Shown here: in pieces, positions 1 to 64,000 of the stretch
How positions within the stretch are numbered: position 1 is the first letter of the stretch
Layout of the letters: each line of letters opens with the position of its first letter
Assembly (NCBI RefSeq): GCF_900156625.1
Contig: NZ_FTOB01000004.1
Location: 62,001 to 126,000, forward strand
Length of the DNA stretch: 64,000 nucleotides
Direction of reading: 5' to 3'
Source of the DNA: Zobellia uliginosa
GTDB lineage: Bacteria > Bacteroidota > Bacteroidia > Flavobacteriales > Flavobacteriaceae
Program-made: the position numbers and the translations under genes
Notes under the pieces: generated by a model
Seen by the model: the letters and a program-made list of their open reading frames with translations, nothing else
Told to the model about the DNA's origin: nothing
Database searches by the model: none

Positions 1-343
1 TAAACGCCGTACTTCCGTCAATATAAGTCATCACCCGCCAATAATCTCCGGTCTCGGTGCGGTGGTAACTATTGTCCTTATTCGATTTGACCAAGGTAAT
101 TTTAGTGTAATCGGTATCGTGCAAATAACGAAAGGCGTGATGGATGTTGTTCATTAGGCCGTCCACATCGGTAAAGACAAGATGGTTTACCCGTTGTAAT
201 ATGTATAAGGGTGTGGAAGCGTCAAAAACCAAAAAAGTATCATTGATCAAACCGTCGGTCAACGGTTTGATCAAATAATTCTTTTTGGGCACCGAAAAAT
301 GCCCTAATAGGGTGTTAAGCTTTTCCTGGGAATAGCTGTCCAT
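1..343 (-). CDS. Phosphotransferase-family sugar kinase (N-terminal part, cut by window edge)
   Basis: Read by eye from the reverse strand, starting at ATG 343-341. About 114 residues are visible and the frame runs off the window start. The N-terminus carries the motif INDTFLV followed by YILQRVNHLVF and a stretch that matches the APH/choline-kinase fold, in the style of NahK-like N-acetylhexosamine 1-kinases. Family knowledge: such kinases phosphorylate a free sugar at C1. The start codon overlaps by one base the stop of the upstream nucleotidyltransferase gene, so the two are co-transcribed. A kinase that makes a sugar 1-phosphate next to a nucleotidyltransferase suggests salvage of a free sugar to an NDP-sugar. 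The substrate cannot be told from this fragment. Confidence 0.75.
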   Translation of the reverse strand, partial: MDSYSQEKLNTLLGHFSVPKKNYLIKPLTDGLINDTFLVFDASTPLYILQRVNHLVFTDVDGLMNNIHHAFRYLHDTDYTKITLVKSNKDNSYHRTETGDYWRVMTYIDGSTAF

Positions 344-1233
344 TATTGTTTTGGCCAAAGTGGGGAAGGATACTTGCCGGCATCGGTTTTTTCTTGGAGG
401 TTTGCCACGGCCTTTTCACGGTCGCTGGCATAGGTGACTCCAAACCAGTCACCACCGGACGGTACAACTTTTACCTTTATTTCGCCGGCCTGCAACATTT
501 CTTGAACGGTCTTTGGAATATAAAGCTCACTTGTTGTGGCCAGGTTTTCATCGGCAAGAAAATTTCTGAACTCGCTTTCTATTTTTTCGAAAATCGATGG
601 CTGACATACCCAAAAGTTCATGCTCACCTGCTCGTCTCCCGTGTATTCGTTCCCAGAATCAAGGTCTAATACTTTGCCGTCCTTGGGTTCAAGTTTTAGG
701 CGTTCGTCAACAGAGACCAAATCGTCTCCGTTTACTTGGCAAACCCCTCTTGAAACGGAACCGTGTTCCGACAAGGTATCCTTTAAGGTGTATCCTACAA
801 GGGCAAACGTATTATCGTTATTGTGCTCACGTGCAAAATTTGCAGCATTGGCGTAGGCTGATTGTCCATAGAAATCATCGGCATTCAAAACGGCAAAAGG
901 TCCGTTGATTACGTTTCTGGCGGTCCAAACGGCATGGGCGGTACCCCAAGGTTTTTTACGCTCACCCGAAAAAGAACATCCTTCCGGTAAATCGGTAATT
1001 TCCTGTGCCAAGACATCTAGCTTGATGTTGGCGGGAATTCTTGGTCTTAAGTGGTCTTCTGCCAAAGAAACATTTTCCTTCTTAGTAATAAGTACTATAT
1101 GGTCAAAACCGTTTTTAAGGGCATCGTAAATGCCGAACTCCATTAAGAATTCCCCGTTAGGGCCTAAATCGTCAAATTGTTTTAGTTTTCCGTATCGACT
1201 ACCGCTACCAGCGGCCATTAATAATAAGGTCAT
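343..1233 (-). CDS. Sugar-phosphate nucleotidyltransferase
   Basis: 296 aa, GT-A/nucleotidyltransferase fold. The N-terminal signature MAAGSGSRYGKLKQ binds the nucleotide and AVLNADDFYG (about residues 114-123) holds the metal-binding aspartates. Expected reaction: NTP + sugar 1-phosphate to NDP-sugar + pyrophosphate, in the cytoplasm. It is the first gene of a two-gene unit with the overlapping kinase gene at 343. The pairing resembles in logic the AmgK/MurU salvage pair of cell-wall recycling, but similarity to MurU itself cannot be established here and the sugar is unknown. The family call is secure, the substrate is not. Confidence 0.85.
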   Translation of the reverse strand: MTLLLMAAGSGSRYGKLKQFDDLGPNGEFLMEFGIYDALKNGFDHIVLITKKENVSLAEDHLRPRIPANIKLDVLAQEITDLPEGCSFSGERKKPWGTAHAVWTARNVINGPFAVLNADDFYGQSAYANAANFAREHNNDNTFALVGYTLKDTLSEHGSVSRGVCQVNGDDLVSVDERLKLEPKDGKVLDLDSGNEYTGDEQVSMNFWVCQPSIFEKIESEFRNFLADENLATTSELYIPKTVQEMLQAGEIKVKVVPSGGDWFGVTYASDREKAVANLQEKTDAGKYPSPLWPKQ

Positions 1234-1432
1234 GTTTTTCTTTTTTTAGAGAGCCGCTAAAATAAGGTTTTCACATGAAAACTTGTAGGTCATTTCTATT
1301 TACATAACAATTTTTTGACATCTTGTGGGTTGCCGAGCTCTGGTGGTTCTATCGATCGAGGAGTGCTTGCCTTTGATGTTATATTTGAAAGGAGGGGCGA
1401 TACAGGACGCTTTGGCGTTATGGAAATTAAGC

Positions 1433-2401
1433 CTATTTTTTACGGGAAAGTCGTTTTTGGGCTTCCTCGAGAATTTCCATGACCCGCGTTTTTAGGCTTT
1501 CGGGCTCGAGAATTTCGGCATAATCGGCAAACATCAGATACCAACGGGGGAAACCGTGCTGCAGATCGGAAGTCATAAAGGTCATTACGACCTTGTCGGC
1601 CTTCCTTTCTTGGGAAACGAAACCATATTGTTTGCTTCCAACGGAAATATAACGGGCGATATCTTTATCTATGGAAATTACGATTTTGGTCTTTTCTTTT
1701 TCCGGATTTGTGTTCAGGTGCTCGTCGAGCGAGCCGTGTTCTAAGGTAAAGACTTGTTCGGTCCTTTGGATCTTGAGCATCCTGTCGGTTCTGAACTGTC
1801 GGTAATCAGACCTAAAATGACAATAGCCGAGCACATACCAAAAATTGTTTTCATGAAAAAGTCCTACCGGTTCAATAAACCGTTCCGTAGGATGTTCGGC
1901 ATTGAGCGAGTGGTACTTTAAAAAAACCTTTCTTTTTTCGGCTATACTTTCAAATAGGATTTCTAAGGCGTTCGGAATGTTTTCGTCAAAAGGTTTTTGT
2001 GAGGGGCCTATCAATACTTGCGACTCTAAGGTGCTGATCCAATCTTTTTCCTTTCCCCTCAAAACCGATTTTACCTTGTACATGGCCGACCGATGGTGCG
2101 AGCCTAAGGAGGAGTCGGTAAACTTTTGCATTAATTTTTCGGCCGCGACGAAGCTACTGGCCTCTTCACGGGTGAACATGACAGGAGGGAGGCGGTATCC
2201 TTCCATGATGGAATAACCTACACCGGCCTCACTTGAAATGGGCACCCCCGAAGCTTCTAGGGAACGGATGTCCCTATAAATGGTTCGTAAGCTGACATTG
2301 AAACGCTCGGCCAATTCTTGGGCCTTTACAATACGTTTCGATTGCAGTTGGATCAGTATGGCTACGATGCGGTCAAATCGGTTAATGGTATCCCATCCCA
2401 T
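1433..2401 (-). CDS. YafY-type HTH/WYL-domain transcriptional regulator
   Basis: About 322 aa from ATG 2401 (MGWDTINRFDRI). An open frame continues upstream to 2467, but the extra 22 residues are not typical of the family, so the internal start is preferred. An N-terminal winged helix (residues about 5-65, with LAERFNVSLRTIYRDI) is followed by a WYL domain around FWYVLGYCHFRSDYRQFRTDR and a WCX-like C-terminal part. WYL regulators bind DNA and sense small ligands or nucleic acids, but the ligand here is unknown. It stands alone between the nucleotidyltransferase gene and the lacI-type gene, all on the same strand with gaps, so its targets cannot be inferred from context. Confidence 0.85.
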   Translation of the reverse strand: MGWDTINRFDRIVAILIQLQSKRIVKAQELAERFNVSLRTIYRDIRSLEASGVPISSEAGVGYSIMEGYRLPPVMFTREEASSFVAAEKLMQKFTDSSLGSHHRSAMYKVKSVLRGKEKDWISTLESQVLIGPSQKPFDENIPNALEILFESIAEKRKVFLKYHSLNAEHPTERFIEPVGLFHENNFWYVLGYCHFRSDYRQFRTDRMLKIQRTEQVFTLEHGSLDEHLNTNPEKEKTKIVISIDKDIARYISVGSKQYGFVSQERKADKVVMTFMTSDLQHGFPRWYLMFADYAEILEPESLKTRVMEILEEAQKRLSRKK

Positions 2402-2549
2402 GAGTTTACGGTATAAATTCCAAAGATAATGTTTCAGGTGATGGCCTGAGTGGTTTCGGAATTTCATTCTGTACTATTTGCGGATTCATAGGAGCTAATG
2501 TTCCACAAAGAAAGGAAGGGGAGGTGACAAGGGTGTGTCAGTAGGGAAT

Positions 2550-3575
2550 TTAGGCCCTTAAGGAAGAGTCCCTGACGACGAGGGTAGTTTTTATTTCAAC
2601 GGTTTTGGTGACGATGTTGTTGGAAGGGCTGTCAATTTCGTCGATAAGGTATTTTACCGCCGTACGGCCAATTTTATCCCCAGGCTGATCGACTGTTGTG
2701 AGTTCGGGTTGAATGATCTTTGAACTGGCCGAGTTGCTAAAGCCTACTACGGCTATTTCCTCGGGTATTTTTATTTTAAACTTGTTTAGGGCCTTTATGG
2801 CGCCTATGGCCGCATCATCGGTAATGGCAAAGATGGCATCGGGACGTTTTTTCATGCTCAGGAGAATGTTGGTCAGTCGTCTACCATGTATAAGGGAGAT
2901 GTCTTCGGTGCTCAATATGATCTTTTCGCGAATGCGTATCCCATGGTGTTCCAAGGCACGGAGGTAGCCGGCGTAGCGTTTTTCGGAGTTGTATGAATTT
3001 TCGGTTTCCTTAATGATGGCAATGCGCTCTTTTCCCAATTCAATAAGGTGCTCCACGGCATTGAAGGCGGCTTCTTCCTCGTTGATGACCACTTGGGTGC
3101 AAGGGATTTTTTGAGACACTTTGTCGAATAGGACAATAGGTGCCCGGCTCAAGGTGCGAAGCACATCGTCTACTTTACTGGTTTTTCGGGCAAGCGACAT
3201 CAAAATGCCATCTACACCGAATTGGGTCATGGTATTGAGCATTTCGGTCTGTTTGGCCTCGCTATTGTTCGATTCTGAAATAATGACACGGTAGCCCTGT
3301 ATTTCGGCTTCCTCTAAAATCCCCTTTAGTATTGTAGAGGTAAAGTAATGCGAAATGTTGGGGACGATCACCCCGATGATATTCGTTTTTTGGGAACGAA
3401 AACTTCTGGCGAAGAGATTGGGCGAATAGTTCATTTGCCGGGCCAGTTTCTTTACGTTTTCCTTGGTTTTTTCATTGATGTCGGGGTGGTCGTTAAGGGC
3501 TCTGGAAACTGTTGAGATCGATAGGTTCAGGGCCAAGGCCAATTCCTTTAAGGTGGTATTGTGTCTTTTGCTCAT
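2550..3575 (-). CDS. LacI-family transcriptional regulator of the adjacent glycoside locus
   Basis: 341 aa. N-terminal LacI HTH (TLKELALALNLSISTVSRAL, residues about 8-27), hinge helix around YSPNLFARSFRS, then a periplasmic-binding-protein-like effector domain starting NIIGVIVPNISHYFTS. It binds DNA as a dimer and responds to a sugar-like effector. It is divergent from the TonB receptor gene at 3772, and the 196-bp gap carries a perfect LacI-type palindrome at 3648-3661. It is therefore the likely local regulator of receptor, GH63, symporter and glycerate kinase. Whether it represses or activates is not visible from sequence. Confidence 0.9.
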   Translation of the reverse strand: MSKRHNTTLKELALALNLSISTVSRALNDHPDINEKTKENVKKLARQMNYSPNLFARSFRSQKTNIIGVIVPNISHYFTSTILKGILEEAEIQGYRVIISESNNSEAKQTEMLNTMTQFGVDGILMSLARKTSKVDDVLRTLSRAPIVLFDKVSQKIPCTQVVINEEEAAFNAVEHLIELGKERIAIIKETENSYNSEKRYAGYLRALEHHGIRIREKIILSTEDISLIHGRRLTNILLSMKKRPDAIFAITDDAAIGAIKALNKFKIKIPEEIAVVGFSNSASSKIIQPELTTVDQPGDKIGRTAVKYLIDEIDSPSNNIVTKTVEIKTTLVVRDSSLRA

Positions 3576-3636
3576 AAAGTAAATTGGTATTGATTGTCAG
3601 TTCGGTACGCTTGTAGTTGTGATAAAATTAAGAATT

Positions 3637-3661
3637 GCAAACGTTACCGCAAACGTTTGCG
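3637..3661. promoter_or_regulatory. LacI-type operator
   Basis: The 14-bp perfect palindrome CGCAAACGTTTGCG lies at 3648-3661. A partly overlapping imperfect copy, GCAAACGTTaccGC, begins at 3637. This is the classical LacI/GalR half-site pattern with a central CG. It sits between the divergent lacI-type gene (start 3575) and the TonB receptor gene (start 3772). Confidence 0.8.
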
Positions 3662-3705
3662 TGTCATATTTGTAATTTTTTCGTCGAAATAGTATGATAT
3701 TCAGA

Positions 3706-3713
3706 TAGTTTTG
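3706..3713 (+). promoter_or_regulatory. Candidate -7 element of the TonB receptor promoter
   Basis: TAGTTTTG matches the Bacteroidota -7 consensus TAnnTTTG exactly and lies 59 nt before the receptor ATG. No well-spaced -33 TTTG is obvious. A weaker alternative, CATATTTG at 3664-3671, directly follows the operator. Confidence 0.45.
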
Positions 3714-3771
3714 ACTCTGTATTGATAAATTAATAACAACTCAAGTTAAAACAACTTAAAAAACTACGATT

Positions 3772-6450
3772 ATGAAAAAATTAGTTTTTGCGGTAATCGG
3801 TTTATTTTTGGGAACTGGTGCTTTTGCCCAGACAGAAATTTCCGGTGCCATTACGGACAGTGCTGGGGAACCCATCCCAGGAGCGAATATTATTATAGTT
3901 GGGAGTACCTCGGGTACGACATCTGACTTTGATGGCAACTATACCTTTTCAACCGACCTTGAAGGAAACCATGTACTTCGTATTTCCTATCTAGGTTTTA
4001 CCACTATAGATAAGCCGGTAGAGCTCAACAATACCGCTTTGACCATAGATGTTGTACTTCAAGAAGGAGGGCAACAATTAGACGAGGTGGTCTTGACCGC
4101 TTCCAGTACGTTTAGGTCGCAGAAGCAGGCGCCCTTATCGATCAGTTCGGTAAAAATGAAGGAAATTACCAAACTATCGGCCAACAGCCAAGCGGATATT
4201 CTTCGTAGTGTTCCTGGTATTACCGCTGAAGGTGGTGGTGGAGAAACCGCAACAAACGTATTTGTTAGGGGGCTTCCTTCAGGTGGGCAGTATGTGTTCA
4301 ACCCGTTACAATACGACGGTATGCCTTTAATGAGCACTTTTGGTCTAAACTCTTCGGCCCATGATGTATATGCCAGGCCCGATATTGGTTTTAAAGGGGT
4401 AGAGTTTGTACGTGGTGGTTCTGCAATTTTATATGGTGCAGGTTCTGTGGCCGGTATCATTAACTATACGAGCAAAACAGGGGACACCAACCCGGGTAAC
4501 ATCGTTAACTTGGAAGTTGCCAATATGGGACGGTTAAAGACCGACTTCTACAGTGGTGGCCAATTGGGTGGTGAAGATTCTAATACCTACTATGCTTTTA
4601 CAGGTTTTGTAAGGCATGATCGTGGCCCCATAGATACGGGTCTGCCTACAAAAGGGGTGCAGTTCAGGGCTAATATCAAAAAGAAATTTGACAAAGGTAC
4701 GTTTACCGTACATGGTCAATTCATAAATGATAAGGCCCAGTTCTACCTTCCGATACCTTTAAAAGGGGGAAGTAGGGAGCGTATAAACGGAAATGACGGT
4801 GAGCCCGTAGAGCAATTGTTGACCGGTGAATTGGCCAATACTTCCTTCCTTACACCAGGTGGAACTTACAACAGTCCCATTGCCGATGGTGTTTCTACCA
4901 CTGGCGGCTATCTTTTGGCCGATTTTGACTATAGATTGGCCGATGACCTAAGGTTTAAATCCAAAGTAAAATATGCCAACTACAAGCACAATTTTGCCCT
5001 CTATGTGGGAGGTGATGGAAACAACGGAAACCCTATTACCCTAGATAATTACGTAGAGAGCATCGCTCCAGGAAATCAAGGATATACGGCGAACTACCAA
5101 AGTGGAAACCCCAACCAACAAATAAACGGTTCCGACTTGGTTGTCGACAACCTGCATGTTGACCGTTTAAGGCCTATGACCGATTACTCGGGAGAGGCTT
5201 CTTTGACCAAAACGATAGAGACCATGAATGGTGGAAGTCACAACGTAACCCTAGGTACTTTTATCGCCCGTACCGAGGCGGAAGACGTCAATTACCAATA
5301 CCGCGTGCTTTCCGAATTCAATAACGCTCCAAGGTTGGTGAACTTGAGCTATGCCGATGCAGGGGGTAACAATGTTATTTATTCCGAAGGCGGATTGTAC
5401 AATCGTATCGGTCAAACCGCAAACAACTACCTGTCTCAAAACAGGTTGGCCTTTTATCTGACCGATGAGATGATTTTTGACCGATGGCGTTTTGATGTTG
5501 GTTTTAGATATGAGCATACCGATGGTGAAAACAGTAAAGGGGGCATTATGAGCGCAACGGTTTATGACAATCCTGAATTGACTACTGCATTAAGTGATGT
5601 TCAAACGGCAGATGGTAGTTTTATTCGGTCATCGATACAAGCTTCGGGATGGGCCGTTTCTTTTGCCGGTCTTTACGAATTGACCGATGCAACAAACCTG
5701 TACGCCAACTTCTCTAAAGGCTATTTCTTTCCGCAAATAAGGGGGTTTGCCCCGGTAGCGGGTATTTCCGAAAACGCATATGATCCTGAAAACATTATTC
5801 AGTTCGAGGCGGGGGCCAAATTTGGTACGCCTAAATTCTCTGGGTCGGTTGCCGCTTACTATGTAGCTTTAAAAGACAGAATTAAAATACAACAAGCCAT
5901 TGTTGGTGGCCAGTTGATAGATGAGACGCGTTCTGAGCAAGATACAAGAACTATAGGTTTAGAGGCTACGGGCGATTATGAAGTGGCCAGTAATTTCAAC
6001 CTTCGCGGTACAGTAACTTATCAAGGTCACGAAATCACGAAAAATACAGATTTTGATTTGGTGAACGGTACGTCTACCGAAGCCAATGTAGGGAACAAAT
6101 TGGCAAGGCAACCTAACTTTTTAGGATCTTTGGGAGCGTATTACGACAACAATAAATTCGACGCCAACTTTGGTGTGAACTACACTGGCAGCAAATACGC
6201 TTCCGATATCAATGATATAGAATTAGATGCTATTCCGATCGGTAGATTGGGAGCCGGTTACACTTTTGGGAAGCCAGAAGAAAACCAAACCGTCCGTTTA
6301 GGTTTTTCCATCTTTAATCTTTTTGACAGTGATGGTATTACCGAAGGAAACCCAAGGGCAGGTGCCGCCGGGCAGAGCGAATCTGAGTTCTTTGTCGGTC
6401 GTCCTATTCTTCCGAGAAGGTTCTTCTTGACGGCTACCTTCAATTTCTAA
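3772..6450 (+). CDS. TonB-dependent outer-membrane receptor
   Basis: 892 aa. Signal peptide MKKLVFAVIGLFLGTGAFAQ, then a carboxypeptidase-regulatory-like domain (about residues 22-100, with SAGEPIPGANIIIVGSTSGT), a plug domain (about 110-235, including QADILRSVPGITAEGGGG and VEFVRGGSAILYGAGSVAG) and a beta-barrel ending in the aromatic C-terminus RRFFLTATFNF. It takes a substrate across the outer membrane using TonB energy. No SusD-like partner follows, which suggests a small soluble ligand rather than a polysaccharide. It heads the locus with GH63, symporter and glycerate kinase under LacI-type control, so a glycosylglycerate or related osmolyte is the inferred substrate. The plug resembles FecA-type receptors, so a siderophore role is the alternative. 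Confidence 0.88.
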   Translation: MKKLVFAVIGLFLGTGAFAQTEISGAITDSAGEPIPGANIIIVGSTSGTTSDFDGNYTFSTDLEGNHVLRISYLGFTTIDKPVELNNTALTIDVVLQEGGQQLDEVVLTASSTFRSQKQAPLSISSVKMKEITKLSANSQADILRSVPGITAEGGGGETATNVFVRGLPSGGQYVFNPLQYDGMPLMSTFGLNSSAHDVYARPDIGFKGVEFVRGGSAILYGAGSVAGIINYTSKTGDTNPGNIVNLEVANMGRLKTDFYSGGQLGGEDSNTYYAFTGFVRHDRGPIDTGLPTKGVQFRANIKKKFDKGTFTVHGQFINDKAQFYLPIPLKGGSRERINGNDGEPVEQLLTGELANTSFLTPGGTYNSPIADGVSTTGGYLLADFDYRLADDLRFKSKVKYANYKHNFALYVGGDGNNGNPITLDNYVESIAPGNQGYTANYQSGNPNQQINGSDLVVDNLHVDRLRPMTDYSGEASLTKTIETMNGGSHNVTLGTFIARTEAEDVNYQYRVLSEFNNAPRLVNLSYADAGGNNVIYSEGGLYNRIGQTANNYLSQNRLAFYLTDEMIFDRWRFDVGFRYEHTDGENSKGGIMSATVYDNPELTTALSDVQTADGSFIRSSIQASGWAVSFAGLYELTDATNLYANFSKGYFFPQIRGFAPVAGISENAYDPENIIQFEAGAKFGTPKFSGSVAAYYVALKDRIKIQQAIVGGQLIDETRSEQDTRTIGLEATGDYEVASNFNLRGTVTYQGHEITKNTDFDLVNGTSTEANVGNKLARQPNFLGSLGAYYDNNKFDANFGVNYTGSKYASDINDIELDAIPIGRLGAGYTFGKPEENQTVRLGFSIFNLFDSDGITEGNPRAGAAGQSESEFFVGRPILPRRFFLTATFNF

Positions 6451-6495
6451 GAGGTATTTAAAATTTAGTTTGAGTTTAGTTTGTTGAATCCAAAG

Positions 6496-6536
6496 ACACA
6501 TTGGTGGTGGATTTGCTGCCAATGTGTTTTTATTTT
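6496..6536 (+). terminator. Intrinsic terminator between receptor and GH63 genes
   Basis: ACACATTGG (6496-6504) pairs with CCAATGTGT (6519-6527) and is followed by TTTTATTTT. It lies after the receptor stop codon and just before the GH63 start, so it probably attenuates transcription into the catabolic genes. It also argues against starting the GH63 frame at 6501, which falls inside the stem. Confidence 0.75.
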
Positions 6537-6545
6537 ATGCATGTT

Positions 6546-7856
6546 ATGAAAGAAAATTTAATCCATAGGGCAATTGACGTTTTAGACGCCAATTTTCAAG
6601 AAGGAGGGTTTACTATACCGAGTAAAGGACTTTATCCGTTTCAATGGAAATGGGATAGCGGTTTTATTGCCGTAGGCTTGGCCCATTACAATACGGATCA
6701 CGCAAAAAAGGAAATAGAGACCTTGTTGAACGCGCAATGGGATAACGGCTTTATACCGCACATTGTTTTTCATACAGATGACGATTCTTATTTTCCAGGC
6801 CATGATTTCCACAGGTCGGACTTACACCCGCTTTCCTCAAAGCGGTATAAATCTACAGGAATGACCCAGCCACCGGTTACCGGCTTTGTGTTACAGGATA
6901 TGTTGCGCATTGTAGACGATAAGGAAGATATGCTCGGTTTTATCAAAGGACAGATCGATAAGGTGTATGACAACCATGTGTATTTTTACGAAAACCGCGA
7001 CCCGCAAAACGAAGGTCTGGTATACATCTATCACAATTGGGAGTCGGGCACCGATAACTCTCCGGTATGGGACGATATTTGGGATACCATGAACCCGCCA
7101 GAATATACCTTCGAGCGAAAGGATACCACCCATGTCGATGCCTCGGAAAGGCCTTCGAAAAGAGAGTATGATCACTATTTGTACATTATCGATATTGCAA
7201 AACAAAACAATTACGATGATGCCAAAATAGCCGAATTATCACCTTTCTTGGTGCAAGATCCGTTATTCAACGCCATGCTCATCAAGTCGAACCAAGCGCT
7301 GATAGAGCTTTATGAAATGATCGGGGGGAATGATGATAAAATTACATACTTGAAAAAGAATCAAGAAAGAAGCATTACCGCTTTCAACCAGAAACTATGG
7401 GATACTGAATTGGGGGCCTATGTTCATTATGACCTGCGAAACAATACGCCCATACGCCATGTGTCTTCTTCTTCGTTTTCGCCCTTGTTCGCGGCTATCC
7501 CTAGTAAAGAAAGGGCCGAGGTTTTGGTCAATACCATGATGGAGCGCTTCGGAGGTGATGATAAATACCTCTGTGCCTCTTTTGACCCGACAGATGACCG
7601 TTTCAATCCTAGAAAATATTGGAGGGGTCCCGTTTGGATCAATATGAACTGGATGTTGTATCGTGGCTTAAGACAGTATGGGTACACTGATATTGCCGAG
7701 CGTGTAAAAAATGATTCGATCGAGCTTGTAGAGCGCGATGGTTTTTTTGAATATTTCGATTGTAGAAAAGACACCGGTGATGAAACAAGAAAAGGCTATG
7801 GAGGCGATAACTTCTCATGGAGTGCGGCCTTGGTCATCGATCTTTTAAAAAATTAA
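6546..7856 (+). CDS. GH63-type glycoside hydrolase, probable mannosyl-/glucosylglycerate hydrolase
   Basis: 436 aa from ATG 6546 (MKENLIHRAI). ATG 6537 is possible, while 6501 is excluded by the terminator stem. The (alpha/alpha)6-barrel signatures of GH63 are present: GLYPFQWKWDSGF near residue 28, HNWESGTDNSPVWDD near 163 (candidate general acid D170) and GFFEYFD near 400 (candidate base E402), followed by GGDNFSWSAAL. About 440 aa is the size of the mannosylglycerate and glucosylglycerate hydrolases, much shorter than processing glucosidase I. There is no signal peptide, so it acts in the cytoplasm on an imported substrate. The glycerate kinase downstream supports release of glycerate. The sugar (mannose or glucose) cannot be decided; trehalase-like activity is less likely. 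Confidence 0.8.
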   Translation: MKENLIHRAIDVLDANFQEGGFTIPSKGLYPFQWKWDSGFIAVGLAHYNTDHAKKEIETLLNAQWDNGFIPHIVFHTDDDSYFPGHDFHRSDLHPLSSKRYKSTGMTQPPVTGFVLQDMLRIVDDKEDMLGFIKGQIDKVYDNHVYFYENRDPQNEGLVYIYHNWESGTDNSPVWDDIWDTMNPPEYTFERKDTTHVDASERPSKREYDHYLYIIDIAKQNNYDDAKIAELSPFLVQDPLFNAMLIKSNQALIELYEMIGGNDDKITYLKKNQERSITAFNQKLWDTELGAYVHYDLRNNTPIRHVSSSSFSPLFAAIPSKERAEVLVNTMMERFGGDDKYLCASFDPTDDRFNPRKYWRGPVWINMNWMLYRGLRQYGYTDIAERVKNDSIELVERDGFFEYFDCRKDTGDETRKGYGGDNFSWSAALVIDLLKN

Positions 7857-8153
7857 ATTAGGGGTTTTTTGAAGGTTTGGGAGTGCGGAATTAAAATGTG
7901 TGGGGAAATCTATTTTTTCCTTCTGTTGGGTGACGATTATGGGGCTTTTCGGCTCCCAAACTCCCTTTGAAAACGATGTAGAATGCCATTTTTGGGAGGT
8001 TAAACACTTATATTTGATGTAAGCCCCCCTGTTTTTAGTAGTGCAATAAAGGAGCGTAGATGACCAAGAAATGTTGAAAGGGACAGTTCCGTAGAACATT
8101 CAGCTAATTGGATGGGTAGGAGATAACATACCAAACCAAAAGTAAAATTACTC
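7857..8153. other. 297-bp gap before the symporter gene with three copies of an 8-bp element
   Basis: No gene is seen. TTTGGGAG occurs at 7876-7883 and 7991-7998, and its complement CTCCCAAA at 7953-7960. The middle copy can pair with either outer copy, giving two mutually exclusive stems. TATATTTG at 8009-8016 matches the -7 consensus and could start a separate transcript for the symporter and glycerate kinase. Confidence 0.45.
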
Positions 8154-9758
8154 ATGAATTATTTAGACTATATCATAATCGTTGTTTACCTAGTGGGCTT
8201 CTTGGGTCTTGGTTTTCTGTTTAAGGAAAACAGTTCAGGGGGTGACTATTTTCTAGGGGGAAGAAATACTTCTTGGTTGCCTTTGAGCCTTTCGGCCATG
8301 GCGACCCAGCTTTCGGCCATCAGTTTTATTTCGGCACCGGCATTTGTGGGCCTGAAAGATGGCGGGGGCATGCAATGGCTCACCTATGAACTGGGCGTGC
8401 CTTTGGCTATGGCATTTCTGTTGGTGGCCGTGTTGCCGACCCTCTATAAATCGGGTATTGTAAGTGTTTACGAATACCTCGAAAAACGCTTTGACGCTTC
8501 TTCGCGTTTGTTGATCAGTTTTGTATTCCAGATCAGTCGCTCCGTAGCGACCGGGGTAATGGTCTATACCATGGCCTTGATATTGCAGGCTACCATACAA
8601 TTGGATTTTTGGATATCGGTGTTGATCATTGGGGTCATTACTATGGTCTACTCTTTTCAAGGAGGAATGAAAGCCGTTATTTGGGGAGATGTCATTCAAA
8701 TGAGTATTCTGTTTTTGGGAATAATCATCTGCCTCTTCTACGGGTTCAGCGAGCTTGGGGGCATCGATAGCTTTTTGGCCAACGTAGATCAAGACCGCAT
8801 TACGGCCATTGATTTTGATAAATGGGGGTTCAACAATGCCGATGGTAATGATGAATTCGGATTTTGGCCCATGGTTATCGGCGGTTTCTTTTTATACGCG
8901 TCGTATTACGGTACGGATCAGACCCAGTCGCAGCGTCTGTTGTCATCGAGCAGTATGTCCAATCTAAAGAAATTGATGATGGCCAACGGCCTGTTGCGTT
9001 TTCCATTTACCTTGACCTATTGTATTATGGGCTTGGTGTTAGGTACCTTGTTGATGCAAGATTTGGGGTTTCAAGACCAGATGGAAAGTGTATATCAAGC
9101 CAATATTTCTTCTTTGGAGGGAAAAAAGGCCGACCTCTTGGTACCCGTGTTCATCATTAAATATTTGCCCAACGGCGTAATCGGTATATTGATCGTGGCC
9201 ATTATGTCGGCCGCGATGTCTACCCTCAGTTCTACGGTCAATTCGTTGTCTGCCGTTACCATGGAAGATTTTGTGAAGCGATTCAAGCCCGAAATGGGAG
9301 ATAGGCAATATATGTCGTACTCACGATTACTTTCCATTTTCTGGGGATTGGTCTGTTTGTTCTTCGCTTTTTTTGCGGGAAATATCGAGGGTACCGTTAT
9401 CGAGGTCATCAATAAGATCAGTTCGGTGTTTTATGGTCCTATCCTGGCCGCTTTTATTTTGGCGATCTTGACGAAACGAACCCACGCCCTTGGGGCCAAC
9501 ATCGGTATTGTTGCCGGGGTACTGTTCAATATTTACCTTTGGTTGTACGTGCCGCAAATATTTTGGTTCTGGTGGAATGCCCTCGGGTGTTTGGTCACCA
9601 TTCTTGTGGCCCTTGCCGTTAGTTATACGGTCAAGAGAACGGTAAACGAAGGTCTAGAGGTGGTATACTATTCTGGGAAGAAAGAAGTGGCTATTTTGGT
9701 CGGTTACTTTGTGATCATTCTTTGTGCTTGTCTTTTGCTCCCCTCTGTATTCAATTAA
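8154..9758 (+). CDS. Sodium:solute symporter (SSS family)
   Basis: 534 aa, about 13 hydrophobic segments, beginning MNYLDYIIIVVYLVGFLGLGF. SSS-family features are GDYFLGGRNTSWLPLSLSAMATQLSAISF near residue 30 and VAIMSAAMSTLSSTVNSLSAV near 340, the region that forms the sodium sites in this family. It is an inner-membrane cotransporter for sugars, acids or similar solutes. It lies between the GH63 gene and the glycerate kinase gene (10-bp gap to the latter) and probably carries the intact glycosylglycerate, or its products, into the cytoplasm. Family call is firm; the substrate is inferred from neighbours. Confidence 0.88.
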   Translation: MNYLDYIIIVVYLVGFLGLGFLFKENSSGGDYFLGGRNTSWLPLSLSAMATQLSAISFISAPAFVGLKDGGGMQWLTYELGVPLAMAFLLVAVLPTLYKSGIVSVYEYLEKRFDASSRLLISFVFQISRSVATGVMVYTMALILQATIQLDFWISVLIIGVITMVYSFQGGMKAVIWGDVIQMSILFLGIIICLFYGFSELGGIDSFLANVDQDRITAIDFDKWGFNNADGNDEFGFWPMVIGGFFLYASYYGTDQTQSQRLLSSSSMSNLKKLMMANGLLRFPFTLTYCIMGLVLGTLLMQDLGFQDQMESVYQANISSLEGKKADLLVPVFIIKYLPNGVIGILIVAIMSAAMSTLSSTVNSLSAVTMEDFVKRFKPEMGDRQYMSYSRLLSIFWGLVCLFFAFFAGNIEGTVIEVINKISSVFYGPILAAFILAILTKRTHALGANIGIVAGVLFNIYLWLYVPQIFWFWWNALGCLVTILVALAVSYTVKRTVNEGLEVVYYSGKKEVAILVGYFVIILCACLLLPSVFN

Positions 9759-9768
9759 AATCAGAATT

Positions 9769-10893
9769 ATGAAAATTGTAATCGCTCCCGATAAATTCAA
9801 AGGTTCCCTCACCGGTTTTGAGTTTTGTGACGCTGTAGAGGAAGGCCTGCAGTACGTATTCGATGATGTCGAAATCGTAAAAATGCCTTTGGCCGATGGG
9901 GGAGACGGTACCATCGATGTGGTAAGGCATTATATACACGGTGAAAAAATAAGTATAACCGTAAACGACCCCTTGTTTAGGCCTATAAGCGCTTCCTACC
10001 TATATGCTTCGGAAAACCACATCGCCTATATTGAAATGGCGGAAGCATCCGGACTCAAACTATTGGCCGATGCGGATAGAAACTGTATGAACACTACCAC
10101 TTTCGGTACGGGTGAGCTTATCGCCGATGCCCTTGAGCGTGGGGCCCAGGAAATTATTCTAGGGATAGGGGGAAGTGCCACCAACGATGGGGGTATGGGC
10201 ATGGCAAATGCCTTGGGCTATCGTTTTAAGGATAGTTTTAGTAAAAAATTGGATCCGGTAGGAAGCAATTTGAGCAAGGTAAAAAGTATTGATGCCTCAA
10301 AGGTGCATCCTCTCTTGGCCAATGCAAAATTTAAAATCGCCTGTGATGTTTCCAATCCGTTTTATGGCGTGAACGGGGCGGCCAAGATCTATGCCCGACA
10401 AAAGGGGGCATCCGAAAAAGAAATAGAGTTGTTGGACAAAGGCTTGAAGAGTTTTGCCAAGGTCGTTTTTGATACCTACGACATAAGCCTACAGAAAATA
10501 CAGGGCTCGGGTGCCGCAGGAGGAATTGGCGGAGGGGCTATCGTATTTCTAAGGGGCGAGCTCACTTCCGGTATCGATTTGGTCAAGGGTTTGGCCCGTT
10601 TTGATGAGGTAATCGCAAATGCCGATTGGGTGATTACCGGTGAAGGCCAGCTAGACGAACAGACCCTGTCGGGCAAGACCATAGATGGGGTGATTACTTC
10701 CGCGAAGAAGGCGAATGTTCCGGTGGCCGCGCTTTGTGGTTCGGTATCTATATCCATAGAACAACAAGAAGGGTTCGGGCTGGCCTATGTAAATTCCATC
10801 GTGAGGGGAATCTCTACCTTGCCCGAAGCCATGGCTTCCAGCTATACGAATCTGGTAAATGCCGGTTATAATTTCGCCAAGTTGATAAAATAA
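9769..10893 (+). CDS. Glycerate kinase
   Basis: 374 aa from ATG 9769 (MKIVIAPDKFKGSLT). The open frame reaches back to 9724 inside the symporter gene, but the motif IAPDKFKGSLT normally opens the protein. Glycerate kinase type I signatures include MPLADGGDGT, GIGGSATNDGGMGMANALG, GSGAAGGIGGG and ITGEGQLDEQTLSGKT. It phosphorylates D-glycerate, usually to 2-phosphoglycerate, feeding lower glycolysis. Ten bases separate it from the symporter gene, so they are co-transcribed. Its presence is the main clue that the GH63 enzyme upstream releases glycerate. No other glycerate-forming genes (tartronate semialdehyde or glyoxylate route) are nearby. Confidence 0.93.
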   Translation: MKIVIAPDKFKGSLTGFEFCDAVEEGLQYVFDDVEIVKMPLADGGDGTIDVVRHYIHGEKISITVNDPLFRPISASYLYASENHIAYIEMAEASGLKLLADADRNCMNTTTFGTGELIADALERGAQEIILGIGGSATNDGGMGMANALGYRFKDSFSKKLDPVGSNLSKVKSIDASKVHPLLANAKFKIACDVSNPFYGVNGAAKIYARQKGASEKEIELLDKGLKSFAKVVFDTYDISLQKIQGSGAAGGIGGGAIVFLRGELTSGIDLVKGLARFDEVIANADWVITGEGQLDEQTLSGKTIDGVITSAKKANVPVAALCGSVSISIEQQEGFGLAYVNSIVRGISTLPEAMASSYTNLVNAGYNFAKLIK

Positions 10894-11046
10894 GGGTTGT
10901 ATTCGTTTCAGAATCGGTTGTCGGCCTTCCTTGAAATCGGGGCTGTCAAAAAAATACTCCTTTCTATTTCGCTACTGACAAAGGGCTGTCACATGGCACT
11001 TTTACATTTGTTCCTATAAAACAATACGAACTTAAAAGTGCAACTT

Positions 11047-11547
11047 ATGAACAGCGAAATTACACCCAAGGAAAAAGTAAACCAAGTTATCCTTCCCTCT
11101 GAGCTATTGGCGCATTGGCAAGGCCATAGGGTGCTTACCCGAAAGCTAATAGAGAAATTTCCCGATAAGGAATTTTTTGGGTATACCCTGGGCGGCATGC
11201 GAACCTTTGCCGAAATGGTCGAAGAACTACTAAGTATTGCCGGGCCGGGTACCAAAGAGATCGTAACGGGTAAAACGGCCTCCTTTGATGAAGCCTCGCC
11301 CAAGGGAAAGACAAAGGCCGAAATTTTGGAGTTGTGGGATAGGACCACGGAGGAAATCAATGAAAATTGGTCCCAAATTGAAGTGGGACGCTTCCATGAT
11401 GAAATCAAAAGTTTTGGGCAATATGAAGGCACGGTTCAATCGGCCATACTGTATTTTATAGATAATGAAATACACCACCGGGGTCAAGGGTATGTCTATT
11501 TGCGAACCCTAGGTATAGAACCGCCCATGTTCTGGGATAGAAATTAA
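11047..11547 (+). CDS. DinB-like superfamily protein
   Basis: 166 aa from ATG 11047. A GTG at 11038 in frame is less likely. The four-helix DinB/YfiT-like pattern is seen: LLAHWQGHRVLTRKLIEKFPD near the start, GGMRTFAEMVEELLSIA in the middle and IDNEIHHRGQGYVYLRTLGIEPP near the end. The IHHRGQ histidine is the usual C-terminal metal ligand. Members are metal-binding and include thiol-dependent transferases, but most have no known function. It stands upstream of a 69-aa gene and hemN on the same strand with an 18-bp gap to the former. Confidence 0.8.
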   Translation: MNSEITPKEKVNQVILPSELLAHWQGHRVLTRKLIEKFPDKEFFGYTLGGMRTFAEMVEELLSIAGPGTKEIVTGKTASFDEASPKGKTKAEILELWDRTTEEINENWSQIEVGRFHDEIKSFGQYEGTVQSAILYFIDNEIHHRGQGYVYLRTLGIEPPMFWDRN

Positions 11548-11565
11548 CGGTAAAAAGCCTAAGCA

Positions 11566-11775
11566 ATGACAGTATTGGTCTTTAAGACATCCGTTTCAAA
11601 GAATAAACAGGTAAAAAGGCTCAAACCTCTCTTGACCCAATTGGTCGAACCGAAGGGGCGATGGAATTTTGATCTGGAAGATTGTGATAATATCCTACGG
11701 GTCGAAACCCGTCAATGCCCATCTTCGGTAGTGCGGCTATTGCAAGGACAGGGCTATGTTTGCGAAGAACTTTAG
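11566..11775 (+). CDS. Small conserved protein, ferredoxin-like fold suspected
   Basis: 69 aa. The order strand, helix, strand, strand, helix, strand can be read from the hydrophobicity (TVLVFKTSV, VKRLKPLLTQLV, RWNFDLEDCDNILRVET, VVRLLQGQGYVCEEL). This resembles heavy-metal-associated domains, but the CxxC metal motif is missing, so metal binding is not claimed. I do not recognise a named function. It lies 18 bp after the DinB gene and ends in a terminator whose stem includes its stop codon. Confidence 0.6.
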   Translation: MTVLVFKTSVSKNKQVKRLKPLLTQLVEPKGRWNFDLEDCDNILRVETRQCPSSVVRLLQGQGYVCEEL

Positions 11776-11799
11776 CGGGCCAAATCGGCCCGCTATTTT
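11773..11799 (+). terminator. Intrinsic terminator overlapping the 69-aa gene stop
   Basis: TAGCGGGCC (11773-11781) pairs perfectly with GGCCCGCTA (11787-11795) around a 5-nt loop, then TTTT. The first three bases are the stop codon of the upstream gene. Confidence 0.8.
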
Positions 11800-11806
11800 C
11801 CCATAC

Positions 11807-11850
11807 CTGACATATATCATATTTTAAACAGCTTAACAAAGTTAAGTTTG
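11807..11850 (+). promoter_or_regulatory. hemN promoter with FNR/CRP-type box
   Basis: The dyad CTGACATATATCAT (11807-11820) is followed by the exact -7 element TAAGTTTG (11843-11850), a start-to-start distance of 36 nt. The ATG of hemN is at 11871. The spacing puts the box near -41, the class II activator position. Confidence 0.75.
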
Positions 11851-11870
11851 TATAAAACAAGATACGATTT

Positions 11871-13232
11871 ATGTGCAGTCTAGTTCAAAAATACAATGTG
11901 GCAGGTCCGCGATACACCAGTTACCCTACTGTTCCTTATTGGAATATGGATACTTTTTCTAGCAAGAAGTGGCAATCGACCCTGATCCAAAGTTTTGAGG
12001 AAAGCAATGCGAAAGAAGGTATTAGCCTGTACATACACTTGCCCTTTTGTGAGAGTATGTGTACGTTTTGTGGTTGCCATAAACGCATAACCCAACGGCA
12101 TGAGGTTGAGGAACTGTATATTCGTACCGTGTTGAAGGAGTGGAAGTTGTATTGCGACCTCTTTTCTCAGCGGCCCATAATCAAAGAACTTCATTTGGGG
12201 GGCGGTACCCCTACTTTCTTTACTCCACAGAACCTCAAGAACCTGATCAATGGCATATTTAGCATGGCCAAAAGGGCCGAAGACTACGAATTTAGTTTTG
12301 AGGGGCATCCAAACAACACCACCAAAGAACATTTACAGGCACTGTACGATGTAGGGTTTAGGCGGGTCAGTTTTGGGGTGCAAGATTACAATGTCAAAGT
12401 ACAACAGGCCATCCATCGCATTCAGCCTTTTGCGAATGTAAAAAACGTAACGCAATGGGCCAGGCAGATCGGTTATACATCGATTGGCCATGATATTATT
12501 TTCGGACTTCCTTTTCAGAAGGAGGAACACGTTCGCGAAACTATATTGAGAACCAAGGAACTGCGCCCAGATCGTTTGGCCTTTTATAGCTATGCCCATG
12601 TGCCTTGGTTAAAGGGTAACGGGCAAAGAGGGTATAAAGATGCCGATTTGCCTTCGGCCGAAGAGAAGCGCCAACAGTATGAAACCGGTAAGGCCTTATT
12701 GGCCGAGGTCGGGTACCGTGAAATCGGTATGGACCACTTTGCCCTTCCTACCGATGCATTGTATAAATCTATGCAATCGGGTGAATTGCACCGTAACTTT
12801 ATGGGGTACACGGCCTCTAAGACCCAAGCAATGATTGGTTTGGGAGCCTCTAGTATCAGTGATAGTTGGTATAGCTTTGCTCAAAATGTTAAAGGTATCG
12901 AAGAGTACCAACATTTGGTGGAAAACAACGTTATTCCAGTGTATCGAGGTCATATTCTCACCGATGAAGATCGCGTGATAAGAAAGCACATCTTAAATTT
13001 GATGTGCGGGTTTAAAACCTCTTGGTCGCTGCCGAGCCTGCGTTTTGAGGCAATTGACGAGGTGCGGGAAAGGTTGCGTGAAATGGAACGGGATGCTTTG
13101 GTGCTTGTCGTTGAAGATGGGGTAGAGGTCACCGAAAAGGGACGTCCGTTCATTCGTAACATTTGTATGGCATTTGATGTGCTTTTACATAAAAAGGAAC
13201 CGGAAAAAAGATTATTTTCAATGACAATTTAA
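11871..13232 (+). CDS. hemN: Oxygen-independent coproporphyrinogen III oxidase (radical SAM)
   Basis: 453 aa, the length of true HemN. The radical-SAM cluster motif CESMCTFCGC (CxxxCxxC plus the extra Cys typical of HemN) is near residue 62, and LHLGGGTPTFFTP follows near 107. It catalyses anaerobic oxidative decarboxylation of coproporphyrinogen III to protoporphyrinogen IX, supplying haem when oxygen is low. The promoter carries an FNR-type box at the same spacing as the cbb3, nos and usp promoters, so it probably belongs to the same micro-oxic regulon. A universal stress protein gene follows after 30 bp. A second, shorter HemN-like gene lies at 58714. Confidence 0.93.
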   Translation: MCSLVQKYNVAGPRYTSYPTVPYWNMDTFSSKKWQSTLIQSFEESNAKEGISLYIHLPFCESMCTFCGCHKRITQRHEVEELYIRTVLKEWKLYCDLFSQRPIIKELHLGGGTPTFFTPQNLKNLINGIFSMAKRAEDYEFSFEGHPNNTTKEHLQALYDVGFRRVSFGVQDYNVKVQQAIHRIQPFANVKNVTQWARQIGYTSIGHDIIFGLPFQKEEHVRETILRTKELRPDRLAFYSYAHVPWLKGNGQRGYKDADLPSAEEKRQQYETGKALLAEVGYREIGMDHFALPTDALYKSMQSGELHRNFMGYTASKTQAMIGLGASSISDSWYSFAQNVKGIEEYQHLVENNVIPVYRGHILTDEDRVIRKHILNLMCGFKTSWSLPSLRFEAIDEVRERLREMERDALVLVVEDGVEVTEKGRPFIRNICMAFDVLLHKKEPEKRLFSMTI

Positions 13233-13262
13233 TAGGCCCTAATCTTCTAAAATAGAAATATT

Positions 13263-14084
13263 ATGAAAAAAATTATAGTACCTCTAGATTTCTCCGAACA
13301 GTCTGAATATGCGCTTAAGGTTGCCGTATCGTTGGCAAAAAAGCATGGTTCGGAAATACTGGCCTTACACATGCTGGAACTCAATCAGGCCATGATTACT
13401 TCTTCCGAAGGCTTTCATCCTGAACAGACCGTTTTTCTGATAAAACTGGCAGAGAAAAGGTTCAATGAATTTTTAAAGAAACCTTATTTGGAAGGTGTGA
13501 AGGTTACACCGATCATCAAACACTACAAAGTTTTCAGTGAGGTGAATGCCATAGCCGAAGAGCACAAGGCCGATCTTGTTGTTATGGGCTCACATGGTAC
13601 CGATGGTCTCGAAGAGATCTTTATAGGGTCGAATGCCGAAAAGGTAGTACGAAATTCTGAAGTGCCCGTATTGGTCATTAAGAACGAAATCGCTAATTTT
13701 AGTATAAATCGTTTTGTTTTTGCCTGCGATTTTAAAGAAGAAAGTATCTCGGCCTATAAAAAGGCCAAGGCATTTGCCGATTTATTAAAAGCCGATTTAG
13801 ACTTGGTGTATATCAATACGCCGGGCGATAATTTTTTAAGTTCAGCGGATATCTACAAACGTGTAAACGCTTTTATCGGTAAGGTAAACGAGGCCTTACA
13901 GGTAGAGATCTATAACGATTATAGTGTAGAACGCGGGGTATTGAATTATAGCGAAAACAACAGTGCCGATGCCATAGGGATACCTACCCATGGACGTAGG
14001 GGACTATCCCATTTCTTTATGGGTAGTATTGGAGAGGACATCGTGAACCACTCCAAGATTCCTGTCGTTACGTTTAAAATATAG
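13263..14084 (+). CDS. Universal stress protein, two UspA domains
   Basis: 273 aa made of two UspA folds. The first opens with KKIIVPLDFSEQSEYAL and contains GSHGTDGLEEIFIGS (GxxG-x9-GS, the ATP-binding pattern). The second ends with HGRRGLSHFFMGS, which fits the same pattern. ATP-binding Usp proteins act in stress and energy-starvation responses; the partner is unknown. It follows hemN after 30 bp and is probably read from the same FNR-type promoter. A second gene of this type at 40323 has its own box of the same type. Confidence 0.9.
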   Translation: MKKIIVPLDFSEQSEYALKVAVSLAKKHGSEILALHMLELNQAMITSSEGFHPEQTVFLIKLAEKRFNEFLKKPYLEGVKVTPIIKHYKVFSEVNAIAEEHKADLVVMGSHGTDGLEEIFIGSNAEKVVRNSEVPVLVIKNEIANFSINRFVFACDFKEESISAYKKAKAFADLLKADLDLVYINTPGDNFLSSADIYKRVNAFIGKVNEALQVEIYNDYSVERGVLNYSENNSADAIGIPTHGRRGLSHFFMGSIGEDIVNHSKIPVVTFKI

Positions 14085-14112
14085 ATGCACTTAAACTTTA
14101 TGCAACTATTAG

Positions 14113-14146
14113 GCCGGTCCGTTTCATACGGACCGGCTATTTTTTT
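14113..14146 (+). terminator. Intrinsic terminator after hemN-usp
   Basis: GCCGGTCCGT (14113-14122) pairs perfectly with ACGGACCGGC (14128-14137) around a 5-nt loop, followed by TATTTTTTT. It ends the hemN-usp unit just before the convergent oxidoreductase gene. Confidence 0.9.
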
Positions 14147-14157
14147 ACCGGTTCGGG

Positions 14158-15549
14158 TTAGCCGATCTTCATTTCTTCGGGGTTCCAGTTTACGGGTTCT
14201 TTTTTGTAATAGCTTTCATTGGCCAATAAGGCCGCGCCAGCGGCCCGTAGTCCGAACGTAGGGTCTTGAACGACCTTTCCGTTTTTGCGAATGGCGGTGA
14301 AGAAATTATAAAAATGATCGTGGTGGCCACCTTTGTAGTTCTTTGGTGCCTGCCATTTGCTTGTTCCTGTGGCCAAGGCCGAAGTACGGGGGTCTAAGTT
14401 TTGTTGGGCATACCCGTTCCTGATTTGTTCTTGCATGGCTTCGGGAAAGGAAATCATCGAATAACCACCGGGTACTAGGTTGAGTTTGGAGCGTTTTAGG
14501 GAAACGGAATTTTGGCCAACTTCCATTTCGCCTTCGGTCCCGATCAGTTTAAAGCCACTTCCTCCCCCGCTTCCGGCGATGAAGTTGATGCGAAAGGCCG
14601 CATTGAAGGCTGCGTGGGTCGCCGTCTTTGGATAATCGTAAAGGGTGATGCTTACATCAGGTACGTCCCTGCCATCCTTCCAATAGCGAAGGCCTCCGGT
14701 AGCCATGGCTCGGTTCGGGCCATGGGAGTCGATAACGTAGTTCAAGGTAGAGAATGCGTGAACAAAGAGGTCTCCGGCAACACCTGTGCCGTAATCCCTA
14801 TAATTTCTCCATCTAAAAAATCGTTTCGGTTCAAATTTTACCTTGGGCGCTTGCCCTAAAAACGTATCGAAATCAACGGTTTTTTTGTTTGCGTCGGGTG
14901 GGATCGGATATTGCCAAGCACCCTCTGCCGAGTATCGGTCATTATAAAAATCGAGCATTACAATATCTCCAATGGCCCCTTCTTGGTAGAGCTGCTTTGC
15001 CTTTTCATTGCCTAAGGAAGCCATTCCCTGACTTCCTACTTGACATATCTTGCCAGAAGCTTTTTGGGCCTCTATTATGGCTTGTCCGTCTTGCCAATCT
15101 TGTACCATAGGTTTTTCGCAGTAGACGTGTTTTCCGGCCTTAAGGGCGTCTATGGCAATTTGTTTGTGCCAGTGGTCGGGCGTGGCGATAATCACGGCGT
15201 CAATATCTTTTCTTTTGAGGATTTCCCTATAGTCGCGGGTGGTGAAAATATTATCGCCCCACAATTCCTTGGCCCTTTCGAGTCGGCCCGTATAAAGGTC
15301 GCATGCGGCAACCAGCTTTATGCCGGAAACGGTGAGCGCGGCCTTGGTGTCGAAAATACCCTGAATACCGGTTCCGATCAAGGCCAGTTGTATTTGGTCA
15401 TTTGAGGAGAGCACCTTGGTGTCGTATTCGCGTTGCATTAAGATGCTTTCGTCTTTTGATGCCGATAAGATTAAGGGGGCAGAAGTCACTGCTGCGGAAC
15501 CTAAGGCTGCTTTTTTAAGGAAATACCTTCTTGAGTTGTCTTGTTTCAT
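14158..15549 (-). CDS. Exported Gfo/Idh/MocA-family oxidoreductase
   Basis: 463 aa. The N-terminus SRRYFLKKAALGSAAVTSAP is a twin-arginine-type signal, so export by Tat is expected. A Rossmann domain follows (IALIGTGIQG-like stretch LALIGTGIQGIFDTKAAL, residues about 53-70), then HVYCEKPMVQDWQDG with the EKP motif and a C-terminal alpha/beta substrate domain. Members use tightly bound NAD(H) in sugar dehydrogenation or, in GH109, glycoside hydrolysis. The substrate here cannot be named. It is monocistronic, convergent with the hemN-usp unit and divergent from the nos promoter. Confidence 0.82.
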   Translation of the reverse strand: MKQDNSRRYFLKKAALGSAAVTSAPLILSASKDESILMQREYDTKVLSSNDQIQLALIGTGIQGIFDTKAALTVSGIKLVAACDLYTGRLERAKELWGDNIFTTRDYREILKRKDIDAVIIATPDHWHKQIAIDALKAGKHVYCEKPMVQDWQDGQAIIEAQKASGKICQVGSQGMASLGNEKAKQLYQEGAIGDIVMLDFYNDRYSAEGAWQYPIPPDANKKTVDFDTFLGQAPKVKFEPKRFFRWRNYRDYGTGVAGDLFVHAFSTLNYVIDSHGPNRAMATGGLRYWKDGRDVPDVSITLYDYPKTATHAAFNAAFRINFIAGSGGGSGFKLIGTEGEMEVGQNSVSLKRSKLNLVPGGYSMISFPEAMQEQIRNGYAQQNLDPRTSALATGTSKWQAPKNYKGGHHDHFYNFFTAIRKNGKVVQDPTFGLRAAGAALLANESYYKKEPVNWNPEEMKIG

Positions 15550-15634
15550 GTAATAGGTCAGGGTTTTGTTCGGTCAACCGATGAATTTACAATTTTCTAC
15601 CGATCCCTGATTTCTTTTTGAGGAAAATAAAAAA

Positions 15635-15648
15635 AGACATTTTTGTCC
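15635..15648. promoter_or_regulatory. NsrR/Rrf2-type dyad in the nos promoter
   Basis: AGACATTTTTGTCC is an imperfect dyad that matches, allowing purine and pyrimidine exchanges, GGATAAAAATATCC before the Rrf2 gene (26178) and GGATAATTTTGTCC before ric (25666). It ends 6 bp before the FNR-type box. Its link to the Rrf2 protein is inferred from shared sequence. Confidence 0.5.
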
Positions 15649-15654
15649 TATTTA

Positions 15655-15698
15655 CTGATATATATCATGTTTTTCGCCTCGTATAGCACCTATTTTTG
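15655..15698 (+). promoter_or_regulatory. nos promoter with FNR/CRP-type box
   Basis: CTGATATATATCAT (15655-15668) contains the perfect dyad TGATATATATCA. The exact -7 element TATTTTTG (15691-15698) starts 36 nt after the box. The first gene of the cluster begins at 15728. Confidence 0.78.
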
Positions 15699-15727
15699 TT
15701 GAAAATTTAATCATTAAACCACTCAAA

Positions 15728-16240
15728 ATGAAAATAGTAGTTAAAAGTGTAGTGCTGATTTTTTCGCTTTTGCTTATGGCCTGTGGAGGCAAGGAAGAAA
15801 AGAAGAAAGAAGGATTTAGTGTAGATCGTGAAAAGGCAAAAACGGAAAAGCCGGCCGAGGCGGTACCTGCTACCAGTGCAGTACCGGCATCTCAACGTAT
15901 CGATCTTGAGAACAAGGGGGTCGGCCCGGTAAAATCGGTGACCCTGTCTCCCGATATCGACGAGGCCTTGGCCAAAAAAGGGGAGGAAATCTATACCCAA
16001 ATGTGTTTGGCCTGCCATAGGGTCGATAAAAAATTCATAGGTCCGGCACCAACGGGTATTTTAAAAAGACGTAGTCCCGAGTGGGTTATGAACATGATCC
16101 TAAACCCAGAGGTAATGGTAAAAGAAGATCCGTTGGCAAAAGAGCTTATTGCCGAATTCAACGGGGCTCCGATGTCGAACCAAGGCTTGACCGAAGACCA
16201 GGCCCGAAGCGTACTGGAATTTTTTAGAACGCTCGAGTAG
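15728..16240 (+). CDS. Lipoprotein mono-haem cytochrome c of the nos cluster
   Basis: 170 aa. A signal peptide ends in the lipobox LLMAC (Cys about residue 19), followed by a charged Lys/Glu linker and a class I cytochrome c domain with one CLACH haem site near residue 95 and a likely axial Met in APMSNQGLT. It should be anchored in the periplasm and pass electrons to nitrous oxide reductase, as cytochromes c do in other clade II nos clusters. It is the promoter-proximal gene, 65 bp before nosZ, under the composite FNR/NsrR-like promoter. Confidence 0.85.
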   Translation: MKIVVKSVVLIFSLLLMACGGKEEKKKEGFSVDREKAKTEKPAEAVPATSAVPASQRIDLENKGVGPVKSVTLSPDIDEALAKKGEEIYTQMCLACHRVDKKFIGPAPTGILKRRSPEWVMNMILNPEVMVKEDPLAKELIAEFNGAPMSNQGLTEDQARSVLEFFRTLE

Positions 16241-16305
16241 TGTGGGCCATTAAAGTCCACGGCTGTTTATACAGCATAAATAAGATAACCACAAAAACAG
16301 TACAA

Positions 16306-18267
16306 ATGAAAAAATATACCTTTCACCTATTCGCGATTTTAGGGATGGCCTTGTTCCTCTCTAGTTGCGGTGACCAGAACGGCAAGGCGTCCTCAAATAG
16401 TGGACTATCGTCGAACAATGCGGAAAAAGTGTACGTTGCCCCTGGAGAGCATGATGAGTTTTATGCTTTTATGTCGGGCGGGTATAGCGGTAACCTTACG
16501 GTTTACGGACTCCCTTCGGGAAGAATGTTCAAAGAGATTCCCGTTTTTTCGCAGTTTCCTACCTCGGGTTATGGATATTCGGAAGAAACAAAACCCATGT
16601 TGAACACATCTTTCGGTTTCGTTCCTTGGGATGATGCCCACCACCCCGATATTTCACAGACCAATGGGGAGTTAGACGGTAGATGGATCTTTATTAATGG
16701 GAACAACACGCCAAGAATTGCCCGGATCAGCTTGAGCACGTTCGAGACCGAGGAAATTATGGAGGTCCCCAACAGTGCGGGGAACCATAGCTCTTCTTTT
16801 GTTACCGAAAATACCGAGTATGTAGTGGCCGGAACCCGTTTTTCGGTGCCTATTCCCCAAAGGGATATGCCGATTAACGAGTACAAGGGTAATTTTAGGG
16901 GCTCACTTTCCTTCATAAGCGTTGATCCCGAAGACGGCCATATGGACCTGAAGTTTCAAATCTTGATGCCAGGGTTTAATTACGACCTATCACATCCGGG
17001 TAGGGGCAAATCCCATGGATGGTTTTTCTTTACTACCTACAATACCGAAGAGGCAAATTCACTTTTAGAGGTAAACGCTTCGCAAAACGATAAAGATTTT
17101 ATCGCTGCGGTGAATTGGAAGAAAATTGAAGAGTATGTGGCCAATGGAGGAGGTACAATGATGCCGGCCGAGTATGCCCACAATGTGTACGATGAAGAAA
17201 CCCATACGGCCACTTCCACCCTAAAAAAGGAAGTCTTGACCATAGACCCGACCAAAGTACCGGGAACCGTTTACTTCTTGCCTACACCAAAATCGCCCCA
17301 TGGGGTAGATGTAGATCCTTCGGGAGAGTATATCATCGGTAACGGAAAGCTATCGGCCGATCTTACGATCCATTCCTTCGATAAAATGGTGGCAGCGATC
17401 GAAGCTAAAAAATTCGACGGAGAAGCTTATGGCATCCCTATCTTGAAATTCGAAGATGTACTTGCGGGAACCGTGAAAAGTGGCGGATTGGGTCCCTTGC
17501 ATACCGAGTTTGATGGAGAAGGAAATGCCTATACAACCTTCTTTATTTCCTCTGAAGTGGTGATGTGGAAGTTGGGTACATGGGAAGTTGTCGATAGAAA
17601 ACCTACCTATTATTCCGTGGGACATTTAATGATACCTGGGGGAAACTCTAGGAAGCCCTTCGGTAAATACGTGGTGGCCATGAACAAAATAACCAAAGAC
17701 AGGTACCTGCCCACAGGTCCCGAATTGGAGCATTCAGCCCAGATTTATGATATCTCCGGAGATAAAATGGAGCTTATTTACGATTTTCCCACCCACGGCG
17801 AACCCCATTATGCAGCGGGTATACCCGCTGAACTTTTGGCCCCGAAATCTAAGAAAATCTATAAACTTTCAGAGAACAAACATCCCTTTGCCGCAACCGG
17901 CCCCGCCGATTCTAAAGTGGTAAGGGAAGGGAATGAGGTTCATATTTACATGTCTATGATCCGAAGCCACTTTACCCCTGATAATATAGAAGGTATTAAA
18001 GTGGGAGACAAGGTGTATTTTCATGTCACCAACCAAGAACAAGATTTTGATGTGCCCCATGGTTTTGCCATGATCGGTGCGAATAACTCCGAATTGCTGA
18101 TTATGCCAGGACAGACCAAATCTCTGGTATGGGAGCCTAAAAAAGCAGGGGTATGGCCATTTTATTGTACCGATTTCTGTTCCGCTTTGCACCAAGAAAT
18201 GCAAGGTTATATAAGAGTGTCGCCGGCAGGTTCAAATACTGAGCTGTCGTGGTCCCTCGGGGAATAA
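16306..18267 (+). CDS. nosZ: Nitrous oxide reductase, clade II (Sec-dependent)
   Basis: 653 aa from ATG 16306. The frame extends to 16240, but MKKYTFHLFAILGMALFLSSC is a lipoprotein-type Sec signal, as in clade II enzymes. No Tat signal is present. The beta-propeller carries the CuZ histidine motifs (DDAHHPD, EYAHN, SPHGVDV, GPLHTEFDG, EPHYAAG). The C-terminal cupredoxin has the CuA set CTDFCSALHQEM (Cys about 621 and 625, His 629, Met 632). It reduces N2O to N2 in the periplasm. The gene lies between its cytochrome c and the accessory genes. No nosR is seen, which is normal for clade II clusters. No nitrite or NO reductase gene is in the window. Confidence 0.96.
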   Translation: MKKYTFHLFAILGMALFLSSCGDQNGKASSNSGLSSNNAEKVYVAPGEHDEFYAFMSGGYSGNLTVYGLPSGRMFKEIPVFSQFPTSGYGYSEETKPMLNTSFGFVPWDDAHHPDISQTNGELDGRWIFINGNNTPRIARISLSTFETEEIMEVPNSAGNHSSSFVTENTEYVVAGTRFSVPIPQRDMPINEYKGNFRGSLSFISVDPEDGHMDLKFQILMPGFNYDLSHPGRGKSHGWFFFTTYNTEEANSLLEVNASQNDKDFIAAVNWKKIEEYVANGGGTMMPAEYAHNVYDEETHTATSTLKKEVLTIDPTKVPGTVYFLPTPKSPHGVDVDPSGEYIIGNGKLSADLTIHSFDKMVAAIEAKKFDGEAYGIPILKFEDVLAGTVKSGGLGPLHTEFDGEGNAYTTFFISSEVVMWKLGTWEVVDRKPTYYSVGHLMIPGGNSRKPFGKYVVAMNKITKDRYLPTGPELEHSAQIYDISGDKMELIYDFPTHGEPHYAAGIPAELLAPKSKKIYKLSENKHPFAATGPADSKVVREGNEVHIYMSMIRSHFTPDNIEGIKVGDKVYFHVTNQEQDFDVPHGFAMIGANNSELLIMPGQTKSLVWEPKKAGVWPFYCTDFCSALHQEMQGYIRVSPAGSNTELSWSLGE

Positions 18268-18297
18268 AGGAAGGGCACAGGAGTATTTGTTCAAACG

Positions 18298-18333
18298 AAA
18301 AGCAGGTCGTGTACCAAGACCGGCCTGCTTTTT
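18298..18333 (+). terminator. Hairpin with T-tract after nosZ
   Basis: AAAAGCAGG (18299-18307) pairs with CCTGCTTTT (18324-18332), with a further inner GGTC/GACC stem possible. It ends in a T-run. Placed between nosZ and the accessory genes, it would lower their transcription relative to nosZ. Confidence 0.7.
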
Positions 18334-18381
18334 AAAAATACCGGCCTGTTCAATAGCTGTGAATTTTAAGATAGAGGTAAG

Positions 18382-19026
18382 ATGAAAAAGGCAAGTATAC
18401 TAATGATATTGGGGTCTTTATGTTTGTTGGGACTGTTTCAGTTTCCACTTTGGAATATAATGCTGGGCGCACCGCAATATCCCGAGCCCTTGGGTATGAA
18501 TATCCATATTACGGGCATTCAAGGGGTGTCTGAATTCGACCTTCAAAACATTGACGGACTCAACCACTACATTGGTATGAAGACGATTCCCAAAGCCGAC
18601 GAGATGTGGGAGTTTAATATATTTCCTATAGTAATAATCGCCATGGTACTCTTAGGGGCATTATTGGGGATACTCGGTTTTTTTGGTAAAATTGACTACC
18701 GGTTTTTCTTGGGTTGGTTCTTACTAATGTCTATCTTAGGAATCATGGGGATGTATGATTTTAATCTATGGTTGACCGATTACGGTTCAAACCTAGATCC
18801 TCACGCTATTATTAAGGTAGTCAATGAAGACGGTACGCCCATGAGCTATAAACCGCCGCTTTTTGGGTACAAAAAGTTGTTGAATTTTGATGTCAGTTCA
18901 ATGCCGGCCACGGGAGCATGGTTAATGTTCATAGGTATGTTGTTGACGGTAATCGCATTTTTTGTAGGACGGAAGAGCAAAAATTCTGTTTCATCTGAAA
19001 AAAAGCATAAATTGGTTACACCATGA
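18382..19026 (+). CDS. Four-helix membrane protein of the nos cluster (NosB-like position)
   Basis: 214 aa with hydrophobic segments near residues 5-25, 80-105, 110-130 and 175-200 and a periplasmic loop between the first two that is rich in His, Met and Pro (PQYPEPLGMNIHITGIQG). The family is not recognised with certainty. In clade II clusters a membrane protein called NosB often follows nosZ, and the position here matches. Its stop overlaps the ATG of nosL by 4 bp (ATGA), so the two are translationally coupled. A role in copper delivery or electron supply to NosZ is inference only. Confidence 0.6.
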   Translation: MKKASILMILGSLCLLGLFQFPLWNIMLGAPQYPEPLGMNIHITGIQGVSEFDLQNIDGLNHYIGMKTIPKADEMWEFNIFPIVIIAMVLLGALLGILGFFGKIDYRFFLGWFLLMSILGIMGMYDFNLWLTDYGSNLDPHAIIKVVNEDGTPMSYKPPLFGYKKLLNFDVSSMPATGAWLMFIGMLLTVIAFFVGRKSKNSVSSEKKHKLVTP

Positions 19027-19469
19027 AAAGTTGTAAAATACTCATTTTGATGGGCCTTTTGGTAATTTCGGCTTGTAAGGGCGAACCTAAACCCATAGCA
19101 TACGGTGGTGAGGGCTGCCAATTTTGTAGCATGACCATTGTCGATAAGCAACATGCCGCCCAATTTATGACGAAGAAAGGAAGGAGTTACTCCTTTGATG
19201 CGGTAGAGTGTATGCTCAACTACTTGAAAGACGTAGAACCTGAATCGGTGGCCCTTTATCGGGTTAACGATTACAATAACCCCGGGGTCTTTATCGATGC
19301 CACCACGGCTACGTATTTGATCAGTAAGAACATACCCAGCCCCATGGGGGCGTTTTTGACGGCCTTTGCCAATGAAGAAGAAGCGAGTAGCGCCCAGTCA
19401 GGAAATACGGGTATGATTTATTCATGGCCCGAGCTCAGAGTTAAATTTGAAAAAGATAACCCATTTTAA
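19023..19469 (+). CDS. nosL: NosL copper lipoprotein
   Basis: 148 aa. Lipobox LVISAC (Cys about residue 19), then the NosL signature GGEGCQFCSMTIVDKQHAAQ with the CxxCxM copper-binding motif, and SFDAVECML as in other NosL proteins. NosL is an outer-membrane-anchored Cu(I) chaperone needed for copper-site assembly in NosZ. It overlaps the preceding membrane protein gene by 4 bp and is followed after 13 bp by an FMN-barrel protein gene. Confidence 0.92.
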   Translation: MKSCKILILMGLLVISACKGEPKPIAYGGEGCQFCSMTIVDKQHAAQFMTKKGRSYSFDAVECMLNYLKDVEPESVALYRVNDYNNPGVFIDATTATYLISKNIPSPMGAFLTAFANEEEASSAQSGNTGMIYSWPELRVKFEKDNPF

Positions 19470-19482
19470 ACCCCAAGAAACT

Positions 19483-19944
19483 ATGATAGTAAATTTAGAG
19501 CTTTCGGAGTGCATGGCTTTTTTAAGTAATCACAGTATCGGCCATTTAGGTTACATTTCGGGCAGGAGCCCTTACATTGTACCGATAACCTATTTTTATG
19601 ATCAAGAAAATAAGAGCATACTGAGTTATTCGGCTATGGGCCATAAGATCAACTCCATGAGGGGCTACGAACATGTAGCCCTACAAGTTGAGGAAATCGA
19701 TTCTATGTCTGAATGGCGTTCGGTTTTGGTCAACGGTCGTTTTGAGGAATTAAAAGGCAGCACGGCCAAAAAGGCCCTGCATACTTTTGCACAAGGTGTA
19801 CAGGAGACGATTTTGCGAACAAAAGGTGAGAAGCCTGAATTCATAAAAGATTTCTCGAGCAAATTGGAAATGGAGACCCTGCCTATCGTTTTCCGAATTC
19901 ATATTTCCGACATAGTGGGTAAATTCAGAACCGTGCGTAGCTAA
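19483..19944 (+). CDS. Pyridoxamine 5'-phosphate oxidase-like FMN-binding split-barrel protein
   Basis: 153 aa from ATG 19483 (MIVNLELSE). The longer frame to 19447 overlaps nosL and looks non-coding. The split-barrel pattern is clear: GHLGYISGRSPYIVPITYFYDQ, SAMGHKINSMR and VALQVEEI, close to the NimA/nitroimidazole-resistance-like group that binds FMN, F420 or haem. There is no signal peptide, so it is cytoplasmic. It sits inside the nos cluster between nosL and nosD, an unusual place. A redox or haem/flavin role linked to the cluster is possible, but unproven. Confidence 0.8.
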   Translation: MIVNLELSECMAFLSNHSIGHLGYISGRSPYIVPITYFYDQENKSILSYSAMGHKINSMRGYEHVALQVEEIDSMSEWRSVLVNGRFEELKGSTAKKALHTFAQGVQETILRTKGEKPEFIKDFSSKLEMETLPIVFRIHISDIVGKFRTVRS

Positions 19945-20184
19945 GGTTTACTTCCAGTTTGCGCCATACCCGATGTATACACCGTCTGAAATCGTACCGA
20001 TAGAGGTAGGTTTCGATCGTTTCATACTTATGGGCCTGTATTTTATTGGTTCTTGGTGTCGTTTCGGTCGTTTTAAGCCATGTTTTTAGGAAGTGTTCGC
20101 TAGGGGATTTACCGCCGACCTTTGTCGCTATGGGGAAAGGTGAAGCAAACGAACCCACGAGGTTGCCAAACTTCTCAAATAAAG

Positions 20185-21426
20185 ATGATGCAATACCCAA
20201 AATTATTCATATTTGTCCTCGTACTTTTTACTACGGTAGAGCTGTGGGCAAAACCCATTGTCGTTTGCGAAAGCTGCGTGGTAAAGTCCATTTCGGAAGC
20301 AGTGGCTTTGGCCATAGACTTTGATACCCTATTGGTTAAAAAGGGGACCTACAAAGAATACAATATCCTCATAGATAAGCCCCTGACCTTGATTGGTGAA
20401 AATTACCCTATTATCGATGGGGAAGACCAGGGCGAAATTATACGGATTGTATCCGATAATGTTACCGTAGATGGTTTTTTTATAGTGAACGTAGGTACCA
20501 GTTACACTACGGATTATGCCGCAATAAGGGTGGTGAAGAGCAAGAATTTTTTAATTCAGAATATTGTTCTTGAAAAACTGTTCTTCGGTATTTATCTCGA
20601 AAAATCAAACCATGGGAAAGTCTATCACAACAAAATTATCGGCGATGCCATAGACGAGTATAATTCAGGGAACGGAATTCAACTCTGGTATTCGGATCAT
20701 GTTGAGGTCAGTCAAAATATCGTTCAAGGGGCAAGGGATGGGATTTACTTGGAATTTTCCGATAACATTACCATACATAACAATAAAAGCACCAATAACT
20801 TAAGGTACGGATTGCACTTTATGTTTTCCGATGACGATGTGTATACCGACAATATCTTTGAAAACAACGGGGCGGGAGTGGCCGTCATGTTCTCCAAACG
20901 GATTAAAATGAAGGGAAATACTTTTCGCAAAAATTGGGGGCCCGCCGCCTTCGGGATGTTGTTGAAGGAAATCAATGATGCCGAAATCAGTGGTAATACT
21001 TTTGAGGAAAACACCATTGGTATCCATATTGAAGGATCGAATCGTATCGAGTATAAAGCGAATAACTTTGTAAAGAACGGATGGGGCATTAAAGTGTTGG
21101 GGGCTTGTTATGCCAACACTTTTAGGGCTAACAATTTTCTGTACAACAGCTTCGATATATCGTATAACAGCAAGTTGAACGATAATGTCTTCGACGGCAA
21201 TTATTGGAGCGCGTATACCGGTTATGATTTGGATAAGAACGGTATTGGCGATGTGCCCTATCGTCCCGTAAAATTGTTTTCCTATATCGTAAACCAAACT
21301 CCGGAGGCCATTGTTTTGCTGCGTAGTCTTTTTATGGATATTATCGATTTTTCCGAAAAGGTATCGCCCGTGTTTACACCGGATAATTTGTTGGATACTA
21401 ATCCCTTAATGACCAAAGTACAATGA
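20185..21426 (+). CDS. nosD: NosD periplasmic copper-processing protein
   Basis: About 413 aa from ATG 20185 (the ATG at 20188 is equally possible). A frame to 20122 exists, but the signal peptide MMQYPKLFIFVLVLFTTVELWA begins here. The protein is a right-handed parallel beta-helix of the carbohydrate-binding/sugar-hydrolase type with repeated N-rich turns (NGIQLWYSDHVEVSQN, IYLEFSDNITIHNN, LHFMFSDDDVYTDN) and ends WSAYTGYDLDKNGIGDVPYRP, the NosD C-terminal signature. NosD works with the NosFY transporter in building the CuZ centre of NosZ. It overlaps nosF by 4 bp. The 240 bp before it hold no recognised gene. Confidence 0.93.
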   Translation: MMQYPKLFIFVLVLFTTVELWAKPIVVCESCVVKSISEAVALAIDFDTLLVKKGTYKEYNILIDKPLTLIGENYPIIDGEDQGEIIRIVSDNVTVDGFFIVNVGTSYTTDYAAIRVVKSKNFLIQNIVLEKLFFGIYLEKSNHGKVYHNKIIGDAIDEYNSGNGIQLWYSDHVEVSQNIVQGARDGIYLEFSDNITIHNNKSTNNLRYGLHFMFSDDDVYTDNIFENNGAGVAVMFSKRIKMKGNTFRKNWGPAAFGMLLKEINDAEISGNTFEENTIGIHIEGSNRIEYKANNFVKNGWGIKVLGACYANTFRANNFLYNSFDISYNSKLNDNVFDGNYWSAYTGYDLDKNGIGDVPYRPVKLFSYIVNQTPEAIVLLRSLFMDIIDFSEKVSPVFTPDNLLDTNPLMTKVQ

Positions 21427-22133
21427 TTCATATTGAAGGCTTACATAAAAAATTCGGAAAGAACCCGGTGCTTTCCGGCCTAGACCTTACCATAAATAAG
21501 GAGGGGGTTTTTGCGGTCTTGGGACCCAATGGTTCGGGAAAAACCACCTTGATCAAGAGCATATTGGGAATGGTGGTGCCCGATAAAGGAACGATTTCCG
21601 TGCAAGGGGAGCCCATTAAAAAGAATTGGAAGTACCGTAAAGAAATCGACTATCTGCCACAGATTGCCAACTTTCCGGGAAACCTGAAGGTCCGCGAACT
21701 TATTCGGATGATCAAAGACCTTCGGCAAAGTCCAAGCGATGAAGACAGGTTGATAGCCCTTTTTAAACTCGAGCCTTTTTTAGATAAGAAGCTTTCGACC
21801 CTATCAGGGGGTACCAAACAGAAAGTGAACATTGTATTGGCCTTTATGTTCGACAGTCCCTTGCTGATTCTGGACGAACCTACCACAGGGCTTGATCCCG
21901 CTTCCTTGATCCATTTAAAAGAGCTTATACGCGAACAGCGGGAAATGAAAAAAACCATACTGATTACCTCGCATATTATGCAATTCGTTGCCGAAGTATC
22001 TGATGTTATCGTCTACCTGTTGGAAGGTAATATTTACTTTAAGGGGAGCATTGAAGCACTCAAGACCAAGACCGGACAAACCGATTTAGAACACGCCATT
22101 GCGGCCATTGCAACTAGACCTAGCCATGCTTAA
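21423..22133 (+). CDS. nosF: NosF ABC transporter ATPase
   Basis: 236 aa ABC ATPase. Walker A GPNGSGKTT near residue 38, signature LSGGTKQK near 128, Walker B LLILDEPTTGLD near 148 and the H-loop in TSHIM near 183. It couples ATP hydrolysis to the NosY permease; with NosD the complex supports CuZ (sulfide/copper) assembly. It overlaps nosD by 4 bp and nosY by 8 bp, so these three genes form a tightly coupled block. Confidence 0.95.
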   Translation: MIHIEGLHKKFGKNPVLSGLDLTINKEGVFAVLGPNGSGKTTLIKSILGMVVPDKGTISVQGEPIKKNWKYRKEIDYLPQIANFPGNLKVRELIRMIKDLRQSPSDEDRLIALFKLEPFLDKKLSTLSGGTKQKVNIVLAFMFDSPLLILDEPTTGLDPASLIHLKELIREQREMKKTILITSHIMQFVAEVSDVIVYLLEGNIYFKGSIEALKTKTGQTDLEHAIAAIATRPSHA

Positions 22134-22908
22134 GATACTCAAATATAGTTTTTACGACCTGATCCGTAGCCGATGGAGCTACGTGTACTTCTTGTTTTAC
22201 CTTTTGCTGGGCTTTGTGCTGTTGTTCCTGAACAACGATGTGTCAAAGGCCATTATAACCCTGATGAACGTTATTATTCTGCTCGTACCCCTTATCGGTA
22301 CCATTTTCGGCATAATGTATTTCTACAATTCAAAGGAATTTACAGAGTTATTGCTAGCGCAACCGATCAAGCGTTCCTCTATATTTTTGGGACAGTACTT
22401 CGGTGTGGCGGGCTCCTTGACCCTGAGTTTGGTGCTAGGGCTCGGTATTCCGTTTGTGCTCTATGGCCTCTTTAAGAGCGATGCTATTTTCGACTTTACC
22501 CTGCTCTTGGTCACAGGAGCCTTCTTGACCTTGATCTTTACGGTATTGGCATTTAATATCGCCCTCTCCAATGAGAACAAGATCAAAGGTTTTGGCTATG
22601 CCGTATTGCTGTGGTTGTTCCTTGCCGTGATTTATGACGGACTCTTTCTGATGTCCTTGATTCTTTTTAAGGAATATCCTTTGGATAGTTTTTCGCTGGG
22701 CGCGACAATGTTGAACCCCATAGACTTATCACGAACCTTGATTCTTTTAAAATTGGATATATCCGCTCTCTTAGGATATACCGGAGCCGTGTTCAAGAAG
22801 TTCTTCGGTACGGACCAAGGCCTGCTTATTTCTATGCTGATGCTCGTTTTATGGACCGTTCTGCCTATTTGGCGATTGGTTTCCGTGGCCAAGAAAAAAG
22901 ATTTTTAA
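22126..22908 (+). CDS. nosY: NosY ABC transporter permease
   Basis: 260 aa from ATG 22126 (MLKILKYSFYDLIRSRWSYVY). The frame to 22099 lies inside nosF. Six hydrophobic segments of the ABC-2 permease type are visible, including IITLMNVIILLVPLIGTIFG. The motif EFTELLLAQPIKRSSIFLGQY is characteristic of NosY. It is the membrane partner of NosF. Overlap with nosF is 8 bp, and the next gene follows after 15 bp. Confidence 0.93.
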   Translation: MLKILKYSFYDLIRSRWSYVYFLFYLLLGFVLLFLNNDVSKAIITLMNVIILLVPLIGTIFGIMYFYNSKEFTELLLAQPIKRSSIFLGQYFGVAGSLTLSLVLGLGIPFVLYGLFKSDAIFDFTLLLVTGAFLTLIFTVLAFNIALSNENKIKGFGYAVLLWLFLAVIYDGLFLMSLILFKEYPLDSFSLGATMLNPIDLSRTLILLKLDISALLGYTGAVFKKFFGTDQGLLISMLMLVLWTVLPIWRLVSVAKKKDF

Positions 22909-22923
22909 TACATTGCCGATACA

Positions 22924-24132
22924 ATGGCCGCATTAATGACAACGCTTAGGAAACAAAGTAAAATGGCTTTGGTGTATTTGGTCGTAGCGGCCGCCCTGGG
23001 TTGTGTACTTCGGTTTTTTCGGGTATTCGATATTCCCGTTACCTATAAGTTTATCGTTCATGCCCATTCCCATATCGCCTTGTTGGGTTGGGTGTATTTG
23101 GCTCTTACCACCTTGCTGTATGAGCTGTTTTTGAAAGGTCTTCGAATCGATAAGAAATACGCTAGGATCTTTTGGTTCACCCAATTGACCCTGGTCGGTA
23201 TGTTGTTGACCTTTCCGTTTCAAGGGTATGCCGTCTTTTCAATTGTCTTTTCTACCTTGTTCCTGTTCGCCTCTTATTGGTTTTCATTCTTTTTTTATAA
23301 GAACGTGCCAAGGAGGTACAAGACAGCACCATCCTTAAAGTGTGCCAAGGCCGCTATTGTATATTTATTGGTTTCCAGTATAGGCCCGTGGGTATTGGGG
23401 GCTATAATGAATATCCTTGGCCCCGACTCCGTTTGGTATCGATTGGCCATTTATTTCTATCTCCATTTTTTGTACAACGGATGGATGATAATGGCACTTG
23501 TGGCCATTTTTCTCTTTTTTCTTGAAAAGCAACATGTGGTTTTGCCCGAGCGGAAGTTTAACACCTTCTTTTGGAGCTTGAATCTTGGAATCGTTTTTTC
23601 TTTCTTCCTGTCTACCTTGTTTACCCATCCGGGACCGGGGTATTATCTGTTAGGTGGAGTTGGGGCGGTTTTACAGCTAGGTGCTTTCTATGTTTTACTA
23701 GGGTTTTTTAGGGGAGGACAAAACAAGGTAATGAAGATGTTATCGCCGTTTCGGTACAGATTGTTGGGTGCGGTGGCCTTATTATGGGGAATTAAGATGT
23801 TATTGCAACTACTAAGTGCCTTGCCGTACTTTGCCGATTTGGCTGTCACCTATTTGGATTTTACCATTGGATATTTGCATTGGACGTTTTTGGGAGTGGT
23901 TACTATGGGGCTGTTTTTATTCCTCGATTATTTTAAGTTGCTAGCACTGAACCGAAAGTTCTTTTTCTTGTATGCCTTAGGGTTCGCACTGACCGAAGCA
24001 CTTATTTTTTATAGGGCGATTGCGTACTGGCAAAGGCTCGAACTCCCGTCTTGGTTTGATGTCGTTTTAGGCATTGCTAGCTTGACGGTATTATTGGCGC
24101 TGGTGGGCCTATTGCTGGGAGAGGAAAAATAG
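22924..24132 (+). CDS. Polytopic membrane protein of the nos cluster with HAHSH motif
   Basis: 402 aa with about 11 hydrophobic segments. Segment 2 carries VHAHSHIALLGWVYLAL. This His-rich helix recalls helices of haem-copper oxidase subunit I and NnrS-type haem/copper proteins, but full family membership is not certain. Other conserved-looking positions are HFLYNGWMIMAL and FTIGYLHWTFLGVV, each with His or aromatic residues in the membrane. It is the last gene of the nos transcript, 15 bp after nosY. A haem- or copper-binding membrane role in N2O or NO metabolism is inference. Confidence 0.6.
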   Translation: MAALMTTLRKQSKMALVYLVVAAALGCVLRFFRVFDIPVTYKFIVHAHSHIALLGWVYLALTTLLYELFLKGLRIDKKYARIFWFTQLTLVGMLLTFPFQGYAVFSIVFSTLFLFASYWFSFFFYKNVPRRYKTAPSLKCAKAAIVYLLVSSIGPWVLGAIMNILGPDSVWYRLAIYFYLHFLYNGWMIMALVAIFLFFLEKQHVVLPERKFNTFFWSLNLGIVFSFFLSTLFTHPGPGYYLLGGVGAVLQLGAFYVLLGFFRGGQNKVMKMLSPFRYRLLGAVALLWGIKMLLQLLSALPYFADLAVTYLDFTIGYLHWTFLGVVTMGLFLFLDYFKLLALNRKFFFLYALGFALTEALIFYRAIAYWQRLELPSWFDVVLGIASLTVLLALVGLLLGEEK

Positions 24133-24147
24133 TGCGAAGGTAACGGC

Positions 24148-24480
24148 CTAGACCGCATCGTCTTTTAAGATGCTAAAAACAAGGCCGTCCAAATTGGAAT
24201 CGAGTGGGATTTGGCACGCTAGGCGACTGGTTTTGGTACGACCGGTAATATTTGAAAGTGTATGTTCTTCATTGATATCGATTTTTCCCAAATGACGATT
24301 ACTATGTAGTTGAATGTGGCAAGTACCGCACCAGGCACGGCCTTTACAGTCGCCCCAATCTTGTAGGTATTTGTCGAACAACAGTTCCATAAGGTTATGG
24401 TATTCGTTGTTGTTAAAATCAGCCTGGCAGGTCTCGCCAAATTCGTCAATGTAAGTAAGGCTCAACTTCTTTAGTGGCAT
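24148..24480 (-). CDS. [2Fe-2S] ferredoxin, adrenodoxin-like
   Basis: 110 aa. The cluster ligands follow CxxxxxCxxC...C: DCKGRAWCGTCHIQL, with the last Cys in SRLACQIPL. This spacing is that of adrenodoxin/ISC-type ferredoxins, which pass single electrons to Fe-S assembly or oxygenase systems. It is convergent with the nos cluster (16-bp gap) and last in a run of reverse-strand genes that includes Ric and the Rrf2 regulator, so a part in Fe-S repair is plausible. Confidence 0.85.
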   Translation of the reverse strand: MPLKKLSLTYIDEFGETCQADFNNNEYHNLMELLFDKYLQDWGDCKGRAWCGTCHIQLHSNRHLGKIDINEEHTLSNITGRTKTSRLACQIPLDSNLDGLVFSILKDDAV

Positions 24481-24502
24481 ATTTTGTTAGAAAAGATTGT
24501 TG

Positions 24503-24850
24503 TTAAAGAAGGTGTGCGATAATAACCGAGCAACTGAAGAGCAGACTCGCCAATAACAGGTTGAACGAAAGCTTGGATTTCAAATGGGCCAGTACCGAAG
24601 CGTTATAGGCCATACATAGTATGGTCACGAAAAATACCAAGGTCATCTTCGAGAAGTCATGTAAGTTGCCCATGAGCAATACCATGGCCGCGGCGGAACC
24701 AATACAGCTTTGGGCGATGATGGCAATAGTGGCATATCCGGTCTGTCCGCGCTTGAATTCATTCAATAGGCTAAGATACAGCCTTGATAGATGGTTGCTT
24801 CTGTGTTGTTTTTCTGAAACGCTTAGGGGAGGTAGGGTCGAATCTTTCAT
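24503..24850 (-). CDS. Small membrane protein, unknown function
   Basis: 115 aa. A soluble N-terminal 35 residues with KGQTGYATI-like positive patches (EFKRGQTGYATIAIIAQ) is followed by three hydrophobic segments near residues 42-60, 68-87 and 95-114. No family is recognised. It lies between ric and the ferredoxin gene on the same strand, 23 bp before the latter, so it probably shares their transcript. Confidence 0.55.
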   Translation of the reverse strand: MKDSTLPPLSVSEKQHRSNHLSRLYLSLLNEFKRGQTGYATIAIIAQSCIGSAAAMVLLMGNLHDFSKMTLVFFVTILCMAYNASVLAHLKSKLSFNLLLASLLFSCSVIIAHLL

Positions 24851-24911
24851 TGGAATTATTTTTAGGGTTAAAATTCTATTTTTTGGTAAGTCACTTAAGT
24901 GAGCTGACTAT

Positions 24912-25631
24912 TTATACCAATGCCGATAATTGTGACTCTAGTTCACTGGCCTTGGGGAAAAGTATGTTGTTCTCTAAGTGGATGTGTTGGTGCAGGTCGT
25001 CTTCAAATTCCCGTAACAGCGCATATGCCACCTTGTATGTTGTACACGCGTCTTCCGGAGGGGTATAATCGTTGCTGAGTGCGGCAATGGTTCTAAAACG
25101 CTCTCCTTCATGGTCATGGTCGTGCATCATGGCCTGAATGGGGTTGCTCACGGTGCCGAAGTGTGGGGTACCCAAGGCCGTGCCCGATTGCTTTGCCTCT
25201 GCCATTTTGCATATAAAGGGAAAGAGTACCAGTTCTTCTTTCTTCATATGCATGGCCAACTCGCCTGAAGAGGTAGTAAAAAGGTCCTTGATTTTATGAA
25301 GCTCGGGGTGTTTTTGACCGTGAACGCGGCATAACTTGTCGAGATATTGCTTCAACACCGTACTTTGCTTTTCAACGTATCTGTGGTGTTTCTTTTCGAT
25401 GTAGTCTATAAGAAGGTCCAATGGCCATGATTGATAGTCTAGGCGGTCTCCCTTGCTCGCTTGTTGTACTTCGTTTAGTTCAGCGGAAAGGAGGTCTATG
25501 TTTAAGTTGTGTTTCTTCGCCACCTCTTCCAGGCTACGGTTGCCTTTGCAACAAAAGTCAATGCTGTGGTTTTTGAAAACTTGGGCCGTGCGGTAGTCCT
25601 TGGCCACGATTTCACCTATGGTCTTAGTCAT
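24912..25631 (-). CDS. ric: Iron-sulfur cluster repair di-iron protein (Ric/ScdA/YtfE)
   Basis: 239 aa. The N-terminal ScdA_N domain (TIGEIVAKDYRTAQVFKNHS then DFCCKG, about residues 3-60) is followed by a haemerythrin-like four-helix domain. Its di-iron ligands can be seen in KKHHRYVE, LAMHMKKEE, MMHDHDHEGERF and DLHQHIHLENNILFP. The protein repairs Fe-S clusters damaged by NO or oxidants. A dyad at 25666-25679, shared with the Rrf2 and nos promoters, precedes it and suggests control by the neighbouring Rrf2 regulator. Confidence 0.93.
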   Translation of the reverse strand: MTKTIGEIVAKDYRTAQVFKNHSIDFCCKGNRSLEEVAKKHNLNIDLLSAELNEVQQASKGDRLDYQSWPLDLLIDYIEKKHHRYVEKQSTVLKQYLDKLCRVHGQKHPELHKIKDLFTTSSGELAMHMKKEELVLFPFICKMAEAKQSGTALGTPHFGTVSNPIQAMMHDHDHEGERFRTIAALSNDYTPPEDACTTYKVAYALLREFEDDLHQHIHLENNILFPKASELESQLSALV

Positions 25632-25665
25632 GATTTCTTGGTTTTATAATTAGATACATTAAATA

Positions 25666-25679
25666 GGATAATTTTGTCC
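25666..25679. promoter_or_regulatory. NsrR/Rrf2-type dyad before ric
   Basis: GGATAATTTTGTCC lies 35 bp before the ric start and shares its outer bases and AT-rich centre with the dyads at 26178 and 15635. Confidence 0.55.
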
Positions 25680-25698
25680 GATTTGTATTTAAATTTTT

Positions 25699-26133
25699 TT
25701 AGCGCTTCAGGTGGGTCAACCCTTCTTCAAGGCCCATGGTCATATCATAAAGGCTGGTGCTTTCGAGCATTTCTTTGAGGTCGGCCCGTATTTGGATAAA
25801 TTTGTCGTGTACGGGGCAAGGTTCGTTACTATTGCACCTTTTAAGGCCTAGGCCACAACCTTCGTATACATTGTTTCCATCAATAGCGTACACAATCTGT
25901 GCGAGCTTTATTTGGGAAATGTTCGATTGTGAAATCTGAAAACCACCCAAGGATCCCTTTACGGATTCTATAATCTGTTTTTTAGATAGCTGTTGCAATA
26001 TTTTAGCGGTAAAGGCTACGGGAGAATCTATTTTATCGGCGATTTCCTTTAGGCTCACACGAGTACCCTCAAGCGACTTCAATGCTATATAGGTCGATGC
26101 CCTTATACCGTATTCACATGCTTTTGAAAACAT
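25699..26133 (-). CDS. Rrf2-family regulator, NsrR/IscR-like
   Basis: 144 aa. The Rrf2 winged helix opens with MFSKACEYGIRASTYIALKS and includes SLKEIADKIDSPVAFTAKILQQLSKKQII. Three cysteines in GCGLGLKRCNSNEPCPVHDKF (about residues 92-106) match the Fe-S ligand region of IscR/NsrR. Such proteins sense NO or Fe-S status through the cluster. Location between ric and a truncated haemoglobin gene favours NO sensing. A dyad with a well-placed -7 element lies directly upstream, so autoregulation is likely. Confidence 0.88.
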   Translation of the reverse strand: MFSKACEYGIRASTYIALKSLEGTRVSLKEIADKIDSPVAFTAKILQQLSKKQIIESVKGSLGGFQISQSNISQIKLAQIVYAIDGNNVYEGCGLGLKRCNSNEPCPVHDKFIQIRADLKEMLESTSLYDMTMGLEEGLTHLKR

Positions 26134-26155
26134 TCAGATGGTGTTTATTTCTTTA

Positions 26156-26191
26156 CAAAGATAGGCTTTTTTAATTAGGATAAAAATATCC
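26156..26191 (-). promoter_or_regulatory. Rrf2 gene promoter with dyad operator
   Basis: On the reverse strand the -7 element TATCTTTG (26163 to 26156) is an exact match. The dyad GGATAAAAATATCC at 26178-26191 covers the -33 region, and a further half-copy ATATCCG follows at 26201. This placement suits repression. Confidence 0.65.
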
Positions 26192-26213
26192 GAATTAAAA
26201 ATATCCGTGTAGC

Positions 26214-26612
26214 TTATTTAGTTTTTTTCCTGTGCTGGTACATTTGCATAAAGAGCATGGTACTCATTTTTTGCGCCCTGTTTTTGGCAATCCATACCCT
26301 TTCCCCGTCGAAAAGTTCATCTAGGGTGGCGAACCAGAGGTTGAGCCAAAGCCCGAAATGCTCGGAAGTAATGGTGTGATTTGTTTTATCGTCTACTTCC
26401 TGATGTGCCGTAACCGGATTGCCATGATACTTGCGTTGGAGAAAGAGTTGGGTTTCCCAAAAATCGGTCAATAGCTCAAGATGGGCCTCCCAATCGGAAA
26501 TAATCCCGTTAAAAATAGGGCCAAGGGTTTCCTCCTCCCTTATTTTTCCATAAAAGGTGTCGACCAGCAGCCGTACATCTTGTCGGGTTTTGATTTCCTT
26601 TTTCTCCATCAC
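26214..26612 (-). CDS. Group III truncated haemoglobin
   Basis: 132 aa. Truncated globin fold with VDTFYGKIREEETLGPIFN (B helix region) and TDFWETQLFLQRKYHGNP, typical of group III. The proximal haem histidine is probably in TSEHFGLWLNLWF. Members bind O2 or NO in micro-oxic cells. It lies 22 bp after the CoA hydrolase gene and upstream of the Rrf2 and ric genes, so it may be read from the FNR-type promoter at 27952 and take part in NO handling. Confidence 0.9.
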   Translation of the reverse strand: MMEKKEIKTRQDVRLLVDTFYGKIREEETLGPIFNGIISDWEAHLELLTDFWETQLFLQRKYHGNPVTAHQEVDDKTNHTITSEHFGLWLNLWFATLDELFDGERVWIAKNRAQKMSTMLFMQMYQHRKKTK

Positions 26613-26633
26613 GTCAAAAATACACTATTAACT

Positions 26634-27902
26634 TTAGTTCTTGAAGCGTTCGTACGTGGCCTTTTCCAATTCTTCCCTAAAGTCAGGATGGGCTATGGCA
26701 ATTAGGGCCTGTGCCCTTTCCTTTAGGTTTTTTCCGAAGAGATTGGCCACACCGTATTCGGTCACAACATAGTGCACGTGGGCCCTGGTTGTGGTAACCC
26801 CGGCGCCCTGTTTTAGAAAGGGCGTAATTTTGGAAACGCCTTTTGCCGTAAGTGAGGGCATGGCGAAAATAGGTTTGCCGCCTTTTGAAAGCGACGCACC
26901 GCGAATGAAATCCATTTGGCCCCCGACCCCCGAGTATTGGCGACTGCCGATGGTGTCGGCACAGATTTGACCGGTGAGGTCTATTTCAATGGCACTGTTT
27001 ATGGCCGTTACTTTTGGGTTTCTTCTTATGATGGCCGTATCGTTGGTATAGGCGGCTTCCTTAAAATGTACCGAGGGATTGTCATCTACAAAGTCGTATA
27101 GTTTTTGCGACCCCACGGCAAAGCAAGTAACGATCTTTCCGGTCTTGATCTGTTTGTCTTCCCCGGTGACTACACCTTGTTCGATCAAGGGTAGTATACC
27201 GTCGGAAAACATTTCGGTATGGATGCCAAGGCGTTTGTGGTTGCCCAGATTGCTCAATACGGCATTAGGTATACTTCCAATACCCATTTGCAGGGTGGCA
27301 CCGTCTTCGATAAGGCCGGCCACGTTTTTACCTATTTTTGCCTCTACGGGAGATATGGAAACAATGTCGTGGGCGTGGATCGGACTGTCGATTTCAATGG
27401 CGCAGTCAATATTTTTTATATGGATAATACCGTCTCCATGCGTTCTGGGTACCGAGGGGTTGATTTGGGCAATGACCTTTTTGGCGACCTGAATGGCCGG
27501 AAGGGCCACATCTACCGAGACACCCAAAGAACAATACCCGTGTCGGTCTGGCGGCGAAACCTGTACTATGGCTACGTCAATGGGTAAAATGCCCTGTCTG
27601 AACAAAAGGTGGATCTCACTCAAAAAAATTGGAATATAATCACCTTGGGTACTGTTGACCACGTTTCTTACATTACCGCCCACAAAACAGCTATTCATTC
27701 TAAAGCTCTTGTTGTAGGGTTCACGTGCGTATTTTGCCTCGCCTTCGGTGTGTATCGAAACGATTTCAACGTCTTTTAATTCCTTATGTCTGTCGCATAA
27801 AGCGTCTATAAGCGTATTGGGCGTCATTGCTGCCCCCTGTAAAAATACGCGGTCTCCTGATTTTATTGTCGATACGGCTTCTTCCTTTGAAACAATTTTC
27901 AT
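26634..27902 (-). CDS. Acetyl-CoA hydrolase/transferase family protein
   Basis: 422 aa, class I CoA-transferase fold. FLQGAAMTPNTLIDAL is near the start, the Gly-rich GIGSIPNAVLSNLG near residue 205, and the likely catalytic Glu in GIHTEMFSDG near 228. VVTEYGVANLFGKNL closes the family pattern. It resembles 4-hydroxybutyrate/acetate CoA-transferases and acetyl-CoA hydrolases; which one cannot be settled. An FNR-type box at 27952-27965 places it in the micro-oxic regulon, suggesting a role in acetate overflow or CoA-thioester balance at low oxygen. The globin gene follows after 22 bp. Confidence 0.88.
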   Translation of the reverse strand: MKIVSKEEAVSTIKSGDRVFLQGAAMTPNTLIDALCDRHKELKDVEIVSIHTEGEAKYAREPYNKSFRMNSCFVGGNVRNVVNSTQGDYIPIFLSEIHLLFRQGILPIDVAIVQVSPPDRHGYCSLGVSVDVALPAIQVAKKVIAQINPSVPRTHGDGIIHIKNIDCAIEIDSPIHAHDIVSISPVEAKIGKNVAGLIEDGATLQMGIGSIPNAVLSNLGNHKRLGIHTEMFSDGILPLIEQGVVTGEDKQIKTGKIVTCFAVGSQKLYDFVDDNPSVHFKEAAYTNDTAIIRRNPKVTAINSAIEIDLTGQICADTIGSRQYSGVGGQMDFIRGASLSKGGKPIFAMPSLTAKGVSKITPFLKQGAGVTTTRAHVHYVVTEYGVANLFGKNLKERAQALIAIAHPDFREELEKATYERFKN

Positions 27903-27921
27903 AATGGTCGGTTTTGTTATG

Positions 27922-27965
27922 CAAATATCAAGAATAGGGCTTCTTTAAAATATGAACATTATCAT
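27922..27965 (-). promoter_or_regulatory. CoA hydrolase promoter with FNR/CRP-type box
   Basis: Reverse-strand box ATGATAATGTTCAT (27965 to 27952) is followed 36 nt later (start to start) by GATATTTG (27929 to 27922), which matches TAnnTTTG at all fixed positions but the first. The gene starts at 27902. Confidence 0.65.
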
Positions 27966-27982
27966 GTTTTAAAAAATAGCAT

Positions 27983-28013
27983 AAAAAAAGGGAAGCGTGA
28001 GAGCTTCCCCTTT
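27983..28013 (-). terminator. Intrinsic terminator of the haloperoxidase-family gene
   Basis: On the reverse strand GGGAAGC pairs with GCTTCCC around a 6-nt loop, followed by seven T. It lies 22 bp after the stop of the gene at 28035. A-tracts before the stem make it look two-way. Confidence 0.85.
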
Positions 28014-28034
28014 TTTCTTTATACGTTCAATTTT

Positions 28035-29489
28035 CTATTGGCCCAAGTGTTTGTTGTAGAATTTCCAGGCTTGGGAAGCAACATCACGCCCCAATTGTAA
28101 GCCCGCTACATTATCGGCCTGTATGTGGTAGCCTCCCATGACCCTTGACATACCGGCCATATTTGCGGTTTCGGTAAATGTTGGGAAGTGTATGGTTACG
28201 GTTTTTCCATAATGGACGGAGTCGAGTTCGGTCATAGAGCCCGCTACGAGTTCTACGGATTCGCCAAAATGTTCACTTCCCGTAAAAAGGCGCAGTACTT
28301 CGGCGCAGCCCCCGCTAATGGTACTGTGTCCGGAAGTGTAGCTAGGGAAGGGAGGGCATAGAAAGATATCTGGGGAATAGGGACGCCATTCCTGTCCTTT
28401 CATTTTAATAACGCCTTTGCCGGGGCCGCCCCAGGCCTTTATGGTCTTGTCTTTGTAATATTCGTGTACCAAGGCATAGGGTCTTGCGTAATCATAGAAC
28501 ATTTTGGAGTCCCATGAAGCAATAAAGGCGTCCATAGCCGTAATCTCGGTCAAGAAATACATTTTCACATCTTCGTCTAGGGTATGGTTGTCTCTTCGGG
28601 AAACATCTTGTGCGAACTTCAGCCAGTGGCCCGCTTGTTGTACCGATTGGGGCCCGTCTCTCATAAACTCTACCAAAGCTTTTTCTTCGTCGGAAAGATT
28701 GGCCTGCAAATCGACCACTTCTTTGACTTCTTTTTTCAATTGTTCGGACCCTACCAAGGGCGGTGGTCCGGGTCTAAATTGGTCGGCCGAGGTTAATGCA
28801 ATGGGCTTTACTTTTTGCCAATAAGGGGTAAGGCAGCCAGGGGCATATTGTCCACCTTTTCCATCAGAGAAATACTTGGGTTGCCATCTGTTGATATCGG
28901 TGTTCTCGTCCGCCGTATTTACGGGGCTATAATTAGTGTAGTCCGAATAGGGTTCGCCGTTTGATCCCTCAGCTTCTCCATATTGGTTACTACCGTCATT
29001 TTTTCTGGCCTCAATGGTGGCCTTGGCGGCCAAATTGCCAACGCCTTCGGGTGTGGTCGGGTCCAATGAGGTATTGTCGGGGTCAAGCCCCAGGTCGGTC
29101 ATTAGCTTTCTGAACATCTCGGTGTCTGAATAGTAGTACTCCTTCATTGCCCCGAAGGCGGCATAACTAATGGCGATTTCTTTGTTCTTGAGGTTACGCT
29201 CATTGGCGGGCCTGCGGTCTACGCCGTTCAAATAAACGGGTATGGCACTTTCGTCATAACGAGACCAGGCGTCAAAAATGGAAACAAAGATCAAGCCTAG
29301 ATAGCGTGAGGTTATGGTGGGGCGTGGCTTGAACCTTTCCGTATCGGAGGCCGTGGCATCTAAGGCCATTTTTCCCCATCGGTAGGCAACATTCTCCGTT
29401 CCTCTTGGTTCTTCTTGGTTTTTCTGGGCAAAGCCGACACCGGAATATAGTAGCCCCAACGTAAGGGCCAAGGTTAAAATATGCTTCAT
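28035..29489 (-). CDS. Vanadium-dependent haloperoxidase / PAP2 superfamily protein, exported
   Basis: 484 aa. Signal peptide MKHILTLALTLGLLYSGVGFAQ. The vanadate/phosphate pocket of the superfamily is complete: K329 and R336 in KMFYDYARP, S386-G387-H388 in PSYTSGHST, and R449 and H455 in SRVMGGYH. The length and the export signal fit bacterial vanadium iodoperoxidase-like enzymes of algal-associated flavobacteria, which oxidise halide with H2O2, but the same site also serves acid phosphatases. Halide preference cannot be read. It is monocistronic, with a strong terminator downstream. Confidence 0.8.
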   Translation of the reverse strand: MKHILTLALTLGLLYSGVGFAQKNQEEPRGTENVAYRWGKMALDATASDTERFKPRPTITSRYLGLIFVSIFDAWSRYDESAIPVYLNGVDRRPANERNLKNKEIAISYAAFGAMKEYYYSDTEMFRKLMTDLGLDPDNTSLDPTTPEGVGNLAAKATIEARKNDGSNQYGEAEGSNGEPYSDYTNYSPVNTADENTDINRWQPKYFSDGKGGQYAPGCLTPYWQKVKPIALTSADQFRPGPPPLVGSEQLKKEVKEVVDLQANLSDEEKALVEFMRDGPQSVQQAGHWLKFAQDVSRRDNHTLDEDVKMYFLTEITAMDAFIASWDSKMFYDYARPYALVHEYYKDKTIKAWGGPGKGVIKMKGQEWRPYSPDIFLCPPFPSYTSGHSTISGGCAEVLRLFTGSEHFGESVELVAGSMTELDSVHYGKTVTIHFPTFTETANMAGMSRVMGGYHIQADNVAGLQLGRDVASQAWKFYNKHLGQ

Positions 29490-29545
29490 TTTATTGGTTG
29501 TTAGGTTATTTGTAGCCGTTAAATATAAGGAAGACTATAAAAATT

Positions 29546-30043
29546 CTAGGCTTCTTGCTCAAGAATTTTTCTTGTAAATGTTTGTAATTCTTGCATTTGT
29601 GGTTTCCCTTTTTGCTTGCCACTCCTCCCAAAAAAATAGAGAACGAACCATAGAATGATCAAGAAGCCCATAAGACCCATCTGAATGTGATAGGGTTTGT
29701 TCAAGGAGGCACTTGAATAGGCCCAAATGCCAAAAATAATGAAAAGACAGGCTATGGTGAAGTGTATGAACATGAAGAAGGTCCATAAGGTAGGATTAGG
29801 ACCGAATATGCCATATAGGTGGCTATTGGTGGTGTCTACATCTTCAATTTGCAGATGTAATTGGGGCGACCAAAAATGATTGTTTTGGGCGTTAAACTTG
29901 ATAAATACATGTTCGTCTAGGCGCTTTACCAAAAAAGGAGGGTGCTCTGCCGTTTCGAATTTTTGAAGTATTTCTTCTTTAGCTCCGGGCACATTCCATT
30001 GAAACCTCGGGCGAAGTACAATTTCGTTGGGTAAGGGTTTCAT
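29546..30043 (-). CDS. Membrane protein of unknown function
   Basis: 165 aa. The first 85 residues form a soluble beta-rich part (RPRFQWNVPGAKEEILQKFE; VFIKFNAQNNHFWSPQLHLQIED). Two transmembrane helices follow at about 90-111 and 122-140, with a basic cytosolic tail. I do not recognise the family. It lies 27 bp after the SafE-like gene on the same strand and may be the last gene of the cbb3 transcript, but no link in function is visible. Confidence 0.6.
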   Translation of the reverse strand: MKPLPNEIVLRPRFQWNVPGAKEEILQKFETAEHPPFLVKRLDEHVFIKFNAQNNHFWSPQLHLQIEDVDTTNSHLYGIFGPNPTLWTFFMFIHFTIACLFIIFGIWAYSSASLNKPYHIQMGLMGFLIILWFVLYFFGRSGKQKGKPQMQELQTFTRKILEQEA

Positions 30044-30070
30044 AAGCGAGATGTTTGGTGGCCGTGGCCG

Positions 30071-30775
30071 TTAGTTTTGGCACTCTATAGCACTTGAAGC
30101 CATTTCCGTGATGGGTGCTGGCGATACATACGGGATGCCCAGGCCTAGGCCCCTAAGAATAAATAGTAAACCGATGATGACAACAAAAACCGGAATGGCC
30201 TTGCGTATTTTCTGACGTATACCGCCTTTCAATAGGCCACTAAAATATATGGCGACGGTCATTAAGGGCAGGGTGCCTAAACCGAACAATACCATATAAA
30301 GACCGCCCTGTACGGCATTTCCCATGGCGATGGCCCCAAAGAGTGCCATATAGACCAGGCCGCATGGTAAAAATCCGTTAAGGAAGCCTATGGTCAGGAA
30401 GGTGTCGGGCGATTTTTTCTTGAGCTCCTTTCCCAATCGGTTCTTGACTTTTGAAACCATTTTGTAAATAGGTTTCGATAGATTGTATTTGTTGAAAGTT
30501 TTATAGGGAATCAAGATGACCAAGATCATTAAAACCCCAATGATGATGGAAAGTTTCTGCTGCATCCCGAAAATGGAAAGTCCTTTGCCGAGAAGACCGA
30601 ACACCACCCCAATAATACCGTAGGCCATAAGACGGCCCAAGTGATAAATGAATATCTGTCCGAATTTTTTAAATTCATTGGACCGATCTACCGGAAGCAT
30701 AAAGGCTATAGGACCGCACATACCCACGCAGTGCAAGCTTCCCATAAGACCTAAAACGACGGCAGATAAAATCAT
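30071..30775 (-). CDS. SafE/UreH-like (TauE/SafE family) membrane protein
   Basis: 234 aa, about six to seven transmembrane helices. It opens MILSAVVLGLMGSLHCVGMCGPIAFML; the HCxGMCGP motif is the mark of the DsbD/UreH-like transmembrane family often found in cbb3 gene clusters. GFLNGFLPCGLVYMAL repeats the pattern. Family members have been linked to metal or reductant transfer across the inner membrane. Coming 7 bp after ccoH, copper supply to the oxidase is a fair inference, not proven. Confidence 0.8.
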   Translation of the reverse strand: MILSAVVLGLMGSLHCVGMCGPIAFMLPVDRSNEFKKFGQIFIYHLGRLMAYGIIGVVFGLLGKGLSIFGMQQKLSIIIGVLMILVILIPYKTFNKYNLSKPIYKMVSKVKNRLGKELKKKSPDTFLTIGFLNGFLPCGLVYMALFGAIAMGNAVQGGLYMVLFGLGTLPLMTVAIYFSGLLKGGIRQKIRKAIPVFVVIIGLLFILRGLGLGIPYVSPAPITEMASSAIECQN

Positions 30776-30782
30776 AGTCTTT

Positions 30783-31229
30783 TTAAAAGGTTATACTTTC
30801 CTTGTGCATAAAATCCTTGCCTTGGTGTTTCCAAGATATAGTTATGTCCCAGCGACCATCCAACAGGCGTTTGTCAGGTATGAGCAAATGTGAATTGGAT
30901 AAACTTAAAGGTAAGTTGAAATCCAAGTGCTTATTGGATGGTCTGTATAGGGACACATTGCCTGATACGTTCGTATTGTCATATCCTTCAGGGAAAATAA
31001 CCAGTAATCCGTCAGGCGATTTTTTTAATTCTATTTGTTCGCTAGCGTTAAGGGCATTTTGTTCCGCGTCGATTTCTTTTTGATAGCTTAGTTCGGCCTT
31101 GTAATACTCTTCGGTTACCAAATCATGGTTGGCATTGTGGCTCGTGGTCATTCGTATCACGAAGAACAGTATAAAACTGATGAAGCCAATAAAAGCTATT
31201 ACGATACCCGTACCCCAATTTATTTTCAT
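30783..31229 (-). CDS. ccoH: Cbb3 oxidase assembly protein CcoH/FixH
   Basis: 148 aa. A single N-terminal membrane anchor (INWGTGIVIAFIGFISFILFFVIRM) is followed by HDLVTEEYYKAELSYQKEIDA, the FixH signature, and a beta-sandwich-like periplasmic domain ending RWDITISWKHQGKDF. FixH/CcoH is needed for assembly and stability of cbb3 oxidase. It lies 19 bp after ccoG in the oxidase operon. Confidence 0.9.
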   Translation of the reverse strand: MKINWGTGIVIAFIGFISFILFFVIRMTTSHNANHDLVTEEYYKAELSYQKEIDAEQNALNASEQIELKKSPDGLLVIFPEGYDNTNVSGNVSLYRPSNKHLDFNLPLSLSNSHLLIPDKRLLDGRWDITISWKHQGKDFMHKESITF

Positions 31230-31248
31230 GATTTTCCTTTTTTTAATC

Positions 31249-32667
31249 CTATTTATAACTACGCGGGGCCAAAAAGCGGGCCGTTGTGGTTTCTATCAAT
31301 TTATCATCACTGTACACCCCAATTTTTAGGTTGTTTTTATCACCGCTCAGGGCCGAGGCCTTGATTTCAATGAACAGGGTGCCTTCAGCCAAGGCTTCTG
31401 GCGGTACGGAAAAATGCTCGTTACGGACCAGTTTGATATGGCCTTCGTGCGACATCAATTTAAAATTCACGTTGTCGACCGATTTGGTTGTTTTGTTCAA
31501 GAGCTTATAGGTATATACGTTGCTGATAATATTACCTTCCTTGTGTTCGTAAAGTTGACCGGGCAACCGCAAAATATTGGCTTCAAGGTCATTTCTCAAG
31601 AACATCATACCGATAAGCACACCGGTCAAAATGACCAATACGGCCGTATACCCTTTTAAACGGGGCGTAAATTTAAACTTCTCCTTTTTTGTGATTTCGT
31701 CTTCACTGGCATAACGGATCAAGCCTTTGGGCAGGTTTACCTTTTCCATAATCGTATCGCATTCGTCGATACAGGCCGTACAATTCACGCATTCCAATTG
31801 GGTTCCGTTTCTGATGTCTATTCCTGTGGGGCAAACGTTCACACATTGAAAACAGTCGATACAATCGCCATGGCCCAAAGCCTCCCGGTCTTCGTTCTTA
31901 CGCCATTTTTTTCTTCCGTTCTCGGCTTCACCCCTCTTGTGATCATAGGCCACTACTATAGATTTGTTGTCGAGCAACACCCCTTGCATACGGCCGTAAG
32001 GGCAGGCGATAATACATACCTGTTCCCTAAACCACGCGAATACAAAATAAAAGACGGCGGTGAATATCAATAGGGACAACATGGTACTCAGGTGCTCGGT
32101 CGGTCCGTCGGTAATGTATTGTATCAAACGGTCACTTCCGATAAGGTAAGCCAGAAAGACATTGGCTATAATGAACGATATGATAAAAAAGATAAACCAT
32201 TTGAGGGTGCGTTTCCTGATTTTTTCGGCATTCCAAGGTTGTCGGTCGAGTCGCATTTGCGCTCCTCTGTCTCCGTCGATCCAATACTCGATCCTTCGGA
32301 AGACCATCTCCATAAAAATGGTCTGTGGGCACATCCATCCGCAAAAAATGCGACCAAAGGCCACGGTAAAGAGCGCAATAAAGACCACCCCGATAATCAT
32401 CGAAATAACAAAGAGATGAAAATCTTGGGGGTAGAATGGAAAACCGAAGATGTTGAACCGTCTTTCGAGTACGTTGAACATCAAGAATTGGTTGCCATTC
32501 ACCTTTATAAAGGGGGAGGCGATCAAGAAGGTCAGAAGAACATAACTGACATATTTACGATATTGGTAAAATTTGCCACTGGGCTTTTTGGGAAAAACCC
32601 ATGCGCGTTTTCCATCCTCTTTAATGGTGCCTATTGAATCTCTGAAATTGTCTTGGTCTTGTGCCAT
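31249..32667 (-). CDS. ccoG: Cytochrome cbb3 oxidase accessory protein CcoG (FixG/RdxA)
   Basis: 472 aa. Membrane helices near residues 38-55, 85-110, 160-180 and 200-215. FCGWMCPQTIFMEMVFRRIEYWIDG is the conserved FixG motif. Two 4Fe-4S motifs, CIDCFQCVNVCP and CVNCTACIDECD, lie near residues 265-300, and a C-terminal immunoglobulin-like periplasmic domain follows. CcoG is a Cu(II) reductase feeding Cu(I) to cbb3 maturation. It sits between ccoP and ccoH in the operon. Confidence 0.95.
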   Translation of the reverse strand: MAQDQDNFRDSIGTIKEDGKRAWVFPKKPSGKFYQYRKYVSYVLLTFLIASPFIKVNGNQFLMFNVLERRFNIFGFPFYPQDFHLFVISMIIGVVFIALFTVAFGRIFCGWMCPQTIFMEMVFRRIEYWIDGDRGAQMRLDRQPWNAEKIRKRTLKWFIFFIISFIIANVFLAYLIGSDRLIQYITDGPTEHLSTMLSLLIFTAVFYFVFAWFREQVCIIACPYGRMQGVLLDNKSIVVAYDHKRGEAENGRKKWRKNEDREALGHGDCIDCFQCVNVCPTGIDIRNGTQLECVNCTACIDECDTIMEKVNLPKGLIRYASEDEITKKEKFKFTPRLKGYTAVLVILTGVLIGMMFLRNDLEANILRLPGQLYEHKEGNIISNVYTYKLLNKTTKSVDNVNFKLMSHEGHIKLVRNEHFSVPPEALAEGTLFIEIKASALSGDKNNLKIGVYSDDKLIETTTARFLAPRSYK

Positions 32668-32712
32668 TTTATGTTCGCTTTATCAGCTTTCGGGGCCTTG
32701 GTCCCGCAATAT

Positions 32713-33666
32713 TCAGTTCACGGTTACCGAAGTGGAGTCGATGACTTGTTCGGTACTGTTTTCTTGTGCCGGTGCTGGCTGTTCCGTAGCGTTGGGGTCT
32801 ACCCATAAATCACCTTCGGCGGGTTTCGGATTGGCCGGTGTTGTACCTTGAAAGCTTAGTACGTAGCTGGCCACCTGGGCGATTTCCGCTGGTTTTAAGG
32901 TCTGTTTCCAGGCAATCATACCCTTGCCGTCACGTCCACCTTCTGAAATGGTATGGAAAACGTTTTTGATGCCTCCACCCAAAATCCAGTGTTGGTCGGT
33001 AAGGTTCGGTCCGATACCACCACCGCCATCGGCCATATGACAGGCAATACAGTTGCTCTCAAAAATGGTCTGTCCGGCTTTAAGATCGCCTGCATCGGTA
33101 AGTAGCTCTACCGTATTGGCATCTACAAGTCCCTTAGCGGTTTTTTTGTAGGCTTCGATCTCTAATTGCGCAGCGGCCACCTCTTGCTCGTATTCTTGAT
33201 CTTGGTTATAGTCGTTGAACACGTGAAAGCGTGCCAAATAGACTACGGCAAAGACAATGGAGGCATAGAAAAGATATACCCACCACGGCGGAAGATTGTT
33301 GTCTAGTTCGCGAATACCGTCGTAATTGTGGTCAAGAATGATTTCTTCCTCTTTTTCAATGGGTTTTGAACCAAGTAATTTTTGGTAGACCCTTTGGCCC
33401 CATTCCCATTGGAACGATTTGCTCTTGGCGGCTATATAGCGCTCTTGGCCTTCTTTAGAAAGCGTTTGGAACATTACGTTTTCAATAGCCCTGGTAATTA
33501 TCGCTATAACGATAAGTAAGAACAGGATGAATACGAGAAACACCTGTACCATCGGGTATTTTATAAAGGCCGGGATCTCTCCTGAATCAACGAAGAATTC
33601 CGTCAGGCCAAATATTAAAAAGAAAATCAATGGTATTTTAATCCACCAAGTCGATGTATTTTTCAT
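32713..33666 (-). CDS. ccoP: Cbb3 oxidase cytochrome c subunit CcoP, mono-haem form
   Basis: 317 aa. Two N-terminal membrane segments (about 10-27 and 38-60), then a linker with LDNNLPPWWVYLFYASIVFAVVYL (third membrane segment, the CcoP_N motif), and a cytochrome c domain. Only one haem site is present: C206-IAC-H210 in NCIACHMADGGGGIGPNL. Proteobacterial CcoP has two CxxCH motifs. The Met ligand is probably in GKGMIAW. It hands electrons to CcoO/CcoN. The ATG overlaps the ccoQ stop (ATGA). The C-terminus is a Pro/Glu/Thr-rich tail. Confidence 0.93.
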   Translation of the reverse strand: MKNTSTWWIKIPLIFFLIFGLTEFFVDSGEIPAFIKYPMVQVFLVFILFLLIVIAIITRAIENVMFQTLSKEGQERYIAAKSKSFQWEWGQRVYQKLLGSKPIEKEEEIILDHNYDGIRELDNNLPPWWVYLFYASIVFAVVYLARFHVFNDYNQDQEYEQEVAAAQLEIEAYKKTAKGLVDANTVELLTDAGDLKAGQTIFESNCIACHMADGGGGIGPNLTDQHWILGGGIKNVFHTISEGGRDGKGMIAWKQTLKPAEIAQVASYVLSFQGTTPANPKPAEGDLWVDPNATEQPAPAQENSTEQVIDSTSVTVN

Positions 33667-33854
33667 AATTCTAGGTTTTGTTGGTTATCTTCTTCCAAGG
33701 GCAATTCGCTCACTTCTTTTATGTACGATTTCGAGGCGGTGAAGACCCACCAGAACAACAATGTGAAAAACACAAAGAAGATAAGTAACGATATCATGGG
33801 GTAGGTTGCTACGCCATCGATACTTTCCATGTAACCTTTTACAAATTTGAGCAT
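33663..33854 (-). CDS. ccoQ: Cbb3 oxidase small subunit CcoQ/FixQ
   Basis: 63 aa with one membrane helix (YPMISLLIFFVFFTLLFWWVFTASKSYI) and an acidic tail, the CcoQ pattern, though the N-terminal MLKFVKGYMESIDGVA is longer than usual. It stabilises the oxidase complex. It lies between ccoNO (5-bp gap) and ccoP (4-bp overlap). Confidence 0.85.
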   Translation of the reverse strand: MLKFVKGYMESIDGVATYPMISLLIFFVFFTLLFWWVFTASKSYIKEVSELPLEEDNQQNLEL

Positions 33855-33859
33855 GATCT

Positions 33860-36064
33860 TTAGTTTTTGTTGTCAGATAATATTTCACCGGTTTCCTTGA
33901 CCTTGATATCGGTTCCTAACCTTTGTAGGTAGGCGATTAAGGCTACGATTTCTCGGTCTCTCATTTCTATGAACTCTTCGCCGTTTTCTGCGGCATTGGC
34001 TTTATCGGCCTCATAGTTCTTGGCAAAATCGGGATCCGTATACAGGTTTTTCTCGATTTGTTCTGCCTGTGCATCCATAAGGGCATCGGCGTTTGCTATT
34101 TCCTCTTCGGTATAGGGTACCCCTAGGGTGACCATGGCTTTCATTTTTTTCTGTATATCACTGCGGTCGTGCTTGTTGCGCACTAGCCATGAATATGAGG
34201 GCATGATAGAGCCTGAAGAGGTACTTTGTGGGTCGTACATGTGGTTCAAGTGCCAGTTGTCGGAATATTTACCGCCTACCCTGAGCAAATCGGGACCGGT
34301 ACGTTTACTTCCCCAAAGGAAGGGGTGGTCGTACACGAATTCACCTGCCTTTGCGTATTCACCATAACGCTCTACCTCACTTCTGAAAGGACGTACCATT
34401 TGCGAGTGGCAACTTACACAGCCTTCACGGATATAGAGGTCACGGCCTTCCAATTCTAAAGGTGTATAGGGTTTTACACTGGTTATGGTAGGAATGTTCG
34501 ATTTTACCAAAAGTGTAGGTACGATCTGGATAATACCCCCGATCAAAATGGCTACAGTGGCCAAAATGGTCAACTGAATAGGCTTGCGCTCCAACCAAGT
34601 ATGGAAGGTTTCTCCAGCGGTTCTGTGCTTTGAAACGCGGGTCAAGGCAGCGGCTTCGGCCAATTCGTCTTCTATGGTACTACCGGAACGTATAGTTCTG
34701 ACCACGTTATAGATCATTACACAGGCACCTGTGATATATAGGGTTCCACCAATGGCACGCATCCAGTACATCGGCATGATTTCGTGTACGGTCTCTAAGA
34801 AGTTACCGTAAACCAAGGTGCCGTCTGGGTTGAAGTCTTTCCACATCAAGGCTTGGGTAAATCCGGCCACGTACATGGGTAAGGTATATAGAATGATACC
34901 CAAGGTACCGATCCAAAAGTGGAAGTTTGCCAAACTGGTCGAGAACAATTTGTTCTTGGTCATTTTAGGTACCAACCAGTAGATCATACCAAAGGTCAAG
35001 AAACCGTTCCAGGCCAAGGCCCCTACGTGTACATGGGCAATGATCCAGTCGCTAAAGTGTGCAATGGCATTTACGTTTTTAAGTGAAAGCATAGGGCCTT
35101 CAAAAGTGGCCATACCATAACCGGTAATCGCTACCACCATAAATTTTAAGACGGGATCGGTACGAACCTTGTCCCAAGCACCACGCAAGGTTAAAAGTCC
35201 GTTGATCATACCTCCCCAAGAAGGGGCCAAAAGCATGATGGAAAACGCAACCCCTAGGTTTTGTGCCCAATCAGGTAATGCGGAATACAATAAATGGTGA
35301 GGTCCGGCCCAGATGTAAATAAAGATCAAAGACCAAAAGTGGACTATAGATAATCTATACGAGTATACCGGTCGGTTCGCGGCTTTTGGAACGTAGTAGT
35401 ACATAAGGCCCAAAAATGGTGTGGTCAAGAAGAAGGCCACCGCATTATGTCCGTACCACCACTGCACCAAGGCATCTTGAACGCCCGCATAGACCGAATA
35501 ACTTTTTAAGGCACTAACAGGAAGTTCCAGATTGTTGAAAATATGTAGAACGGCTACGGTAACGAAGGTTGCCAGATAAAACCAAATGGCCACGTAAAGG
35601 TGACGTTGTCTCCTTTTGAGCATGGTACCGATAAGGTTGGCACCAAATGCCACCCATACCAAGGTAATGGCGATATCTATGGGCCATTCAAGTTCGGCGT
35701 ATTCTTTGGTGCTGGTGTATCCTAATGGCAAGGTTATGGCTGCCGATACAATTATGGCCTGCCAGCCCCAAAAATTGAATTTACTCAAGAAGTCACTGTA
35801 CATACGGGCCTTGAGCAATCGTTGCGTTGAGTAATAGACCCCCGCGAAAATAGCATTTCCTACAAATGCGAAAATCACCGCATTGGTGTGTAATGGGCGC
35901 AAACGGCCAAAACTTAACCATGATATTCCGTCGGTCAAGTTGGGAAACATGAACATAAAGGCTAGCAATAAGCCTACGGACATACCCACAATACCCCAGA
36001 ACATGGTTGCATAGAGGAAATTTTTCACGATTTTGTTATCGTAATAAAACTGCTGTACTTCCAT
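33860..36064 (-). CDS. ccoNO: Fused cbb3 oxidase subunits I and II (CcoN-CcoO)
   Basis: 734 aa. Residues about 1-475 are CcoN, with 12 membrane helices and the haem/copper ligands in [32 protein letters not shown] and [14 protein letters not shown]. After one further membrane helix (about 505-525) comes CcoO with one haem c site, [14 protein letters not shown], and [17 protein letters not shown] natural fusion of N and O is common in Bacteroidota. The enzyme is a high-affinity proton-pumping terminal oxidase for low oxygen. Second gene of the operon, 2 bp after ccoS. Confidence 0.97.
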
Positions 36065-36066
36065 AA

Positions 36067-36276
36067 TTATACCTGTTTATTTAGTTGGATTTTTTCTTTG
36101 TTTTTCTTGGTGGAGACATCTTTTTGCTTCTTTACCAGCTCATCTTCAAAAAGCATACGTACCGATGGGGTATACGAATCATCGTACTGACCGCTCTTTA
36201 CCGAAACGATAAATGCAATGAAAAATAAGACCGCAACTAGAACGCTGATGGCCAATAACACATAAATAACACTCAT
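36067..36276 (-). CDS. ccoS: Cbb3 oxidase maturation protein CcoS
   Basis: 69 aa. [46 protein letters not shown] has the single membrane helix and the GQYDD...P..R.LFEDE tail of CcoS. It is required for cofactor insertion into CcoN. It is the first gene of the oxidase operon, downstream of the FNR-type promoter. Confidence 0.93.
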
Positions 36277-36295
36277 ACCTACCTGAATTATGCCG

Positions 36296-36339
36296 TAAAA
36301 CTACGGCGTGTGTACCCGATTAAATATGACTTATATCAG
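36296..36339 (-). promoter_or_regulatory. cbb3 operon promoter with FNR/CRP-type box
   Basis: Reverse-strand box CTGATATAAGTCAT (36339 to 36326) lies 36 nt (start to start) before TAGTTTTA (36303 to 36296), a one-mismatch -7 element. ccoS starts at 36276. Confidence 0.75.
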
Positions 36340-36476
36340 GTTTTGACGATTCTCTTAAAGTTTCTTAATTATCATATGTAAACATTTGATTTATAAAAAG
36401 ATAAAATAATCGTATTACTGAAAAAAAATATTTGAAAAGATATAGGTAAAGAGTAAATGGGCCTAGGTTTGAAATC

Positions 36477-36911
36477 TTAAGCCTTTTTGGCGCCCTGATA
36501 GATAGAAACTAATGCAGCAACGATAATCAAATTCTTGATAACATATTGGCCGAGCAATGTAGGGGCGAATGGGCTGAAAGTGAAAGAGGCCTCGTTTAGA
36601 AGCAACAAGGTCGAAAAGGTACAGACCATATGCAATAAGGTCACGATAACGGTCTGCTTCCTGAATAAATCGAAAAGCAGGAATGTGCCGATACCGACTT
36701 CCAAAAGGGCTAGAAGTACAATTGAAACATTCGGGGGGATAAGGCCAAAGGTCAATGATGTAATGGTTTCTTTGGCCAATTCTTCGGCTGGACTTACATC
36801 GTTGAAGAATTTAAGTACTCCGAACCAGAGATATACAATGGCTATCGATATCTGAAGGAAAGAGATTTTTTTAAAATGGTTTAAAATCGAAGAGGTATTG
36901 AAAGTTGGCAT
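36477..36911 (-). CDS. DoxX-like membrane protein
   Basis: 144 aa with four hydrophobic segments. The first contains ISIAIVYLWFGVLKFFNDVSPAEELA, typical of DoxX/YkgB-like proteins. Function in the cell is unsettled for the family. It lies between the ccoI gene and the cbb3 operon on the same strand with its own -7 candidate, TAGGTTTG (36956 to 36949). A 10-bp palindrome ACGGATCCGT lies just upstream at 36967-36976. Confidence 0.7.
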   Translation of the reverse strand: MPTFNTSSILNHFKKISFLQISIAIVYLWFGVLKFFNDVSPAEELAKETITSLTFGLIPPNVSIVLLALLEVGIGTFLLFDLFRKQTVIVTLLHMVCTFSTLLLLNEASFTFSPFAPTLLGQYVIKNLIIVAALVSIYQGAKKA

Positions 36912-37025
36912 TTATACTTAAAACGAGTTTGGTGGATTGTTGGTTTTGCAAACCTAACTTTTTAAACGGATCCGTCTAGATTTTTCACGATGAAGTTGCA
37001 AATTTGAACGTTATAACTTACAACA

Positions 37026-39422
37026 TCAGTCAATATTTCTGCCTATAAAATTAGTGGCTACCGTGGTAAATGCCACGACGCTAATGGAGCTTAGGGGCAT
37101 TAAGATGGCCGCAATAACCGGCTCTAATTGCCCTGTAACCGCAAAATAAAGTCCAATTAGGTTATAGGTCAAAGATAGGATAAAACTCATTTTTATGACC
37201 TTCATGGCTTTTTTAGAGGCCTGGATGTATTGGTGCAACTGTTTAAATTTGCTGGCATCCATAATGCCATCACTGGCAGGTGAAAATACATTGATGTTCT
37301 CAGAAATGGCAAGGCCTACTTCGGCTTGGGCCAAGGCACCGGCATCGTTAAGTCCGTCACCTACCATCAGTACTTTTTTGCCCTGTTCTTGTAGGGATTT
37401 AATAAATTCGAGCTTATCCTGTGGTTTTTGGCCAAAATACAAGGGGGTGAGCTTTGGCAACAATTTTTCAAGGCGCTGCTTTTCACCTTCGTTGTCGCCC
37501 GAGAGTACGGCTACATTAAAATTTTTAGACATTTTTTCGAATACCTGGGAAACCCCTTCTCGGTATTCATTGTGAAAGATATACTTGCCCTTATAGGTGT
37601 CGTTGCTGCTGATATGAACCGCCGTGGTAAGGGCATCCGTAGTTTTTCCGTTACCTACAAAGTCGGCCGATCCCGCTTTAATGTGCTCGTTGTCCTTAGT
37701 TCCTTCTACGCCTTTGCCGATGTGTTCTTCGTATTCGTCAAGGGTAACGATATTCTCTTCGGCCAATAGGTTGTAGAGTGATCGGCTCAAGGGGTGGTTC
37801 GACCCCCTTAGGGTATTCTTTAATAGGGAGGCCTCGGCTTCCGTAAGGGGCATGCCCTCATAGGTGGCCGTGCTCTTTTGGGCAGTGGTTATCGTACCTG
37901 TTTTATCAAAAATAGCCGTATCTATTTGGGCCAATTGCTCAATGGTTTGTGTGTCTTTTAAATAAAATTTCTTACGGCCGAAGATTCGGAGCATGTTGCC
38001 AAGGGTAAAGGGTGACGAAAGGGCAATGGCGCATGGGCAGGCAATGATCAAGACCGCGGTAAAGACGTTCAGGGCCTTGCTCGGGTCAAAATAGAGCCAG
38101 AAAATGGCCGATAAAGAGGCAATGCTGAGCACGGCTATGGTAAACCTTCGGCCGATACTGTCGGTCAGGGTCTGAAACGTACTGGCCTTGTCTTCCTGAA
38201 AAACGGAATTGCTCCACAATTGGGTGAGGTAACTTTGTGAGACTGATTTTAAGGCTTCCATCTCTATGGCACCTTGTAGTTGTTTTCCGCCGGCAAAGAC
38301 TTTCTCCCCAGATTCTTTTTTTACCGGTTCCGATTCGCCCGTAACAAAGCTATAGTCGATACGAGCCTGTCCTTTAATGAGGATGCCGTCAACGGGAATC
38401 AGCTCTTCGCTTCGGATCAGTAGGCGGTCGCCTCTTTCGATATCGTGTACTTGGGCGGTTTCTTCCTTGCCGTCTTTGGTGATGCGGGTTATGGCAATAG
38501 GGAAATACGATTTGTAGTCACGTTCGAAGGAAAGGAAGGAATAGGTCTTTTGCTGAAAGAACTTTCCTAAGAGCAAGAAGAAAACCAATCCCGTAAGCGA
38601 ATCGAAAAAACCGCTTCCCCAATCAAAGACAATATCCAGGGTGCTGCGAACAAAGAGCACGAAGATTCCAAGGGCAATGGGTACGTCAATATTCAACATT
38701 TTACTACGGATGCCTTTGTAGGCCGAAATAAAATAATCCCTGCCGGCATAAAGAAGTACCGGTAGCGAAAACAAGAATATAAGCCAATGAAAGACCGGTT
38801 CGTATTTGTTGAGCCAGTATTCGCCGCCGGATGCATTGCTTGACGATAGGTCAAAATAGTCGGGAAACGACAGGAACATCACATTGCCAAAGGCAAAACC
38901 TGCTACCCCAAGTTTGTAGATAAGGCTACGGTCGGCACTTTTCTTCTTTTTGTCGAAATCATCTAGGGAGATATAGGGCTCATAACCGATACGGGCCAGT
39001 AGCACCACGACTTCCTTTAGTGAAATATCGGAACTGCTATATGTAATGCGTACCGTCTTTTTGGGGAAATTTACTTGGGTGCTCTTGATATAATGGTTTA
39101 GCTTGTTCAGGTTTTCAAGAACCCAGATACACGAGCTACAGTGAATATGTGGGATATAAAGGTTGACGATCTGTAAGTTGCCGTCATTGAACTCAATAAG
39201 TTTTTCTGCGATTGGAGTTGAATCTAAAAAATCGTATCTTCCATCAATTGATTTCGGGGATGCCCCGGCCGCAGATTGCAAGTCGTAATAATAATCGAGG
39301 TCATGGCCCGATAATATTTCGTACACGGTCTTGCAACCGTGGCAGCAAAAATTTTTATCGTCTAGTGCGATTGGGTTATTGCCACAGTCGTCGCCGCAAT
39401 GGAAACAGTTGTTAGATTTCAT
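37026..39422 (-). CDS. ccoI: Copper-transporting P1B-type ATPase for cbb3 oxidase (CcoI/FixI)
   Basis: 798 aa from ATG 39422 (MKSNNCFHCG). A longer frame to 39449 runs over the -7 element and is rejected. The N-terminal Cys-rich part (CFHCGDDCGNN, FCCHGCKTVYEIL) is followed by a degenerate HMA domain with HCSSC, eight membrane helices with CPCAIALSSPF, the phosphorylation motif DKTGTIT and GDGLNDAGALAQA. CcoI-type ATPases export Cu(I) slowly for insertion into cbb3 oxidase. It is divergent from the fnr-type gene and shares with it one FNR-type box. Confidence 0.94.
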   Translation of the reverse strand: MKSNNCFHCGDDCGNNPIALDDKNFCCHGCKTVYEILSGHDLDYYYDLQSAAGASPKSIDGRYDFLDSTPIAEKLIEFNDGNLQIVNLYIPHIHCSSCIWVLENLNKLNHYIKSTQVNFPKKTVRITYSSSDISLKEVVVLLARIGYEPYISLDDFDKKKKSADRSLIYKLGVAGFAFGNVMFLSFPDYFDLSSSNASGGEYWLNKYEPVFHWLIFLFSLPVLLYAGRDYFISAYKGIRSKMLNIDVPIALGIFVLFVRSTLDIVFDWGSGFFDSLTGLVFFLLLGKFFQQKTYSFLSFERDYKSYFPIAITRITKDGKEETAQVHDIERGDRLLIRSEELIPVDGILIKGQARIDYSFVTGESEPVKKESGEKVFAGGKQLQGAIEMEALKSVSQSYLTQLWSNSVFQEDKASTFQTLTDSIGRRFTIAVLSIASLSAIFWLYFDPSKALNVFTAVLIIACPCAIALSSPFTLGNMLRIFGRKKFYLKDTQTIEQLAQIDTAIFDKTGTITTAQKSTATYEGMPLTEAEASLLKNTLRGSNHPLSRSLYNLLAEENIVTLDEYEEHIGKGVEGTKDNEHIKAGSADFVGNGKTTDALTTAVHISSNDTYKGKYIFHNEYREGVSQVFEKMSKNFNVAVLSGDNEGEKQRLEKLLPKLTPLYFGQKPQDKLEFIKSLQEQGKKVLMVGDGLNDAGALAQAEVGLAISENINVFSPASDGIMDASKFKQLHQYIQASKKAMKVIKMSFILSLTYNLIGLYFAVTGQLEPVIAAILMPLSSISVVAFTTVATNFIGRNID

Positions 39423-39446
39423 GTTACACTTGCTAATACCTATTTG

Positions 39447-39520
39447 CAAAGATGCAAAAGGTAGGTGTTAAAAAATATGACAATTATCAGGTTTAACACG
39501 GTCGGTGAAGGTTATCTTTG
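39447..39520. promoter_or_regulatory. Shared bidirectional ccoI/fnr promoter with one FNR/CRP-type box
   Basis: The box ATGACAATTATCAG (39477-39490; reverse CTGATAATTGTCAT) sits midway. To the right TATCTTTG (39513-39520, exact -7) starts 36 nt from the box's left end. To the left, on the reverse strand, CATCTTTG (39454 to 39447) starts 36 nt from its right end. One dyad can therefore serve both genes. Confidence 0.75.
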
Positions 39521-39545
39521 CATAGTCAGGTATAATTAATGGTGT

Positions 39546-40235
39546 ATGAGCAGCAGATGTGAAAATTGTATAATACGACAATTTAATTCGTTACGTGCGA
39601 TGAGCAAGGAGGAATTAAAGAAAGTATCCGATTCCAAGGTTTCCAAAAAACTTAAAAAAGGCGAGGCACTATTTCAGGAGGGCGAGCAGCTTAATGGGGT
39701 TTTTTGCGTAAGGACCGGGGTTTCAAAACTGTCGAAACTAAGTGCGAACGGAAAAGACCAGATCGTTAAACTGGCCAGTAAGGGGGAGGTAATGGGCCAA
39801 CGTGCCGTGATTGCCGAAGAAGTCACCAATTTGAGCGCAATCGCGGTAAGTGATATGGAGGTCTGTTTTATACCAAAGGATGTAATTTCCAATACGCTCG
39901 ATCAAAACCCGAACTTTGCGGTTGAGGTCTTGCGGCATATGGCTCACGATCTAAAGGAAGCTGATGACGTTATCGTAAACATGTCTCAAAAAACGGTAAA
40001 GCAGCGAATGGCCGAGGCCTTTTTATACCTTAGAAAAAACTATGGGGACGATACCGATGGTTTCTTGAACTTAGTGCTCTCTCGTGAAGATTATTCAAAT
40101 GTGGTAGGAACCGCTACCGAATCATGTATCCGGATTATTTCGGAGTTCAAGAAGAAGGGCTTGATCAAAACTTCCGGAAAAAAAATAGGGGTGCTCGACG
40201 AACGTAAACTCTTGGAACTCGCCGAAAGATTCTAA
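39546..40235 (+). CDS. Crp/Fnr-family transcriptional regulator
   Basis: 229 aa. An N-terminal CENC pair (C5, C8) precedes the cyclic-nucleotide-binding-type barrel, which adds C54 and C107. The C-terminal Crp winged helix has the recognition helix GTATESCIRIISEFKK. The Glu and Arg (E-x-x-x-R) that read TGA half-sites in CRP and FNR are kept. E. coli FNR uses C20, C23, C29 and C122, so a four-Cys Fe-S site is possible here but with different spacing. It is the best candidate to bind the six dyads, including the one in its own promoter. Confidence 0.9.
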   Translation: MSSRCENCIIRQFNSLRAMSKEELKKVSDSKVSKKLKKGEALFQEGEQLNGVFCVRTGVSKLSKLSANGKDQIVKLASKGEVMGQRAVIAEEVTNLSAIAVSDMEVCFIPKDVISNTLDQNPNFAVEVLRHMAHDLKEADDVIVNMSQKTVKQRMAEAFLYLRKNYGDDTDGFLNLVLSREDYSNVVGTATESCIRIISEFKKKGLIKTSGKKIGVLDERKLLELAERF

Positions 40236-40251
40236 ACCGGACATTCCAAAA

Positions 40252-40295
40252 CTGACATATGTCATAGTTTACCTATGGCTTTGCATCTACTTTTA
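40252..40295 (+). promoter_or_regulatory. usp promoter with FNR/CRP-type box
   Basis: CTGACATATGTCAT (40252-40265) is followed 36 nt later by TACTTTTA (40288-40295), the same one-mismatch -7 form as in the cbb3 promoter. The usp gene starts at 40323. Confidence 0.72.
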
Positions 40296-40322
40296 CCCTT
40301 GAAGATTTCAATAAAAAAGTAG

Positions 40323-41225
40323 ATGAAGAATATATTGTTGCCAACCGATTTTTCAGAAAATGCGTGGAATGCCGTATGCTACGCCATAGAGCTTTTTGCC
40401 AACGAGGCCTGTACTTTTTACGTGTTGAATACCTATACCCCGCACATAGCCCACAGTCGTTTTATGGCGGCCGCCCTCGAAGGAAATATGTTGGAAGATA
40501 CGGCCAAGGAAATTTCGGAATCGGGCCTGGCCAAGGTCATATCGCGTATCAAGGCCCAATTCAACAACCCAAAGCATAGTTTTCAGGTGATATCGTCGTT
40601 CAGCATGTTGGTCGATGAGGTCAAGGAAACCATAGAAGATAAGGAAATCGATCTGGTGGTGACAGGAACCAAAGGAGCCTCGGGCCTAGAAGAGGTCTTT
40701 ATGGGCAGCAATACCGTACGGATCATAAAGTCGGTCAATAATTGCCCGGTATTGGCCGTGCCTGAATCCTTTCCCTTTGTCCGCCCCAATGAAATTGCCT
40801 TTGCTACGGATTTCAATAGATTCTATACCGAATCTGAACTCGAGCCCCTGCTCGATATGAGCCGGGCCTTTGGTGCGGTCATCCGTATCGTACATGTACA
40901 ACAAGGGATACATGCCTTGAGCGAACTGCAGAAATTCAATTTAGACATGCTTAGAAAGTATTTGAAAAATGTGGAGCATTATGTTCATACCGTATCGGAA
41001 CTGAACTCGGTATCAAAAACCTTGGAGGTCTTTAGTAATGAACTGGACATACACCTGTTGGCCATGCTTAATTATCAGCATAGCTATATGGAAAAAATTA
41101 CAAGGGAACCTGTTGTAAAGAAAATGGCATTTCACACACAGATACCCCTATTGGTCATACCCGAACTGGGAATGTGTAACAAAAAATCGACAAACCAAAA
41201 CGAGGAAGGCCTTTCCGTTTCCTAG
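40323..41225 (+). CDS. Universal stress protein, two UspA domains
   Basis: 300 aa. The first UspA domain opens KNILLPTDFSENAWNAVCYA and has GTKGASGLEEVFMGSNT (GxxG-x9-GS ATP site). The second domain (from about residue 155) opens EIAFATDFNRFYTE and lacks the Gly-rich loop, so only the first half should bind ATP. It has its own FNR-type promoter and follows the fnr-type gene. It ends in a clear terminator. Confidence 0.88.
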   Translation: MKNILLPTDFSENAWNAVCYAIELFANEACTFYVLNTYTPHIAHSRFMAAALEGNMLEDTAKEISESGLAKVISRIKAQFNNPKHSFQVISSFSMLVDEVKETIEDKEIDLVVTGTKGASGLEEVFMGSNTVRIIKSVNNCPVLAVPESFPFVRPNEIAFATDFNRFYTESELEPLLDMSRAFGAVIRIVHVQQGIHALSELQKFNLDMLRKYLKNVEHYVHTVSELNSVSKTLEVFSNELDIHLLAMLNYQHSYMEKITREPVVKKMAFHTQIPLLVIPELGMCNKKSTNQNEEGLSVS

Positions 41226-41272
41226 TAAATTGGAGCCATGGTCAATTAGGCCTTGGTCTAGAAATAAAACAC

Positions 41273-41300
41273 AAAACTGCTTGAAAGGGCAGTTTTTTTA
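41273..41300 (+). terminator. Intrinsic terminator after usp
   Basis: AAAACTGC (41273-41280) pairs with GCAGTTTT (41289-41296) around an 8-nt loop, then TTTA. Confidence 0.8.
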
Positions 41301-41383
41301 TTGGGTCAAAATTATCTGTTATATTTCTCCTAATCGCATGCCCCGCAGCATTGGTTCTTCTTAATTTTGTACAAAATTATGAC

Positions 41384-42661
41384 ATGAACCTTCCCGATAC
41401 TGGTCAAAAACGAATAGTGATAATTGGAGGCGGCTTTGCCGGAATATCACTGGCAAAAAATCTAAAAGAAGTTGATTTACAGGTGGTCTTGATCGACCGC
41501 CATAACTACCATACCTTTCAGCCACTTCTATATCAGGTTTCTACCAGTGGCTTGGAACCTGATTCCATTGCATACCCGCTTCGAAAGGTCTTGAAGGAAC
41601 TCGATAATTTTTATTTTAGGATGGCTTCGGTGCAACGCATCGATCCTGATGGGCAGACCGTTTTTACCGATATAGGAAACCTAGGTTACGATTATTTGGT
41701 CTTGGCCACAGGAACAAAGACCAATTTCTTTGGCAACCAGAATATAGCCCGGTACGCCATGCCCATGAAGACCGTTCCCCAGGCGCTTGATATCAGGAGC
41801 CTTATGCTACAGAATTTTGAAAAGGCCGATGACTGCCTTGATCCGGTTGAACGCAAGGCTTTGTTGAATTTTTGTATTGTGGGCGCAGGTCCTACGGGAG
41901 TAGAGTTGGCCGGTGCATTTGCCGAATTGAAGAACAATGTTTTTCCTAAAGATTACAGGCATCTCAACGTAGATGAAATGGAAATCAACCTATTTGAGGG
42001 TGGCCCAAGGGTGTTGCCCCCAATGAGCGAGAATGCTTCCAAAAGGGCGGCCGAATTTTTGAAGGCCCTCGGTGTACGTGTTCATTTAAACGTGATTGCC
42101 AGTGATTATGACGGGGAGCGACTTACCCTAAAGGATGGCACAACCTTAAACACCAAGAATTTTATTTGGACGGCAGGGGTTACCGGGGCCGCCATTGAAG
42201 GTTTTGCCACCCATGTACTTGTGGAACGGTTGAACCGCTATAAGGTAAACCGGTTCAACCAAGTTGAGGGCTATGATACTGTTTTTGCCATTGGTGATAT
42301 TGCCTATATGGAAACCGAAGACTTCCCTAAAGGACATCCCCAAGTGGCGCAACCCGCCATTCAACAAGGGGAGTTGTTGGCCGATAACCTAGGGCGCATG
42401 CTACAGGGAAAAGAATTGAAGCCCTTCACTTATCGCGATAAGGGAACCATGGCCACCATTGGCCGAAATAAGGCGGTTGCCGATATTAAGAAGCTAAAGT
42501 TCGCCGGCTTCTTTGCATGGTTTATTTGGATGTTCGTTCACCTAATGGCCTTGGTAGGTTTTAGAAATAAGGTGGTAGTATTTTTTAACTGGGCCTACAA
42601 CTACATTAACTACGATAAGGCTGCGCGGCTTATTATGAGACGCTTCAAGCCTAAGGCTTAG
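41384..42661 (+). CDS. ndh: Type II NADH dehydrogenase (NDH-2)
   Basis: 425 aa from ATG 41384 (MNLPDTGQKRIVIIGGGFAG). The in-frame TTG at 41351 is not needed. Two Rossmann motifs are seen: VIIGGGFAGISLAKNL (FAD) and IVGAGPTGVELAGAFAEL (NADH). VFAIGDIAYME closes the FAD site, and a membrane-associating hydrophobic helix lies near the end (FAGFFAWFIWMFVHLMALVGF). It oxidises NADH and reduces quinone without pumping protons. It is a single gene after the usp terminator. Confidence 0.92.
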   Translation: MNLPDTGQKRIVIIGGGFAGISLAKNLKEVDLQVVLIDRHNYHTFQPLLYQVSTSGLEPDSIAYPLRKVLKELDNFYFRMASVQRIDPDGQTVFTDIGNLGYDYLVLATGTKTNFFGNQNIARYAMPMKTVPQALDIRSLMLQNFEKADDCLDPVERKALLNFCIVGAGPTGVELAGAFAELKNNVFPKDYRHLNVDEMEINLFEGGPRVLPPMSENASKRAAEFLKALGVRVHLNVIASDYDGERLTLKDGTTLNTKNFIWTAGVTGAAIEGFATHVLVERLNRYKVNRFNQVEGYDTVFAIGDIAYMETEDFPKGHPQVAQPAIQQGELLADNLGRMLQGKELKPFTYRDKGTMATIGRNKAVADIKKLKFAGFFAWFIWMFVHLMALVGFRNKVVVFFNWAYNYINYDKAARLIMRRFKPKA

Positions 42662-42676
42662 TTTGTGGCCGGCAAA

Positions 42677-42708
42677 TTGCAATTAATTCAAATGCTTTAG
42701 TATCTTTG
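42677..42708 (+). promoter_or_regulatory. Promoter of the candidate small RNA
   Basis: TTG at 42677-42679 and the exact -7 element TATCTTTG at 42701-42708 with 21 bp between them, the Bacteroidota primary-sigma arrangement. Confidence 0.6.
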
Positions 42709-42712
42709 CGCT

Positions 42713-42784
42713 GTTGTGTTGTGACCCAGAACCTGAATAGGTTTGGGCCAATGAAAGGCTTTCCTTGTTGGAAGGCTTTTTTTG
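42713..42784 (+). ncRNA. Candidate small RNA of about 70 nt, two hairpins
   Basis: Between ndh and hmgA no plus-strand gene is seen, yet a good promoter is followed by two stems. Stem 1: CCCA-AACCT (42725-42734, one bulged G) pairs with AGGTT-TGGG (42739-42747) around GAAT. Stem 2: an 11-pair stem (42754-42764 with 42770-42780, two G-T pairs) around a 5-nt loop, ending in seven T, is an intrinsic terminator. Start estimated from the -7 element. It could be an independent sRNA; a known family such as Flavo-1 was not excluded. Confidence 0.5.
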
Positions 42785-43273
42785 TTTGCCCCCTTCGGTA
42801 ATTTGAAAACACGTCGGACATGGCAGTCGACCTGTTTTGGCGAAGGGAGAATTTTAGGAAGGGTAACTTTAGATTTTTTGCAATTGGCGCTCTAACGATG
42901 CCTGTTTGTTTTGCTTGGAAGTCGTTTGGTTTTGGATGAGCATCCATGCCTTTTTGGCTCTTTCCGCTTTTACCTGATGATGTGTTCTTTCCATGATACG
43001 AGGTGCTAAGGTTTAAACTTCTATGTGTACTTTAAGCCAGATTCAAATTTATGGTCCTCTGGATTATGCCACTCAATTTTATGAGCTTAACGACAGGTCA
43101 AACTTACGACGAAATGCGCTCTTTTTATCGCTGAAATACATTATTAAAACGTTTTTTCCATTTTAAGGATTTCTTATATGAAAAATAATTCCATCCGTTT
43201 TTATGGAAGGGCAAATATGCGATATCGCTAAAAAAGCACTAATTTTAGGAGTACATTTATAAACGCAGAACAT
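42785..43273. other. Rest of the ndh-hmgA gap
   Basis: Apart from the possible 41-aa reverse-strand peptide, nothing convincing is seen until a small palindrome GCGATATCGC at 43219-43228 and TAATTTTA at 43240-43247, a one-mismatch -7 element 26 bp before hmgA. The palindrome just upstream of it may be an operator. Confidence 0.4.
42869..42994 (-). CDS. Possible 41-aa basic peptide
   Basis: ATG at 42994, stop at 42869. The peptide is rich in Lys, Gln, Ala and Arg (begins MERTHHQVKAERAKKAWMLI) and looks helical. No family is recognised and no promoter match was found. It lies opposite the downstream part of the ndh-hmgA gap. Confidence 0.25.
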   Translation of the reverse strand: MERTHHQVKAERAKKAWMLIQNQTTSKQNKQASLERQLQKI

Positions 43274-44431
43274 ATGCCGTTATATCATAAGCTCGGAAAG
43301 TTTCCGCAAAAACGACATACCATCTTCAAAAAAGACGATGGTAGCTTGCATTACGAACAATTGTTCGGAACCATTGGGTTTGATGGAATGTCTTCTTTAC
43401 TCTATCACTTGCATAGGCCTACACAGGTAAAGGAAGTCGGTAAAACCTTGGATATTGCTCCAAGGGCCGCCGTAGAATACAATATAAAATCGAGATTGCT
43501 AAAGGGCTTCGAGATAAAGCCTGAAGATGATTATCTACAGAGCCGAAAGACGGTACTTTTCAATTCAGATGTGCATGTGGGGCTCGCCGCCCCCAGAAAG
43601 TCGGTCACGGATTATTTTTATAAGAATACCGATGCCGATGAGCTGTTGTTCGTACATAGGGGTTCGGGTACCTTAAAGACCTTTTTAGGGGAGATTCCTT
43701 TTGAATATGGCGACTACCTTATGATTCCCAGAGGGATGATCTATCAAATTGAATTTGATACAGAAGATAATCGCTTGTTGCTTACGGAAAGCTATCACCC
43801 TATATACACCCCTAAAAGATACCGGAATTGGTTCGGCCAGCACTTAGAGCATTCGCCATTTTGCGAGCGCGATTTTAAGCTGCCACAGAACCTGCAGACC
43901 TTTGATGAAAAGGGAGAGTTTTTGATGAAAGTGAAAAAACAAGGGCAGCTGCACCATTTGGTATATGCCACCCATCCGTTTGATGTGGTCGGTTGGGACG
44001 GTTACAATTTTCCCTATGGCTTTTCCATTCATAATTTCGAACCCATTACAGGTCGCGTTCACCAACCGCCCCCAGTGCACCAAACCTTTGAGACAAGCGC
44101 CTTTGTGGTGTGCTCCTTCTGCCCGAGGTTGTACGATTATCACCCACAGGCCATACCGGCACCGTATAACCATTCCAATATAGATTCCGATGAGGTGCTC
44201 TATTATGTGGATGGTGATTTTATGAGTAGGAAGGGGATTGATGAAGGGTATATTTCCCTACACCCGGCGGGTATTCCGCATGGTCCGCACCCAGGTACTT
44301 ACGAAGCGAGTATAGGGAAAAGCAAAACGGAGGAACTTGCGGTCATGATCGATACCTTTAAACCGCTAAAGCTGACCCAGCAGGCCATGGATATCGATGA
44401 CGGTAAGTATTACCAAAGCTGGTTGGAGTAA
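43274..44431 (+). CDS. hmgA: Homogentisate 1,2-dioxygenase
   Basis: 385 aa, two-cupin fold, the shorter Bacteroidota form (the human enzyme has 445 aa). Metal-site region: PYNHSNIDSDEVLYYVDGDF and HPAGIPHGPHPGTYE, where the iron His/Glu/His are expected. VHQPPPVHQTFETSAFVVCSF matches the family. It opens the ring of homogentisate to maleylacetoacetate in tyrosine and phenylalanine breakdown. Other genes of the pathway are not in the window. The 3' end overlaps that of hutG by 22 bp in convergent orientation. Confidence 0.93.
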   Translation: MPLYHKLGKFPQKRHTIFKKDDGSLHYEQLFGTIGFDGMSSLLYHLHRPTQVKEVGKTLDIAPRAAVEYNIKSRLLKGFEIKPEDDYLQSRKTVLFNSDVHVGLAAPRKSVTDYFYKNTDADELLFVHRGSGTLKTFLGEIPFEYGDYLMIPRGMIYQIEFDTEDNRLLLTESYHPIYTPKRYRNWFGQHLEHSPFCERDFKLPQNLQTFDEKGEFLMKVKKQGQLHHLVYATHPFDVVGWDGYNFPYGFSIHNFEPITGRVHQPPPVHQTFETSAFVVCSFCPRLYDYHPQAIPAPYNHSNIDSDEVLYYVDGDFMSRKGIDEGYISLHPAGIPHGPHPGTYEASIGKSKTEELAVMIDTFKPLKLTQQAMDIDDGKYYQSWLE

Positions 44432-45387
44432 TTTTTAGCATCGAGAACAAAGTGAATTAAAGAGGCCGCTAATTTAGCGGTGTGATTGTCAATATCATAT
44501 TTTGGATTCATTTCCGCTATATCAATGGAAATCATTTTATTTGAACCTATAATCAATTTTAAAGTTTCAAGAACCATTTTCGGCGTAAAACCCATGGGGG
44601 AAGGAGCGCTAACTCCTGGTGCGTAAGCTGAAGAAAAACCATCAAGGTCTATGGTTACATAAATATGGTCTACTTTTTTGATAAAATCTAAAAGTGTGCG
44701 TGTAACCTTTTTAAATTCGTTCATTGAAAAAACGATGTTTTCAATGTAGCTCACCCCTAAGTCTCTGGCAGTTTGAAACAATACTTTGTCATTTGCATCC
44801 TTTCGGATGCCTAGGCATAAATAGTGAAAAGGAGCATTGTCTTTTTTGCAATCTTCTGCTATTTGATAAAAAGGCGTGCCTGAGTTATTTCCATTTTCAG
44901 TGGAACGTAAATCAAAGTGGGCATCAAAGTTTATGATACCTATGGGGGTATTTTTCCCTAAGTATTTTTTGATTCCGTTGTAGTGCGCGTATGCCATATC
45001 GTGCCCGCCTCCAAGAAGAACGGGCAAGGCTTTACTTTGCAAGATAAGCTTTACTTTTTCAGATAGGTCTTCTTGGGCTGCTTCCATATCCTCTTGAAGG
45101 CATTGAACAGAACCTATATCAAGGAGCTTTGTTTCGGAGCCCAAATGATTGGGCATCTTGCCTAATTGGGTCCGAATTACATCCGGACCATCAAAAGCAC
45201 CAATTCTTCCCAGATTTCTTTTAACACCTTCATTACAGGCGTATCCCAAAAGTGCAAAACTTTTGGCGTTGGAATCTAAGCTACTTTCGTTTAAATCTAT
45301 GCACTGCACTTTTTCGTGAAGATATAATTGTTGCCCCGATTTTCTTCCGGTCCAAATTGCAGTTTCGGGTTTCTGATAGTTTACCAT
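44410..45387 (-). CDS. hutG: Formimidoylglutamase (HutG)
   Basis: 325 aa, arginase/ureohydrolase fold. Binuclear Mn motifs: GGGHDMAYAHYN, NFDAHFDLRST and TIDLDGFSSAYAPGVSAPS. It hydrolyses N-formimidoyl-L-glutamate to glutamate and formamide, the last step of the short histidine pathway. Two bases after hutU, last gene of the hut operon. The family also holds arginase and agmatinase; the operon decides the call. Confidence 0.93.
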   Translation of the reverse strand: MVNYQKPETAIWTGRKSGQQLYLHEKVQCIDLNESSLDSNAKSFALLGYACNEGVKRNLGRIGAFDGPDVIRTQLGKMPNHLGSETKLLDIGSVQCLQEDMEAAQEDLSEKVKLILQSKALPVLLGGGHDMAYAHYNGIKKYLGKNTPIGIINFDAHFDLRSTENGNNSGTPFYQIAEDCKKDNAPFHYLCLGIRKDANDKVLFQTARDLGVSYIENIVFSMNEFKKVTRTLLDFIKKVDHIYVTIDLDGFSSAYAPGVSAPSPMGFTPKMVLETLKLIIGSNKMISIDIAEMNPKYDIDNHTAKLAASLIHFVLDAKNYSNQLW

Positions 45388-45389
45388 GG

Positions 45390-47393
45390 TTAATCGAAAA
45401 GATTTTCTAATACATCGCTTTCCACTAAATTAGGCAAAGTAACCTTGAGTTCAGGAGTTCTTTCCATTTCCCTCTTTATGGCAAATATGGCCTCATCGTT
45501 TCGAGCCCAACTTCTTCGTGAGATGCCGTTGTTAACATCGTAGAAAAGCATGTTTTTGAGTTTTTTGGAAGCTTCGGCAGACCCATCTAATAACATACCG
45601 AACCCGCCGTTGATGACTTCTCCCCAGCCTACGCCCCCACCATTATGAATTGAGACCCAAGTGGCGCCCCTAAAGCTATCGCCAATGACATTATGAATAG
45701 CCATATCTGCAGTAAACTTACTGCCATCATAGATGTTGCTGGTTTCTCTAAAAGGAGAATCCGTTCCACTTACATCGTGATGGTCACGCCCTAGGATAAT
45801 GGGGTGGGAAATCTCACCAGAATTGATGGCCTGGTTAAAAGCTTCGGCAATTTTTGTTCTTCCCTCGGCATCGGCATAGAGTATTCTTGCTTGGGATCCA
45901 ACGACCAATTTGTTTTGTTCGGCTTCTTCTATCCATTTTATATTATCCTGCAACTGTTGTTGAATTTCATTGGGAGCATTGGTTTTTATATCCTTCATGA
46001 CCTGAAGGGCAATTGCGTCTGTCTTTTTTAAATCTTTGGGGTTTCCAGAAGTGCACACCCAGCGAAACGGCCCAAAACCATAGTCAAAACACATAGGGCC
46101 TAAAATATCTTGTACATAGGATGGGTATTTAAAATCAATTTGGTTTTCGGCCATCACATCGGCGTTGGCGCGTGAACACTCTAAAAGAAAAGCATTTCCG
46201 TAATCAAAGAAATAGGTGCCTTTTGCGGTATGTTTATTTATGGCAGATGCATGTCTTCTAAGGGATTTCCGAACGTAGTTTTTAAATTCTTCAGGATTTT
46301 CGACCATCAGTTCATTTGATTCTTCAAAACTTAAATCAACAGGATAATATCCGCCAGCCGAAGGGTTGTGCAATGAGGTTTGGTCGGAACCTAAATGGAT
46401 GTATATATTCTCGGAATAAAAACGTTCCCATACCTCTACCACGTTTCCGATGAATGCCAAGGATACGATTTCCTTTTTGTCGATAGCTTCTTTTGTGCGA
46501 GAGACAAGATCGTCCATATCATCAATAAGTAAATCGACCCAACCTTGAGAATACCTCTTTTTTGCTGCAGCCGGGTTGACTTCTGCGCAAATGGTAATAC
46601 ATCCGGCGATATTTCCTGCTTTTGGTTGTGCGCCGCTCATACCGCCCAAGCCTGCTGTCAAGAATATTTTTCCTGCGCATGTTTCGTCTTTTTTTAAAAC
46701 TTTTCTAAACGCGTTCATTACCGTTATTGTAGTACCGTGAACGATTCCCTGTGGGCCAATATACATGTATGAACCAGCCGTCATTTGTCCGTATTGGGTA
46801 ACCCCTAAGGCATTGTATTTTTCCCAATCGTCAGGTTTTGAATAGTTAGGAATCATCATACCATTGGTAACCACTACCCTTGGTGCTTCCTTAGAAGAAG
46901 GGAATAAGCCCATAGGGTGTCCGGAATAGATATGCAAGGTTTGCTCATCGGTCATTGAAGCCAGGTACTGCATGGTTAACAGGTATTGCGCCCAATTCTG
47001 AAAAACGGCACCATTACCACCGTAGGTAATTAATTCTTCAGGATGTTGGGCCACGGCAGGGTCAAGATTGTTCTGGATCATCAACATGATACCTGCCGCC
47101 TGCCGTGATTTATAGGGGTATTCGTTAATAGGTCTGGCATAGAGTTTATAGGCAGGCTTAAAACGAAACATATAGATGCGTCCGTGGGCCTTGAGTTCTT
47201 TAGCAAACTCTGTAGATAGTTCTGAATGCCATGCAGCCGGAAAATATCGAAGCGCATTGCGGATTGCCAGTTTTTTTTCTTTTAGGGATAATATCTCTTT
47301 TCGTTTAGGGGCTCGATTGGCGTCGAACGAATATTCCTTTTTGGCAGGAAGCTTTTTCGGAATACCTTGAAGTATTTGTTCTTTAAAGTTCAT
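45390..47393 (-). CDS. hutU: Urocanate hydratase
   Basis: 667 aa, about 110 longer than the 550-560 aa enzyme of proteobacteria and Bacillus but the usual size in Bacteroidota and close to the animal enzyme. NAD-binding and core motifs: TYGGNGAVFQNWAQYLLTMQ, SGHPMGLFPS, FLTAGLGGMSGAQPKA and GGVGWGEVINGGFGML. It converts urocanate to imidazolone propionate using NAD+ as electrophile. Third gene of the hut operon, with 9 bp to hutI and 2 bp to hutG. Confidence 0.96.
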   Translation of the reverse strand: MNFKEQILQGIPKKLPAKKEYSFDANRAPKRKEILSLKEKKLAIRNALRYFPAAWHSELSTEFAKELKAHGRIYMFRFKPAYKLYARPINEYPYKSRQAAGIMLMIQNNLDPAVAQHPEELITYGGNGAVFQNWAQYLLTMQYLASMTDEQTLHIYSGHPMGLFPSSKEAPRVVVTNGMMIPNYSKPDDWEKYNALGVTQYGQMTAGSYMYIGPQGIVHGTTITVMNAFRKVLKKDETCAGKIFLTAGLGGMSGAQPKAGNIAGCITICAEVNPAAAKKRYSQGWVDLLIDDMDDLVSRTKEAIDKKEIVSLAFIGNVVEVWERFYSENIYIHLGSDQTSLHNPSAGGYYPVDLSFEESNELMVENPEEFKNYVRKSLRRHASAINKHTAKGTYFFDYGNAFLLECSRANADVMAENQIDFKYPSYVQDILGPMCFDYGFGPFRWVCTSGNPKDLKKTDAIALQVMKDIKTNAPNEIQQQLQDNIKWIEEAEQNKLVVGSQARILYADAEGRTKIAEAFNQAINSGEISHPIILGRDHHDVSGTDSPFRETSNIYDGSKFTADMAIHNVIGDSFRGATWVSIHNGGGVGWGEVINGGFGMLLDGSAEASKKLKNMLFYDVNNGISRRSWARNDEAIFAIKREMERTPELKVTLPNLVESDVLENLFD

Positions 47394-47402
47394 ACGTAAT
47401 GC

Positions 47403-48641
47403 TTATTGATGTTTGTCATAAACCTTTTCACCATTCTTATAGACCACGCAAGGCTTAAAGCTTCCTTGGTGATATAATATTTCTCTGTAATCACTTGAGT
47501 GAAAGAGAAGGACATCTGCTAAGAGTCCTTCTTTTAATTGGCCTCTATCCTGCAGATTTAACGCTGCGGCGGCACGAAAAGTAATTCCCGCTAAAACCTC
47601 GGCATTGGATAATTTTTCAAATGATCCAAGAATAGCGGCTTGAGTCAATAAATCGCCCATTGGGGCAGAACCTGGGTTGTGGTCACTTGCAATGGCCAAG
47701 GCACCACCAGCATCTAAAATCTTTCTGGCCGGAGTGAAATTGCAACCTAATCCCAATGAGGCCCCGGGTAATGCTGTTGAAATGATATCACTTTGGGCCA
47801 AAAGATTTATTTCGGTTTGGGTACTCGCTTCTAAATGATCGGCACTGATTGCCCCAACATCAACGGCAACCTTACTTCCGTTCGTTGAAAATTGATCCGC
47901 GTGAACGGTAATGTCAAACCCCATTGCTTTTGCCTTTTTCAAATACGGTGCGATCTGTTGCTCAGAAAAGGCACTTTCTTCTACAAAGGCATCAATGCGG
48001 TTCGTTAAGTGTTCTTCCTTTAAAATAGGGAACAGGGTAGAGCTAATTAGCTCTAAGTAATCTTCTGGGCTTCCTTCAAAATCTTTAGGAAACATATGTG
48101 CTGCCAGACAAGTCGAAATTAAATCGGCCGGAGTTTGGTCATTTGCTTTCTGAATTGCCCTTAGCATCTTCAATTCTTCGACAACAGATAACCCGTAGCC
48201 ACTTTTTACCTCAATAGTGGTAGTTCCGTTTTTTAAATGCCGATGGGCCCGTTTCATTGTTGTTTTTATCAGTTGGTCTTGGCTACTTTTTCTGGTTTGG
48301 GTTACCGTATCCCAAATTCCGCCACCGGCTTTGGCGATTTCCAAGTATGTTTTACCGGCATTTCGCATAGCATAGTCAGCGGCCCGTGAGCCGCCAAAAC
48401 AAATGTGGGTATGCGCATCTATAATACCGGGCAGTCCTATGTGGTCACCTTTTAATTCGTGAACTTCTACTTTGCAATAAGCAATTTTGAGTTCATTGAA
48501 TTTACCGATAGACTTTATTCTGGTTCCTTCGATCAAAATTCCGACATCTTCCATGACCAGAATATCATCATCTGAAAGCGGACCTTTTATTGATAGCCCT
48601 GTCATAGGGATAAGCTGTTTAAACGGACCTATTAATTTCAT
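47403..48641 (-). CDS. hutI: Imidazolonepropionase
   Basis: 412 aa amidohydrolase-fold enzyme. Metal motif DAHTHICFGGSRAADYAMR near residue 75, ITVHADQFSTNGSKVAVDVGAISADHLE near 245, and ASDHNPGSAP near 320. It hydrolyses 4-imidazolone-5-propionate to N-formimidoyl-L-glutamate. It lies 35 bp after hutH and 9 bp before hutU. Confidence 0.95.
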   Translation of the reverse strand: MKLIGPFKQLIPMTGLSIKGPLSDDDILVMEDVGILIEGTRIKSIGKFNELKIAYCKVEVHELKGDHIGLPGIIDAHTHICFGGSRAADYAMRNAGKTYLEIAKAGGGIWDTVTQTRKSSQDQLIKTTMKRAHRHLKNGTTTIEVKSGYGLSVVEELKMLRAIQKANDQTPADLISTCLAAHMFPKDFEGSPEDYLELISSTLFPILKEEHLTNRIDAFVEESAFSEQQIAPYLKKAKAMGFDITVHADQFSTNGSKVAVDVGAISADHLEASTQTEINLLAQSDIISTALPGASLGLGCNFTPARKILDAGGALAIASDHNPGSAPMGDLLTQAAILGSFEKLSNAEVLAGITFRAAAALNLQDRGQLKEGLLADVLLFHSSDYREILYHQGSFKPCVVYKNGEKVYDKHQ

Positions 48642-48676
48642 AATTGTAATTTTGTGATATTGTAGGGATACACTAT

Positions 48677-50257
48677 TTAGTAAGTTTCGAATTCCTCTGA
48701 GAAAGGTATTTCAAATTTGAGATTCTTTTCCTTTTTGACTTTATCTATTGCTTTAATAATAGTCTGGTTTTTAATCATTTCAATTCCCTTTTGAATGTCG
48801 TCGGCAAATACCCTATCCTTTTCGGCAAAAGCCACTTTTTTTCTAATTTCTTTATGGATTTCATCCAAAAAAATTCCTGACTTCAAGGGTTTTCGAAATT
48901 CGAAAGCCTGTGCCGCCGTCAAAAGTTCAATGGCCAGAATCTTTTCTATATTGCCAATGACCTGAAGAGCCTTCCTTCCCCCAATAGAGCCCATGCTTAC
49001 ATGGTCTTCCTGGCCTAAGGAAGTGGGAATGCTATCGGCGCTTGAAGGAAAACAAAGTCCCTTATTTTCACTAGCCAAGGCAGCGGTAGTATATTGCAAT
49101 ATCATATAACCGGAATTTATTCCGGTGTCTTCCATTAAAAGCTTTGGTACCCCAGGGCTGTTGCCTTTAAGTGCCAAATAAATTCTGCGATCCGAAATAT
49201 TTCCTATTTCTGAAGCAGCAAGACAAACATAATCTAAAGCCATTGCTAAGGGTTGACCGTGAAAGTTTCCTCCACTAATGGTTAATTTTTCGTTGATAAT
49301 CAGTGGGTTGTCGGTGACGGAATTCAATTCTATTTCGGTCAACTCTTTAAGGTGCAGCCATGCATTTCTAGATGCGCCATGTACTTGTGGAATGCAACGT
49401 AGGGAATATGGGTCTTGAACCCGTTCACAGTCAATATGGTCCTCTAATATTTCGGAACCTTTTAGTAATCGTTTTATGCGTTTGGCAACATGAATGTTCC
49501 CTTTGTACGGTCTTAGCGCATGAAGTTCATTAAAGAAAGGTTTGACGGAGCCTTGAAGTCCTTCGATCATCATTGCCCCAATGACATCGGCTTGGGCTAA
49601 GCAGCCTTGTAATTTTTGCACTACTTTAACCGCATGTGCCGCTATGAATTGAGTACCGTTGATTAGGGCCAATCCTTCTTTGGGCCCCAAATTCAGAGGC
49701 GTTAACCCTACTTTTTTCAATAAGGTGGCGGCTGCTATTTCTTCACCTTTAAAGTGAACCTTTCCTAGTCCTATTAAAGGTAAGAAAAGATGCGAAAGCG
49801 GGGCTAAATCACCCGAGGCCCCGACAGAGCCTTGGGAAGGCACTACAGGTATAGCATCGTTTTCTATATGCCATATTATACGTTCCAAGGTAGATTCTGC
49901 AATACCGGAATATCCTTTAGCTAACGATTGCACTTTTAAAATCATCATGAGTTTGGCAATTTCCATATCAATGGTATCGCCCACCCCGACACTATGGCTT
50001 TGCAAAATATTATTTTGTAAAATTTTGGTATCCTCCTTTGATATTTTTGTTGTGCATAGTGGACCAAAACCGGTGTTGATACCATAAACCGGATGGCCTT
50101 TTTCAACAATGTTCTGAACTGTTTTCCAGCTTGCTTTGACTTTCTCTCTAGTGGAAGAGGTCAGTTTCATTTCCGTTTTACCCGCTGCTATTGAAATTGC
50201 TATGCCGGCGGTTAGCCAATCTTCGCCAAAACAAAAGGTCTTTTTTGTAGTCGCCAT
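48677..50257 (-). CDS. hutH: Histidine ammonia-lyase
   Basis: 526 aa. The MIO prosthetic group forms from A147-S148-G149 in GSVGASGDLAPLSHL. YGINTGFGPL near residue 58 and SITDNPL-like SVTDNPLI near 319 are the other active-site marks. It removes ammonia from histidine to give urocanate. First gene of the hut operon, divergent from the LysR gene (80-bp gap). The operon gives glutamate and formamide from histidine. Its sequence, like the rest of hut, looks more AT-rich than the cbb3/nos region. Confidence 0.95.
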   Translation of the reverse strand: MATTKKTFCFGEDWLTAGIAISIAAGKTEMKLTSSTREKVKASWKTVQNIVEKGHPVYGINTGFGPLCTTKISKEDTKILQNNILQSHSVGVGDTIDMEIAKLMMILKVQSLAKGYSGIAESTLERIIWHIENDAIPVVPSQGSVGASGDLAPLSHLFLPLIGLGKVHFKGEEIAAATLLKKVGLTPLNLGPKEGLALINGTQFIAAHAVKVVQKLQGCLAQADVIGAMMIEGLQGSVKPFFNELHALRPYKGNIHVAKRIKRLLKGSEILEDHIDCERVQDPYSLRCIPQVHGASRNAWLHLKELTEIELNSVTDNPLIINEKLTISGGNFHGQPLAMALDYVCLAASEIGNISDRRIYLALKGNSPGVPKLLMEDTGINSGYMILQYTTAALASENKGLCFPSSADSIPTSLGQEDHVSMGSIGGRKALQVIGNIEKILAIELLTAAQAFEFRKPLKSGIFLDEIHKEIRKKVAFAEKDRVFADDIQKGIEMIKNQTIIKAIDKVKKEKNLKFEIPFSEEFETY

Positions 50258-50318
50258 GCTTCTATTTTTTATGGATTATAAAATTAAAGAGTAATTTTGA
50301 TGATCAGTGATACCATTA

Positions 50319-50332
50319 TAGTCAATAGTCAA
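50319..50332. promoter_or_regulatory. Tandem 7-bp repeat in the hutH-lysR gap
   Basis: TAGTCAATAGTCAA is a direct repeat of TAGTCAA, 8 bp before the LysR start codon. It could be part of a LysR-type site in the 80-bp divergent promoter region. TAATTTTA on the reverse strand near 50285-50292 is a possible -7 for hutH. Confidence 0.35.
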
Positions 50333-50337
50333 TAACC

Positions 50338-51222
50338 ATGAGTTATCAATTAGAGTTGCGTCATTTCAATTATTTCCTAGCTGTGGCAAAAGAGTTGCAT
50401 TTTAGAAAGGCAGCGGAAAAACTTTTTATTTCCCAACCTGGTTTGAGCAGGCAAATCAAACAAATGGAAGAAATCTTGGATACACCACTTTTTGTGCGGG
50501 ATAAGAAAAAAGTGAAGCTGACTCCGGCGGGTATGTATTTAAAAGAAGAGGTAGAGTTTATCCTTAATCACTTAGAACTAATCCAAAAGCAATCAAGAAC
50601 AATTGGAGAGGGACATCTAGGTGAAGTAAGAATTGGATTTTTGGGTTCTGCAATGCAAGAAGTAATCCCGAAATTCTTGTTACAATTAAAAGAATCATAT
50701 TCGGGAATAAAAACGAGTCTTGAGGAACTTTCAAATCGTGCCCAGGTCGACGCGCTTTTAAAAGATAAATTAGATATTGGTTTTGTACGCTTGGCCCGGG
50801 TACCTAAAGGAATTGAAATTATGCCGGTAAAAGAGGATAGTTTCTCTGTAGTGCTTCCTGAAAATCATGCGTTAAGCGCTGAAAATTTCAAGAAAATGGG
50901 GCAATTGAAAGAAGAGAGTTTTATTCTTTTTGCACAGGAATACAGTCCTTTGTATTATGATACTGTAGTGAGTATTTGCGAGGATTCCGGTTTTAGTCCA
51001 AAAGTTTCCCATAAGTCGGTTCATGCGCAGACCATTTTTAAATTGGTAGAAAATAATTTGGGTGTTTCCATAGTGCCAACGTCTTTGCAGTATGGTTTTA
51101 AGATGAAAATAAAGTTCATTGAGCTAAAGCAAATCCCCCAAAGAGCGGTGCTTTCCGTTATTTGGAAATCCGATAATAGAAATCCTGTCTTAAAAAACTG
51201 CATGGATTTGATTTTGGGATAA
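50338..51222 (+). CDS. LysR-family regulator, likely controls hut
   Basis: 294 aa. N-terminal LysR HTH (LRHFNYFLAVAKELHFRKAAEKLFISQPGLSRQIKQMEE, residues 7-45), then the two-lobed substrate-binding domain beginning GEVRIGFLGSAMQEV. These tetrameric regulators usually control a divergent operon in response to a pathway metabolite; here hutHIUG, with urocanate or histidine as possible inducer. Urocanate induction is inference from other hut systems, which mostly use HutC or HutP instead. Confidence 0.88.
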   Translation: MSYQLELRHFNYFLAVAKELHFRKAAEKLFISQPGLSRQIKQMEEILDTPLFVRDKKKVKLTPAGMYLKEEVEFILNHLELIQKQSRTIGEGHLGEVRIGFLGSAMQEVIPKFLLQLKESYSGIKTSLEELSNRAQVDALLKDKLDIGFVRLARVPKGIEIMPVKEDSFSVVLPENHALSAENFKKMGQLKEESFILFAQEYSPLYYDTVVSICEDSGFSPKVSHKSVHAQTIFKLVENNLGVSIVPTSLQYGFKMKIKFIELKQIPQRAVLSVIWKSDNRNPVLKNCMDLILG

Positions 51223-51265
51223 CAGTAATAACAAATTCATAGATTTGTACCTCAAAAAAGAAGCT

Positions 51266-51820
51266 ATGATTTTTGACCTTATAAAAAACAGACGCTCGGT
51301 TTTTCCAGCGCAGTATAATAATAAGCCTATTGCCAAGGCCGATATCGAAAAAATATTGGAAGCGGCCAATTGGGCCCCTACCCACAAAAAAACCGAACCA
51401 TGGAGGTTTCGGGTTTTACAGGGGGAGTCTCAAGAGAAATTGGGACTTTTCCTTTCCTTGAAATATCTGGAAAACGATCCCAACCCGAAGGAGTTCAAAG
51501 CCAAAAAACTGATTGAAAACCCGAAGCGTGCGGGCGCAATTATCGCTATCTGTATGCAAAGGGATCCCGCCCAAAGTATTCCCGAATGGGAAGAAGTCGC
51601 CGCTACCGCAATGGCCGTTCAAAATATGTGGCTCTGCTGTACGGAAATGGGTATTGGCTGCTATTGGAGCTCACCGGGACTGGTAAAGCATATGAACGAT
51701 TTTTTTGAAATGAACGAGGGTGAAGCCTGTTTGGGCTTTTTCTATATGGGCTATTCCGATGAGGAAATTCCTGAAGGACAGCGGAGTCCCATTGCGGATA
51801 AGGTAGTTTGGATGGATTAA
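51266..51820 (+). CDS. Nitroreductase-family FMN protein
   Basis: 184 aa from ATG 51266 (MIFDLIKNRRSVFP). The TTG at 51245 is less likely. RRSVFPAQYNNKPI and APTHKKTEPWRF form the FMN-binding N-terminus, and the stretch AVQNMWLCCTEMGIGCYWSSP the middle. YdjA-like nitroreductases use NAD(P)H to reduce nitro or other electron-poor compounds. 43 bp after the LysR gene, possibly co-transcribed with it. Confidence 0.88.
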   Translation: MIFDLIKNRRSVFPAQYNNKPIAKADIEKILEAANWAPTHKKTEPWRFRVLQGESQEKLGLFLSLKYLENDPNPKEFKAKKLIENPKRAGAIIAICMQRDPAQSIPEWEEVAATAMAVQNMWLCCTEMGIGCYWSSPGLVKHMNDFFEMNEGEACLGFFYMGYSDEEIPEGQRSPIADKVVWMD

Positions 51821-51834
51821 GGCCTGTCTAAAGC

Positions 51835-53154
51835 TTATTCCCTGGTGTACATATAAGTGTTTCCTCCTTGTTTTAGTAGCATGGTATTTTCTTTTGGATT
51901 GAATTCCAGGCGTACGCCTGCTTGGTGAAACTCAAAGGCATGCTCTTCTACCGCTTCCAACGGAAATGAGGGCTGACCGGTAGCCTGTGCTGTTAGGTTT
52001 CCTTCGTTTTCGGTAATAGTAAGTTTCAAGTGGAGTTGTTTGCTTCCATAAATGCCTAGATATTTTTCTAAGTCTTCTGCTGTAACCTCAATGGTTTCGA
52101 AATGGGGTATGTTAAAAGACTTGTCATAATATGCCGCTAAAACAGCAATAAGAATATCATTATTGCTATAACGGGTTCCGTTAGATATGAGTGCCACGGA
52201 AATATGGTCCTTGGGAAATGTAGCTAGTTGAGAAGTAAAGCCGTCTATACCACCATTGTGTCCAAATCCTTTTTTATTGAAATAAGGCATTTCAAACAAT
52301 CCCATACCGTAACCATCTTCAAAAGTCTTCATTTGTTTTAGACTTTTGTTGGTAATAAGTTTCCCCTCATGTAGAGCGGTGGAAAAAGTATTAAGGTCGG
52401 TAGGAGTAGAGACGATGGCTCCGGCTCCTATTGGAATGGACATATGGGTTTCAAAAGATTTGTTCCATCGGGTATCATAATTATATGAAAAGGCCTCATG
52501 GTTGTTGGGGTCTATGGGGCTCCCCATATATGTATTTTTTAACTGCAGGGGCTCGGTTATTTTTGTTTTAATAAGATTGGCGTAACTGTCCTTTAGAACG
52601 TCTTCCAGAATAAAAGTCAATAGCTGATAATTGGAGTTGCTGTATTCTCCTTTGCTATTAGGTTCAAAAACACTACCCCCTTGTTCTATAAGTTCCAGTA
52701 GTTGCTGTCTTGTTTTGGGTTGCGTATTCCATAGAAGGTAATCTGGTCTGCTGGTAACATTGGCAATACCGCTTCGGTGATTAAGCAAATTACCAATAGT
52801 AATACTGGTGGCGTTTTTAATGTTAGGAAAAAAGTCGGCTATAGGTTGGTCCAGGGATATTTTTCCTTCCTCAATGGCCATAAAAGTAAGTACAGAAGTA
52901 AACATTTTGGTAATGGACCCAATTCTGAATTTCGTTTTTTCGTCAATTTCTTGTTGGGCATCAATATCTGCATAACCGATGGATCTACTGTATATCGTCT
53001 TTCCGTTTTCTGAAAGGGCAAGGCTTCCCATGAAACGATCATGGCTTTCTAAATGGTTAAAAAGACTGTCAAGCTTATTGAAATTGGATTCTTGGCAAAA
53101 GACAGAAAGCCCCATCAGTAAAAGCAGTACCGATGTGAATGTTGTTCTTTTCAT
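51835..53154 (-). CDS. Serine hydrolase, class C beta-lactamase-like, exported
   Basis: 439 aa. Signal peptide MKRTTFTSVLLLLMGLSVFCQ. Catalytic S80-x-x-K83 in GSITKMFTS, Tyr motif EYSNSNYQLL near residue 170, and HNGG near 298 in place of KTG. The C-terminal 100 residues form an extra lipocalin-like or beta-sandwich domain. The family includes esterases, D-aminopeptidases and penicillin-binding proteins, so beta-lactam hydrolysis must not be assumed. Convergent with the nitroreductase gene. Confidence 0.85.
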   Translation of the reverse strand: MKRTTFTSVLLLLMGLSVFCQESNFNKLDSLFNHLESHDRFMGSLALSENGKTIYSRSIGYADIDAQQEIDEKTKFRIGSITKMFTSVLTFMAIEEGKISLDQPIADFFPNIKNATSITIGNLLNHRSGIANVTSRPDYLLWNTQPKTRQQLLELIEQGGSVFEPNSKGEYSNSNYQLLTFILEDVLKDSYANLIKTKITEPLQLKNTYMGSPIDPNNHEAFSYNYDTRWNKSFETHMSIPIGAGAIVSTPTDLNTFSTALHEGKLITNKSLKQMKTFEDGYGMGLFEMPYFNKKGFGHNGGIDGFTSQLATFPKDHISVALISNGTRYSNNDILIAVLAAYYDKSFNIPHFETIEVTAEDLEKYLGIYGSKQLHLKLTITENEGNLTAQATGQPSFPLEAVEEHAFEFHQAGVRLEFNPKENTMLLKQGGNTYMYTRE

Positions 53155-53171
53155 GGGGATGGGTTTTGGTT

Positions 53172-53681
53172 TTAAAACGAAAATAGCTCTAAACGGTAAT
53201 TCCAGGCCGTCGATAGAAAGAGTCCGAGATAGATTATGGCAATCAAGAATTTCATAAAGGTACCGGTCAAGAAACCCAAGAACGATCCAAAAGCGGCTTT
53301 GGTGGCCGTTTTTCCATCGGCTTTATTCAATAATTCCCCTACCAAGGCCCCCACAAATGGCCAAACAATAATGCCAAGAGGACCTAAAATTGGGAAGAAA
53401 AGCGCGACCAATAGTCCCAAGGTAGTGCCGATAACCCCTGCCCTGGTTCCACCGAATTTTTTTGTCCCTATGGCGGGTATTACGTAGTCTAGGGCAAATA
53501 CCATTAGGGCGAGGGCCGCCGTAATACCTAAAAATAACCAGTCTTGGGGAACGGCCTTGGTGAGGTGTAGCAATAGTAGTCCCACCCAGCTGATCGGAGG
53601 TCCTGGGAGTACGGGCAAGAAGCTGCCCAAAATTCCCACGAACATCAAAATGAAACCTAAAACAAGCAGTACAATGTCCAT
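53172..53681 (-). CDS. DUF456 membrane protein
   Basis: 169 aa with glycine- and leucine-rich membrane segments: VLLVLGFILMFVGILGSFLPVLPGPPISWVG at the start, then AALALMVFALDYVIPAIGTKKFGGTRAG, the DUF456 pattern. Function unknown for the family. It lies 17 bp before the serine hydrolase gene on the same strand, so both may share a transcript. Confidence 0.85.
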   Translation of the reverse strand: MDIVLLVLGFILMFVGILGSFLPVLPGPPISWVGLLLLHLTKAVPQDWLFLGITAALALMVFALDYVIPAIGTKKFGGTRAGVIGTTLGLLVALFFPILGPLGIIVWPFVGALVGELLNKADGKTATKAAFGSFLGFLTGTFMKFLIAIIYLGLFLSTAWNYRLELFSF

Positions 53682-53822
53682 TTTATCAATTTGCTGTTTG
53701 ACGAAGATAAGTACATTTTGTTACATCTTTTCGGTGGGCTCTCCTGTTACTTTTAAAGGGAGGCCTGACTGTTAGTGTGTTAGCACTTTTGATGGTGCGT
53801 AAAACCGATTTATTTTTTTTTG

Positions 53823-53890
53823 AACTAAAAAAATAGTTTGAACTAAAATTTTAGTTATATTTGTTTTAATGTTAAACTAAATACTTAGTT
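53823..53890. promoter_or_regulatory. blaI-type promoter with three dyad operators
   Basis: Three 16-bp copies of AACTAnnnnnnTAGTT: 53823-53838 (AACTAAAAAAATAGTT), 53841-53856 (AACTAAAATTTTAGTT, a perfect palindrome) and 53875-53890 (AACTAAATACTTAGTT). The exact -7 element TATATTTG (53856-53863) lies between the second and third. The blaI-type ATG is at 53893, directly after the third copy. Confidence 0.8.
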
Positions 53891-53892
53891 AA

Positions 53893-54282
53893 ATGAAGCA
53901 ATTAACAAAGGCGGAAGAAGAGGTGATGCAACGGTTATGGGAGTTGGAAAAGTGTAATGTTGCGGCCATTATTGAACGCTTGCCCGAGCCCAAACCGGCA
54001 TATAATACGGTATCTACGATAGTACGGATTTTAGAGGGAAAGGGCTTTGTGGGCCATGAAAAGGAGGGGAAGGGCTATCTCTACTTTCCTATCGTAAAAA
54101 AGTCGGATTACAGCAACCAGAGTATCAATAAGCTGGTGGACGGGTATTTTCAGGGTTCCTTTAAAAGTATGGTCTCTTTTTTTATGAAGAAGAACGATAT
54201 GAGTCTTTCTGAATTGGAATCTATAATGCAGGATATTAAAAAGGCTTCCAGGCCGGAAGGGATAAATAAAAAGAATAAATAA
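53893..54282 (+). CDS. BlaI/MecI/CopY-family repressor
   Basis: 129 aa. The winged helix LTKAEEEVMQRLWELEKCNVAAIIERLPEPKPAYNTVSTIVRILEGKGFV fits the Penicillinase_R family; the C-terminal helices give the dimer. Such repressors leave DNA after cleavage by a partner M56 protease; the partner is encoded 11 bp downstream. Three matching dyads surround its own promoter, so tight autorepression is likely. There is no beta-lactamase proven in the locus, so the trigger is unknown. Confidence 0.92.
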   Translation: MKQLTKAEEEVMQRLWELEKCNVAAIIERLPEPKPAYNTVSTIVRILEGKGFVGHEKEGKGYLYFPIVKKSDYSNQSINKLVDGYFQGSFKSMVSFFMKKNDMSLSELESIMQDIKKASRPEGINKKNK

Positions 54283-54293
54283 AACTGACGCTG

Positions 54294-56261
54294 ATGATAC
54301 AGTATATTCTGGAGAGCATGGCTTTTCAATTGGTTTTTCTTGTGATTTATGATGCCCTGCTAAAACGGGAGACCTTTTTTCAATGGAACCGCTTTTATCT
54401 TTTGGGTACATTTTTGTTGTCTTTAGTGCTGCCTTTTATAAAAATAGACGCTTTTAAAACCACAGTAGAACAGCCCTATATTGAATATGGCGAGCAACTT
54501 TGGGGGGTAAATAATGCCCTTGTAGTTGGAGCTCGGGAGCCTACCGGAATAGACATTTCATGGCAAACGGTATTATTTGTATCAGGAGCACTGGTAGCTA
54601 CATTGCTGTTGGCGTATAAGCTGCGCCAGCTGTACCTTTTGAGCATAAAAGGAGACCGGATTAGTTTCAAGGAGTTTACACAAATATTGATTCCCAATAG
54701 CAACATGGCTTTCTCCTTCTTTAAATCAATTTTTATTGGGGATAAGGTTTCAAAAACGGATTACACCAATATTATCGACCATGAATTGGTTCATATAAAA
54801 CAAGGCCATTCTTGGGATTTGCTCTTTTTTGAGCTCATGCGGATAATAGGTTGGTTCAACCCTCTAGTCTACGTTTACCAAAATAGAATATCGGAATTGC
54901 ACGAGTTCATCGCCGATGCAAAAGTTGCGAAAAACAATAAAAACGAGCAATACCAATTGTTGCTTTCCCAAGTATTTCAAACTCAAAATATATCGTTCAT
55001 CAATCATTTTTTTAAATCATCATTAATCAAAAAACGAATCGTCATGTTACAAAAATCACAATCAAAATCGGTTTTCAAATTAAAGTATTTGGCATTGTTG
55101 CCCTTGATTTTGGGGATGTTGTTTTATACTTCGTGCGAAAACGATGATGAAAATAGTCTGGAGGTTAATGAAAATATCATAACCGTAAGTAGCGTAGATA
55201 ATCTCTCTGAAGAAGAGGAAACTAAGGTGTATGCAAGATTGAAGTCTCTAGCCGATTCCGAAGAAGCCTGGAGCTTAAAGGTAGAAGATTCCCAAAATTC
55301 ATTGAAGTTCGAAAGTACAAAGGAGGACGTATTTGTTTCGGGAATTAACAACGAACCAATTCGGGCTAAAATGACCATAAATAATACAAACGGGCGAGCA
55401 AAATTATTTAAAAACTTTATACCTTCTGCAGGCGAACCGTACGATTGGAAAAAGATTTATAGAGAAGAAAATCTAGTGCCTTTTGCTTATGCCCACGAGG
55501 TTCCTGTTTTTCCGGGTTGTGAAAATGAAAATGATTTAAAAGCTTGTTTTCAACAAAATATGCAGGAACATATTGGCAAGTATTTTAAATATCCGGAAGA
55601 GGCTCAGAGGCAAGGCATTCAAGGTAGGGTGAGTATTATGTTTACCATAAACGAAGATGGTTTAATTACTGATATTCGCAAAAGAGGTCCCCATGAATTA
55701 TTAGAAAATGAAGCGGTTCGTATTATTAAAAAATTGCCGCGTATGACACCGGGTTCTTTCGAGGGTAAAACAGTCAAAGTTCCATTTTCAATTCCTATCA
55801 GTTTTAAATTAGAACAGGCAGGGTTTAGTCCGTCTAGTACTGACGATATTTATGCGCAAATGCAAAAGGAAGAAATAGCTAAATTATCCGCTGAGGCCCA
55901 AATAGCTTATGGGAATTCCGTGGCATTTAAAGAAGTAGAAATTCCCCCTGTTTTTCCGGGTTGTGAAAATGCGGATAATATACAAGACTGTTTTCAGAAA
56001 AGTGTAAATCGGCATATTTCCAAGAATTTCAGGTATCCGCAGGATGCACAAGAAAGAGGGATTCAAGGTAGGGTTCTGGTAATTTTCCTAATGGATACCT
56101 CAGGAAACATTACTCATATTTCTACAAGAGGCCCGGATAAATCTTTCGAAGAGGAAGCGGAACGTATTATTTCTAAATTACCTAAAATGTCCCCGGGTAA
56201 ACATAAGGGTAAAAATGTAAATGTACCATATTCAGTTCCTATCACCTTTAAACTTAGATAG
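54294..56261 (+). CDS. M56-family (BlaR1-like) membrane protease with two TonB C-terminal domains
   Basis: 655 aa. Residues about 1-280 form the M56 part with membrane segments near 5-22, 36-50, 92-108 and 268-281 and the zinc motif H163-ELV-H167 plus ELHEFIAD (E204). After this come a linker and two TonB_C-like repeats, about 404-505 and 553-655. Each repeat opens VFPGCEN, has a second Cys ten residues on and contains GIQGRV. In BlaR1 the sensor is a penicillin-binding domain; here it is replaced by TonB_C repeats. Probably the membrane partner that inactivates the BlaI-type repressor. Confidence 0.88.
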   Translation: MIQYILESMAFQLVFLVIYDALLKRETFFQWNRFYLLGTFLLSLVLPFIKIDAFKTTVEQPYIEYGEQLWGVNNALVVGAREPTGIDISWQTVLFVSGALVATLLLAYKLRQLYLLSIKGDRISFKEFTQILIPNSNMAFSFFKSIFIGDKVSKTDYTNIIDHELVHIKQGHSWDLLFFELMRIIGWFNPLVYVYQNRISELHEFIADAKVAKNNKNEQYQLLLSQVFQTQNISFINHFFKSSLIKKRIVMLQKSQSKSVFKLKYLALLPLILGMLFYTSCENDDENSLEVNENIITVSSVDNLSEEEETKVYARLKSLADSEEAWSLKVEDSQNSLKFESTKEDVFVSGINNEPIRAKMTINNTNGRAKLFKNFIPSAGEPYDWKKIYREENLVPFAYAHEVPVFPGCENENDLKACFQQNMQEHIGKYFKYPEEAQRQGIQGRVSIMFTINEDGLITDIRKRGPHELLENEAVRIIKKLPRMTPGSFEGKTVKVPFSIPISFKLEQAGFSPSSTDDIYAQMQKEEIAKLSAEAQIAYGNSVAFKEVEIPPVFPGCENADNIQDCFQKSVNRHISKNFRYPQDAQERGIQGRVLVIFLMDTSGNITHISTRGPDKSFEEEAERIISKLPKMSPGKHKGKNVNVPYSVPITFKLR

Positions 56262-56262
56262 C

Positions 56263-57402
56263 TTGAGAGTCATAATTCGTATTTTTTTGATGGTAATCTA
56301 TATTACATCAGAAGCCCAAGCGGTCACATCGCCGGTGGCCGATAGTCTCTATGCCACCGGTAACTACCTAAGGGCAATAAACCATTATGCCGAAAATGCT
56401 TCCGTTGCTTCTACCTTGCAAATTGCCAGGGCCTATAACGCTATTGGCAATTATGAAAAAGCAATTGCACAGTATCAGAATGTGCTGTCTCAAGATGCAA
56501 GGCTTCAAATTGCAAAATTTGAACTGGGAAAGCTCTGTCTGAAAACAAAAGACTTTACGAATGCGGAGGCCCTATTCTTAGAACTGACGCATGCTGCAAG
56601 TAACAACCCTGAGTATCATTTTTATTTGGGAGAGACCTTTCGTGAAGAAAAAAAGACCGAGCGTGGTCTGGTGTCTTACAAAAATGCAGTGGTAATTGAT
56701 AGTACACATTTAAGAAGTCTGTTTCAATTAGGGAAATATTATGTGAGCCAGAGAGAAAAAGACTCGGCCTTAACTTTTATCGATAAAGGCCTTGGCTTCT
56801 ACGAAAACGACGTCGCACTGATAAACTTAAAAGCACTGGCCTATTATAACAACGATGAGTATGTCAAGGCATCTCCTTATTTTGAAAGGCTTATAGAGTT
56901 GGGCGAGCACAAAGAGTACATCTACGAGAAATTAGGTTATTGTTACTTTAAGGATTGGGAGTTTGAAAAGGCAAAAGCCAACTATAAAAAGGTCTTGGAA
57001 CTGAACGATGAAAATGCCGATGCCTATTATAATTTAGGTCAGGTATTTCGGAAAGACCGGCAGATAGATAGTGCCCAATATTACATCAAAGGGTCCATAG
57101 CGGTTCAAAAACCATTTTTGTTGAAGGAATATGTAGCCCTGGCAGGAATCGCAAGAAGTAAAGGCGATATAAAAACGGCTTTGAAATACTACAAATTAGC
57201 ACATCAAGAAGACCCGGATGATGCACTGGTCTATCACAATGTTTGTACAGTGGCGGATCAGTATTACAAAGACCCTAAAATCAAATTAACGTATTATGAA
57301 AACTTTGACGAGAGATTTGGTGATAAAAATGACTATATGTCCAAAATGGTAAACAAGCGTATTTCTGAATTAAAGGAGGAAATTCATTACGATGTGAAAT
57401 AA
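56263..57402 (+). CDS. Exported TPR-repeat protein
   Basis: About 379 aa if read from TTG 56263, 1 bp after the M56 stop. This gives the signal peptide (M)RVIIRIFLMVIYITSEAQA. ATG 56221 would overlap the M56 gene by 41 bp and spoil the signal. At least eight TPR-like units follow (for example ARAYNAIGNYEKAIAQYQNV, ADAYYNLGQVFRKDRQIDSA, KTALKYYKLAHQEDPDDALV). TPR proteins act as scaffolds. Tight linkage to the BlaI/M56 pair suggests a periplasmic partner of the same system; the role is unknown. Confidence 0.78.
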   Translation: MRVIIRIFLMVIYITSEAQAVTSPVADSLYATGNYLRAINHYAENASVASTLQIARAYNAIGNYEKAIAQYQNVLSQDARLQIAKFELGKLCLKTKDFTNAEALFLELTHAASNNPEYHFYLGETFREEKKTERGLVSYKNAVVIDSTHLRSLFQLGKYYVSQREKDSALTFIDKGLGFYENDVALINLKALAYYNNDEYVKASPYFERLIELGEHKEYIYEKLGYCYFKDWEFEKAKANYKKVLELNDENADAYYNLGQVFRKDRQIDSAQYYIKGSIAVQKPFLLKEYVALAGIARSKGDIKTALKYYKLAHQEDPDDALVYHNVCTVADQYYKDPKIKLTYYENFDERFGDKNDYMSKMVNKRISELKEEIHYDVK

Positions 57403-57530
57403 TCCCCCTCGTTTTCTAGATTGCTTTTTTGCTGCTAAGATCCATTTTTTAGGTGTTTTCCCTTTGAGAATCGCTATTCATAGCGTAAACCTCCCTAAAA
57501 AATCGTAATTTCCGCCTAGAATTCAGGGCA

Positions 57531-58001
57531 ATGCGAAACCTTACATTTTTATGCTTTCTATTCGTGCTGACCGCGTGTAATTGGTCGGCTTCAAGGGAGA
57601 AGAAAACCCAAGAATTGGTAAACAAAGAGATATTGGGTATCGACTGGGAAGATGTGGACCAATACCCTCTTTTCGCCGATTGTGACGAAACGGCTTCTAA
57701 ACAAGAGCAGAAACAATGTTTTATGACGACTTTGTTGAAGCACTTCTCAGAAACTTTGGAAGAATCGGATTTTGTGGTGGAAGAAGCCGTCAACGATACT
57801 ATTTTTGTCGACTTTTTGATGGAAGTTTCAGGGGCCATTTCACTTTTGGAAATCGATAAGGGCGGTATTACCGACGATCAGCTTCCGGGTTTTGACGAAC
57901 AGATTACAAAATGTTTGAACCGTTTGCCCAAAATTGAGCCCGCATTAAAAAGAGGTATTCCCGTTAGGGCAAAATTTAGAATTCCTATAGTACTGCAATA
58001 A
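57531..58001 (+). CDS. Lipoprotein with a degenerate TonB_C-like domain
   Basis: 156 aa. Lipobox VLTAC (Cys17) after MRNLTFLCFLFVLTAC. The remainder resembles the repeats of the M56 protein: YPLFADCDE, then QCFMTTLLKHFSETL with the same Cys spacing style, DTIFVDFLMEVSGAI in place of RVSIMFTINEDG, and a final RAKFRIPIVL like PFSIPISFKL. GIQGRV is lost. It lies 128 bp after the TPR gene and 10 bp before ruvC. Function unknown; kinship to the M56 repeats is my reading. Confidence 0.6.
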   Translation: MRNLTFLCFLFVLTACNWSASREKKTQELVNKEILGIDWEDVDQYPLFADCDETASKQEQKQCFMTTLLKHFSETLEESDFVVEEAVNDTIFVDFLMEVSGAISLLEIDKGGITDDQLPGFDEQITKCLNRLPKIEPALKRGIPVRAKFRIPIVLQ

Positions 58002-58011
58002 AACAAATCAT

Positions 58012-58566
58012 TTGGCTACGGAAAAAATTATACTCGGTATTGACCCAGGTACTACCATTATGGGCTTCGGTCTTATAAAGGTAGTAGGAAAAAAAATGGA
58101 GTTCATTCAAATGAACGAACTGCTCCTTCAAAAATATAATGACCACTACGTAAAACTAAAGCTCATTTTTGAACGCACCATAGAACTTATAGACACGTAT
58201 CACCCTGATGAAATCGCCATAGAGGCACCTTTCTTTGGCAAAAACGTACAGTCGATGCTCAAACTGGGGCGCGCCCAAGGTGTGGCCATGGCTGCGGGAC
58301 TCTCACGTGAAATTCCCATAACGGAATATTTGCCGAAGAAAATAAAAATGGCCATCACCGGGAATGGTAATGCCAGTAAGGAACAAGTGGCCAAAATGCT
58401 CCAAAGTCTACTGGGATTAAAAACCTTGCCCAAGAATTTGGATAGCACCGACGGCCTTGCCGCTGCCGTTTGTCACTTTTACAACGAAGGCAGGGTAGAG
58501 GTCGGTAAGAGCTACTCTGGTTGGGACGCATTTGTTAAACAGAATAGTTCTAGGGTGAAGAAGTAG
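58012..58566 (+). CDS. ruvC: Holliday junction resolvase RuvC
   Basis: 184 aa. Start is TTG 58012 (read as MATEKIILGIDPGT); no ATG is available before the first catalytic Asp. RNase-H-fold motifs: LGIDPGTTIMGFGL, AIEAPFFGKNVQSMLKLGRAQG and STDGLAAAVCH hold the acidic residues. It cuts Holliday junctions with RuvAB. It lies 10 bp after the lipoprotein gene. Confidence 0.95.
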   Translation: MATEKIILGIDPGTTIMGFGLIKVVGKKMEFIQMNELLLQKYNDHYVKLKLIFERTIELIDTYHPDEIAIEAPFFGKNVQSMLKLGRAQGVAMAAGLSREIPITEYLPKKIKMAITGNGNASKEQVAKMLQSLLGLKTLPKNLDSTDGLAAAVCHFYNEGRVEVGKSYSGWDAFVKQNSSRVKK

Positions 58567-58713
58567 GGGGAATTATGTTGCGGGGTATGAGGTAAAGAAC
58601 ACTCGGTGAACGTTAAACCTTATTTCCCTACATCCAAAAAAAGACAATAGCCCAAAGCCTTAAGAGCTAAATACTTAATACTGTATACTTAACACCAATT
58701 ACCCCAAAAAAAC

Positions 58714-59847
58714 ATGAGCGGAATCTATATCCACATCCCTTTTTGCAAACAGGCCTGTCATTATTGCGACTTCCATTTTTCGACCTCCATGGGAAAGAAA
58801 GGGGCAATGGTTGCGGCTTTGCGGAAAGAACTGCGCTTGCGTAAAGACGAGTTCAACGATGAGGTGGTGGAGACTATTTATTTTGGAGGAGGAACGCCGA
58901 GCGTCTTGGAAACCGAGGAAATACAATCCATTATTGATTCGGTTTACGACAATTATAAAGTTGCAGGGGATCCTGAAATCACCTTGGAGGCCAACCCGGA
59001 TGATTTGTCGACGGGGAAGATAATGGCCCTTGCTAAGAGTCCTGTCAATCGTTTAAGTATTGGAATACAGTCCTTTTTTGAAGAAGATTTAAAACTGATG
59101 AACCGGGCACATAATGCCAGTGAAGCGGAGAATTGCATAAGGGAGGCAACCGCCTATTTCGATAATATTTCTATCGATTTGATTTACGGCGTTCCGGATA
59201 TGGACAATGAACGTTGGAAGCATAATATCGACAAAGCCCTTTCCTTTGGTATTCCCCATATTTCGAGTTATGCCCTCACCGTTGAGCCACAAACGGCCCT
59301 TGCTAGTTTTATAAAAAAAGGCTTGGTCAAAAATGTAGATGATGAGGTGGCGCAGGCGCATTTTTATATTTTATCGGAGACCTTGGAGGCTGCCGGGTTT
59401 GAGAGCTACGAAATCTCCAATTTCGGGAAGCCGGGCTATTTTTCAAAAAACAACACGGCCTATTGGCAACAGAAAAAATACTTGGGTATAGGTCCCTCGG
59501 CCCATTCTTATGATGGTGTGCGTAGGGGGTGGAACATCAATAATAATCCGAAATACCTAAGGGCTATCGAAAAAGGGGAGCTTCCTATGGAGACGGAGAC
59601 CCTGTCGGTTACCGATACCTATAACGAATATGTAATGACCGGCCTACGTACCATTTGGGGGGTGTCGCTTTCAAGGATAGCGTCCGATTTTGGTGAGAAC
59701 TATCGTGAGTATGCATTGATGCAGGCCGAAAAACACCTGAGGGACGAATTGCTCCATATTGCGGGAGACACCTTGTTGACTACCAAAAAAGGGCGTTTTT
59801 TGGCAGACGGCCTCGCATCTGACCTTTTTATGGTAAATTTGGGGTAG
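58714..59847 (+). CDS. hemW: HemW-like radical SAM protein
   Basis: 377 aa, shorter than HemN. It opens MSGIYIHIPFCKQACHYCDFHF with the CxxxCxxC radical-SAM motif; the next residue after the third Cys is Asp-Phe, as in HemW, without the extra Cys of HemN. TIYFGGGTPSVLE and LGIGPSAHSYDG follow. HemW is a haem chaperone and lacks coproporphyrinogen oxidase activity. Compare the true hemN at 11871. It is preceded by a 147-bp gap with no clear signal. Confidence 0.9.
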   Translation: MSGIYIHIPFCKQACHYCDFHFSTSMGKKGAMVAALRKELRLRKDEFNDEVVETIYFGGGTPSVLETEEIQSIIDSVYDNYKVAGDPEITLEANPDDLSTGKIMALAKSPVNRLSIGIQSFFEEDLKLMNRAHNASEAENCIREATAYFDNISIDLIYGVPDMDNERWKHNIDKALSFGIPHISSYALTVEPQTALASFIKKGLVKNVDDEVAQAHFYILSETLEAAGFESYEISNFGKPGYFSKNNTAYWQQKKYLGIGPSAHSYDGVRRGWNINNNPKYLRAIEKGELPMETETLSVTDTYNEYVMTGLRTIWGVSLSRIASDFGENYREYALMQAEKHLRDELLHIAGDTLLTTKKGRFLADGLASDLFMVNLG

Positions 59848-59932
59848 GTGTCGGCATATGGCATTGAAAAGGAAAAATAGTGCCTTTTGAGTTTCCGTAG
59901 CTTATGGATGTCCTTAAAACTCAACACATTTT

Positions 59933-60685
59933 ATGATTGCCACAATAAAATATAGAACAAAGAATTACCCGATAGACCTTAGCAAGCCCTTGGATATTTC
60001 CATCGCTATAAAAGGGGGGAGTGAAAACGTAACTGCCTGGTACGTTGCGCCGCCTGAAATTAGGGCACATGAAGAAGATGGTTTTGTGGGTAAGGTGTCT
60101 GAGGGGGCATCGATTAATTTTAACGATATTGCCTTCAATCCCCATGCCCATGGTACCCATACCGAATGTGTCGGGCATATCACGGACGAGTTTCATTCCG
60201 TCAATAAGAACCTAAAGCAATATTTCTTTTTGGCCGAAGTGATTACCATTGCCCCAGAAATGCTTGATGGCGATTTTGTGATTTCAAAAAAGCAGCTAAA
60301 ATACGCTTTGGGCAATAAAAAGAGGGAAGCCTTGGTCATCCGTACCTTGCCCAATTTGAGTCAGAAGAAGTCTAGGCAGTACTCGCATTCGAATCCGCCT
60401 TATCTTACGCAGGAAGCGGCCGAATTTTTGGTGGAAAAGGGAGTCGGGCATTTGCTGGTAGACCTTCCTTCCGTAGATAAGGAAAAAGACAATGGGGCCT
60501 TGGTCGCCCATAAGGCATTTTGGAACTTTAATGGTAAACTTCGCAAGAATGCTACCATAACGGAATTTATTTATGTGCCCAACTCCGTAGGAGATGGCTC
60601 TTACATATTAGACCTACAGGTGGCGCCTTTTGAGAACGACGCTAGCCCCAGTAGGCCGGTACTTTATGAAATTATTAAAAAATGA
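59933..60685 (+). CDS. Cyclase-family metal hydrolase (kynurenine formamidase-like)
   Basis: 250 aa. The metal motif is NPHAHGTHTECVGHI, close to the HxGTHxD...H of the cyclase/formamidase family but with Glu in place of Asp. AEFLVEKGVGHLLVDLPSVDKEKD follows. Members hydrolyse formylkynurenine, isatin or similar amides. The substrate is not known and no tryptophan genes are near. Its 3' end overlaps the next gene by 4 bp. Confidence 0.8.
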   Translation: MIATIKYRTKNYPIDLSKPLDISIAIKGGSENVTAWYVAPPEIRAHEEDGFVGKVSEGASINFNDIAFNPHAHGTHTECVGHITDEFHSVNKNLKQYFFLAEVITIAPEMLDGDFVISKKQLKYALGNKKREALVIRTLPNLSQKKSRQYSHSNPPYLTQEAAEFLVEKGVGHLLVDLPSVDKEKDNGALVAHKAFWNFNGKLRKNATITEFIYVPNSVGDGSYILDLQVAPFENDASPSRPVLYEIIKK

Positions 60686-61032
60686 AAAGACTCTTGAAGG
60701 TTGAGGAATTCTTCATGTTCCTCTTCGGCATTTATCTGTTTAGCCTCTTGCCCTATGCTTGGTGGTGGTTTTTGGCTTTATTGTTGACCCCTGATATTGG
60801 TATGCTCGGCTATCTTTTGGGAAACAAGGCAGGGGCCTTTACCTACAATCTGTTCCATCATAAGGGCATTGCCCTTGTGATCTATATAATTGGGGCGTAT
60901 ATTTCAGAACCGATATTGCAGTTGATAGGGATTATCTTATTTTCGCATGCTGCAATGGATCGTGTTTTCGGTTACGGCCTGAAGTACGACAAAGGATTTA
61001 AATTTACCCACTTGGGGGAAATAGGAAAATAA
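60682..61032 (+). CDS. DUF4260 membrane protein
   Basis: 116 aa with three to four membrane segments and the DUF4260 pattern (LTPDIGMLGYLLGNKAGAF, YNLFHHKG, HAAMDRVFGYGLKY). Function unknown. Overlaps the cyclase gene by 4 bp and is followed after 1 bp by the DUF4230 gene, so they form an operon. Confidence 0.85.
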   Translation: MKRLLKVEEFFMFLFGIYLFSLLPYAWWWFLALLLTPDIGMLGYLLGNKAGAFTYNLFHHKGIALVIYIIGAYISEPILQLIGIILFSHAAMDRVFGYGLKYDKGFKFTHLGEIGK

Positions 61033-61033
61033 C

Positions 61034-61657
61034 ATGGATAATATTTTCGATACCTTCTTAGGCCTGATATTAGGTGCTATTCTCATGTACTGGGTATATT
61101 CCTTTTTGAGGCAGAAAAAGAAGAAAGAGGTCACCAAGCACCAATCTACGGTACTTGTAGATAAGATACAGCGCGTGTGCAAGCTGGTTTCGGTCGAAGG
61201 CGATTTTGCCGAAATCTACCGTTATGAGAATATCAAGGAACGGTTTATGAGCTTAGTGAGCAGCAAGAAAAAAGCCCTGTTGGTCATCAATGCCAAGGCC
61301 CATATCGGATATGACCTGAAAAAAATAAAGATCAAGGCCGATGAGGAGAACAAGCGGATCATACTGACCCATTTTCCAGAGCCGGAAATCTTGTCGATCG
61401 AGCCCGATATCCAGTTTTACGATATTCAGAGCGGGGTGTTCAATTTCTTTTCTTCGGAAGACCTGACCTTATTGAACAAAGAAGCCAAACAACATATCCG
61501 AGAGAAGATCCCGCAAAGCGGATTGATGGAAACGGCCAAAAAGGAAGCCATTCAGGCCGTATTGTTGATCGAGAATATAGTGGAGACCATTGGTTGGAAA
61601 CTTGATTACACGGCTTTGAAAATTACCGAGAAGCAAAAAGAAATGCTCGAAGACTAG
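61034..61657 (+). CDS. DUF4230 protein, membrane-anchored
   Basis: 207 aa. One N-terminal membrane helix (LGLILGAILMYWVYSFL) and a soluble domain with VCKLVSVEGDFAEIYRYEN and KKALLVINAKAHIGYDLKKI, the DUF4230 pattern. Function unknown. Confidence 0.85.
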   Translation: MDNIFDTFLGLILGAILMYWVYSFLRQKKKKEVTKHQSTVLVDKIQRVCKLVSVEGDFAEIYRYENIKERFMSLVSSKKKALLVINAKAHIGYDLKKIKIKADEENKRIILTHFPEPEILSIEPDIQFYDIQSGVFNFFSSEDLTLLNKEAKQHIREKIPQSGLMETAKKEAIQAVLLIENIVETIGWKLDYTALKITEKQKEMLED

Positions 61658-61680
61658 CTTAAATGGTTTATATAAATACA

Positions 61681-62085
61681 ATGATTATGAGAACGTTTAC
61701 TACAGTAATATTATTTTTAACCCTTGCCATTACCGCTAATGGCCAAACAAAGAATGACATGAGAGAGTTTGATCCCCATTTTGCCCATACCGTATTCTTC
61801 TGGTTCAAAAATCCCGATAACCAAGAAGACCGTGCCGCATTTGAAAAATCCTTACAGAAGTTTTTGGATAATTCGGCCTATGCGAAAACCAGCTTTATAG
61901 GCAGGCCGCCCAAAGCTAGCCGTGATGTGGTAGATGGATCTTTTACCTATTCCTTGATCGTAACTTTTGAATCGGCCGAAGCCCAGCAAAAGTACCAAGA
62001 CGAGGCGCCTCACAAGGTGTTTATTGAGGAGTCGAGCCACCTATGGGCCAAGGTAATCGTTTACGATTCAATGGGCGTACAATAA
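61681..62085 (+). CDS. Exported Dabb-domain protein
   Basis: 134 aa from ATG 61681. Signal peptide around MRTFTTVILFLTLAITANGQ. The stress-responsive A/B barrel (Dabb) domain is seen in HFAHTVFFWFKNPDNQEDRAAFEKSLQKFL and SYSLIVTFESAEAQQKYQDEAPHKVFIEE. Members are dimeric small barrels of mostly unknown role. It lies between the DUF4230 gene and the acetyltransferase gene. Confidence 0.82.
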   Translation: MIMRTFTTVILFLTLAITANGQTKNDMREFDPHFAHTVFFWFKNPDNQEDRAAFEKSLQKFLDNSAYAKTSFIGRPPKASRDVVDGSFTYSLIVTFESAEAQQKYQDEAPHKVFIEESSHLWAKVIVYDSMGVQ

Positions 62086-62089
62086 AGGT

Positions 62090-62641
62090 ATGATGGTCTA
62101 TAGGCCTGCCGTGGCCGATGATGCCTTGGCCATTGCGCAATTGCATGCCAAGAGCTGGCAAGAAAACTATCGAGGTGCATTTAGCGACCGTTATTTGGAT
62201 GGAGAGGCCTTAAACGACCGACAAGAGGTTTGGGCCGATAGACTTCGCGACCCTTTTGAGGGCCAGGTCGTTCTGGTAGCGGAGTATAAAGGGAAGATAA
62301 GGGGTTTTGCCTGTGCCTTTATGGATTACGACCCTCTATTCGGAACCTTGCTTGACAATCTGCACGTCTCTAGGGAAGTACAGGGCAAGGGTGTGGGTAG
62401 GCAATTGATGTCTCGCGTGGCCGGTATTTGCTCTGGTCAATATCCGAAATCAGGACTCTTCCTGTGGGTGTTGCGGCAGAATGAAGCGGCACATGCTTTT
62501 TACAAGGCCTGTGGAGGAGAGGAAATGGAAACCGTGGAAGGGTGCGATATTGGCGATAGGCCTATTATGAAAGTCAGGTATCATTGGCCGGAGATAAAAT
62601 CGTTGGTGATAACATCTTCGAATAAGAATGGGGTAAAATGA
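62090..62641 (+). CDS. GNAT-family N-acetyltransferase
   Basis: 183 aa. YRPAVADDALAIAQLHAKSWQENYRGAF opens the fold; the acetyl-CoA loop is VSREVQGKGVGRQLMSRV (Q/RxxGxG/A) and LWVLRQNEAAHAFYKACGGEE follows. The acceptor is unknown. ATGA overlap with the next gene. Confidence 0.9.
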   Translation: MMVYRPAVADDALAIAQLHAKSWQENYRGAFSDRYLDGEALNDRQEVWADRLRDPFEGQVVLVAEYKGKIRGFACAFMDYDPLFGTLLDNLHVSREVQGKGVGRQLMSRVAGICSGQYPKSGLFLWVLRQNEAAHAFYKACGGEEMETVEGCDIGDRPIMKVRYHWPEIKSLVITSSNKNGVK

Positions 62642-62994
62642 ATATAGAACAGTTTCGTGACTATTGCATTGCCAAAAAAGGCGTTACCGAAGCATTTCCT
62701 TTTGATGAAAAAACCTTGGTGTTCAAGGTTATGGGGAAGATGTTCGCCCTGTGTGCGTTAGAGCGGCTACCGTCTCAGGTCAACCTGAAATGTGACCCCG
62801 AGCGTGCCATTGCCCTCAGGGAAGCATATGATGGTCGTATTATACCGGGCTATCATATGAGCAAGGTGCATTGGAATACGCTTCTGTTGGAAAGCCTTCC
62901 TCCCCAACTCATAACCGAACTTATAGATCATTCATATGCATTGGTCATTTCCAAATTCACCAAAAAGCTTAAGGCGGAGTACGATGCCCTTTAA
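62638..62994 (+). CDS. MmcQ/YjbR-family DNA-binding-fold protein
   Basis: 118 aa. MNIEQFRDYCIAKKGVTEAFPFDEKTLVFKVMGKMFALC is the YjbR/CyaY-like start, and GYHMSKVHWNTLLLE its middle motif. Function unknown, often called a DNA-binding protein from structure. Overlaps the acetyltransferase gene by 4 bp. Confidence 0.88.
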   Translation: MNIEQFRDYCIAKKGVTEAFPFDEKTLVFKVMGKMFALCALERLPSQVNLKCDPERAIALREAYDGRIIPGYHMSKVHWNTLLLESLPPQLITELIDHSYALVISKFTKKLKAEYDAL

Positions 62995-63043
62995 AAAAAA
63001 AACGGCTACCCCAATAATTTTATATAAATCCTTGTAGGATACT

Positions 63044-64000
63044 ATGCAGCAATTGAATTCTTTTTACCGTGGTGAAATTGAAAAATACTCCAAAGAATTG
63101 GCGAAAATTAAGAAAAAGCTCTTCGCCTCAAGTATGTTGCGCTTGGCCATATTCGGTGTGGCGGGCTTCGCCATCTATTGGTTTTTTGGCGATTCCAAAT
63201 GGGTTATGGGCGTGATTTTGGTAACGATCGTGCTTTTCCTTTTTCTAGTGACGAGGCATGCGGGACTGCAATATCAGCGTGATAGGCTGATGGCCTTGTT
63301 GCGCATCAATGAAACGGAACTCGATGTATTGGATCGCCGATTTTACGATTTGCCACAAGGGGAAGAATTCAAGGATCCCTTGCATTATTTCAGTCAAGAT
63401 ATTGATCTGTTCGGAAGGGGCTCTTTTTTTCAGTATGCCAACCGCACCGCCCTAAAGCAGGGAGCCGAGACTTTTGCGGCTTTGTTCAAGGCCAATGAAA
63501 TTGAAGGGATTGAACAGAAGCAGGAGGCGATTAAGGAATTGGCCCAAATGCCCGAATGGCGACAGAATTTTTCGGCCATAGCTTCACTTACCAGAACAGA
63601 GGGAAAGACCGATGCCATTGTCAAATGGCTGGCCGACTATACGGCTTTCGTACCGAAAATCATGCGTTACCTGCCCATGGTCTTTTCAGGGGTATCGGCG
63701 TTGTTGTTCGGACTGTATTTTGCCGATCTGGCTCCTGAGTCGGCCTTGATCTTGTGGCTTGTGGTAGGTATGGGCATTACAGGGGTATATACGAAGAAAA
63801 TTACGAAACTCGGTTCCGATGCTTCAAAAGTGCAGAGTACTTTTCAGCAGTACAACAAGTTGCTGACCTTAATCGAAAATACCGAGTTTACTTCCGAGTA
63901 TTTAAAGGATTTAAAAGGCGATGTACTTCATGAACGGGAAAAGACCTCCTTGATCATTGCCCAATTCTCGAAACAGCTCAACAGTCTCGACAAAAACAAC
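63044..64000 (+). CDS. MutS-family membrane protein (N-terminal part, cut by window edge)
   Basis: Read by eye from ATG 63044; 319 codons without a stop to the window end. The N-terminus has a coiled-coil-like stretch (YRGEIEKYSKELAKIKKKL), two adjacent membrane helices near residues 27-65, and later two more (about 205-245). The part between (RRFYDLPQGEEFKDPLHYFSQDIDLFGRGSFFQYANRTAL) matches the clamp/connector start of the membrane-anchored MutS-related proteins of Bacteroidota. The ATPase domain lies beyond the window. Function of these is unproven and is not standard mismatch repair. Confidence 0.8.
   Translation, partial: MQQLNSFYRGEIEKYSKELAKIKKKLFASSMLRLAIFGVAGFAIYWFFGDSKWVMGVILVTIVLFLFLVTRHAGLQYQRDRLMALLRINETELDVLDRRFYDLPQGEEFKDPLHYFSQDIDLFGRGSFFQYANRTALKQGAETFAALFKANEIEGIEQKQEAIKELAQMPEWRQNFSAIASLTRTEGKTDAIVKWLADYTAFVPKIMRYLPMVFSGVSALLFGLYFADLAPESALILWLVVGMGITGVYTKKITKLGSDASKVQSTFQQYNKLLTLIENTEFTSEYLKDLKGDVLHEREKTSLIIAQFSKQLNSLDKNN

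Follow-up and report, generated by a model that had tools for sequence, protein, structure and literature searches.

The 64-kb window (the whole stretch of DNA analysed, 64,000 nucleotides) carries six dyads that stand at one fixed distance from a Bacteroidota-type -7 box in seven promoter directions. We read these dyads as predicted sites of an Fnr-like activator at class II promoters, with a Crp-type protein that carries a receiver domain (REC-Crp) as a probable second user, and we give this sequence-based reading a probability of about 0.87. It draws on direct observations of the sites, their spacing, their conservation, their co-occurrence with the regulator and the invariant residues of that regulator.

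Dyads and -7 boxes in the window

The sites and the genes that they would serve are:

11807..11820, + strand: dyad of the hemN-like promoter, CTGACATATATCAT, by sequence match
11843..11850, + strand: hemN-like -7 box, TAAGTTTG, exact
11871..13232, + strand: radical SAM protein (Pfam PF04055), which we take to be HemN-like, as named in the initial annotation
15655..15668, + strand: dyad of the nos operon promoter, CTGATATATATCAT, by sequence match
15691..15698, + strand: nos -7 box, TATTTTTG, exact
15728-16240, + strand: cytochrome c gene (Pfam PF00034)
within 16240-18267, + strand: nitrous oxide reductase gene (nos_propeller, PF18764)
26634..27902, - strand: acetyl-CoA hydrolase/transferase gene (Pfam PF13336/PF02550)
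27922..27929, - strand: CoA hydrolase -7 box, GATATTTG, one mismatch, identical in L283
27952..27965, - strand: dyad of the acetyl-CoA hydrolase/transferase promoter, ATGATAATGTTCAT, read leftward, the weakest of the set
33860..36064, - strand: fused CcoN-CcoO subunit of the cbb3 oxidase (Pfam COX1 and FixO)
36067..36276, - strand: 69-aa ORF beginning 19 nt past the -7 box, presumably CcoS-like (by position and composition)
36296..36303, - strand: cbb3 -7 box, TAGTTTTA, one mismatch
36326..36339, - strand: dyad of the cbb3 oxidase operon promoter, CTGATATAAGTCAT, read leftward, by sequence match
37026..39422, - strand: CcoI-like P-type ATPase, named after the initial annotation
39447..39454, - strand: ccoI -7 box, CATCTTTG, one mismatch
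39477..39490, both directions: dyad common to the divergent ccoI and fnr promoters, ATGACAATTATCAG
39513..39520, + strand: fnr -7 box, TATCTTTG, exact
39546..40235, + strand: Fnr-like regulator, 229 aa
40252..40265, + strand: dyad of the universal stress protein (usp) promoter, CTGACATATGTCAT, by sequence match
40288..40295, + strand: usp -7 box, TACTTTTA, one mismatch
40323..41225, + strand: universal stress protein (Pfam PF00582)

The initial annotation had placed six 14-mer dyads here, each 36 nt (start to start) from a TAnnTTTG-like box; all six were recovered at their positions, and the distance, which equals 23 nt (N23) after TGAN6TCA, held in all seven directions. At dyad start +36 three of the seven boxes match TAnnTTTG exactly and four have one mismatch, and the final-base A of the cbb3 box, the non-T first base of the ccoI box and the form TAnTTTTA of the usp box are found again in relatives. 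The opposite, unused directions (n = 5) have 3-5 mismatches at the box position. The listed TTG start of ccoI at 39449 overlaps the -7 box, so that the gene likely begins at ATG 39422. One half of the dyad at 27952 is imperfect (TGAAC), and this dyad is absent from both genome-wide lists.

Spacing counts, controls and conservation in relatives

The mismatches in four boxes could be taken to mean that AT-rich motifs had aligned by chance, a reading that the controls refute and that has next to no probability left. Within the window, a box with at most one mismatch follows at N23 in 6 of the 14 oriented TGAYN4RTCA dyads, against a mean of 0.14 such boxes at each of 110 other spacings. The result named beforehand as refuting the claim, a lack of genome-wide dyad enrichment, did not occur: a scan placed 19 of 32 exact composites of the same genome at N23 and at most one at any other of the 31 spacings (N10-N40), where the reversed-pattern control gave 2 in all; with one mismatch allowed anywhere in the composite, N23 occurred at 46 places (control, 1). 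The excess recurred in relatives, with 54 matches at N23 versus, on average, 1.27 at each other spacing for 29 fnr loci, and 383 versus 16.5 for 72 loci fetched by protein alone (L142 excluded), although the compared sequences are related and p-values therefore overstate their independence. The earlier view that such regularity is very unlikely by chance is thus borne out in the window, the genome and its relatives.

Among the matches listed for family genomes, N23 accounted for 125 of 150 rows (465 matches in the tallies), and for 32 of 41 among those listed in a second family set. In other families of the class it took 40 of the 83 rows listed, with a mean of 4.3 at ten other spacings and neighbouring spacings also raised (N22 = 12, N24 = 11). 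Class I activator positions were considered and rejected: in a scan of N0-N110 the next-highest spacings reached 9 at the fnr loci and 10 in the REC-Crp islands described below, versus 54 and 104 at N23, and no class I distance was among them. Loci were fetched for 30 N23 places; by eye, 16 of these have a start codon 10-34 nt past the box, and the other 14 have none in that interval. Elsewhere in the phylum, beyond the class, most genomes gave 0-2 matches, in many cases without exceeding the reversed control, and some (families f15 and f21) gave up to 7 with zero control matches.

Individual sites are conserved to different degrees. With the present genome included, an N23 site precedes the genes at 29 of 30 ccoNO loci and 29 of 30 nosZ loci; the single ccoNO miss (L220) has about 294 nt of upstream sequence without a dyad and may be real, and the single nosZ miss offers just 237 nt of upstream sequence. 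The hemN-like site was found with an exact box in all nine relatives in which the gene was found, and the CoA hydrolase site (27952) was kept in one of two. Among the 29 other fnr loci, inspection by eye found the leftward, ccoI-side site in 25, the rightward, fnr-side site in 9, and an N23 site 3' of fnr, at the usp position, in 17.

In Flavobacterium psychrophilum, TAnnTTTG has been mapped to -12 to -5 (PMC9723704). The dyad centre lies 29.5 nt upstream of the first T of TAnnTTTG, and with the box at these coordinates it therefore falls at -41.5, which fits the class II activator geometry proposed at the outset. The constant spacing to the core promoter that marks class II sites was found in the genome itself, in the family, and at the cbb3 and nos loci. 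The T fraction at -33 to -30 is 0.76-0.97 at ccoNO loci and 0.67-0.97 at nosZ loci; the tract is weak in REC-Crp islands (0.37-0.65). Since the site abuts the -33 region, the geometry would also permit occlusion, and dyads at -41.5 might act as repressor sites that block sigma. We consider this very improbable, as repressor sites need no single constant spacing, yet N23 dominates, and as cbb3 genes, together with heme-synthesis genes, rise under oxygen limitation in F. psychrophilum (PMC9723704).

Predicted regulators: the Fnr-like protein and REC-Crp

The Fnr-like protein scores above the cut-offs of PF00027 (cNMP-binding fold) and PF13545 (Crp-type HTH) and below that of the NCBIfam FNR model PRK11161 (104.4 bits vs 228). 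Among 97 genomes with an Fnr match, the closest 30 were aligned; the Glu and Arg reading TGA half-sites, already reported as kept, are Glu192 and Arg196 in 30/30 sequences, and C5, C8, C54 and C107 are equally invariant. Its domain order is that of the FNR type regulator in PDB 5E44/5CVR/9QLT, presumably from Aliivibrio fischeri. Cys5, Cys8 and Cys107 align with what we take, in numbering and ligand role, to be the FNR cluster cysteines 20, 23 and 122, so that three of the four cysteines at FNR 20, 23, 29 and 122 are present. Unlike FNR, all 30 sequences have Asn14 at the Cys29 position, an extra Cys54 where FNR has Ala, and Ile at the Ser212 position of the recognition-helix set Glu209/Ser212/Arg213, whose Glu and Arg are kept. 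By its residues, the regulator is a variant Fnr, with an iron-sulphur cluster probably held by C5, C8, C107 and the relocated C54.

The genome encodes four HTH_Crp_2 proteins above the cut-off. One of them, REC-Crp, is encoded on another contig, joins PF00072, PF00027 and PF13545 in one chain and adjoins a kinase with PAS, HisKA and HATPase_c domains; it thus has the receiver, DNA-binding output and adjacent kinase of a response regulator. Promoters of its island share the N23 spacing of the window and favour TGACCTAGGTCA, a subtype that tracks a REC-Crp orthologue; near strict REC-Crp, 35% of island half-sites have C two positions past TGA, versus 3% at fnr loci. No fnr adjoining REC-Crp was found among 80 named loci, where two weak matches lay inside REC-Crp genes and the helix pattern missed 2 of the 80.

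Of the 27 genomes without either regulator, many of them small or incomplete, 22 lacked pattern-A composites and the other five had 1-5. The composites were lacking in 7 of 97 genomes with an Fnr match (at least nine of the 97 have a best identity of at most 39% and may represent paralogues) and in none of the 25 with REC-Crp only. This tracking of Crp/Fnr-type regulators speaks against an idea suggested by the constant dyad-to-box distance, namely an extended promoter that includes the dyad and is read by a special sigma factor without a dimeric activator. So do the two-fold symmetry, the service of two divergent promoters by dyad 39477, and the primary-sigma consensus of the -7 box (PMC9723704), and we hold this idea to be even less probable than a repressor.

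Because REC-Crp-only genomes also have such promoters, Fnr is probably not the sole reader, and REC-Crp probably reads the TGACCTAGGTCA-type island sites in the same frame. The 25 of 25 genomes with composites and REC-Crp but no Fnr match, and the four HTH_Crp_2 proteins, would also suit the same class II design with REC-Crp or another paralogue, instead of the adjacent Fnr, as main reader of the window. We judge this unlikely: the window sites are mostly of the TGAYA type, two other paralogues lack the Glu, and the fnr, ccoI-side, usp, cbb3 and hemN sites are all kept in a genome of the same genus (G001) that has Fnr but gave no REC-Crp match at E <= 1e-60.

Predicted mechanism and relation to known systems

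From these patterns we infer binding, activation, transcription start, cluster and oxygen sensing. At low oxygen the Fnr-like protein, probably with an iron-sulphur cluster, would bind the dyads as a dimer centred at -41.5 that abuts the T-tract at -33 to -30, with the Bacteroidota -7 box (-12 to -5) 17 nt past the tract; the constant spacing would be set most simply by direct contact of the activator with RNA polymerase or sigma. The bound protein would then switch on the cbb3 oxidase, its copper pump and the HemN-like enzyme, as well as nos and nap genes and stress proteins, and the cbb3, ccoI, HemN-like, nos and nap targets would suit a micro-oxic regulon. With only slightly better than even confidence, we further propose that Flavobacteriaceae run two parallel Crp-type systems in one invariant class II frame: a variant FNR in which the fourth cluster ligand has shifted to Cys54, and a REC-Crp (half-site TGACCT) that is driven by a phosphorelay and controls an island for low energy and stress (Hsp20, Usp, FtsH, PEP synthase, alternate F1F0 ATPase). 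If so, redox and kinase signals would converge on identical promoter geometry.

Activation of transcription has been little mapped in Bacteroidota, since their promoters depart from the E. coli pattern. A simple pattern search with the 43-nt composite would predict where micro-oxic promoters lie family-wide (N2O reductase and cbb3 oxidase among them), which way they point and where transcription starts, and it opens direct tests of a Crp-fused response regulator and of an FNR whose cysteine set differs. Searches of freely available papers found no description of the form that the mechanism takes in Bacteroidota, of the variant Fnr or of the second reader, and no title or abstract opening pointed to the spacing rule or a REC-Crp regulon.

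In the rhizobial FixL/FixJ-FixK cascade, a PAS kinase and a response regulator act through a Crp-type regulator on cbb3 and stress genes; in the island, unlike that cascade, receiver domain and Crp module are fused in one protein. The Bacteroides Crp BT4338 is likewise a Crp-family regulator of this phylum with a palindromic site (consensus TATGTTnTAnAACATA), acting globally and on sugar genes, and the available portions of its description contain no dyad/-7 spacing rule (PMC3878776). HcpR of Bacteroides and Porphyromonas is also FNR-like, and differs in motif (GTAACnnnnGTTAC in most HcpR2 genomes) and regulon (predicted to hold hcp only), as far as the accessible text of PMC1274295 goes.

The mechanism is of a known kind. 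E. coli FNR and CRP class II promoters have the dimer centre at -41.5, TGA...TCA half-sites and a recognition-helix Glu and Arg, and the promoters described here are alike in all three. Unlike them, they carry the Bacteroidota -7 box TAnnTTTG in place of the -10 hexamer at the same coordinates, which suggests that class II geometry has been kept despite a changed core promoter.

Spacing of dyads and -7 boxes

The initial annotation described six FNR/CRP-type palindromes in the window, each 36 nt, from dyad start, from a TAnnTTTG-like -7 box (the Bacteroidota core promoter element), in seven promoter directions overall. All six 14-mer dyads were present, and the octamer at dyad start +36, i.e., 23 nt between TGAN6TCA and the TA of the box (N23), matched TAnnTTTG with no or one mismatch in all seven directions; in the five unused directions it had 3-5 mismatches.

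Dyads in the window and their boxes
11807, hemN, exact box
15655, nos, exact box
27952, CoA hydrolase, one mismatch
36326, cbb3, one mismatch
39477, ccoI (one mismatch) and fnr (exact box)
40252, usp, one mismatch

Chance alignment had been considered improbable, and the counts agree: a box with at most one mismatch stood at N23 in 6 of the 14 oriented TGAYN4RTCA dyads of the window, the 110 other spacings averaging 0.14 such dyads each. The 27952 dyad, with an imperfect half-site, was counted only under the looser TGAN6TCA definition (7/38 at N23, window). The listed ccoI ORF has a TTG start (39449) overlapping its -7 box, and the ATG at 39422 fits better.

The genome-wide scan that had been proposed, applied to the 5.30 Mb and 27 contigs of this genome, recovered 32 exact dyad-box composites at N10-N40, 19 of them at N23 and at most one at every other spacing, with 2 in a reversed-pattern control. 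Allowing one mismatch, 46 places were found at N23 (control, 1); a start codon lay 10-34 nt past the box in 16 of the 30 whose locus was fetched (by eye).

Other N23 places in the genome (C, contig)
C13:24017, cluster with NapA
C13:27842, 430-aa ORF next to the NapA cluster
C12:42234, Usp-like ORF (by eye)
C6:448598 and C6:449028, two tandem 42-aa membrane ORFs starting MISQ (stretch C6:448598-449200, locus L049)
C16:61988, ORF start 144 nt away, presumably PEP carboxykinase

Each tandem ORF carries the same dyad, TGATAATTATCATATTTT, with a -7 box at N23. Some places, e.g., C16:91792, are without an obvious ORF downstream and may be chance matches.

Conservation in relatives

The spacing recurred across the family (149 genomes, 148 genera). 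Searching TGAYAWWTRTCA with N18-N28 tallied 465 matches, and among the 150 listed, 125 were at N23, 12 at N22, and 8 at N24; for TGAYYYRRGTCA, 32 of 41 were at N23. In other families of the class, N23 accounted for 40 of the 83 matches listed (from 19 of 28 such genomes), against a mean of 4.3 at the other ten spacings; counts were elevated at N22 (12) and N24 (11) as well. An N23 site was present at 29/30 ccoNO and 29/30 nosZ loci, own genome included, and both misses fell in one genome, G037, whose nosZ locus has only 237 nt of upstream sequence, too short to judge site absence. Its ccoNO gene had no dyad in ~294 nt upstream, other ccoNO sites lying 251-540 nt upstream, and this miss may be a real absence. 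Relatives' loci carried N23 sites at the hemN-like gene (9/9) and the CoA hydrolase gene (1/2).

Counted by eye, the fnr loci of 29 other genomes include 25 that have the leftward, ccoI-side site, 17 with the usp site downstream, and 9 with the site directed rightward at fnr. The TGAYN4RTCA dyads of these loci had 54 boxes at N23, the 110 other spacings averaging 1.27 (at most 9), and class I distances showed no second peak. The ccoI-side box recurrently departs from TAnnTTTG in relatives (L057-L085), with a first base other than T (C, G, or A) at 24 of the 26 loci that have the site (by eye).

The Fnr-like regulator and promoter geometry

The protein at 39546 (229 aa; cNMP-binding and Crp-type HTH domains) scored 104 of the 228 bits needed by the FNR family model and is therefore called Fnr-like. 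Aligned with PDB FNR, C5, C8, and C107 fall on three cysteines that serve as cluster ligands in FNR, N14 occupies the fourth ligand position, and C54 lies opposite Ala. In the closest 30 of the 97 genomes with a match, all four cysteines, N14, E192, and R196 were invariant (30/30), the last two being the Glu and Arg previously assigned to this protein, and the position of FNR Ser212 was Ile. We infer a putative cluster with one relocated ligand. Two further Crp/Fnr paralogues in the genome, C6:438190 (L049) and C8:194000 (L050), have a recognition helix without Glu (TSRVVISR/TSRVVVSR) and probably read a different site; the stretch around each also contains an ORF that starts with MKIEQIYTGCLA.

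Class II Crp/Fnr promoters have their activator site centered at -41.5. At both ccoNO and nosZ promoters, TCAT-n-TTTT follows the dyad, and TAnnTTTG comes 17 nt after that; the T-tract is weak in the islands treated below. PMC9723704 places the TAnnTTTG box of F. psychrophilum at -12 to -5, by which the dyad would be centered at -41.5 and the T-tract would span -33 to -30, so that the class II geometry suggested by the initial annotation fits. The same paper, whose main text does not use the terms Fnr and Crp, reports higher expression of cbb3 and heme-synthesis genes when oxygen is limiting.

A probable second regulator with the same spacing

A second group of N23 sites, like TGACCTAGGTCA, occupies two stretches, C13:720-768 kb and 276-289 kb. 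Within C13:716001-776000 (L044-L046) is a ~50-kb stress/energy island, many of whose genes are preceded by a class II-type site. Mid-island, a histidine kinase (1092 aa, PAS/GAF) neighbors a REC-Crp protein (355 aa; receiver, cNMP-binding, and Crp HTH domains). The two C13 stretches encode Hsp20, patatin, PLD, Usp, FtsH, PEP synthase, an alternate F1F0 ATPase beta subunit, a ClC channel, a GH15 enzyme, and a UbiB-type protein matched below its cut-off.

A strict REC-Crp orthologue (at least 54% identity; next 45%) occurred in 10/149 genomes, and TGACCTAGGTCAT in 8 of these 10 and 5 of the 139 others. Stretches of 40 kb around the gene, one set from nine other genomes, together with 80 kb of the own genome, had 129 boxes at N23 versus 171 over 30 other spacings (5.7 each), or 109 versus 5.5 in the nine alone, the own stretches having been picked for holding sites and some of the others chosen to include sites already seen. 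Around 72 more distant REC-Crp genes, a less biased set fetched by protein alone, N23 boxes numbered 383 versus 16.5, many of these loci being from a few genera. Half-sites of the form TGANC made up 35% of those in the islands, 12% of those around distant REC-Crp genes, and 3% of those at fnr loci; the recognition helices differ little (ESCIR in the window Fnr, ETAIR in 10/10 strict REC-Crp, ESLIR in most distant REC-Crp). A REC-Crp gene lies within ~1 kb of fnr in five relatives (G071, G134, G110, G121, and G061; e.g., G071:C1:1567938 and 1569957).

Composites found by the family-wide dyad-box pattern (pattern A) averaged 5.00 per genome with Fnr and REC-Crp (n=40), 3.07 with an Fnr match only (n=57), 3.04 with REC-Crp only (n=25), and 0.52 with neither (n=27). 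Among these last, many of them small or incomplete, 22/27 had none, as did eight of the nine of at least 3.0 Mb. Exceptions were five "neither" genomes with 1-5 composites and seven Fnr-positive genomes with none; at least 9 of the 97 Fnr matches were at 39% identity or lower and may be paralogues, and with eight such genomes removed, 6/89 had no composite.

Overall, the original observation was right and understated. A predicted class II frame is apparently common to the Fnr-like protein and the REC-Crp phosphorelay. The likeliest mechanism is class II activation by the Fnr-like protein, which would be ordinary in kind but retained in a lineage whose core promoter differs and whose Fnr is a variant.
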